Source: a virus. From it: DNA of 20,648 nt. The notes beneath the pieces are model-generated. The model had not been told where the DNA came from, did no database searches, and worked only from the letters and a program-made list of their open reading frames with translations. The stretch spans positions 1 through 20,648 of the IMG/VR virus record IMGVR_UViG_3300022690_001100; one strand, written 5' to 3'. The position numbers and the translations under genes were made by a program. Of the stretch, positions 1 through 20,648 are shown piece after piece. Each line of letters begins with the position of its first letter. The stretch's first letter is position 1.

Positions 1-140
1 GGAAATTAAAAGAGTCTCTTTGTACTGCCGTTAAATAAGGTGCAACAGATTCACCTCCTATTATACTTTCCCTCAACATCCAGATTGCCTCCCTTCCTGA
101 TGCTTTTTTTCTTGCAACCTCATCACCATTTAATTTTACT
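1..140. repeat. Left-end inverted copy of 883-1022 (probable fold-back)
   Basis: Bases 1-140 are the exact reverse complement of 883-1022; position 1 pairs with 1022 and the match stops at 140/883. The copy carries, on the minus strand, the middle of the gene at 785-1093. A perfect inverted copy of part of a gene at the very end of the sequence, with no partner at the other end, is best explained by a chimeric or fold-back molecule or an assembly end effect. True genome sequence probably begins near 141. Confidence 0.9.
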
Positions 141-788
141 GCTCATGGTCTTTTAGATGATGCAGGAGTTCAAATATTGAATACTGATGATAATGATGGT
201 AATTTGGTTGCTTACAATACTGCTGCCAACACTTTTGAGATAAACGGTACATTTGTTGCAACCAGTACAGGAGATTGGAACACCAACAGTTTAACCAATG
301 AATCTGTAGGAACTGCCTTTAGTGGTAACACCGGAATTGCATCAAGCAATGTATTAGCTAATTTCCTTTTAAATAATAATTCAACTGCAACCGTTATTGC
401 ATCACCGGACACCTACCAGGCTATTGATATAACAAGTGGCTCGTTTATTTCTTCAACACAACGGATAAAGTTGATTGATACTGTTGCAGCAATATATAAA
501 TATATTGATAATGAAACCATTAGTATTCCATCATCTATTATACTGCATGCATCTAAAACCGGCTCAACCCAAAGGTATGATTTTGCCATTTCAATTAACG
601 GGGGTGTTCCTGCTGATATCCCCTTTGCCCCTTTGGAAATAAAAACCGAAGTCAGGATGACAGCTTTAAACCAATCAATTACATTGGCTAACGATGATGA
701 ATTCCAGGTTTTTGTCAGGGCAGTGGGTCATAGTGATAACCTTACAATAACAGATTTTTCTATAATTGCTACAACGCCAATACAATGA
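141..788 (+). CDS. Phage structural protein, 5'-truncated (beta-rich, appendage-like)
   Basis: The frame ends with TGA at 786-788 and is open back to base 39, but 1-140 is an inverted copy of another locus. The native part therefore probably starts near 141 and the N-terminus is missing; a TTG at 177 is the only nearby internal start. The protein is rich in T, S, N and short beta-strand patterns, and its last ~90 residues (DFAISINGG, then ALNQSITLANDDEFQVFV) resemble jelly-roll domains seen in phage appendage and receptor-binding proteins. That fold is inferred by eye. It overlaps the next gene by ATGA and lies just upstream of a holin-like gene, a usual place for a tail or appendage gene. 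Confidence 0.6.
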   Translation, partial: AHGLLDDAGVQILNTDDNDGNLVAYNTAANTFEINGTFVATSTGDWNTNSLTNESVGTAFSGNTGIASSNVLANFLLNNNSTATVIASPDTYQAIDITSGSFISSTQRIKLIDTVAAIYKYIDNETISIPSSIILHASKTGSTQRYDFAISINGGVPADIPFAPLEIKTEVRMTALNQSITLANDDEFQVFVRAVGHSDNLTITDFSIIATTPIQ

Positions 789-1093
789 ACTCAGACTTAA
801 TATCACCGGATTGCTGGAAAAACGATTTACAGAACAGGGGTTATACTGTTGAAGAAACCCCCAATGGTATGACCTTAATAGTAGTAAAATTAAATGGTGA
901 TGAGGTTGCAAGAAAAAAAGCATCAGGAAGGGAGGCAATCTGGATGTTGAGGGAAAGTATAATAGGAGGTGAATCTGTTGCACCTTATTTAACGGCAGTA
1001 CAAAGAGACTCTTTTAATTTCCAAATAGGACAGCCGGTAGTAAATAAAGATACTGATTTACCGGAAAGGCTATGTGATAGCGGGTGGGTTTAA
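785..1093 (+). CDS. Hypothetical protein (102 aa)
   Basis: ATG overlaps the stop of the upstream structural gene (ATGA), indicating translational coupling. The product is a mixed alpha/beta soluble protein with no signal peptide or membrane segment and no family I recognise. Its 3' end overlaps the holin-like gene by 20 nt. Bases 883-1022 of this gene are duplicated in inverted orientation at 1-140. It sits between a structural gene and a lysis-type gene, so a late-expressed role is plausible but unproven. Confidence 0.65.
   Translation: MNSDLISPDCWKNDLQNRGYTVEETPNGMTLIVVKLNGDEVARKKASGREAIWMLRESIIGGESVAPYLTAVQRDSFNFQIGQPVVNKDTDLPERLCDSGWV
883..1022. repeat. Internal partner of left-end inverted repeat
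   Basis: This stretch is coding sequence of the gene at 785-1093, and it is copied exactly as its reverse complement at 1-140. It is the likely native copy because it lies inside an intact reading frame. Confidence 0.9.
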
Positions 1094-1361
1094 TTTAATA
1101 GTAAATAATTCAATCATAAAAGATGACCATTTAAAATCAGTAGGATCCAGGTTATTGGGTAAAACCCCACCATTCTGGGTTAAGATCAGGACCATATGTA
1201 TTGTTCTGGTATCAGCAGCGGGGACAATTAAAGCGGCTTCATTTGCAGATACAGGGATTTCAATCCCTGAAAAGATGATAATGATTGCCAAATACGTTCT
1301 TTTTATAGGTGGGACCTTAATAGCTTCAGCACAAGCAACCACGACAAGCTCAACGAAGTAA
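1074..1361 (+). CDS. Holin-like small membrane protein
   Basis: The 95-residue product starts at GTG 1074, overlapping the end of the previous gene; no ATG occurs before residue 68, so GTG is the reasonable start. A polar N-terminal third is followed by TPPFWVKIR and two hydrophobic segments (about residues 38-58 and 68-88), then a short Thr/Ser tail ending in Lys. This layout (basic TPxFxxKIR, two membrane helices) resembles small holin-like proteins common in Bacteroidota phages. In that family role it would form inner-membrane lesions at lysis. It is the last gene before a terminator. Function is inferred from topology and position. Confidence 0.55.
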   Translation: MIAGGFNLIVNNSIIKDDHLKSVGSRLLGKTPPFWVKIRTICIVLVSAAGTIKAASFADTGISIPEKMIMIAKYVLFIGGTLIASAQATTTSSTK

Positions 1362-1397
1362 CTCCAAGATAATGGGTTGATCTCCCAGATACGTTAT

Positions 1398-1438
1398 TTC
1401 CTTCCCTAACATCCTTATTCGTTTTTGGAGGGAAGGAA
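1398..1438 (+). other. Hairpin downstream of the holin-like gene
   Basis: TTCCTTCCC (1398-1406) can pair with GGGAAGGAA (1430-1438) across a 23-nt loop. No T-run follows directly. It precedes a second hairpin that looks more like a terminator, and may protect the 3' end of the late transcript. Confidence 0.35.
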
Positions 1439-1445
1439 TTTGGAT

Positions 1446-1473
1446 AGCCTCTATTGTAATGATAGGGGCTTTT
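1446..1473 (+). terminator. Rho-independent terminator after the holin-like gene
   Basis: AGCCTCTAT (1446-1454) pairs over 9 bp, with one G-U, to ATAGGGGCT (1462-1470); the loop is 7 nt and a short run TTTT (1470-1473) follows. It lies between the holin-like gene and a new promoter. Confidence 0.55.
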
Positions 1474-1504
1474 CCATGCCTACCTTTTAATAATAACAAA
1501 TCTT

Positions 1505-1533
1505 TTTGCAAATAAATTTGGTAGTGTGGATAA
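1505..1533 (+). repeat. 29-bp direct repeat, copy 1, carrying a DnaA box
   Basis: Bases 1505-1533 are identical to 6116-6144. The repeat contains TTTG (1517-1520), used here as the -33 promoter element, and TGTGGATAA (1525-1533), the reverse complement of the perfect DnaA box TTATCCACA. Each copy is followed 27 or 25 nt later by the ACCAAAAACGAA leader and a start codon. Confidence 0.85.
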
Positions 1534-1548
1534 GGTTGGGTATATTGG
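1517..1548 (+). promoter_or_regulatory. Bacteroidota-type promoter, copy A
   Basis: TTTG (1517-1520), a 20-nt spacer and TATATTGG (1541-1548) match TTTG-N20-TAnnTTTG at all but one base. A DnaA box lies in the spacer. The predicted transcript starts shortly before the ACCAAAAACGAA leader of the gene at 1578. Confidence 0.5.
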
Positions 1549-1560
1549 GAGTATTGTTTG

Positions 1561-1572
1561 ACCAAAAACGAA
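1561..1572 (+). promoter_or_regulatory. ACCAAAAACGAA leader motif
   Basis: Exact copy of the 12-base leader, ending 5 nt before ATG 1578. It supports that ATG over an upstream in-frame start. Confidence 0.7.
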
Positions 1573-1577
1573 ACATT

Positions 1578-1820
1578 ATGAAACCTTTTAGTGTATTATT
1601 AAAAATAAAGTATATAGCTATTAAATGGGGTGATATACAAGCAAGTGACGGAATGCCATTTGAGGATGAGGTTATTGTTCATATCGGTAGAGATTTAAAA
1701 GTTAAAGCTATAAACCTTTTTGCGCATAATGTTATGGCGGATATAATGAAAGATCCATTCATAGGCCAAGCGGATATAATTAGTTTGGAAATTCTATTTA
1801 TTGATCTAATTAAAGAATAA
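1578..1820 (+). CDS. Hypothetical protein (80 aa)
   Basis: The frame is open upstream to about 1506, but the start is placed at ATG 1578 because the promoter (-7 box near 1541) and the ACCAAAAACGAA leader lie directly before it. The product has mixed hydrophobic and acidic stretches and a probable alpha/beta character; I recognise no domain. It is the first gene of the early block, 4 nt before the zinc-ribbon gene at 1825, and shares its regulatory cassette with the gene at 6186. Confidence 0.65.
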   Translation: MKPFSVLLKIKYIAIKWGDIQASDGMPFEDEVIVHIGRDLKVKAINLFAHNVMADIMKDPFIGQADIISLEILFIDLIKE

Positions 1821-1824
1821 CCCC

Positions 1825-2049
1825 ATGCCCAACCAATCCGACCTAATAGGTCAAAACCTAGTCCGACACGCTGAAAAAAGGTTACTTACAACCCCTTTAA
1901 CTTGTCTTAATTGCGAATGGACTGGCAGGCAGTCCGAATTAATAACCAGGTATCCCCCTGATGGAATGGGAGATGTTTACCCTGTTGATTTTTGTCCGCT
2001 TTGTGAATCGGAAAGTATTGTTAATAGTTGTTTAATTGAAAACGAATAA
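1825..2049 (+). CDS. Small zinc-ribbon-like protein (74 aa)
   Basis: Two CxxC pairs are visible, LTCLNCEWTG and DFCPLCES, separated by about 30 residues that contain a Pro/Gly-rich turn. This is the layout of a treble-clef or zinc-ribbon metal site. Small proteins of this type in phages often bind nucleic acid or act as adaptors, but no function can be assigned. It begins 4 nt after the preceding stop, and its stop lies just before ATG 2051, so it is in the same operon. Confidence 0.65.
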   Translation: MPNQSDLIGQNLVRHAEKRLLTTPLTCLNCEWTGRQSELITRYPPDGMGDVYPVDFCPLCESESIVNSCLIENE

Positions 2050-2050
2050 T

Positions 2051-3070
2051 ATGAAAACATTAGAATTAAAACAAGTTGACCTGTCATTGATAACTGGTTA
2101 TGAAGCTGAAATTAGTTTGAACATGAAGGAGTATCTATCATTAAAAATAGATGGCATCGAAGATAAAGAGGGGTTTGAAAAGGTCCATAAAGCATGGCAA
2201 ATGGTCAGGGATTCCAGGATCAATGTTGAAAAGGTCCGTAAGAGCTTGGTTTCTGATGCTGTTCAACTGCAAAGGGATGTCAATGATGAAGCCAAACGGA
2301 TTACCGAACTATTAAAACCGATTGAAATTCACCTGAGATCGCAACAAGAAAGGATTAATGAAGAAAAAGAAGTCATCAAAACGGAAAAATTAAGACTGGA
2401 AATGGAGGCTTTGAATAAGCGTATTGCATTACTTCTTAAAAATGAAATGGAATTTGATGGCACTTTCTATAGGTTAGGAAAATTAGTGACCGATAACCAT
2501 TCATTAAAAGCAATGTCAGAAGATAAATTTTCAGAATTTCTTAATGAAGTATTAATATTAAATGAAGCCGAGATCAAGCGCAAGGAAGAAGAAGAAAGGA
2601 TCAATGCAGCCAAAGAAGCCAAGGAGGAAGAAGTAAGGAGGCTTGAGGCCCAACGTGTTGCCAGGATCGCAAAAGAACAGGAAACAGAACGCCTACGCCT
2701 TGAGGCTATTCAAAAAAAGCAGGATGAAAAAGCAAAGGAATTACAGGAAGCAAAGGATAAGATAGAAAGGGAAAAGGAACTTGAACAAGCCAAAATTGAT
2801 GCTGTAGAAAAAGCAAAAGAAGATGCTCGTATTGATGCTGAGTTTGAAATAGAAAGGCAGAAGGTGCTTGCTAAAAACAAACGGATTGAAGAAGAAAGAC
2901 TCGAAGCCCTGAAACCGGATAAGGAGAAGTTGATTGTATTTGCTGGTTTAATAGAGACTATTCAAGTGCCGGAATTAACATCCAAAGATGGACAACTTAC
3001 AATAAAGTTTATCAAGTTTGATCTTGATAATTTACATAAAAAAATCCTTAATAAAATTGAACATATGTAA
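2051..3070 (+). CDS. Coiled-coil protein of the recombination block (339 aa)
   Basis: ATG 2051 follows AAAACGAATAAT, a partial match to the leader motif; a TTG 15 nt upstream is less likely. Residues ~1-130 are a mostly helical domain with repeated KxxxxxR/K patterns. Residues ~175-285 are an almost continuous E/K/R/A-rich coiled coil. A short beta-rich C-terminal domain (~290-339) follows. Proteins of this shape are often encoded just before RecT/ERF annealing proteins, sometimes annotated as DUF1351-like; I use this only as a contextual parallel. A structural or scaffolding role in recombination or replication is inferred. The next gene begins 1 nt after the stop. Confidence 0.7.
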   Translation: MKTLELKQVDLSLITGYEAEISLNMKEYLSLKIDGIEDKEGFEKVHKAWQMVRDSRINVEKVRKSLVSDAVQLQRDVNDEAKRITELLKPIEIHLRSQQERINEEKEVIKTEKLRLEMEALNKRIALLLKNEMEFDGTFYRLGKLVTDNHSLKAMSEDKFSEFLNEVLILNEAEIKRKEEEERINAAKEAKEEEVRRLEAQRVARIAKEQETERLRLEAIQKKQDEKAKELQEAKDKIEREKELEQAKIDAVEKAKEDARIDAEFEIERQKVLAKNKRIEEERLEALKPDKEKLIVFAGLIETIQVPELTSKDGQLTIKFIKFDLDNLHKKILNKIEHM

Positions 3071-3071
3071 T

Positions 3072-3278
3072 ATGCCATTTATAAATCTTCTAAAACCACT
3101 AATGCTTAAAAACGATATCAGTCCAAAGGAAGTGGCTATTACTCTGGGCAAAAGTATTCCTACAATTGCAAACTGGATGGAGAATAAAACCCAACCTGAC
3201 GTAATTTATATTCCCCCGTTAATGGAGTTGCTTAACATTTATGATATCGGGGAATTTCTAATGGAAGTCAATGAATAA
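3072..3278 (+). CDS. Small HTH DNA-binding protein (68 aa)
   Basis: ATG 3072 directly follows the coiled-coil stop; a longer frame from 3018 overlaps that gene and is not favoured. The sequence reads LMLKNDISPKEVAITLGKSI then PTIANWMENKTQPD, a Cro/CI-type helix-turn-helix in which the second helix starts at Ser-Ile-Pro-Thr. It could be a phage regulator of the early operon or a DNA-binding accessory of the recombination genes. The target is unknown; the paired palindromes at 12336 and 17561 are candidates. Confidence 0.7.
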   Translation: MPFINLLKPLMLKNDISPKEVAITLGKSIPTIANWMENKTQPDVIYIPPLMELLNIYDIGEFLMEVNE

Positions 3279-3284
3279 ATGACA

Positions 3285-3296
3285 ACCAAAAACGAT
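3285..3296 (+). promoter_or_regulatory. ACCAAAAACGAT leader motif without an obvious gene
   Basis: One-mismatch copy of the leader. No ATG follows at the usual distance; a TTG at 3301 would open a 13-codon frame only. It may be a relic of a deleted gene or a short leader peptide. Confidence 0.35.
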
Positions 3297-3310
3297 AAAC
3301 TTGATTGAGA

Positions 3311-3342
3311 ATTCAATCTTGAATGGGAAAGTTGTATCTTAA
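3311..3342 (+). promoter_or_regulatory. Possible promoter with TATCTTAA -7 box
   Basis: TATCTTAA (3335-3342) lies in the 96-nt gap before the ERF gene and belongs to a family of four gap-located GTATCTTA/T motifs. The -33 element is weak, so this is a candidate only. Confidence 0.3.
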
Positions 3343-3358
3343 ATAAATCATATTATTA

Positions 3359-3370
3359 ACCAAAAACGAA
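3359..3370 (+). promoter_or_regulatory. ACCAAAAACGAA leader motif
   Basis: Exact copy ending 4 nt before ATG 3375 of the ERF gene. Confidence 0.7.
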
Positions 3371-3374
3371 ACCA

Positions 3375-4187
3375 ATGGACGAAAATCAAACACAAGGACT
3401 AAACCCTTTAATGGTTTTAAACAAGGCTATAGAGGGTAAGGTTGATTTAGACCAGTTACAAAAGCTGATGGACCTATACGAAAGATGGCAAGGCGGGATA
3501 GCAAAAAAGGAATTCATTCAAGCCTTAAGCGATTTCCAAGCTGATTGTCCTATCATCGAAAAATCTTCTAAGGCCGAATTCAATGGTAAGACTCAGTATA
3601 AGTATGCAACCCTAGGCACCATTATTGATACTATCAAGAAAGTATTGCAGCAAAATGGATTATCCTATAGATGGGAGACTGAGGAAAAGGATAATAAGAT
3701 TTCAATCACCTGCATTCTAACGCATATTGGAGGCTATGAAGCAAAAAACACAATGTCTGCTGTTGCTGATACTTCGGGCTCCAAGAACAGCATTCAATCC
3801 TATGGTTCATCGGTGACCTACCTACAACGCTATACCCTTATAGGTTCCCTTGGTATTGGTTCGGCTGATACTGATGATGAAGGAAGCTCAGTTAAGCCAA
3901 AGGAAGAAAAAAAGCCGGAACTTACACCTAAGCATGACAGGTGGAAAGGAGCTAATAAAGGAATTGTCATTGGTAATATAACAATGGACCAAGTCAAAAA
4001 GAATTATTCTCTTAGTCCTGCTAATGAAGAGTTGTTAAAAGCCAAGTTAATGTTAACACCCAAGGATGAAGATTGGAACAGGATAGGTGTGGATCTTGAA
4101 TTAGCTAAAACAACAATTGAAGAAGTCAAAAAAGTATATTCTATTACCCCCGAAAACGAAAAATTATTATGTCAAATTCCAGAATAG
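3375..4187 (+). CDS. erf: ERF-family single-strand annealing protein
   Basis: The 270-aa product has the ERF signatures KTQYKYATLGTIID (about residues 72-85) and QSYGSSVTYLQRYTL (141-155). These phage proteins coat single-stranded DNA and anneal complementary strands during recombination, repair and genome circularisation. Start ATG 3375 is fixed by the leader motif. After the ERF core (~1-165) comes a charged linker and a C-terminal region in which ITMDQVKKNYSLSPANEELL (202-221) is repeated as TTIEEVKKVYSITPENEKLL (246-265), an internal duplication. The partner exonuclease gene overlaps its 3' end by 19 nt, as expected for a two-gene annealing system. Confidence 0.9.
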   Translation: MDENQTQGLNPLMVLNKAIEGKVDLDQLQKLMDLYERWQGGIAKKEFIQALSDFQADCPIIEKSSKAEFNGKTQYKYATLGTIIDTIKKVLQQNGLSYRWETEEKDNKISITCILTHIGGYEAKNTMSAVADTSGSKNSIQSYGSSVTYLQRYTLIGSLGIGSADTDDEGSSVKPKEEKKPELTPKHDRWKGANKGIVIGNITMDQVKKNYSLSPANEELLKAKLMLTPKDEDWNRIGVDLELAKTTIEEVKKVYSITPENEKLLCQIPE

Positions 4188-4846
4188 AACTACCCCTCTT
4201 CAAAATTCGCTGCTCAAGTATCGGCATAATAATGGGCCTAAAAGGCCTAAGTAAAACCGGAGAAACCTATTTAAAAGAATGGGCCAAATCCCAGATATAC
4301 AAACGCAAAAAACAAATCATATCCAAATACCTGACCAAAGGGATCATCATGGAAGATACCGGTATTGAGATGATAGGCGAACACCTTTGTTTAGGTATGA
4401 TCATGAAAAACGAGCAACAATTTGAGAATGACTTTATAAAGGGGACTCCAGATGTTCTCATCAAGGATATGGTTATTGATAATAAAAACTCCTGGGATGA
4501 ATTTACCTTCCCTTTATTTGATACCTCAGTCCCGAATTCGGATTATTATTGGCAGCTACAAGGCTATATGGCGGTTTGTGTGCGATCAAAAGCTATTTTG
4601 GCCTATACCCTTACGGATATGCCAGAACATCTAATCAATGCTGAAGCATGGCGTTACTGTAACCAATATGGTCATGAGCATACTGAGAAGATATTTAACA
4701 AGTTCAAAGACATGTACACTTACAATGATATTCCCGATGACCTCAAGATCAAATGTTTCGAGATAGATCGCAATGACAATGATATTGACCGGATTAAGGA
4801 ACGGGTTTTGGAGTGTAGGGCTTATTTGGAACAACTTAAATTTTAG
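4169..4846 (+). CDS. PD-(D/E)XK exonuclease, YqaJ/lambda-exo-like (225 aa)
   Basis: The product shows an acidic residue in GIIMEDTGIE (about residues 58-67), GTPDVLI (92-98), IDNK (103-106, the D-x-K part of the PD-(D/E)XK core) and WQLQGYM (128-134), the conserved Gln motif of YqaJ/RecB-like phage exonucleases. These enzymes resect double-stranded DNA to make single strands for the annealing partner. The gene overlaps erf and the two form a SynExo-type pair. The ATG at 4169 is preceded by AAAACGAAAAATTATT, a diverged leader motif. The third core residue is Asp-Asn-Lys rather than Glu-x-Lys, within family variation. Confidence 0.8.
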   Translation: MSNSRIELPLFKIRCSSIGIIMGLKGLSKTGETYLKEWAKSQIYKRKKQIISKYLTKGIIMEDTGIEMIGEHLCLGMIMKNEQQFENDFIKGTPDVLIKDMVIDNKNSWDEFTFPLFDTSVPNSDYYWQLQGYMAVCVRSKAILAYTLTDMPEHLINAEAWRYCNQYGHEHTEKIFNKFKDMYTYNDIPDDLKIKCFEIDRNDNDIDRIKERVLECRAYLEQLKF

Positions 4847-4850
4847 GGTT

Positions 4851-5048
4851 ATGAAAACAGGATATTACATTAAAAGTAACGACCCCATAACAGGAATAGT
4901 CACAATAGCAATAATGGAACTTAATAACTCCCAAATAAGGGCTTTAATACAATGTTTAGAAGACCGTAGCCATGAATTACCAGACAATTGTTTAGCCATA
5001 CATAATTCAATGTGTTCATTTGATAAAGGCAGTTGTAAAAAATGTTAA
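4851..5048 (+). CDS. Hypothetical protein (65 aa)
   Basis: ATG 4851 lies 4 nt after the exonuclease stop; a longer frame from 4773 would overlap the exonuclease and is unlikely. The C-terminal half carries four cysteines (QCLED, DNCLA, SMCSF, SCKKC), but not as a clear CxxC/CxxC pair. No family recognised. It is the last gene of the erf-exonuclease cluster before the DnaA-box-containing gap. Confidence 0.6.
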   Translation: MKTGYYIKSNDPITGIVTIAIMELNNSQIRALIQCLEDRSHELPDNCLAIHNSMCSFDKGSCKKC

Positions 5049-5117
5049 CAACCATGTTGACAACCAAGCCAAAAAAAAGTCAAGTTGATAACTACCCCTT
5101 TATCAACACCTTTTCAA

Positions 5118-5129
5118 CACAAAAACGAA
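5118..5129 (+). promoter_or_regulatory. Diverged leader motif (CACAAAAACGAA)
   Basis: Two-mismatch copy of the leader ending 4 nt before ATG 5134 of a 32-codon frame. Confidence 0.4.
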
Positions 5130-5133
5130 AACC

Positions 5134-5232
5134 ATGTTAATAAAGTTTTTCAATGATACCAAGACTTTAAACCCCATTTTTACCACTTATCAACTTATCC
5201 ACACCCTTAATGATAATGATAAGTATATATAA
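5134..5232 (+). CDS. Possible micro-gene (32 aa) inside the DnaA-box region
   Basis: The frame begins MLIKFFNDTK and ends at TAA 5230-5232. It is supported only by the leader-like motif at the correct distance before ATG 5134. The DnaA box lies within it. It may be chance or a leader peptide. Confidence 0.25.
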   Translation: MLIKFFNDTKTLNPIFTTYQLIHTLNDNDKYI

Positions 5233-5287
5233 CCCTTATTATTAAGAATGTTAATATGTTGATAACCCCGAAAAAAAGACAAAAAAA

Positions 5288-5875
5288 ATGAAGAAAGAAA
5301 AAGAAAAAATTGCCGGCAAAAAAGAAAAGTTTGAAACCATAGCCGAGACAATTGCAAAGCTTAATGATATCCCTGCATCTGATGAATTTTTACAAAGGGT
5401 AGTCGGGTTTATGAGAAACAAGTATTGGAGTAGTGCAAGACCTGAAACCCGGTTACAGTTTTTAGTTTATGCTTGGATCAAGGCAACATATCCTGACCTG
5501 TTAGTTGTTCATTGCCCCAATGAAGGTAAAAGAACAAATTGGGAACAATTTTATATTAAATATTCGGGTGTAGTTAGCGGCTTTCCTGATTTGGCCATCT
5601 ATCAACCTACCAAGATTCCTGTAGGTGTTGTTACTAAAGTAGAAGATATGGTAAAACCATATCCATTTTGGCAAGACAGTGTATTATCTGAATGCAGGAA
5701 TTATTGTGGTTTAGCAATCGAGCTTAAGATTTGGCCCAAACAACCTACTAAAAACCAACTCAATTGCCTTGAAGCACTCAGGGCGGCTGGATGGTTTTGT
5801 ACTATTTGTTGGGATTTCCCCACTACAATTAAGACTGTTTCAGAATATATGGATCACAGGATACAACAAATTTAG
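5288..5875 (+). CDS. VRR-NUC domain nuclease (195 aa)
   Basis: After a Lys/Glu-rich start (residues 1-25) the protein carries the VRR-NUC pattern: ETRLQFLVYAW (53-63), VVHCPNEGKR (73-82), SGFPDLAIY (97-105, the G-x-P-D motif), AIELKIWP (143-150, E-x-K catalytic pair) and Gln157 followed by LRAAGW. VRR-NUC enzymes are PD-(D/E)XK nucleases related to Holliday-junction and flap cutters. In phages they sit in replication and recombination blocks, as here beside erf and its exonuclease. ATG 5288 follows an A-rich tract with no Shine-Dalgarno. The next gene begins directly at the stop. Confidence 0.85.
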   Translation: MKKEKEKIAGKKEKFETIAETIAKLNDIPASDEFLQRVVGFMRNKYWSSARPETRLQFLVYAWIKATYPDLLVVHCPNEGKRTNWEQFYIKYSGVVSGFPDLAIYQPTKIPVGVVTKVEDMVKPYPFWQDSVLSECRNYCGLAIELKIWPKQPTKNQLNCLEALRAAGWFCTICWDFPTTIKTVSEYMDHRIQQI

Positions 5876-6115
5876 ATGCAAGTCTATTGCCAGGCATTCT
5901 CAAATCTATGCACAAATGAAAAATGTGCTTATTCAAAAAGATGTGATTGGGCAAATGTTACTCCTGTTGCTGCATTGCAAACGATCAGGGATGCTAATTT
6001 AATAGTCATGCATCAACAATTCAGGAAGGGATTAAGATCAAGGGTTTTATTTATCTCGGATTGCCAAGGTGGTATAGATTGGGCAAACTCTTACCCTAAC
6101 TACCGTCCTAAATAA
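5876..6115 (+). CDS. Hypothetical Cys-containing protein (79 aa)
   Basis: ATG immediately follows the TAG of the VRR-NUC gene, so the two are translationally coupled. Cysteines occur at CQAF, LCTNEKCAYSKRC and DCQGG; the cluster CxxxxCxxxxxC could bind metal but does not match a family I know. No membrane segment. Coupling suggests a role with the nuclease, but this is inference. Confidence 0.6.
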   Translation: MQVYCQAFSNLCTNEKCAYSKRCDWANVTPVAALQTIRDANLIVMHQQFRKGLRSRVLFISDCQGGIDWANSYPNYRPK

Positions 6116-6144
6116 TTTGCAAATAAATTTGGTAGTGTGGATAA
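6116..6144 (+). repeat. 29-bp direct repeat, copy 2, carrying a DnaA box
   Basis: Identical to 1505-1533. It contains TTTG (6128-6131) as the -33 element and TGTGGATAA (6136-6144), a perfect DnaA box on the minus strand. Confidence 0.85.
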
Positions 6145-6159
6145 AGGGTTGTAGATTTG
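6128..6159 (+). promoter_or_regulatory. Bacteroidota-type promoter, copy B
   Basis: TTTG (6128-6131), a 20-nt spacer and TAGATTTG (6152-6159) match TTTG-N20-TAnnTTTG perfectly. The DnaA box lies in the spacer, so DnaA binding could block transcription. The leader motif begins 10 nt after the -7 box. Confidence 0.65.
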
Positions 6160-6169
6160 ATAATTGTTA

Positions 6170-6181
6170 ACCAAAAACGAA
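6170..6181 (+). promoter_or_regulatory. ACCAAAAACGAA leader motif
   Basis: Exact copy ending 4 nt before ATG 6186. Confidence 0.7.
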
Positions 6182-6185
6182 TGAT

Positions 6186-6443
6186 ATGAGTTACACACAA
6201 GAATTAATTGACGGAGTAAAAGAAGTTTATTCTGACAGCAAAGAAATGAATGAATTAGCTGAATCGGGAAATGCTTTTTTAGGTAGGTATCTTGATGATA
6301 GTCAAAGTAATAGCATTAATATTAAAACGATATTAGAAGCTAAAACACTTGAGGAGCTTCAAGATAAAGCTAGGGCGTATCAAAAAGGAGTTGATTTATA
6401 TCGAATGTGGGGTAAACAAGATCCCAGAACTAAAGTTGGGTAA
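6186..6443 (+). CDS. Hypothetical protein (85 aa)
   Basis: First gene after promoter B and the leader motif, with ATG 6186 clearly set by both. The product is mostly helical and acidic (MSYTQELIDGVKEVYSDSKE) with a basic C-terminus (WGKQDPRTKVG). No domain recognised. The next gene starts 17 nt later behind its own leader-like motif. Confidence 0.65.
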   Translation: MSYTQELIDGVKEVYSDSKEMNELAESGNAFLGRYLDDSQSNSINIKTILEAKTLEELQDKARAYQKGVDLYRMWGKQDPRTKVG

Positions 6444-6444
6444 A

Positions 6445-6456
6445 ACCAAAAACAAG
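6445..6456 (+). promoter_or_regulatory. Diverged leader motif (ACCAAAAACAAG)
   Basis: Two-mismatch copy ending 4 nt before ATG 6461 and lying inside an operon, which argues that the motif acts in translation rather than as a promoter. Confidence 0.45.
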
Positions 6457-6460
6457 CATT

Positions 6461-6658
6461 ATGAAAACAAGGGAAGATTTAGAAAAGATGATTGAAGAGG
6501 CCGCTAAATTAGCAGAGGAAATTGAAGAAATTCCTATTGGGGCTGTATTGAGTGGTTTATTGGTATGTATGGCAGTAAACTCGGAAGATATATTGGCTTT
6601 GAGTACTATTGACATTTGCGAACGATTACATAAAGAAATAACATCAAAACTTAATTAA
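6461..6658 (+). CDS. Hypothetical protein (65 aa)
   Basis: Short helical protein with a strongly acidic/basic first third (MKTREDLEKMIEEAAKLAEE), a small hydrophobic middle (GAVLSGLLVCMAV) and a charged end. It may be a short coiled coil or a peripheral membrane peptide. No family recognised. It is probably co-transcribed with 6186-6443 and the MazG-like gene. Confidence 0.55.
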   Translation: MKTREDLEKMIEEAAKLAEEIEEIPIGAVLSGLLVCMAVNSEDILALSTIDICERLHKEITSKLN

Positions 6659-6748
6659 CACAATCCGGATCTTAAAACACTGGCTGACCCCAAAACACCC
6701 CCCGAAGTGTCCTATAGGTTAGCTGGTGTTTGTTTAAAATTAATCAAA

Positions 6749-7528
6749 ATGAAACATACTCAACAATGGTTTAAGAATCGAATAGGGAAAGTAGTTGTAA
6801 TTATTTCAAAAATATCAAATGGGTTTATTATTTTAGGTAATACAGAGTCAAATTATGAATCTCAAATTAACGATGGAAGTATTTTCTATGATGCGGCCCC
6901 AGAAATTTCTAAAGAAATCCTATTACCAATATGCGAGGTTGATCAAAACAATATGCCAGAAGGAATACATCCGGTTAAATTCTTTTATAATCCAGGTTCA
7001 TTTATCGAAGTAACCCAACCTGATCAACCCTACAATGATGAAAATCGTAAGGGGCCATCGGATAAGGTACAAATAATCAATATGATGCATGGTCACAACT
7101 TATACCTATGGCAGTTTTTGGGCTTCAGGTTTATGCTTTGCAATGAGAGTTATGAAGAAATGATAAATACAGGCGCAATTCCATTTGTAGATGGTGATAA
7201 ACGTTGGTTGGGAAGGGATAATACTAAAGATGTTGAAGTAATTTCAATGGAAAATCTTTATTTAGATATTGGTTCACAAGGCAAGAGAATATTTCCAGAT
7301 GCAGGACCAATAGACTGTCTTAATAAAATGAAAGATGAAGCTGATGAAGCAATTGAAGAACCTGATAATATTATAGAATATGCAGATTGTTTGATTGCTT
7401 TATTTCATGCAAGTTTTAAAGCAGGATTTACATATGGCGAATTAGAAAAAGCTGTATCTAAAAAGGTGAAAATTAATGAGAAAAGGAATTGGAAAAAGAA
7501 TTCTAATGGAACTTATTCACATGTTTAG
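6749..7528 (+). CDS. Protein with C-terminal MazG-like (DUF550-type) domain
   Basis: The last ~70 residues read EADEAIEEPDNIIEYADCLI then ALFHASFKAGFTYGELEKAV and end in KKVKINEKRNWKK. This is the helical, acidic pattern of MazG-like/DUF550 phage proteins, with E-x-x-E and E-Y-A-D metal-binding positions; that family hydrolyses (d)NTPs. The ~190 N-terminal residues are unrecognised. ATG 6749 is chosen (259 aa); the frame is open to 6659 and GTG 6707 is an alternative start. Nucleotide-pool control would fit beside replication genes. The exact substrate cannot be told. Confidence 0.6.
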   Translation: MKHTQQWFKNRIGKVVVIISKISNGFIILGNTESNYESQINDGSIFYDAAPEISKEILLPICEVDQNNMPEGIHPVKFFYNPGSFIEVTQPDQPYNDENRKGPSDKVQIINMMHGHNLYLWQFLGFRFMLCNESYEEMINTGAIPFVDGDKRWLGRDNTKDVEVISMENLYLDIGSQGKRIFPDAGPIDCLNKMKDEADEAIEEPDNIIEYADCLIALFHASFKAGFTYGELEKAVSKKVKINEKRNWKKNSNGTYSHV

Positions 7529-7530
7529 AT

Positions 7531-7725
7531 ATGAACTTATTTAACTGGTGGCAAAATATCGGAAAGGCATTCCTTGAAAGCAATGAAGTCAGGGAGGTTT
7601 ATTTAAATAACCAACTTGATTCCTATAAAGGAGTTGAAACTTTAATAACAAATTCACTAAAATTAAATATCGCTTTTACCAAGTTCAAAATTGAGATAAA
7701 TAAAGCATTTTTTAATTTGAAATAA
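7531..7725 (+). CDS. Hypothetical protein (64 aa)
   Basis: Starts 2 nt after the MazG-like stop and overlaps the next gene by one base (TAATG). The product has an aromatic, amphipathic start (MNLFNWWQNIGKAFLE) and a basic, hydrophobic C-terminal half. No recognised domain or clear membrane helix. Confidence 0.55.
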   Translation: MNLFNWWQNIGKAFLESNEVREVYLNNQLDSYKGVETLITNSLKLNIAFTKFKIEINKAFFNLK

Positions 7726-8078
7726 TGGCAGACAATTCCCAAAAACCCCGGTATAGTATAACACCCTTTTTCTTATCAGGTAGTTTAATAGATATGCATT
7801 ATAAAACACTAGAAAGTTTAGCACTTACCCAAGGTTTATCAGAACATTATCCAGAAAGATATAACGGTAAGGTGCCAAAAAAGGTTAGAATGGTTGATAC
7901 TGTTCATTCAGATTTACCTATTCTATCTTTTGAAATAGGAGAAGAGCCCTTAATTGCAATTATTGGTATGGAATATTATGTTACTGTTAATTGCCATGGT
8001 GCTGTAACTGCATTACTAAGTGATATGGAAAAACTTGGATTAAAACCAAGTGAATTTGAAGTAATTGAATTTCATTAA
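7725..8078 (+). CDS. Hypothetical protein (117 aa)
   Basis: Soluble alpha/beta protein with conserved-looking segments RYSITPFFLSGSLIDMHYKT and ILSFEIGEEPLIAIIG. No signal or membrane segment and no family I can name. It sits in the operon that ends at the terminator at 8280 and starts in a one-base overlap with the previous gene. Confidence 0.6.
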   Translation: MADNSQKPRYSITPFFLSGSLIDMHYKTLESLALTQGLSEHYPERYNGKVPKKVRMVDTVHSDLPILSFEIGEEPLIAIIGMEYYVTVNCHGAVTALLSDMEKLGLKPSEFEVIEFH

Positions 8079-8081
8079 ACC

Positions 8082-8234
8082 ATGATCATCCTTAACCCCA
8101 ACGAACTACCCAACCACCAAGAAGATTTTATTCAAAAGGATTTCTTAATCCAAACCGTTATAGGAACAATCCTAACCTTGATCTTCATCCCAGTAGCCCT
8201 AACATTATCAATTTACTTTTATTTCCGGCAATAG
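8082..8234 (+). CDS. Small single-pass membrane protein (50 aa)
   Basis: ATG 8082 begins 3 nt after the preceding stop and the frame ends at TAG 8232-8234. A polar N-terminal ~23 residues (NPNELPNHQEDFIQKDF) precede one strongly hydrophobic segment (TVIGTILTLIFIPVALTLSI, about residues 26-45) and a short aromatic tail. Last gene before the terminator. Function unknown. Confidence 0.5.
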   Translation: MIILNPNELPNHQEDFIQKDFLIQTVIGTILTLIFIPVALTLSIYFYFRQ

Positions 8235-8279
8235 GGTTGTATCTTTATCCATGGTTTAACATTTGATTCAATAATCCAG

Positions 8280-8311
8280 GCCTTGCAACTCGAACTTGCG
8301 GGGCTTTTTTT
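8280..8311 (+). terminator. Strong Rho-independent terminator
   Basis: GCCTTGCAA (8280-8288) pairs over 9 bp with TTGCGGGGC (8296-8304), with two G-U pairs and a 7-nt loop, followed by seven T. It separates the early operon from the tail genes. The rest of the gap 8235-8390 holds a TATCTTTA motif (8240-8247) and the next promoter. Confidence 0.85.
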
Positions 8312-8328
8312 ATCCAACCCCAACCAAA

Positions 8329-8360
8329 TTTGACAAAACCAAAAAAATAGGTTAATTTTA
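8329..8360 (+). promoter_or_regulatory. Bacteroidota-type promoter for the tail genes
   Basis: TTTG (8329-8332), a 20-nt spacer and TAATTTTA (8353-8360) fit TTTG-N20-TAnnTTTG except for the last base. It lies directly after the terminator and before the structural gene at 8391. Confidence 0.6.
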
Positions 8361-8390
8361 AAGCGCCCAGTAACCTCAATCCTATGAATT

Positions 8391-8831
8391 TTGTCAAAAT
8401 CAAACGACCACGAAACGGACTATCTCCTACTGATCTACAATAACACTGCCATTGCCAACATAGGAGATGCTTCGGGTATTCAACCATCAGCTGCAGCGGG
8501 CTCTTTATTTGTCTCACTTCATACAGCCGACCCGGGAGAAACAGGAAATCAATCAACCAATGAAGCTACTTACACCTCTTATGCCCGTGAAGCTGTTGTA
8601 AGATCCGGAGCAGGTTGGACTATAACCGGTAACAATGCTTCAAATACCGCCCTAATCACCTTCGCCCAAGCCACAGGTGGATCCGAAACAATAACCTTTT
8701 TTGGTATAGGTTATGAATTAGCAGGAGGAACCAAGTTAATAGGCTCAGGAGCCTTGACCGCATCATTAGCAGTCTCAAACGGTATAACCCCTGAGTTCGC
8801 AATTGGTGCTGCAGACCATTTCGAGGATTAA
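8391..8831 (+). CDS. Phage tail or fiber-type structural protein, 'HTADPG' family
   Basis: The product has a pattern common in tailed-phage structural proteins: SKSNDHETDYLLLIYNNTAI, then SLFVSLHTADPG (about residues 38-49), YTSYAREAVVR, GWTITGNNASNTALITF and a C-terminal GALTASLAVSNGITPEFAIG. The start is TTG 8391: a TGA lies two codons upstream in frame, and the family-typical N-terminus begins exactly here. A nearby ATG at 8384 is in another frame and gives only 19 residues. First gene after the 8329-8360 promoter and followed by two more structural-type genes. Confidence 0.75.
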   Translation: MSKSNDHETDYLLLIYNNTAIANIGDASGIQPSAAAGSLFVSLHTADPGETGNQSTNEATYTSYAREAVVRSGAGWTITGNNASNTALITFAQATGGSETITFFGIGYELAGGTKLIGSGALTASLAVSNGITPEFAIGAADHFED

Positions 8832-8843
8832 AATGCCTACCCT

Positions 8844-9254
8844 ATGCCTGATAAGTCCGTATACATCGGGGAGACCCTCAAAGGATGGATAGCATGGTGC
8901 GTTAATACTGATCAGTCAAGCTACGCAGCCGCTTCGGATCCCACCAATTTTGTAAGAAACAGCGGTGTTCTCGATATCGTAACCTACAGATCTGATGAAT
9001 ACAACTGGGAAGACCTCCCCAAATTCGGTATATTATGCATTAAAAAGTTTACACTAGATGCCCAGTCCAATACCAAGCCCCCCGAAGTCCACAATGGGTA
9101 TAACCAGTACTGCCCTTACAATGAAGTCTCTGACCTTGCAGATATAACCAACCATATCAAATGGGGCATAATGTTAGATAATTCCCAGGAGTTTGATGAT
9201 GTTTATTTTACTGCAAAAAACGATACTGCCGTAGTACTTACAATGCTAGATTAA
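8844..9254 (+). CDS. Hypothetical structural-type protein (136 aa)
   Basis: It lies 12 nt after the HTADPG-family gene and overlaps the repeat-rich fiber gene by one base (TAATG). Aromatic- and Asp/Asn-rich beta-type sequence with CVNTDQSSYAAASDPTNFV near the start, three cysteines and no signal peptide. An ATG at 8833 is out of frame, so 8844 is the start. Its position between two tail-type genes suggests a tail or fiber component; no family is recognised. Confidence 0.6.
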   Translation: MPDKSVYIGETLKGWIAWCVNTDQSSYAAASDPTNFVRNSGVLDIVTYRSDEYNWEDLPKFGILCIKKFTLDAQSNTKPPEVHNGYNQYCPYNEVSDLADITNHIKWGIMLDNSQEFDDVYFTAKNDTAVVLTMLD

Positions 9255-10918
9255 TGGCAACAACCTATATTCCCAAAGGTGCTAATGCTCATGTTTCTCC
9301 CTTTGCTGATGGTAACAGGGAAATGTCTGTTGGTACAGAAACTGCTGGAAGTTTTCTTGTTTCTCCTGTTAATGGTGGTGGATTTCAATTTCATGGATAT
9401 ATAACAGTACCAAACGTACCTAATTCAAATGCATGGGAGACATTAAATAACCAAACTTTAGAATTAGAAGTTACTTCAGCTGACAGCGATATACATGCCA
9501 GGGTAAGAATAGTGAGACTGGATTCTGCAGGAACCATAATACAAAATGGCGGTTTTACATCTACGCAATCTTGTGCAGCGTCCCGGGTATTCTTACCGGA
9601 CATTTTTTCATGGGAACCCGAGGAGGCTTGCGGTAATTTACTGGCTGTTGAAATTGAATTTGAGAACAGGGCTGCACATGGTGTCCATAGTGTTTCAATA
9701 GGATTAGGAACAACAGCAAACGAGTATATAAGTGATGTAACAGAAGGAACCGGATGCACCGGAACTTCCCCGATAACAGGAGCGATAAACGGGGCATCAA
9801 CTTTAACCGGAACCATTTCGGCTACTGTTGCCATTTCAGGAGCGATCAACGGACTATCTACTTTCACAGCTACGGGTGCATCAAAAGGATTTATATCGGG
9901 AGCTATTAACGGAGCTTCTACTATATCAGCCGCAATACAAGCCACAGGAGAATTAAGCGGGGCTATTAATGGCACATCAACCTTAACCGGCACAATATTA
10001 GCCCAAGGAGAATTATCAGGAGCCATTAACGGGCTATCAACTCTTACCGGTACTTTATTAGCCAATGGGGAACTATCAGGATCGATAAACGGCCTTTCTA
10101 CCTTTACCGGTTTCTTACAGGCTGTTATTCCTATCAGCGGGGCTATAAATGGTCTATCCACATTTACCGGAACCTTGCAGGCTATTGGAGACGTAGCAGG
10201 GGCAATAAACGGGTTATCTACTTTCACGGCCACACCATCAGGAATTGGCCAATTGTCGGGCACCATTAATGGATCATCTGTATTAACGGCTGTTATTTCA
10301 GCCAAGGGTGATTTGTCGGGCGCGATCACCGGACTTTCTACACTCACTGCAACAGGTGATTTAAAAGGATTTGTTTCAGGTGCCATCAATGGAACTTCAA
10401 CTTTAACCGGTACCATACTAGCTAAAGGTGATTTGTCGGGCATTATCACCGGACTTTCAACATTCACAGGTGCAGTTATTGATAAAGGTTCATTAGTTGG
10501 AGCTATTAATGGTTTATCCACCTTAACAGGTACACTCCAGGCTATTGGTGTTTTATCGGGCTCCATTAACGGGGTTAGTAGTTTCACGGCTATTATCATA
10601 GGAATAGGGCCCTTATCAGGAGCCATTAACGGATCAACTATTATTACAGCCAGCGGGGTTTCAAAAGGTTTTATCAATGGGGCTATTAACGGGAATTCAA
10701 CATTTACGGCAATCTTGTTTGCTACAGCTGGGATCGAGGGAGCAATTAACGGGGTAGGTACTTTCACCGGTACCCTTACTGTAGGGCTTCCTTTCTTGAA
10801 TCAAGTACTTTTGAGGACTTCTTTAACTGATACGATTGTACTTGAATCGGGGTTAACTGATACTATAATACTCCGCACAGAGATTGAAAAAGTAGTCCTT
10901 GAAACTTCCATAGCTTAG
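9254..10918 (+). CDS. Repeat-rich phage fiber protein (554 aa)
   Basis: An N-terminal beta-rich domain (~1-174) with TETAGSFLVSPVNGGGFQFH and ARVRIVRLDSAGTI is followed by seventeen 20-residue repeats with consensus SGAINGLSTLTGTLxAxGxL (residues ~175-514). A short tail contains SLTDTIVLESGLTDTIILRT. Gly/Asn turns and alternating Ser/Thr/hydrophobic residues suggest a beta-stranded fibrous shaft, as in phage tail fibers. The last gene of this tail block; 128 nt of structured non-coding DNA follows. The large open frame on the opposite strand is a product of the repeat. Confidence 0.75.
   Translation: MATTYIPKGANAHVSPFADGNREMSVGTETAGSFLVSPVNGGGFQFHGYITVPNVPNSNAWETLNNQTLELEVTSADSDIHARVRIVRLDSAGTIIQNGGFTSTQSCAASRVFLPDIFSWEPEEACGNLLAVEIEFENRAAHGVHSVSIGLGTTANEYISDVTEGTGCTGTSPITGAINGASTLTGTISATVAISGAINGLSTFTATGASKGFISGAINGASTISAAIQATGELSGAINGTSTLTGTILAQGELSGAINGLSTLTGTLLANGELSGSINGLSTFTGFLQAVIPISGAINGLSTFTGTLQAIGDVAGAINGLSTFTATPSGIGQLSGTINGSSVLTAVISAKGDLSGAITGLSTLTATGDLKGFVSGAINGTSTLTGTILAKGDLSGIITGLSTFTGAVIDKGSLVGAINGLSTLTGTLQAIGVLSGSINGVSSFTAIIIGIGPLSGAINGSTIITASGVSKGFINGAINGNSTFTAILFATAGIEGAINGVGTFTGTLTVGLPFLNQVLLRTSLTDTIVLESGLTDTIILRTEIEKVVLETSIA
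9776..10795 (+). repeat. Seventeen tandem 60-bp coding repeats
   Basis: From 9776 (codon 175 of the fiber gene) the pattern [A/S]GAINGxSTxTG recurs every 60 bp for seventeen units without a length change. Units differ by synonymous and non-synonymous substitutions. Some longer-range similarities, such as ATGASKGFI, ATGDLKGFV and ASGVSKGFI in units 2, 10 and 15, hint at block duplications. Confidence 0.95.
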
Positions 10919-10940
10919 TAAGATTTCGTATCTTAGCATA

Positions 10941-11029
10941 GCACAAACACCAAATTCCAAAGAAATTTAATCATTCATTTGCGCCTGTTGTGATCTCACC
11001 TTTAGGTGTTTGTGCAAACACAATAGGCG
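10941..11029 (+). promoter_or_regulatory. Structured leader with mutually exclusive hairpins before yopX
   Basis: CGCCTGTTGTG (10982-10992) pairs over 11 bp (one G-U) with CACAATAGGCG (11019-11029), enclosing CACC-TTTA-GGTG (10997-11008). A competing 11-bp pairing joins GCACAAACACC (10941-10951) to GGTGTTTGTGC (11005-11015). The two cannot form together. No T-run follows. The gap 10919-11046 also carries TTTCGTATCTTAGC (10924-10937), a possible promoter. Attenuator, operator or RNA-stability element are all possible. Confidence 0.5.
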
Positions 11030-11046
11030 AGCCAAATAACGCTTTT

Positions 11047-11427
11047 ATGAAAAACAAATACAGAGCTAAAAGAAAACTAAATGGGGACTGGGTTTATGGA
11101 AGTCTCATTTATATTGGTAATGATTGGTGTCAAATTGTACCAACAGGTACCGAATACGATGAAATAGATATTCGGAAAACGCGGGTGATAACCCACACCA
11201 TAGGCCAACATATAGGATTAGATTACATTGATTTATATGAAGGTGATATTATGGATGATGGAAATGGAAATCTAGCAGTTATTGAATATGATAATGATGA
11301 TGATTCAGGCACTAGGTTCTGGCCAAAGTTTCTTGATCCTGATTGTGAATCTTGGGAAAAACAAAGATGGTCAGAATTAACAAAGGTTGGAAATATTCAT
11401 GATAACCTTGAATTACTAAACAAATGA
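11047..11427 (+). CDS. YopX family protein (126 aa)
   Basis: KYRAKRKLNGDWVYGSLIY at the start, VITHTIGQHIGLDYIDLYEG then DIM in the middle and VGNIHDNLELL at the end are the YopX (PF09643) signature. These proteins are widespread in phages and prophages; their biochemical role is unknown. ATG 11047 is preferred because the family starts with (M)xxKYRA; a longer in-frame GTG at 10990 would place 19 extra residues over the hairpin. The stop overlaps the HNH gene start (ATGA). Confidence 0.85.
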   Translation: MKNKYRAKRKLNGDWVYGSLIYIGNDWCQIVPTGTEYDEIDIRKTRVITHTIGQHIGLDYIDLYEGDIMDDGNGNLAVIEYDNDDDSGTRFWPKFLDPDCESWEKQRWSELTKVGNIHDNLELLNK

Positions 11428-11993
11428 ACACCCAATTAACAATAGAATTTGCTAAAACCAAAAATAAAACCGAAATTTGGAAGGATATTGTAGGATATGA
11501 GGGTTATTATCAGGTTAGTAATTATGGTCGTATAAGAACACTTGACAAAATATCCAAAAACAGATGGGGTGAATATTTAAAGAGGGGTAAAATGCGTAAA
11601 TTGTACCTAACCAAACATGGTTACGTACAAATGGATTTAAGCAAATTTGGAAGAAAAAAATCATTTAAAGTTCATAGATTATTAGCCATTGCATTTATTC
11701 CTAATCCTGAAAATAAAAGATGTGTTAATCACATTGATGGAAATAAAACAAATAATCATATTGACAATTTGGAGTGGGTTACTGATTCAGAAAATGTTAT
11801 TCATGGGTTTAAAATAGGATTAATTACTAGGCCTTTGGGTCAAGATCATCATGGTTCTAAATTAACCGACAAAGATGTTTTGTATATTAGGTCAGAAAAA
11901 AGTATTTCAAATGTCGAGATAGCTAAAAAATATGGATTATGCAGAAGTACTATTATCAAAATAAAATCAAGAATACTATGGTCACATATTTAA
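11424..11993 (+). CDS. Free-standing HNH homing endonuclease (NUMOD4-HNH)
   Basis: Domains: NUMOD4 at ~18-60 (IWKDIVGYEGYYQVSNYGRI), an HNH core at ~84-118 (VHRLLAIAF, then VNHIDGNKTNNHIDNLEW) and a C-terminal helix-turn-helix at ~145-182 (SKLTDKDVLYIRS, SNVEIAKKYGLCRSTIIKIK) that would read DNA. Such enzymes cut or nick a specific site and spread their own gene by repair. The gene overlaps yopX by ATGA and lies 10 nt before the next gene, typical of intergenic insertion in phage. It is unrelated in sequence to the HNH nested in the terminase intein. Confidence 0.9.
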   Translation: MNTQLTIEFAKTKNKTEIWKDIVGYEGYYQVSNYGRIRTLDKISKNRWGEYLKRGKMRKLYLTKHGYVQMDLSKFGRKKSFKVHRLLAIAFIPNPENKRCVNHIDGNKTNNHIDNLEWVTDSENVIHGFKIGLITRPLGQDHHGSKLTDKDVLYIRSEKSISNVEIAKKYGLCRSTIIKIKSRILWSHI

Positions 11994-12003
11994 ATGAAAA
12001 ATT

Positions 12004-12297
12004 ATGGCATTAGGAACGGTACTTATTAGAGGTGATGTTGGCGTAAAAATTCGTATAGACATCCGCGAGGATATGACCGTAGCAACTAATCTTATCTTAG
12101 AAGTAGAAACTCCTGAATCACGACCCTTAAGAGAATGGATCCCAACGGCTAACGGGAACTTCTTAGAATACACCACCCTAGACGGTGATATTTCAGAAAA
12201 GGGCGTTTACAAAGTCTCACCAATCATAACAAAAGGCGCTTTCGATGGCCGCGCCCTTCCTGTCTTTTTTGAAGTAATAGACAAATTCAAACCTTAA
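12004..12297 (+). CDS. Small beta-rich phage structural-type protein (97 aa)
   Basis: MALGTVLIRGDVGVKIRIDI, then REDMTVATNLILEV, EWIPTANGNFLEYTTLDGDI and KGVYKVSPI form a beta-sandwich-like pattern seen in small tail or baseplate-associated proteins. The family resemblance is from memory and not certain. It lies after the HNH gene with a 10-nt gap. The 90-nt gap that follows carries a promoter-like site and a palindrome. Confidence 0.55.
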   Translation: MALGTVLIRGDVGVKIRIDIREDMTVATNLILEVETPESRPLREWIPTANGNFLEYTTLDGDISEKGVYKVSPIITKGAFDGRALPVFFEVIDKFKP

Positions 12298-12299
12298 TT

Positions 12300-12331
12300 T
12301 TACTCTAAAGACCAAAGTTTTCGTATCTTAG
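12300..12331 (+). promoter_or_regulatory. Possible promoter (TATCTTAG -7 box)
   Basis: TATCTTAG (12324-12331) lies inside TTTCGTATCTTAGC (12319-12332), a 14-mer also found at 10924-10937. T-rich bases (12298-12301) lie ~22 nt upstream. The palindrome at 12337-12351 would sit around the transcription start. Confidence 0.35.
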
Positions 12332-12336
12332 CTTGA

Positions 12337-12351
12337 TTAACTTAATGTTAA
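12337..12351. promoter_or_regulatory. Palindrome TTAACTTAATGTTAA, copy 1 (operator candidate)
   Basis: TTAAC and GTTAA are inverted arms around a 5-nt centre. The same 16-mer (with a leading A) occurs at 17561-17576, also beside a promoter-like site. Confidence 0.45.
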
Positions 12352-12387
12352 ATCAAAATTGATTACTTCTTTAAAAGCTGTTGCACT

Positions 12388-12789
12388 ATGCCATTATATA
12401 TCATAATTCCTTATTCAATAATTTCCATAGTAATACTATATTATTCTTTGATTTTGGTTGATAAAATTCTTAATCCAGAAAAAATAAAACCGATGACCCG
12501 GACCGACCTAGAACAAGCTTTGTCCCAAATAGGCTGGAAGATCAATAAATCTGTTGACGGCCAGAATGATTGGCTGATCAATGATAAGAACCAAACGACC
12601 AAGATTAAGATAATTGCTAATCATTTTCACATTGGCAAAGGATGTTTATTTGGTAAAGATGGTATTGGTGATATATTGATTTCATTTGAAAATTGTGATT
12701 TAGATACCTTTAAAATAAAAGATATTGTTACTGTGTGGATAAAGGGGATTAATTCATTTATAAAATTAGAACGAATCGAACCCCCATGA
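12388..12789 (+). CDS. N-terminally anchored membrane protein (133 aa)
   Basis: Residues ~3-24 (LYIIIPYSIISIVILYYSLI) form one membrane helix. A ~100-residue soluble part follows with TRTDLEQALSQIGWKINKSV and beta-strand patterns. ATG 12388 lies 56 nt after the candidate promoter. A perfect DnaA-box sequence (TGTGGATAA, 12734-12742) falls within codons for V-W-I-K and may be chance. Overlaps the next gene by ATGA. Function unknown. Confidence 0.6.
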   Translation: MPLYIIIPYSIISIVILYYSLILVDKILNPEKIKPMTRTDLEQALSQIGWKINKSVDGQNDWLINDKNQTTKIKIIANHFHIGKGCLFGKDGIGDILISFENCDLDTFKIKDIVTVWIKGINSFIKLERIEPP

Positions 12790-13049
12790 GCAAAGACAAA
12801 CCCAAAACATCCCGGATAAGCGGCCAAGTGACATTTAACCACATCACCGGAAAGGCTGTTGGTAAAGCCGGAAGGGAAATCCAATTCCTAAGAGCTTTTT
12901 TAATCATGGAATACATGACAACAAAAGAGTTTTCACCTGGAGATTCGACCCGGAATGAATTAATAATCCGCCATGCTATAGAGTACGCTGATAATTGTTT
13001 GAAGTCACCTGATTATGTGAAGAAAATTAAGAAGGGATTATATTTGTAA
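12786..13049 (+). CDS. Hypothetical protein (87 aa)
   Basis: Basic N-terminus (MSKDKPKTSRISGQVTF) and a helical C-terminal part (ELIIRHAIEYADNCLKSPDY). It overlaps its neighbours at both ends (ATGA at the start, TAATG at the end), which couples it to the terminase-small-subunit candidate. A DNA-binding or packaging accessory role is possible from position alone. Confidence 0.6.
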   Translation: MSKDKPKTSRISGQVTFNHITGKAVGKAGREIQFLRAFLIMEYMTTKEFSPGDSTRNELIIRHAIEYADNCLKSPDYVKKIKKGLYL

Positions 13050-13447
13050 TGCCAACAAAAAAAGTAGATAAAAGTAGTACAAATCCATCCACCGAAAAGG
13101 ATCGTAACAAGACATGGACTGAAAATCATCTTGCTATTAAAAACGCCTATTTGGATTTGGTTAAAGAAAACAAGAAAGCCCCTACGATTAGGGAGGTAGC
13201 CGCCAAATCAGGACTATCCAATTTAACAATCCAAAGACATATAAACGAATTAAAGTTTGAGCCATCTATGATGGTAGAACGAGTCTTAACAAAGGAAGTT
13301 GTTTTATCCTTATTCCAGGCAACCCAAAAGAAAAGTGTCCGAGCCATTGAAGCATGGTTCAGAGTGATAGAAGGGCATTCAGATAAGATAGAAGTTAAGC
13401 ACCAAGTCATTACCGTTAGCGTTCAGGAACCAAAAAAGGAAGCATAG
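13049..13447 (+). CDS. Probable terminase small subunit (132 aa)
   Basis: A Lys/Thr-rich N-terminus is followed by a helix-turn-helix, APTIREVAAKSGLSNLTIQR (residues 44-63), and a helical region ending in a beta-like KHQVITVSVQEP. Small terminase subunits have an N-terminal HTH that binds the packaging site and a helical oligomerisation part, and are usually encoded shortly upstream of the large subunit, here 1.7 kb away in the same operon. No diagnostic signature is present, so a different HTH regulator is possible. Confidence 0.5.
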   Translation: MPTKKVDKSSTNPSTEKDRNKTWTENHLAIKNAYLDLVKENKKAPTIREVAAKSGLSNLTIQRHINELKFEPSMMVERVLTKEVVLSLFQATQKKSVRAIEAWFRVIEGHSDKIEVKHQVITVSVQEPKKEA

Positions 13448-13454
13448 TTAAATT

Positions 13455-13676
13455 ATGGAATGGATAGATATAAATGACAGCTTGCCCGAAAAAGGTATTA
13501 AGGTTTTAGGGTTTAGTAATGATGCAGGAGAAACATGGATGTCGATAATTATACACGACCCTTATGCTGCTTATGATGGAACAGAGGTTATATTTCAGAA
13601 TGATGAGCCAAGAGTAAGTAATATAAGTGTAACACATTGGATGCCGTTACCTGAACCACCAAAAAAGGAAGGATGA
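13455..13676 (+). CDS. DUF551 domain protein (73 aa)
   Basis: MEWIDINDSLPEKGIKVLGF at the start and VTHWMPLPEPPKKEG at the end are the two hallmark segments of DUF551, a small phage/prophage family of unknown function. It occupies nearly the whole protein. ATGA overlap with the next gene. Confidence 0.85.
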   Translation: MEWIDINDSLPEKGIKVLGFSNDAGETWMSIIIHDPYAAYDGTEVIFQNDEPRVSNISVTHWMPLPEPPKKEG

Positions 13677-13924
13677 AAACAACCATAATAATTTCAGATG
13701 GAGTAAAACAGATCATGTTTACCCCCGAAAATGATTCAGAAAAAAAAGCCTTGAAATTGATCACCCCAGATGATAATATTGAATTGGCTATTAAACAAGG
13801 AAGTTTTCACCATGAGAATACAAATGCAGCAGGATATAATGTATCGATGTGTGAAGGCGGTTATTTAAGAGCATGGGATAGTACTGATAGTATAATGCTG
13901 GTATTAACACCAAAAGCCAAGTAA
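13673..13924 (+). CDS. Hypothetical protein (83 aa)
   Basis: Beta-rich start (MKTTIIISDGVKQIMFTPEN) and an aromatic, Asp-rich C-terminal half. No domain recognised. Overlaps both neighbours (ATGA and TAATG), showing that this stretch is translated as a tightly coupled operon. Confidence 0.6.
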   Translation: MKTTIIISDGVKQIMFTPENDSEKKALKLITPDDNIELAIKQGSFHHENTNAAGYNVSMCEGGYLRAWDSTDSIMLVLTPKAK

Positions 13925-14205
13925 TGAAAGCCGTAGTCTCAGCCCGCTCCCTAGAGAAAGCAATTACCCAAGCTAATATGGATGATGCTACCTTAATTGA
14001 ACTACACTCAAAAGAGTTGGTTTTCAGAAAGGGTAATAATAAGGTTCATAGCTTATATTGGGAAGGATATGGCCCAACCTCAAAACATACATACGACCGA
14101 ATGAAATGGCTTCATCTTTCCCGGGTACTTAAGCAATTGGAGGATCAACCGATAACAATTAGCTACGAGGGTGATTTTATTCATATACATGAGGCTTTGG
14201 TTTAG
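13924..14205 (+). CDS. Hypothetical protein (93 aa)
   Basis: Alpha/beta protein starting MKAVVSARSLEKAITQANMD and ending in ITISYEGDFIHIHEA; no family recognised and no membrane segment. Three nt separate it from the next start. Confidence 0.6.
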   Translation: MKAVVSARSLEKAITQANMDDATLIELHSKELVFRKGNNKVHSLYWEGYGPTSKHTYDRMKWLHLSRVLKQLEDQPITISYEGDFIHIHEALV

Positions 14206-14208
14206 GAT

Positions 14209-14463
14209 ATGGCCGAACTATTAGAAGATCCAGAATTTTCAAAGGATAATAAAATCAACCTTTATTTAGCAAGGGATGAAAACGGTACTTTAACTCTTTA
14301 CTTCGATAAACCAATGAAGTTTAAAGATGGACATTGGAGAGTTTTTGTTCAGACAAGCCATATTGAATTGGATAAAACTTGGTTCCCAAATGTAAAATGG
14401 GAAGACAGGAAGCCAACCAAAGTTGAATTAACTTTAACCGAAGATATAATAAAACTAATATGA
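14209..14463 (+). CDS. Hypothetical protein (84 aa)
   Basis: Aromatic beta-strand pattern (INLYLARDENGTLTLYFDKP and HWRVFVQTSHIELDKTWFP) with an acidic N-terminus. No family recognised. ATGA overlap with the following gene. Confidence 0.6.
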   Translation: MAELLEDPEFSKDNKINLYLARDENGTLTLYFDKPMKFKDGHWRVFVQTSHIELDKTWFPNVKWEDRKPTKVELTLTEDIIKLI

Positions 14464-14885
14464 TCGACCCAAAAGAATTAATGATAGGCAACTGGATTCT
14501 TGACCATGCAGGGGTGCCAAGGCAGGTTGTATTGGTTTGTGAAGGGCTTATAAAGCTAGACCTTCAAAATGGTGGTGGAGTACAGAGATACGAGGATGAT
14601 CCAATATTAAGCCCACATATTAAATTTTTGAAACCGATTGAACTGACTGAAAAATGGTTGATTGATTTACAATTTGGTTTAATATCTAAGCCAGATGAAA
14701 TACCGACATACAGGATTAGAGATTTTATAATTGATTATGTCCCTGAAATGAATTGTTATTGGTTAGAAACTAATAATGAATTACAAACTTCTCCTATTAG
14801 ATTTGTACATGAAATTCAAAACCTCCACCTTACCTTAACCCAAACCCATTTAACCAGACAAATTGCCAAAAACGAAACCGGATGA
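14460..14885 (+). CDS. Conserved-looking Bacteroidota phage protein (141 aa)
   Basis: The layout LMIGNWILDHAGVPRQV near the N-terminus, LKPIELTEKWLIDLQFGLI in the middle and IRFVHEIQNLHLTLTQTHLT at the end recurs in Bacteroidota phages and prophages as an unnamed family, as far as I recall. Function unknown. Its 3' end overlaps the zinc-ribbon gene and contains that gene's leader motif. Confidence 0.65.
   Translation: MIDPKELMIGNWILDHAGVPRQVVLVCEGLIKLDLQNGGGVQRYEDDPILSPHIKFLKPIELTEKWLIDLQFGLISKPDEIPTYRIRDFIIDYVPEMNCYWLETNNELQTSPIRFVHEIQNLHLTLTQTHLTRQIAKNETG
14865..14876 (+). promoter_or_regulatory. Leader motif (GCCAAAAACGAA) inside the upstream gene
   Basis: One-mismatch copy ending 5 nt before ATG 14882. 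It lies within codons of the preceding gene, showing that the signal is kept even where it must also encode protein. Confidence 0.6.
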
Positions 14886-15109
14886 TAGTTAAAGTAACAA
14901 TGTTCGCTTGCAATTGTGATAATTGTAGCAGACAATTTGTAGAACAGGAAACAGATTTTGTGGCTTTCACGGATGAAGATGGTATTAAGGAAAGTGTTGG
15001 GGAGGATGAAGATTGGTATAGTGAGGATGGTAAACATTATTGTCCTAGCTGTTTAGAAGGATTAGATGCTACCTTTATCAATTACGAGGTTATGGCATTG
15101 CATAAATGA
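14882..15109 (+). CDS. Small zinc-ribbon-like protein (75 aa)
   Basis: CNCDNCSRQF near residue 10 and HYCPSCLEGL near residue 50 give two CxxC pairs around an acidic, aromatic middle, a likely zinc-binding fold. ATG 14882 is placed by the leader motif. The stop overlaps the terminase start (ATGA), so it is coupled to terminase translation. Function unknown. Confidence 0.65.
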   Translation: MIVKVTMFACNCDNCSRQFVEQETDFVAFTDEDGIKESVGEDEDWYSEDGKHYCPSCLEGLDATFINYEVMALHK

Positions 15110-17565
15110 TCCCCGCCACCCACGTAGAATTCCCTCCCTTCAACAAACTGGTTAACCCTTCCTTTGCACATCTTTTCACGAACAAAGACCGTTACATATT
15201 CGAATGGGGTGGTCGTAACGGTTCCCGGTCTACATCCACAGGCAGATGTTTACTTTACCGCTGCTTAGATCATGAGTATTTCAGGTGTATTATGATCAGG
15301 AAGGTTCATAATTCCATCAAGGACAGCATATGGCAAACCCTGAAGGATGAAGCAGAAGCCCTTGGCATTGAAGACCTGTTTACTTTCAAAGTGTCCCCAC
15401 TTGAAATAGTATGCAACAACGGCAATAAATTCATTGCCAGGGGACTTGATCAACCGGCCAAGCTCAAATCCATCAAAGACCCTACATGCGCTTGGTACGA
15501 GGAAGGGAACCAAATCACAGTGGAAGACTTTATCACGGTGACTACTTCCATGAGATCATCCAAAGCCGAATTCCTTCAGGAGATCTTCACATTCAACCCA
15601 GAAACAGAAGGCAATTACGAAGACTTTTGGATGTGGAAAATGTTCTTTGAGGGGCATGCTGAAAAGAGTTTCAGATCTACTATTGATATTGAATACATAG
15701 TTGATGGTGAAAAAAAGATGGTACAATCTAATTACACGGTTCACCATTCAACCTACAGGGATAATCAATACCTGACTATCCAACAGATAGCCGACCTTGA
15801 GCAATGGAAGGTAATAAACCCGTATTACTATACAGTCTATACCTTGGGGGAATGGGGTAATAAGGCAATCGAGGGAAAGTTCTGGTCGGGTTTCAACAGG
15901 CTAAAACATGTTAAAGATGATATCTTTCTCGATCTTGAAAAGCCAATACATATGTCTTTTGATGAAAATAACAGGCCATATCCGGCAATGACTATATGGC
16001 AATATGATGAACTTGATGCGGTTTGGCAAGGTAATAAATTACTAAGACCCGAAACGGTCTTAGTAAGGCAAGTCCATGAAATTTGTTTAACTGAACCCAA
16101 TAACAAACTAGTAAAGGTAGCTAAAGAGTTAATCAGGTGGTTAACTATAAATGGGTGGCATAATTTGATTTATGAATATGGTGACGCTTCATCTGACAGG
16201 GAAGATACCAAACTTGAAAAAGGAGTCAATTATTTTACAATACTGAGGGATGTATTTGTTGAAGCGGGTTATAGTGTCAGAATTCGCAAGCCTAACAAAA
16301 ATCCACCTGTTGCTTTTTCGGCTGAATTTATTAATGCTTGTTTTGAGGCTAATTACCTTGGATTTGATATATCTATTTCTTCTGAATGTAAGGAGTCGAT
16401 CAATGATTATTTATTGGTTCAGGCCAAGACAGATGGCACAATGAAGAAGCCAAAAGATAAAAATGGTATAGAGATTTTAGGACATTGTTTTATAGGCGAA
16501 ACCACCATAAAAACCCTTAATGGTGATAAGCGAATCAAAGATATTAAAGAGGGTGAATTTGTTTTAACAAGGTTCGGATTTAGGAAAGTATTACGATCAT
16601 GGCTAACTAGAAAAGACGCAATAGTAAAAACATATAACATTTGTGGTAATGAAATTACATGTACCCCAGATCATAAGATTTATACCAAAAACAGGGGATT
16701 TATTGCAGCCGATAAGTTGATAGTTAGAGATATTTTTTGTATATTGAAGTCATGGAACCAAAAGAAATCATTTACAACGGTCATAAGTTCACCCGAGCAT
16801 TACGGGGTAAAAAAAGTGACACAATATATTATGTCGGAAGACCTTACATGCATCAAAGAAAAATCTATCTGCATAGGTACAAATGGACTATTCATAATGG
16901 CCCTATCCCAAAAGGGTATCACATCCACCATATTGATAAAAATCCTTTCAATAATGACATTTCTAATTATGAGTGTTTATCGGTTAAAGAACATAGGCAA
17001 AGGCATAAGGATGATAATTGGTATTATACAGATGCAGGAAAAGAGCATTTTGAAAAGGTTCAAGAACTGGCAAAAGTATGGCATAGATCAGAAGAGGGAA
17101 GGGAATGGCATCGACAACATGGAATTAATGTATTCTCCAACAGAGAATATAAAGAATACACCTGCGAAATATGTCAAAAAACCTTTAAAAGCAAAGGACC
17201 AAACGGGGCTAAATTTTGTTCCAACAATTGCAAAAGTGCTTACAGGCGGAAGATGGGATTTGATAACGAGCAAAGAAACTGTGAATATTGTAGCAAACAA
17301 TTCACAACTAACAAATATTCAAAAGCCAAATGTTGTTCAAAGTCTTGTGGTTCCAAATTCAGGAAGTATAGCTGATGTTTATGATCTTACAATTGAAGGA
17401 GACCACGAATTCTTTGCTAATAATATCCTAGTCCACAATTGCTCAGACAGTTTTCGCTATTTCTTTATTGAGGCTTTCAAAAAACAATTTGAGAAGTACA
17501 AGAAACGAGGAGCAGGAAAAGACAGGCCACAGGTTATCGGGCAACCGCAAAAGAAAACTTATTAA
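15106..17565 (+). CDS. terL: Phage terminase large subunit (PBSX-like) interrupted by an intein
   Basis: The 819-aa precursor would give a 501-aa mature protein after splicing. ATPase motifs: a Walker-A-like GGRNGSRS at 35-42 (Arg in place of the usual Lys), Walker B as CAWYEEGNQ at 128-136 and the coupling motif TFNPE. Nuclease acidic residues: Asp286 (MSFDENNRP), Asp360 (EYGDASSD) and Asp781 (CSDSFRYFF). The enzyme cuts concatemeric DNA and drives packaging into the prohead. The intein lies between His460 and Cys779, inside the third nuclease motif. The gene overlaps the zinc-ribbon gene by ATGA. Confidence 0.9.
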   Translation: MIPATHVEFPPFNKLVNPSFAHLFTNKDRYIFEWGGRNGSRSTSTGRCLLYRCLDHEYFRCIMIRKVHNSIKDSIWQTLKDEAEALGIEDLFTFKVSPLEIVCNNGNKFIARGLDQPAKLKSIKDPTCAWYEEGNQITVEDFITVTTSMRSSKAEFLQEIFTFNPETEGNYEDFWMWKMFFEGHAEKSFRSTIDIEYIVDGEKKMVQSNYTVHHSTYRDNQYLTIQQIADLEQWKVINPYYYTVYTLGEWGNKAIEGKFWSGFNRLKHVKDDIFLDLEKPIHMSFDENNRPYPAMTIWQYDELDAVWQGNKLLRPETVLVRQVHEICLTEPNNKLVKVAKELIRWLTINGWHNLIYEYGDASSDREDTKLEKGVNYFTILRDVFVEAGYSVRIRKPNKNPPVAFSAEFINACFEANYLGFDISISSECKESINDYLLVQAKTDGTMKKPKDKNGIEILGHCFIGETTIKTLNGDKRIKDIKEGEFVLTRFGFRKVLRSWLTRKDAIVKTYNICGNEITCTPDHKIYTKNRGFIAADKLIVRDIFCILKSWNQKKSFTTVISSPEHYGVKKVTQYIMSEDLTCIKEKSICIGTNGLFIMALSQKGITSTILIKILSIMTFLIMSVYRLKNIGKGIRMIIGIIQMQEKSILKRFKNWQKYGIDQKREGNGIDNMELMYSPTENIKNTPAKYVKKPLKAKDQTGLNFVPTIAKVLTGGRWDLITSKETVNIVANNSQLTNIQKPNVVQSLVVPNSGSIADVYDLTIEGDHEFFANNILVHNCSDSFRYFFIEAFKKQFEKYKKRGAGKDRPQVIGQPQKKTY
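16486..17439 (+). other. Intein (318 aa) in the terminase nuclease motif
   Basis: Block A begins at Cys461 (CFIGETTIKTLNGDKRIKDI). Block B is GNEITCTPDHKIYT, with TxxH at 520-523. Blocks F and G are DVYDLTIEGDHEFF and NNILVHN, followed by +1 Cys779. These are the residues needed for Cys1/His-Asn/Cys+1 splicing. Between B and F lie about 210 residues that look like no known domain in this frame, because that DNA encodes an HNH endonuclease in another frame. Homologous terminases continue directly from GH to xSDSxRY. Confidence 0.93.
16752..17375 (+). CDS. HNH homing endonuclease nested out of frame in the intein
   Basis: This 207-aa protein is read in a different + frame from the terminase. 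From ATG 16752 it carries YNGHKFTRALRGKK, a canonical HNH core GYHIHHIDKNPFNNDISNYE (55-74) with ECLSVKEHRQRH after it, and two zinc-finger-like modules at the C-terminus, YTCEICQKTF...KFCSNNCKSAYRRK and RNCEYCSKQF...KCCSKSCGSKF. The stop TGA (17373-17375) falls exactly where intein block F begins. No Shine-Dalgarno precedes ATG 16752; a TTG at 16737 is an alternative start. It probably drives homing of the intein. Expression could come from internal initiation or frameshifting. Confidence 0.88.
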   Translation: MEPKEIIYNGHKFTRALRGKKSDTIYYVGRPYMHQRKIYLHRYKWTIHNGPIPKGYHIHHIDKNPFNNDISNYECLSVKEHRQRHKDDNWYYTDAGKEHFEKVQELAKVWHRSEEGREWHRQHGINVFSNREYKEYTCEICQKTFKSKGPNGAKFCSNNCKSAYRRKMGFDNEQRNCEYCSKQFTTNKYSKAKCCSKSCGSKFRKYS

Positions 17566-17576
17566 CTTAATGTTAA
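17561..17576. promoter_or_regulatory. Palindrome ATTAACTTAATGTTAA, copy 2 (operator candidate)
   Basis: Identical to 12336-12351. It overlaps the terminase stop codon and lies 20 nt before TAACTTTG (17596-17603), which fits the -7 promoter box, so a repressor bound here could block that promoter. Confidence 0.45.
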
Positions 17577-17761
17577 TTTTGTTAGGTATTTTTATTAACT
17601 TTGTGTTAAATGGGGTGGGGTTACCCTTAAATATTATCCAACGTCATTAGTTCCCATTGTGATAGCGAAAGCGGGGGCTCTCTTGGCAGCGTGGTTTACC
17701 ACTAAGGTTAATATTGAAATATCACAACCCCATTTTTAATTGTTAACCAAAAACGAATTAA
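17566..17761 (+). other. 196-nt non-coding gap with possible structured RNA
   Basis: TAACTTTG (17596-17603) fits a -7 box but lacks a well-spaced TTTG. AAATGGGGT (17608-17616) can pair with ACCCCATTT (17727-17735), enclosing about 110 nt that includes GCGAAAGC (a GNRA-type loop, 17665-17672) and GTGGTTTACCAC (17691-17702). T5 follows the closing arm. The GC-rich patch stands out from the AT-rich surroundings. It could be a small RNA, a packaging site near terL or a leader. Confidence 0.35.
17746..17757 (+). promoter_or_regulatory. ACCAAAAACGAA leader motif
   Basis: Exact copy ending 4 nt before ATG 17762. Confidence 0.7.
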
Positions 17762-18037
17762 ATGAATTTTGAAGTAACACCATCAGACCGTTTAGATAAA
17801 TTCGATGAAAAGTTGGATTCAATTGGTAGCCGCTTAGATCGGATAGAACAGAACAATTACCGCAATCAAAATCTGACTAAAAAAGAAGCTGCAAAATTGT
17901 ATAAAGTTTGTGTTAAAACCTTGGAGATTTGGATGAGAAAAGGCTTACTTCCATACATCCAAGTTCAATCAAAAATTTTCCTGAAAGTTTCCGATATGGA
18001 AGATTTATTTGATAAAAATTACAAAAAAGGAAAATGA
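17762..18037 (+). CDS. Excisionase-like HTH protein with coiled-coil start (91 aa)
   Basis: Residues ~9-32 (DRLDKFDEKLDSIGSRLDRI) form a heptad-like coiled coil. Residues ~38-85 (LTKKEAAKLYKVCVKTLEIW, then MRKGLLPYIQVQSKIFLKVS) match the helix-turn-helix-wing of HTH_17/excisionase-type DNA-binding proteins. These are common in Bacteroidota mobile elements and phages as regulators or directionality factors. No integrase is visible in this window, so a regulator is equally likely. The start is set by the leader motif. Confidence 0.75.
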   Translation: MNFEVTPSDRLDKFDEKLDSIGSRLDRIEQNNYRNQNLTKKEAAKLYKVCVKTLEIWMRKGLLPYIQVQSKIFLKVSDMEDLFDKNYKKGK

Positions 18038-18090
18038 TAACCGCCCTTAATTGAACGCCAAGAACCAAGCGATTATTTAAAACGGATCAA

Positions 18091-18327
18091 ATGCCAAGAC
18101 TAGACCAAGACAGACAAAATTCCCTTGAGCCCAAAAGGATGGAACGTGCTATTGAGGCTATTGAGGGGTTGGGATATTATATAATCTTCAAAAATGACAG
18201 TGTATTATCATTTTTTTTTAAAGGAGATCTTATTAGATTTTTCCCTTATTCGGGTTGGGCATCCGGCAAATCAATTAAAGATGGAAGGGGGCTTGATAAA
18301 TTGTTGAAGCAAATTAAAAAACATTAG
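18091..18327 (+). CDS. Conserved small phage protein (78 aa)
   Basis: The pattern NSLEPKRMERAIEAIEGLGY, then LIRFFPYSGWASGKSIKDGR and GLDKLLKQI is a small unnamed family I associate with Bacteroidota phages. Function unknown. Most of the gene (18181-18327) is copied in inverted orientation at 20501-20648. The copy has ten bases in the homopolymer that here is nine T (18211-18219), which would break the frame; the version here is intact. Confidence 0.7.
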   Translation: MPRLDQDRQNSLEPKRMERAIEAIEGLGYYIIFKNDSVLSFFFKGDLIRFFPYSGWASGKSIKDGRGLDKLLKQIKKH

Positions 18328-18346
18328 CCATGCTTAAATGCCACCT
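18181..18346. repeat. Internal partner of right-end inverted repeat
   Basis: Reverse-complement match to 20482-20648, identical except for one base in the poly-T/poly-A run. It spans the end of the 78-aa gene and the start of the next gene. Confidence 0.9.
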
Positions 18347-18482
18347 CTGCAACCACACCCTAACCCAATGCCACGGTCTTCCATGGCATATGCTAACATG
18401 CCCTAACCCTGAATGCTTCCATCATGTAATGGTACTGGATAAGATCGAGGTTCCTTTGGATAGTTTGATTGTTGCAGCTTAA
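18330..18482 (+). CDS. Small Cys/His zinc-ribbon-like protein (50 aa)
   Basis: ATG 18330 begins 2 nt after the preceding stop. MLKCHLCNHTLTQCHGLPWH and LTCPNPECFHHVM give a CxxC, a CxxxxC and several His residues, a probable zinc site. The C-terminus is hydrophobic and acidic (VPLDSLIVAA). No family recognised. Followed 19 nt later by a leader-motif gene. Confidence 0.6.
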   Translation: MLKCHLCNHTLTQCHGLPWHMLTCPNPECFHHVMVLDKIEVPLDSLIVAA

Positions 18483-18486
18483 TTAA

Positions 18487-18498
18487 CCCAAAAACGAA
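18487..18498 (+). promoter_or_regulatory. Leader motif (CCCAAAAACGAA)
   Basis: One-mismatch copy ending 3 nt before ATG 18502. Confidence 0.65.
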
Positions 18499-18501
18499 AT
18501 C

Positions 18502-18993
18502 ATGAAAACAAAAATTAAAATCAAAACCTTTTTAGGAAAATTATTATTTGAATATGAATCAGATGATAATTCAATAAAAAAAACATTAGAGAAAGCCGTC
18601 CTCCGTGGTGCCGTCCTCCGTGGTGCCGTCCTCCGTGGTGCCGTCCTCCGTGGTGCCGACCTCCGTGGTGCCGTCCTCCAACCGATAAAAGATGATTATT
18701 TTTCTGTTCTTCTCAAAGCAATTCCAGAAATACCTAATCTTAAAAAAGCTATTGAATCAGGAAAAATTGATGGCTCTACTTATGATGGTGAATGTGCATG
18801 TTTATGTGGCACATTAGAAAAATCGGACAATAAAAAGGTTGTTTCAATAATTCATGATAACAGGGATTCAAACAGGCCGATTGAAAGGTTTTTTATGGGT
18901 ATTAAAAAGGGGGACACTCCCGAAACTAGCCAATTCTCAAAACTGGCTTTAGAATGGATTGATGAATTTGAAGGGTATTTGAAAGTGAAATGA
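18502..18993 (+). CDS. Pentapeptide-repeat phage protein (163 aa)
   Basis: Residues ~32-60 are six pentapeptide units (AVLRG/ADLRG). The C-terminal domain (~62-163) carries KIDGSTYDGECACLCGTLEK, NRPIERFFMGI and KGDTPETSQFSKLALEWIDE, a combination I recall from other phage pentapeptide proteins of unknown function. The short beta-helical repeat is much smaller than in DNA-mimic pentapeptide proteins such as Qnr or MfpA, so gyrase protection is unlikely. The start is set by the leader motif. ATGA overlap with the ASCH-like gene. Confidence 0.75.
   Translation: MKTKIKIKTFLGKLLFEYESDDNSIKKTLEKAVLRGAVLRGAVLRGAVLRGADLRGAVLQPIKDDYFSVLLKAIPEIPNLKKAIESGKIDGSTYDGECACLCGTLEKSDNKKVVSIIHDNRDSNRPIERFFMGIKKGDTPETSQFSKLALEWIDEFEGYLKVK
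18595..18679 (+). repeat. 15-bp tandem repeat array in the pentapeptide gene
   Basis: GCCGTCCTCCGTGGT occurs four times in perfect tandem (18595-18654), then once with T to A (18655-18669, Val to Asp codon), then as a 10-bp partial. It is far more GC-rich than its surroundings and multiple of three, so copy number can change without breaking the frame. Confidence 0.95.
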
Positions 18994-19361
18994 TGATATT
19001 AGGATTCAAACCACAATTCAAACAAAAGATTCTTGATGGTACTAAGATCCATACCATAAGGGAAGATCGTAATAACCGATGGCAGACAGGTAAGAAGATA
19101 CATTTTGCAACCGGAGTAAGGACTAAAAACTATCATCAGTTTAAAGAGGGTGAATGTAAGTCTATTCAGGCAATTTGGATTAATCCAAAGCAGGAAGGCA
19201 TTCAGATTAACGATAGGGCTTTAACAAGGATAGAGGTGCATTGGTTGGCTAAATATGATGGATTTGATTCTATAGAGGATTTATATTCTTTTTTCTTAAA
19301 AGAAAGTAAAGAGCCATTTGATGCCAAAATTATTCATTGGACAGACTTTGTTTATTTATAG
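18990..19361 (+). CDS. ASCH-like domain protein (123 aa)
   Basis: LGFKPQFKQKILDGTKIHTI followed by REDRNNRWQTGKKIHFATG and the C-terminal IHWTDFVYL follow the ASCH-fold pattern common in phages: a K-T-x-T-I-R-type substrate region, then a beta barrel. ASCH domains are related to PUA and are thought to bind RNA or modified nucleotides. The start MM overlaps the pentapeptide stop; either Met may be used. Specific function unknown. Confidence 0.75.
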   Translation: MMILGFKPQFKQKILDGTKIHTIREDRNNRWQTGKKIHFATGVRTKNYHQFKEGECKSIQAIWINPKQEGIQINDRALTRIEVHWLAKYDGFDSIEDLYSFFLKESKEPFDAKIIHWTDFVYL

Positions 19362-19364
19362 AAT

Positions 19365-19589
19365 ATGGACCTATCCTTCATTAAACCCTTACGGGAACAA
19401 AAAAACCTAACCCAAAAACAGTTAGCCATAATGGTCGGGGTTTCTGTTACTTCCATCTGTCTTTATGAAACAGGGAAAAGAAGCCCAAGGACAAACCATC
19501 TTGAAAAACTGATCAAGATATTTGACTTGGAAATTGAGCTTAAGCATAATAGAATTATTTTAAAACCAAAAACGATAAACCATGAGTAA
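19365..19589 (+). CDS. Cro/CI-type (XRE) HTH regulator (74 aa)
   Basis: REQKNLTQKQLAIMVGVSVT then SICLYETGKRSPRTNHLEKL is a classical XRE helix-turn-helix (residues ~10-50), followed by a short dimerisation-like tail. Such small proteins act as phage repressors or Cro-like regulators. It begins 3 nt after the ASCH-like gene and overlaps the next gene by 8 nt. The palindromes at 12336 and 17561 are possible operators but the link is untested. Confidence 0.85.
   Translation: MDLSFIKPLREQKNLTQKQLAIMVGVSVTSICLYETGKRSPRTNHLEKLIKIFDLEIELKHNRIILKPKTINHE
19565..19576 (+). promoter_or_regulatory. Leader motif (ACCAAAAACGAT) within the XRE gene
   Basis: One-mismatch copy ending 5 nt before ATG 19582, encoded within the C-terminal codons of the XRE gene. 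Confidence 0.6.
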
Positions 19590-19788
19590 CACAATGGACC
19601 GCCAAAAGGCAACAAAGGGTTACAGGTTATATACAAACCATGCTGTCTGCGTTTCCTGTACAGGCAAGGTTGAATTTGAGCATGAGGCACAATGTGAATG
19701 TTGTAAAATAATGGTTCTGATCATTGAGGACAGCGAAATTGTGATTATGGATGGTGATGTTATGTGTCATACGGGGAGGACAATATAA
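19582..19788 (+). CDS. Small Cys-rich protein (68 aa)
   Basis: VCVSCTGKVEFEHEAQCECC gives CxxC followed by CxCC, a probable metal site, then an acidic hydrophobic C-terminal part (IIEDSEIVIMDGDVM). Start by leader motif. The stop overlaps the lipoprotein start (TAATG). Function unknown. Confidence 0.6.
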   Translation: MSNTMDRQKATKGYRLYTNHAVCVSCTGKVEFEHEAQCECCKIMVLIIEDSEIVIMDGDVMCHTGRTI

Positions 19789-20027
19789 TGAAGTATATAA
19801 TTATAACCTCCTTTATAATTTTAATTGGTTGTGGACAATCTAAAGAAATAGAGTTTAAACAATATCCGTTTATTGTCTACCAAGATAATGGTACAGGGTT
19901 TGCATCATCTACAACACTTTTAAAATGTGATAGCTTCCAATTTATATCCGGAAGTGAAATTTACGTTTATATTGATGGAACAAAAATGAAAGTAATCGCA
20001 GATCAAATAAGAGTAAGGACCAATTAA
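19788..20027 (+). CDS. Small lipoprotein (79 aa)
   Basis: MKYIIITSFIILIGCGQSKE is a short type II signal peptide with lipobox L-I-G-C and lipidation expected at Cys15. The mature ~65 residues are beta-rich (YPFIVYQDNGTGF, EIYVYIDGTKMKV). It would be anchored in the host cell envelope. Phage lipoproteins of this size include spanin-type lysis proteins and superinfection-exclusion proteins; the beta-rich rather than proline-rich mature part favours neither clearly. An upstream in-frame start at 19764 is not favoured because it would displace the signal peptide. Confidence 0.7.
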   Translation: MKYIIITSFIILIGCGQSKEIEFKQYPFIVYQDNGTGFASSTTLLKCDSFQFISGSEIYVYIDGTKMKVIADQIRVRTN

Positions 20028-20042
20028 CACACTCCGTTTTTA

Positions 20043-20075
20043 TTTTGCCAAACCTTCAAATAATCCTTACCTTTG
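20043..20075 (+). promoter_or_regulatory. Bacteroidota-type promoter
   Basis: TTTTG (20043-20047), a 20-nt spacer and TACCTTTG (20068-20075) match TTTG-N20-TAnnTTTG perfectly. Transcription would begin about 20-25 nt before ATG 20106. Confidence 0.7.
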
Positions 20076-20105
20076 ATTTATTAAATTCATGATAAATCGA
20101 AAATA

Positions 20106-20276
20106 ATGGCAAGCGTACAAGACCAAATTGATGCATGGACAGTAATTAAGGACAACATCGAGAACAATACTCAAGAGGAAAATGAAGAAATTCAAAGAGA
20201 ATTCCCCGATCAAATGGAATTTGAAGGCAATGGTGATATGATCATTGTAAAATGGAAAGGGTCAGAAGTAGAATAA
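20106..20276 (+). CDS. Small acidic protein (56 aa)
   Basis: ATG 20106 follows the promoter at 20043-20075 and the frame ends at TAA 20274-20276. The product is acidic and helical (IDAWTVIKDNIENNTQEENE) with a beta-like end (MIIVKWKGSEVE). It overlaps the next gene by 25 nt in another frame. No family recognised. Confidence 0.55.
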   Translation: MASVQDQIDAWTVIKDNIENNTQEENEEIQREFPDQMEFEGNGDMIIVKWKGSEVE

Positions 20277-20494
20277 AAAAGTATTGGTCAAAATTCCTGA
20301 TCTTTTATAAAAGGGTCAGCCGATCAGAGTTAAAATATTGGCCTGCTATCCTGGCTGTCTCGGCTCAAAGTATGATCCTTGATTTGATTGGATTTGATGC
20401 AGCTACCCAGATAATAGCTTGGGAACAAGTAAACAACAGTATTATTCTTATCCTCCTGGTTGTAATCCTGATCAAAACCAAAGGTGGCATTTAA
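20252..20494 (+). CDS. Small membrane protein (80 aa), 3' end uncertain
   Basis: A basic N-terminus (MERVRSRIKKYWSKF) precedes two hydrophobic segments (WPAILAVSAQSMILDLIGF and NSIILILLVVILI). This could be a holin or a small inner-membrane protein. The last four codons and the stop (from 20482) lie within the inverted copy of 18181-18346, so the true C-terminus may be different. The first in-frame ATG is used. Confidence 0.5.
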   Translation: MERVRSRIKKYWSKFLIFYKRVSRSELKYWPAILAVSAQSMILDLIGFDAATQIIAWEQVNNSIILILLVVILIKTKGGI

Positions 20495-20648
20495 GCATGG
20501 CTAATGTTTTTTAATTTGCTTCAACAATTTATCAAGCCCCCTTCCATCTTTAATTGATTTGCCGGATGCCCAACCCGAATAAGGGAAAAATCTAATAAGA
20601 TCTCCTTTAAAAAAAAAATGATAATACACTGTCATTTTTGAAGATTAT
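20482..20648. repeat. Right-end inverted copy of 18181-18346 (probable fold-back)
   Basis: The last 167 bases are the reverse complement of 18181-18346, differing only by ten A (20609-20618) against nine T in the internal copy. On the minus strand it would encode a frameshifted piece of the 78-aa gene. Together with the same arrangement at the left end, this suggests a chimeric or assembly end. Confidence 0.9.

Follow-up and report, generated by a model that had tools for sequence, protein, structure and literature searches.

The 20,648-nucleotide stretch of phage DNA analysed here (the window) carries a 12-nucleotide motif, ACCAAAAACGAA, that recurs immediately upstream of start codons, and we conclude that this leader is probably an element specific to the phage that serves translation initiation by ribosomes independent of Shine-Dalgarno pairing. 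A scan of the window identified eight sites on the + strand with at most one mismatch to the motif. Four of these are exact: 1561-1572 (5 nt before the ATG of gene 1578-1820), 3359-3370 (4 nt before the ATG of the ERF gene 3375-4187), 6170-6181 (4 nt, gene 6186-6443) and 17746-17757 (4 nt, HTH gene 17762-18037). The one-mismatch copies are located at 14865-14876, in the end of gene 14460-14885 and 5 nt before the ATG of gene 14882-15109; at 18487-18498 (3 nt, pentapeptide-repeat gene 18502-18993); at 19565-19576, in the end of the HTH gene 19365-19589 and 5 nt before the ATG of gene 19582-19788; and at 3285-3296. The copies 14865 and 19565 are read in differing frames of the upstream genes that contain them. 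Also on the + strand, two-mismatch copies lie at 5118-5129 (4 nt, short ORF at 5134) and 6445-6456 (4 nt, gene 6461-6658), and weaker leaders at 2036-2046 (TTGAAAACGAA, 4 nt, gene 2051-3070) and 4149-4160 (two mismatches, 8 nt, exonuclease-like gene 4169-4846). Thus, all ten coordinates in the initial annotation (four exact, four one-mismatch and two two-mismatch copies) were recovered, as was its count of nine of ten copies before an ATG; the gap, which it gave as 3-6 nt, is 3-5 nt. The exception is copy 3285, which is not followed by an ATG at this spacing, an observation that counts against an initiation role.

An ATG follows the end of the motif by 3-5 nt at seven of the eight near-exact sites, a placement that has a probability of 0.072 at a random + strand position (p = 7e-8). 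When 300 permuted 12-mers of equal composition were scanned in the same way, they gave a mean of 0.38 and a maximum of five such sites as compared to eight for the actual motif. With up to two mismatches, 21 matches were detected on both strands versus 4.5 in shuffles; these looser copies are less clean because only 11 of the 19 matches on the + strand precede an ATG by 3-5 nt. Moreover, none of 300 shuffles that kept the base composition at each position reproduced the leader repeat, which is present before 8 of 42 genes. Together with the permuted 12-mers, these column-preserving shuffles bear out the earlier claim that the flanking CC and CG of the leader exceed mere A-richness or base composition.

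The repetition could also reflect recent copying: duplication along with the genes, or recombination, would have multiplied leader units that have had no time to diverge, and the exact letters would matter only as A-richness. Consistent with such an origin, 6161-6192 and 17737-17768 are 91% alike over 32 nt, a promoter repeat (1505-1546 and 6116-6157) is likewise duplicated, and the leader is confined to the present phage lineage; searched for elsewhere, the promoter repeat gave 0 matches. By contrast, most leader copies have only the motif in common while their flanks differ, the downstream genes looked at encode different proteins, and the 3-5 nt gap and the neighbouring letters vary. We regard recent copying as a rather doubtful explanation.

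In Flavobacterium johnsoniae, initiation without Shine-Dalgarno pairing is driven by upstream adenines, and reporter mutants of the A-run at -14 to -10 identified these positions as positive determinants (PMC6847099). In the window, the A5 run of the motif occupies positions -14 to -8 relative to the start codon, a region in which adenines favour initiation in Bacteroidota; it would raise translation and would leave the start region open in a host that is presumably a Bacteroidota bacterium. A is enriched at -14 to -11 in the nine motif genes, with A at -12 in 9/9 and at -13 in 8/9; A is found at -6 in 7/9 and at -3, another known determinant, in only 5/9, the last of which counts against the initiation reading. 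Among 31 other starts examined, A also peaks at -11 (0.71) and -12 (0.65). Start regions were predicted to be more open in motif genes (0.62 versus 0.52; Mann-Whitney p = 0.038). Binding of the A-run by ribosomal protein bS1 is a proposed, unproven step. The F. johnsoniae initiation regions (PMC6847099) resemble the leader in lacking rRNA pairing, in an open start, which for the leader is a prediction, in the A-run at -14 to -10 and, for seven of the nine motif genes, in A at -6; they differ in that the preference there is one of composition, while here many genes are preceded by a single exact 12-mer whose CC and CG are fixed. In total, the fixed gap to the ATG, the single orientation, the copies within operons and genes, and the position of the A-run support the earlier assignment of the motif to translation; ribosome preference alone, however, does not account for CC and CG.

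A disguised Shine-Dalgarno site was considered and rejected. Against one 16S rRNA, the longest complement of the motif is 7, attained by 27 of 200 shuffles, and the predicted duplex is -6.4 versus a shuffled mean of -7.3; since the motif pairs no better than shuffles, it is not such a site.

The initial annotation had also called for a motif search in host genes. In 295 Bacteroidia genomes, the exact leader followed by ATG was found at chance level (27 matches versus 23 for the reversed control), and it was absent from the six genomes with a terminase relative. The shorter pattern CAAAAACGAA-N3..5-ATG gave one outlier among 296 Bacteroidota genomes, G482, with 28 matches and at most six in each other genome, whereas the reversed control had its own outlier, G326, with 13. 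We rejected G482 as a leader-sharing host: 27 of its 28 matches are one identical 17-mer, and the seven copies read belong to a dispersed repeat. Sharing of the leader with a host is thus unsupported in the 295 Bacteroidia and 296 Bacteroidota genomes sampled; where a terminase relative was located in a genome, the label was that of a Bacteroidota group in six of six cases. In phages, for which a motif search had likewise been proposed, the exact leader was not found in the nearest terminase relatives, and these have no repeated leader at all; therefore, the host does not require the leader. A search with the ERF protein returned two distant relatives.

Two promoter-like elements on the + strand, matched to the Bacteroidota-type consensus, lie upstream of leaders: TTTG-N20-TATATTGG at 1517-1548 (9/10) upstream of 1561 and TTTG-N20-TAGATTTG at 6128-6159 (10/10) upstream of 6170. 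These matches would fit a motif that belongs to a phage promoter or marks where transcripts with short leaders begin. However, the distance of the motif is constant to the ATG and not to promoters, its place is not fixed relative to the -7 box, several copies have no nearby promoter match, and copies 14865 and 19565 lie within upstream genes, as the initial annotation had noted in arguing that the motif is not simply a promoter. Moreover, the other 10/10 match, at 20044, has no leader motif, and the loose promoter scan is unspecific, with 41 hits on the + strand and 71 on the - strand. A role as a transcription signal is therefore highly improbable.

It was also suggested that one protein controls many phage genes through the motif, repressing or activating them by binding its RNA. 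A close precedent is T4 RegA, which controls approximately 30 phage mRNAs via an A-rich sequence at or adjoining the AUG, as here (PMC3014915); RegA is a protein regulator and its sites are without clear sequence conservation, unlike the leader. The single orientation, the position next to the ATG, the functionally varied genes and the sequence-specific flanks would all suit such an operator. However, Pfam scans of 23 gene products and PHROGs scans of 20 showed no RNA-binding regulator, in a record that may be a fragment, and we consider a protein operator unlikely. The candidate that did emerge is an antisense RNA.

On the + strand, 1398-1438 forms a hairpin with a 9-bp perfect stem and a 23-nt loop (1407-1429). 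Only one other perfect inverted repeat of this kind (stem of at least 9 bp, loop of 3-40 nt, at least three G or C) is present in the window. Its loop contains the only antisense copy of the leader (1418-1429, one mismatch), including an 11-nt exact complement of CCAAAAACGAA (1418-1428), and the complement of AUG at leader spacing (CAT, 1410-1412). The initial annotation had overlooked this one-mismatch copy, which reads as the leader on the minus strand and as its antisense on the + strand. By chance, an exact antisense core would occur 0.003 to 0.01 times in a window and about 2e-6 to 4e-6 times in a loop, figures not corrected for the core having been noticed after the fact. A second hairpin on the + strand, at 1446-1470, has a 10-bp stem followed by TTTT and is not called by the terminator scan.

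These observations point, tentatively, to a + strand transcript in which the loop of the 1398-1438 hairpin pairs with CCAAAAACGAA and the leader AUGs and blocks initiation on many genes. CC and CG would then be conserved to preserve the loop pairing, and the most interesting reason for these letters may be, although the odds are against it, that the hairpin uses them as its address. By the same conjecture, approximately ten genes could have been given a common leader so that one antisense hairpin shuts their translation together, as an RNA-addressed regulon in a host that lacks Shine-Dalgarno sequences. Such a regulon would possibly add to, and not replace, the role in initiation. In its favour, folding of 1362-1480 gave z = -3.2, and the strongest predicted partner of the loop is leader 14865 of gene 14882-15109 (-21.4 kcal/mol), followed by those of genes 6186 (-17.9), 17762 (-15.8) and 3375 (-15.4). 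Against it, the hairpin is a single locus spotted post hoc and on its own folds with z = -2.0, and the second hairpin is not called as a terminator. Duplexes reached -10 kcal/mol at 12 of 44 genes, with a mean of 3.3 for shuffled loops; the pairing energies add little because shuffled loops reach up to 15 genes at this threshold. In addition, an Rfam scan gave no credible match at the hairpin (two hits with E up to 1, far below the cut-off, are located elsewhere), and no relatives of the neighbouring gene 1074-1361 were found for comparison. G-U pairing in the diverged leaders 2036 and 4149, inspected by eye, is too slight to count.

Alternatively, a small gene of 20 codons could truly start at the minus-strand copy. 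The leader form and an ATG 5 nt away are both present; however, the frame stops after 20 codons inside gene 1074-1361, and it would then be a coincidence that the copy falls within a rare hairpin's loop, making this reading improbable.

In phages P1 and P7, the c4 antisense RNA has complementary stretches, likely in loops, that target a ribosome-binding region (PMC8198154, PMC12197685). The 1398-1438 hairpin resembles c4 in that its 23-nt loop contains an 11-nt exact complement of phage mRNA at the ribosome-binding region. It differs in that c4 addresses one operon, while the candidate would address approximately ten leaders.

Matches to the exact leader followed by ATG also occur in viral contigs, where those listed are a lower bound. 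Of 142 loci examined, 129 have one near-exact copy before an ATG, eight have none, and five have at least two; the latter are four pieces of the window itself and L133. L133 was rejected as a second leader-bearing phage: its copies are palindromic repeats and the contig has Shine-Dalgarno-like leaders. Similarly, none of 10 stretches with the longer TTAACC form has a repeated leader of this kind. Some other phages do have fixed leaders of their own. Among 20 contigs, four beat all 300 column shuffles (the window, G013, G015 and L164, the last owing partly to duplicate genes). In a first wider set of 129 loci, 65 had enough genes and 13 were matched by at most 2 of 200 shuffles, six of them with a Shine-Dalgarno-like word; the same threshold was passed by 4 of 22 contigs with few Shine-Dalgarno sequences in this set and by 4 of 15 such loci among 37 testable in a second set, proportions that do not come from a random sample because the loci were fetched for holding a leader-like match. 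Named phages were negative or weak in column shuffles (lotta8-1, 177/300; crAss001, first 40 kb, 56/300; B40-8, 20/300) or positive with plain A-rich words (FPSV-S4, 1/300; MT835681, 2/300).

G013 (AAAACAGAGA) and the L075 group (AAAACGAA) resemble the window in having short exact leaders before many genes and few Shine-Dalgarno sequences; they differ in the letters of the leader and have no clear antisense hairpin, and the L075 group has no proteins in common with the window. The lack of a clearly similar hairpin in other leader-bearing phages argues against the antisense regulon. When 181 sequences, some overlapping, were searched for anti-leader loops, 13 entries at four places remained after overlapping registers were merged: two in FPSV-S4 (A/T words), one inside a G013 gene (three leaders) and the present hairpin (seven leaders).

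We recognised no report of such a leader, of an anti-leader RNA or of one short antisense RNA that governs a set of phage genes in the full-text literature searched, which is mostly that outside subscription journals. A phage committed to a single exact leader offers a natural experiment on which letters count when Bacteroidota ribosomes select start sites in the absence of Shine-Dalgarno pairing. If the hairpin acts on the leader, a single short RNA could govern an entire set of phage genes; and if this RNA is the 3' end of a transcript through 1074-1361, expression of that operon would be linked to repression of the genes with leaders.

The 12-nt leader that recurs shortly before the ATG start codons of several genes is present at all ten sites listed in the initial annotation, as described there. 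Allowing up to one mismatch, the + strand carries eight sites, and in 7/8 an ATG lies 3-5 nt downstream (p = 7e-8, given a random-position probability of 0.072). Permuted 12-mers of equal composition gave a mean of 0.38 sites and a maximum of 5, as compared with the eight of the motif. As a test against a plain A-rich start context, we shuffled each upstream column among genes, keeping the per-position composition; the top upstream 8-mer, CCAAAAAC, is found in 8/42 genes, a count that none of 300 column shuffles reached (maximum 4). Moreover, when the A5 run was fixed and the flanking letters alone were permuted, 127 variants gave at most three sites versus eight for the motif. Thus, the C and CG of the leader exceed simple A-richness, as had been claimed. 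Separately, a 42-nt promoter-like block is duplicated before two leader genes (1505-1546 and 6116-6157, 86% identical).

Nearly all longer genes of the 20,648-base virus record lie on the + strand. The terminase large subunit (15106-17565; Terminase_3, 8e-41) is 62-65% identical to those of the viral contigs L135-L137; all six genome loci with a terminase relative carry Bacteroidota names, and the host is taken to be a Bacteroidota bacterium. Within this gene, the intein region 16728-17372 can be read in two frames: that of the terminase stays open throughout (819 aa), and a second one codes for an HNH endonuclease (HNH_3, 5.7e-14). Contig L136 shows this layout too (2063-2737), where identity to the window is 62% for the HNH frame versus about 42% for the intein frame; for another phage insertion, PMC11855218 describes a hidden HNH endonuclease. 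Elsewhere, the pentapeptide repeat encoded by gene 18502 corresponds to 15-nt repeats at 18595-18694, and gene 9254-10918 is traversed by repeats spaced 60 nt (9770-10773). At either end, the contig duplicates nearby sequence in inverted orientation (1-143 / 880-1022 and 18181-18349 / 20479-20648, 98-99% complementary), and these ends resemble chimeric amplification or assembly ends.

A motif search in possible host genomes, along the lines proposed in the initial annotation, remained at chance level: the exact leader followed by ATG had 27 matches versus 23 for the reversed control in 295 Bacteroidia genomes, a sample outside which the true host may lie. A shorter form gave one outlier in 296 Bacteroidota genomes, which was shown to be a dispersed repeat. 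The leader as a host feature is therefore not supported so far in the genomes sampled, which may lack the true host.

Relative to the start codon, the A5 run covers -14 to -8, and motif genes have A at -12 in 9/9, at -13 in 8/9, at -6 in 7/9 and at -3 in 5/9; A also peaks at -11 and -12 in 31 other window starts. Passages of published work on F. johnsoniae describe that A at -12, -13, -6 and -3 stimulates translation and that the EF-Tu gene is translated less when an A-run at its positions -14 to -10 is mutated (PMC6847099; PMC9976891). Pairing of the motif with the one 16S rRNA used was no better than that of shuffles, predicted openness of start regions was somewhat higher for motif genes (p = 0.038), and copies inside upstream genes fall in differing reading frames. 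Because of the position, the 16S result, the openness and the differing frames, the motif most likely acts at the level of translation. Its position and known Bacteroidota biology lend good support to the reading that it is probably a translation-initiation element.

The sole near-copy of the leader on the minus strand (1418-1429) lies, on the + strand, within the loop of a hairpin at 1398-1438 (stem TTCCTTCCC, 23-nt loop, stem GGGAAGGAA); the hairpin is flanked by gene 1074-1361 on one side and by the promoter-like sequence preceding gene 1578 on the other. Within the window, only this hairpin and one inside the terminase gene have a perfect inverted repeat of 9 bp or more with a loop of 3-40 and at least three G or C. 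The loop contains TTCGTTTTTGG, the exact antisense of CCAAAAACGAA, for which chance expectation is 0.003-0.01 per window and 2e-6 to 4e-6 per loop, with hindsight not yet allowed for, as well as a CAT that, for a leader having a 5-nt gap, would lie opposite the AUG and pair with it. A second hairpin follows (1446-1470) and was not called by the terminator scan; folding gave z = -3.2 for 1362-1480 and z = -2.0 for the antisense hairpin by itself. The genes of the operon before it (177-788, 785-1093, 1074-1361) matched no Pfam or PHROGs family and thus do not mark that operon as late.

Predicted loop-leader duplexes are strongest for motif leaders, reaching -10 kcal/mol or below in 8/9, and in 12/44 starts overall; since shuffled loops average 3.3 starts and reach up to 15 at this threshold, the energies by themselves prove little. 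Loops antisense to a repeated leader 9-mer occur at four places in 181 sequences, among which the window hairpin matches the most leaders (7 versus 3 or 4). Tentatively, the hairpin may be a candidate antisense RNA addressing many leaders, which would account at once for the hairpin, its CAT and the conservation of CC and CG; however, it is one locus only, with no relatives found, and the other phages with fixed leaders that were examined offer no clear parallel. The c4 RNAs of phages P1 and P7, as described in passages of PMC8198154 and PMC12197685, have stretches, likely in loops, that are complementary to a ribosome-binding region, and have one target operon. That the leader spread by duplication would account for its repeat but leaves the hairpin unexplained, and we consider this unlikely.

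No repeated leader occurs in the closest terminase relatives of the window. In the 38-kb contig G013 (L187-L188, 38.3 kb), a distant phage with a fixed leader of its own, whose terminase is 37% identical to that of the window, AAAACAGAGA occurs 13 times on both strands, shortly before ATG in 9/13, and in the contig G015 ACCAAAAA lies upstream of 6/54 genes. In contig L075, ATG follows 5/8 AAAACGA sites, with AAAACGAA 2-4 nt from ATG, and the same holds in its relatives. This leader group (L075, L312, L243, L278, L314, L311, L330, L307, L337 and L300; GC 0.46-0.50) carries AAAACGAA upstream of several genes, one of which, in L075, is RecT-like; the ten contigs have proteins in common with one another and none in common with the 42 window proteins at 1e-3. 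Repeated upstream words are also seen in contigs L130 (GAAAGCGA, 9/38 genes) and L112 (TAGTGTAA, 7/28 genes). In total, most contigs tested are without any fixed leader, and such leaders recur among phages with different letters.

What the first reader, a model, noticed from the sequence alone, without database searches (positions are those of the whole stretch)
16486..17439. Intein whose homing endonuclease is encoded in a different reading frame
The terminase reading frame contains complete intein splicing blocks (Cys461, TxxH, DHEFF, His-Asn, +1 Cys779). The ~624 nt between blocks B and F encode, in another + frame, a full HNH protein with HIHHID, NN and EHRxxH motifs plus two zinc-finger-like modules. 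The nested gene ends within one codon of block F. Known inteins normally carry the endonuclease in frame as part of the precursor, or lack it. An out-of-frame nested endonuclease would separate splicing from cutting: the nuclease can be made as an independent protein at its own level. I do not know of this being a commonly described arrangement, but I cannot search the literature.
Basis: partly seen in the sequence, partly recalled or inferred. Interest (0 to 1): 0.93.

Follow-up and report, generated by a model that had tools for sequence, protein, structure and literature searches.

The report
A phage DNA-packaging gene carries a self-splicing protein insert whose middle part also encodes, in a shifted reading frame, a separate DNA-cutting enzyme; about a hundred other phages have the same double-coded arrangement, which seems not to have been described for inteins.

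Summary
One 819-codon terL frame (15106-17565) contains a full intein (16486-17439). Its interior also encodes, in the -1/+2 frame, a 207-aa HNH + two-zinc-module protein (16752-17375). It is not a base error or chance. 68 distinct loci found through the HNH, and 46 of 78 found through the splicing domain alone (about 107 in all), have it, always in the same frame offset. They include the isolated phages Tetrasphaera TJE1 and Acinetobacter Highwayman. No in-frame HNH was found; the rest are mini-inteins. Five loci are decayed: the HNH is partly deleted but the terL frame is intact. In the overlap the HNH frame is under purifying selection while the terL frame drifts (dN/dS near 1). AlphaFold gives the HNH pLDDT 94, the splicing blocks about 95, the overprinted linker mostly below 50. 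HNH start codons sit just after block B with enriched Shine-Dalgarno sites, favouring internal initiation over frameshifting. The offset is fixed because only the +1 frame of this HNH gene can be kept free of stops. The closest precedent, the ShiLan methylase insert, has the same offset but no intein. New variant of a known kind; homing and splicing are inferred.

The parts
15106..16485 (+). N-extein of the large terminase subunit (TerL, Terminase_3)
   Evidence: Pfam PF04466 8.4e-41; empty-site relative L002 aligns up to the insertion point
16486..17439 (+). Intein, 318 aa, in the terL frame (Cys1 ... His-Asn)
   Evidence: PF14890 1.3e-12; Hint fold, best PDB matches gp41-1 3.7e-6 and NrdJ-1 4.5e-5
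16486..16752 (+). N-terminal splicing region (blocks A to B; T60xxH63 = TPDH at 16663-16674)
   Evidence: invariant C1, T60, H63 in 41 to 44 related inteins; pLDDT mostly 94-97
16752..17375 (+). Nested HNH endonuclease gene in frame -1/+2 to terL (ATG start; alternative TTG at 16737); 207 aa plus stop
   Evidence: PF13392 5.7e-14, PHROG_15471 3e-41, pLDDT 93.9, dN/dS 0.12 against L001
16926..17006 (+). HNH catalytic region in the HNH frame (H59 H60 x D62 ... N67 N68 ... N72 ... H81 ... H85)
   Evidence: these residues are invariant or nearly so over 34 relatives
17163..17231 (+). First CxxC...CxxxC zinc-ribbon-like module of the HNH protein (C138, C141, C156, C160)
   Evidence: invariant cysteines
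17280..17348 (+). Second CxxC...CxxxC module (C177, C180, C195, C199)
   Evidence: invariant or nearly invariant cysteines
16753..17352 (+). Overprinted linker of the intein (terL frame, intein residues 90-289): open but not conserved as protein
   Evidence: terL-frame dN/dS near 1 in the overlap; pLDDT mostly below 50, at most about 70
17353..17439 (+). C-terminal splicing blocks F and G (DVYDLTIEGDHEFFANNILVHN)
   Evidence: pLDDT 94-96; conserved A311, L315, N318
17440..17565 (+). C-extein of TerL, +1 Cys779 (CSDSFRY)
   Evidence: empty allele in L002 reads GIELLGH-LSETKRY

Best explanation
This is a mobile intein in a phage terL gene that carries its homing endonuclease as a separate gene overprinted on the intein's linker. 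The terL frame is translated straight through as TerL-N/Hint-N/unstructured 200-residue linker/Hint-C/TerL-C, and the intein splices itself out to give TerL. On the same mRNA, ribosomes start again just after block B in the -1/+2 frame and make a free 207-aa HNH + zinc-module protein, which stops right before block F. That protein probably cuts intein-less terL near the insertion point, so that repair copies in the whole element. The terL frame across the HNH gene is kept only free of stops; the HNH frame carries the conserved protein. Shown by sequence: both frames, conservation, selection, frame rule, start sites, decay series. Inferred: splicing, expression, cutting and homing.
For: Anatomy. 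Same architecture in 68 distinct loci found via the HNH and in 46 of 78 found via splicing blocks only, the other 32 being mini-inteins, none in frame. Isolates TJE1 and Highwayman and the Rhizobium and Beijerinckia genomes included. HNH-frame dN/dS 0.12-0.50 in 9 pairs, terL-frame 0.6-1.6 in the overlap, against 0.12-0.36 in the splicing blocks. Codon-position differences 540/456/865 for HNH positions 1/2/3. AlphaFold contrast. Start codons 251-290 nt from the intein start in most loci; SD energy mean -5.4 against -2.4 in controls, p = 4e-13. Fossil HNHs with part of the nuclease deleted and the terL frame intact. Mini and nested forms interspersed on the splicing-domain tree. Precise empty site in relative L002.
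Against: No expression, splicing or cleavage data. In the window itself the HNH start has only a weak SD (-2.9); a Bacteroidota-like host would make SD little used, but the host is not established. One pair (L050-L059) shows little contrast between frames (0.50 against 0.60). The family profile weakly matches only one solved endonuclease, I-HmuI (0.0034; fold search not significant).
Confidence: 0.86

Rival explanations
1. The HNH is made by -1 ribosomal frameshifting from the terL frame, giving a TerL-N/Hint-N/HNH fusion, rather than by internal initiation.
For: The offset is exactly that of a -1 shift, in all loci.
Against: Canonical slippery heptamers lie in the possible shift zone in only 5 of 68 loci, and not in the window; 67 of 68 have a start codon there and SD sites are enriched. 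The offset is explained by stop avoidance alone.
Confidence: 0.05
2. The HNH is not a homing enzyme but a packaging partner of terminase (as proposed for the HK97 HNH protein), kept because it helps TerL.
For: All clear cases lie in terL; free homologues sit next to terL in L014-L017. HNH proteins that act with terminase are discussed in PMC10448857.
Against: 32 of 78 inteins of the class have no HNH and others carry only fragments; loss is scattered over the tree. A required partner would not be lost so often. The zinc-module architecture is that of phage HNH endonuclease families.
Confidence: 0.08
3. Artefact: an indel pair or assembly error displaced an originally in-frame HNH.
For: None beyond the fact that the window is a single contig.
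Against: The same offset in about 107 distinct elements from different phages, GC contents and projects, including isolates; stop codons and start sites of the HNH gene sit at matching places.
Confidence: 0.01
4. The insert is an RNA intron with an intronic HNH gene, not an intein.
For: HNH genes of this kind also occur in group I introns (general knowledge).
Against: No Rfam match in 15000-18000 beyond a chance hit below threshold; the terL frame is open with complete splicing blocks and a Hint fold; purifying selection on the splicing blocks in the terL frame.
Confidence: 0.01

Closest known systems
ShiLan domain (mycobacteriophage ShiLan gp65 DNA methylase; Arsenault, Gosselin and Gogarten 2025, PMC11855218) and the Pacc40 insert
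   Same: An insertion that keeps the host gene open and hides an HNH + zinc-finger protein in another frame; my HMM finds it at L222:4519-4962 (E 2.7e-5) and the frame offset is the same, offset 1.
   Different: No intein splicing domain, and the authors expect no splicing. They propose leaderless initiation in Mycobacterium. Here there is a complete intein, a different host gene, many phage groups and SD-type starts.
Canonical large inteins with an in-frame homing endonuclease (e.g. PI-SceI; mycobacteriophage TerL inteins, PMC5050341)
   Same: Hint splicing domain, endonuclease placed between blocks B and F, mini-intein derivatives.
   Different: Endonuclease encoded in another frame and made as a free protein; the in-frame linker is disordered filler. 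Most insertion sites here are in the TerL nuclease domain; PMC5050341 reports mycobacteriophage sites in the ATPase domain.
Fractured genes with natural split inteins and a free-standing endonuclease between the halves (Dassa et al. 2009; paper not held, known from citations and general knowledge)
   Same: Endonuclease as a separate protein coded between intein halves; the splicing domain here is closest to the split inteins gp41-1 and NrdJ-1. The same HNH family sits in such split terL genes.
   Different: Here the host gene is one continuous frame and splicing can happen in cis; the endonuclease gene overlaps the intein frame completely.
Group I intron HNH endonucleases (I-HmuI, PDB 1u3e)
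   Same: HNH family; only profile match among solved structures (0.0034).
   Different: Carrier is an intein, not an intron; different DNA-binding modules.

Membership tests
Intein (class 1) | Nucleophile at position 1, block B TxxH, terminal Asn, +1 Cys/Ser/Thr | tested here: met
   C1, T60xxH63, H317-N318, +1 Cys
Intein (class 1) | Hint fold | tested here: met
   Splicing blocks pLDDT mostly 94-97; Foldseek to gp41-1 3.7e-6
Intein (class 1) | Precise in-frame insertion with empty alleles | tested here: met
   L002 terL is 61% identical and lacks the insert at exactly this point
Intein (class 1) | Protein splicing activity | not testable with these tools
   needs expression
Large intein with homing endonuclease domain | Endonuclease translated in frame as part of the intein | tested here: not met
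   0 in-frame among 78 and among the loci; the window HNH is in frame -1/+2
HNH homing endonuclease (HNH_3) | HNH motif with catalytic His/Asn/His | tested here: met
   PF13392 5.7e-14; invariant H59 H60 D62 N67 N68 N72 H81
HNH homing endonuclease (HNH_3) | Cuts the intein-less allele and promotes transfer | not testable with these tools
   scattered presence, decay series and an empty relative are consistent only
ShiLan-type hidden HNH insertion | HNH in another frame of an insertion that leaves the host frame open | tested here: met
   same offset in L222 and in the window
ShiLan-type hidden HNH insertion | No self-splicing domain | tested here: not met
   the window has a complete intein
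Fractured gene / split intein | Host gene in two ORFs, trans-splicing | tested here: not met
   continuous 819-codon ORF; split relatives exist elsewhere
Group I intron | Conserved ribozyme core | tested here: not met
   no Rfam intron hit

The most novel reading that the evidence does not exclude
Out-of-frame HNH inteins are a widespread class and the evolutionary step that leads to natural split inteins: once the endonuclease is a free gene overlapping the linker, a single stop in the host frame converts the intein into two trans-splicing halves. In the split terL genes seen here the C half still lies in the same offset-1 frame to the HNH in 13 of 15, and the splicing domain is closest to the split inteins gp41-1 and NrdJ-1.
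Probability: 0.35. Interest if true: 0.92.

Novelty: new variant of a known kind. Interest (0 to 1): 0.86.

Why it matters
Inteins are usually presented as carrying their endonuclease inside the same polypeptide, or having lost it. Here is a large clade in which the two functions are encoded in the same DNA but made as different proteins, so cutting and splicing can be tuned separately and the endonuclease can decay without touching splicing. It gives a natural test system for how overlapping genes evolve, with a simple rule (only the +1 frame of this gene can stay open) that fits the frame in all cases, including ShiLan. It offers a route from ordinary inteins to split inteins, and it shows that gene callers hide the endonuclease: TJE1, Highwayman and LS06 are annotated with TerL alone at this place.

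Tried and rejected
One search used a query in the wrong frame (16753 instead of 16752) and found nothing; it is not evidence. Frameshift expression was tested and is poorly supported. Group I intron: no Rfam match. A conserved structural or functional role of the linker residues: not supported, dN/dS near 1 and low pLDDT; the one invariant linker residue, G199, is probably a by-product of the HNH Trp-His codons (inference). Internal promoter for the HNH: sigma-70-like sites are no more frequent than in shuffles, so I claim only internal translation. The fold search with the HNH model gave no match at E <= 0.001. A first version of the mini/nested tree mislabelled a few long mini-inteins by a length cut; one search replaces it. 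The ShiLan accession was first guessed wrongly (one search is Mutaforma13); one search is ShiLan.

Full report
1. Observation. The terL frame is open from 15106 to 17565 (819 codons) and contains an intein from Cys461 (16486) to Asn778 (17439), with +1 Cys779. Pfam finds Terminase_3 (8e-41) and Intein_splicing (1.3e-12, above cut-off) in this frame and HNH_3 (5.7e-14) in the other; PHROGs assigns the HNH to phrog_15471 (3e-41). The HNH gene runs from ATG 16752 (or TTG 16737) to a stop at 17375, in the -1/+2 frame relative to terL.

2. Not chance and not an error. Permuting synonymous codons inside the HNH gene, which keeps its protein and codon usage, leaves the terL frame open in 1.3% of shuffles for the window; the other alternative frame has 28 stops. 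A viral contig 56% identical in TerL, L001, has the same architecture, and so do the isolated phages Tetrasphaera TJE1 and Acinetobacter Highwayman and the records MT838676 and Rhodobacteraceae phage LS06.

3. Census. Starting from the HNH, 68 distinct loci have it nested in a continuous host ORF with both splicing regions, always with host frame = HNH frame + 1, never + 2 and never in frame. Starting from the splicing blocks alone, without any HNH sequence, 78 distinct inteins split into 46 with the HNH (all offset 1) and 32 mini-inteins of 121-164 aa; none has an in-frame HNH and none is long without it. After removal of duplicates the two searches give about 107 nested and 29 mini forms. 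The five Pfam-checked hosts beside the window are TerL of different families (Terminase_3, Terminase_6N); the others I judge to be TerL from insertion-site motifs. Most sites lie in the DHxxDAxRY motif, within a few residues of one another, and some at Walker B or near other TerL motifs.

4. Why always this frame. In the +1 frame a stop can arise only from codons ending in TA or TG, that is Leu, Val, Met and Ile-ATA, which are few in this protein and mostly replaceable. In the +2 frame any codon ending in T before Lys, Asn, Asp, Glu, Arg-AGR or Ser-AGY makes a stop, and the protein is rich in these. Accordingly nested genes have 0 stops in +1 (2.4 expected after shuffling) and average 20 in +2; free-standing homologues average 7.2 in +1 and only 1 of 15 is open. 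That one, L102, is itself odd (see passing notes). The ShiLan insert has the same offset.

5. Which frame is selected. In the overlap, pairs of relatives differ mostly at HNH third positions (540/456/865 for positions 1/2/3). Nei-Gojobori dN and dS in the HNH frame give low ratios (window-L001 0.29/2.40; L068-L071 0.12/0.56) while the terL frame gives about 1 (0.45/0.39; 0.21/0.16). Outside the overlap, the splicing blocks in the terL frame are conserved (ratios 0.12-0.36). So the HNH protein is conserved, the splicing blocks are conserved, and the linker need only stay open. Overlap biases such estimates, but the contrast is clear in eight of nine pairs and weak in L050-L059. AlphaFold agrees: HNH model mean pLDDT 93.9; intein model mostly 94-97 over residues 1-88 and 290-318 but mostly below 50 over the linker. 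The intein model matches gp41-1, NrdJ-1 and other inteins in the PDB; the HNH profile matches I-HmuI (0.0034), and the HNH model has no significant fold match.

6. How the HNH is made. In 67 of 68 loci a start codon lies between the last upstream stop in the HNH frame and the conserved start of the protein, in most 251-290 nt from the intein start, i.e. directly after block B. Pairing with the anti-Shine-Dalgarno sequence is stronger than at control start codons (-5.4 against -2.4 kcal/mol; at most -4 in 66% against 26%; p = 4e-13). Slippery heptamers for -1 frameshifting occur in 5 of 68. The window and L001 have weak SD sites. Internal initiation on the terL mRNA is therefore the favoured route; no promoter signal exceeds chance.

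7. Life cycle. Five inteins keep only pieces of the HNH, for example the last zinc module (L189) or the C-terminal half without the catalytic region (L169), in the same offset frame and with the terL frame intact. Mini and nested forms are interspersed on the splicing-domain tree (24 changes, at least 7 forced by well supported branches, close to random). A relative, L002, has the uninterrupted site. This is the pattern expected of the homing cycle: invasion, decay of the nuclease, persistence of the spliceable intein. HNH, splicing-domain and TerL distances correlate (Mantel r 0.41-0.56), so the parts largely travel together. Homing itself is inferred.

8. Relation to split inteins. The HNH search also brought in about 17 fractured terL genes in which the N half with the intein N part, the HNH gene and the C half with the intein C part are separate ORFs. 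In 13 of 15 with a C half found, that half is in the same offset-1 frame and overlaps the end of the HNH gene. They form one region of the HNH tree, with a few nested forms among them. A single stop in the terL frame would turn a nested intein into this state. This is a hypothesis, not a result.

9. Literature. The only out-of-frame HNH insertions found in the searchable library are ShiLan and Pacc40 in mycobacteriophage methylases (PMC11855218) and a genome announcement that reports another out-of-frame HNH in a methylase (PMC12613952); in the former paper no splicing domain was found. Work on mycobacteriophage TerL inteins (PMC5050341) describes sites in the ATPase domain and endonuclease activity of the inteins themselves. 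Subscription papers, including Dassa et al. 2009, are not held, so a description elsewhere cannot be excluded.

10. Verdict. Observation confirmed, interpretation supported and extended: a widespread class of phage TerL inteins whose homing-type HNH endonuclease is overprinted in one fixed alternative frame. New variant of a known kind. What is missing is bench evidence for splicing, expression and cutting.

Noticed in passing
L007, L032, L039, L048, L077, L081, L104, L107, L108, L110: Fractured terL genes: intein N and C halves on separate ORFs with a related HNH gene between them; the C half overlaps the HNH gene end, in 13 of 15 in the same offset-1 frame.
   Followed up: partly
L100:3980-4000: On a contig assigned to Methanimicrococcus (Methanosarcinaceae, a family known for pyrrolysine) both the HNH frame (TAG 3987) and the terL frame (TAG 3994) contain a single TAG, and both are open if TAG is read as sense.
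   Followed up: partly
L102:3432-4275: An HNH gene directly after a complete terL; its offset-1 frame is open and runs into a duplicate of the terL C-terminus (LGDCFRYALVNFEYSTYKQ), as if the HNH had inserted in the same frame relation without an intein.
   Followed up: partly
L169, L178, L180, L189, L221: Inteins with HNH fossils: parts of the HNH deleted, remnants in the offset frame, terL frame intact.
   Followed up: yes
L222:4519-4962: The ShiLan hidden HNH matches my HNH profile (2.7e-5) and has the same offset to its host gene as the terL inteins.
   Followed up: yes
window 11424-11993: A second, free-standing HNH gene (NUMOD4 1.7e-14 + HNH_3 3.2e-10) in the same phage.
   Followed up: no
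window 16882-17445 (TerL residues 593-780): PHROG families match the overprinted linker plus blocks F/G; phrog_35162 ('unknown function') may be an annotation of such a linker or of a split C half.
   Followed up: no
window 18595-18679: 5.7 copies of a 15-nt repeat (GCCGTCCTCCGTGGT) coding AVLRG pentapeptide repeats in ORF 18502-18993.
   Followed up: no
window 9254-10918: 554-aa ORF with degenerate 20-residue repeats (GAINGLSTLTGTL), no Pfam match; a 458-codon antisense ORF lies over it, probably a by-product of the repeats.
   Followed up: no
window 15205-15240: TerL Walker A region reads WGGRNGSRSTST, without the usual Lys that L001 (WGGRNSGKSLSA) has.
   Followed up: no
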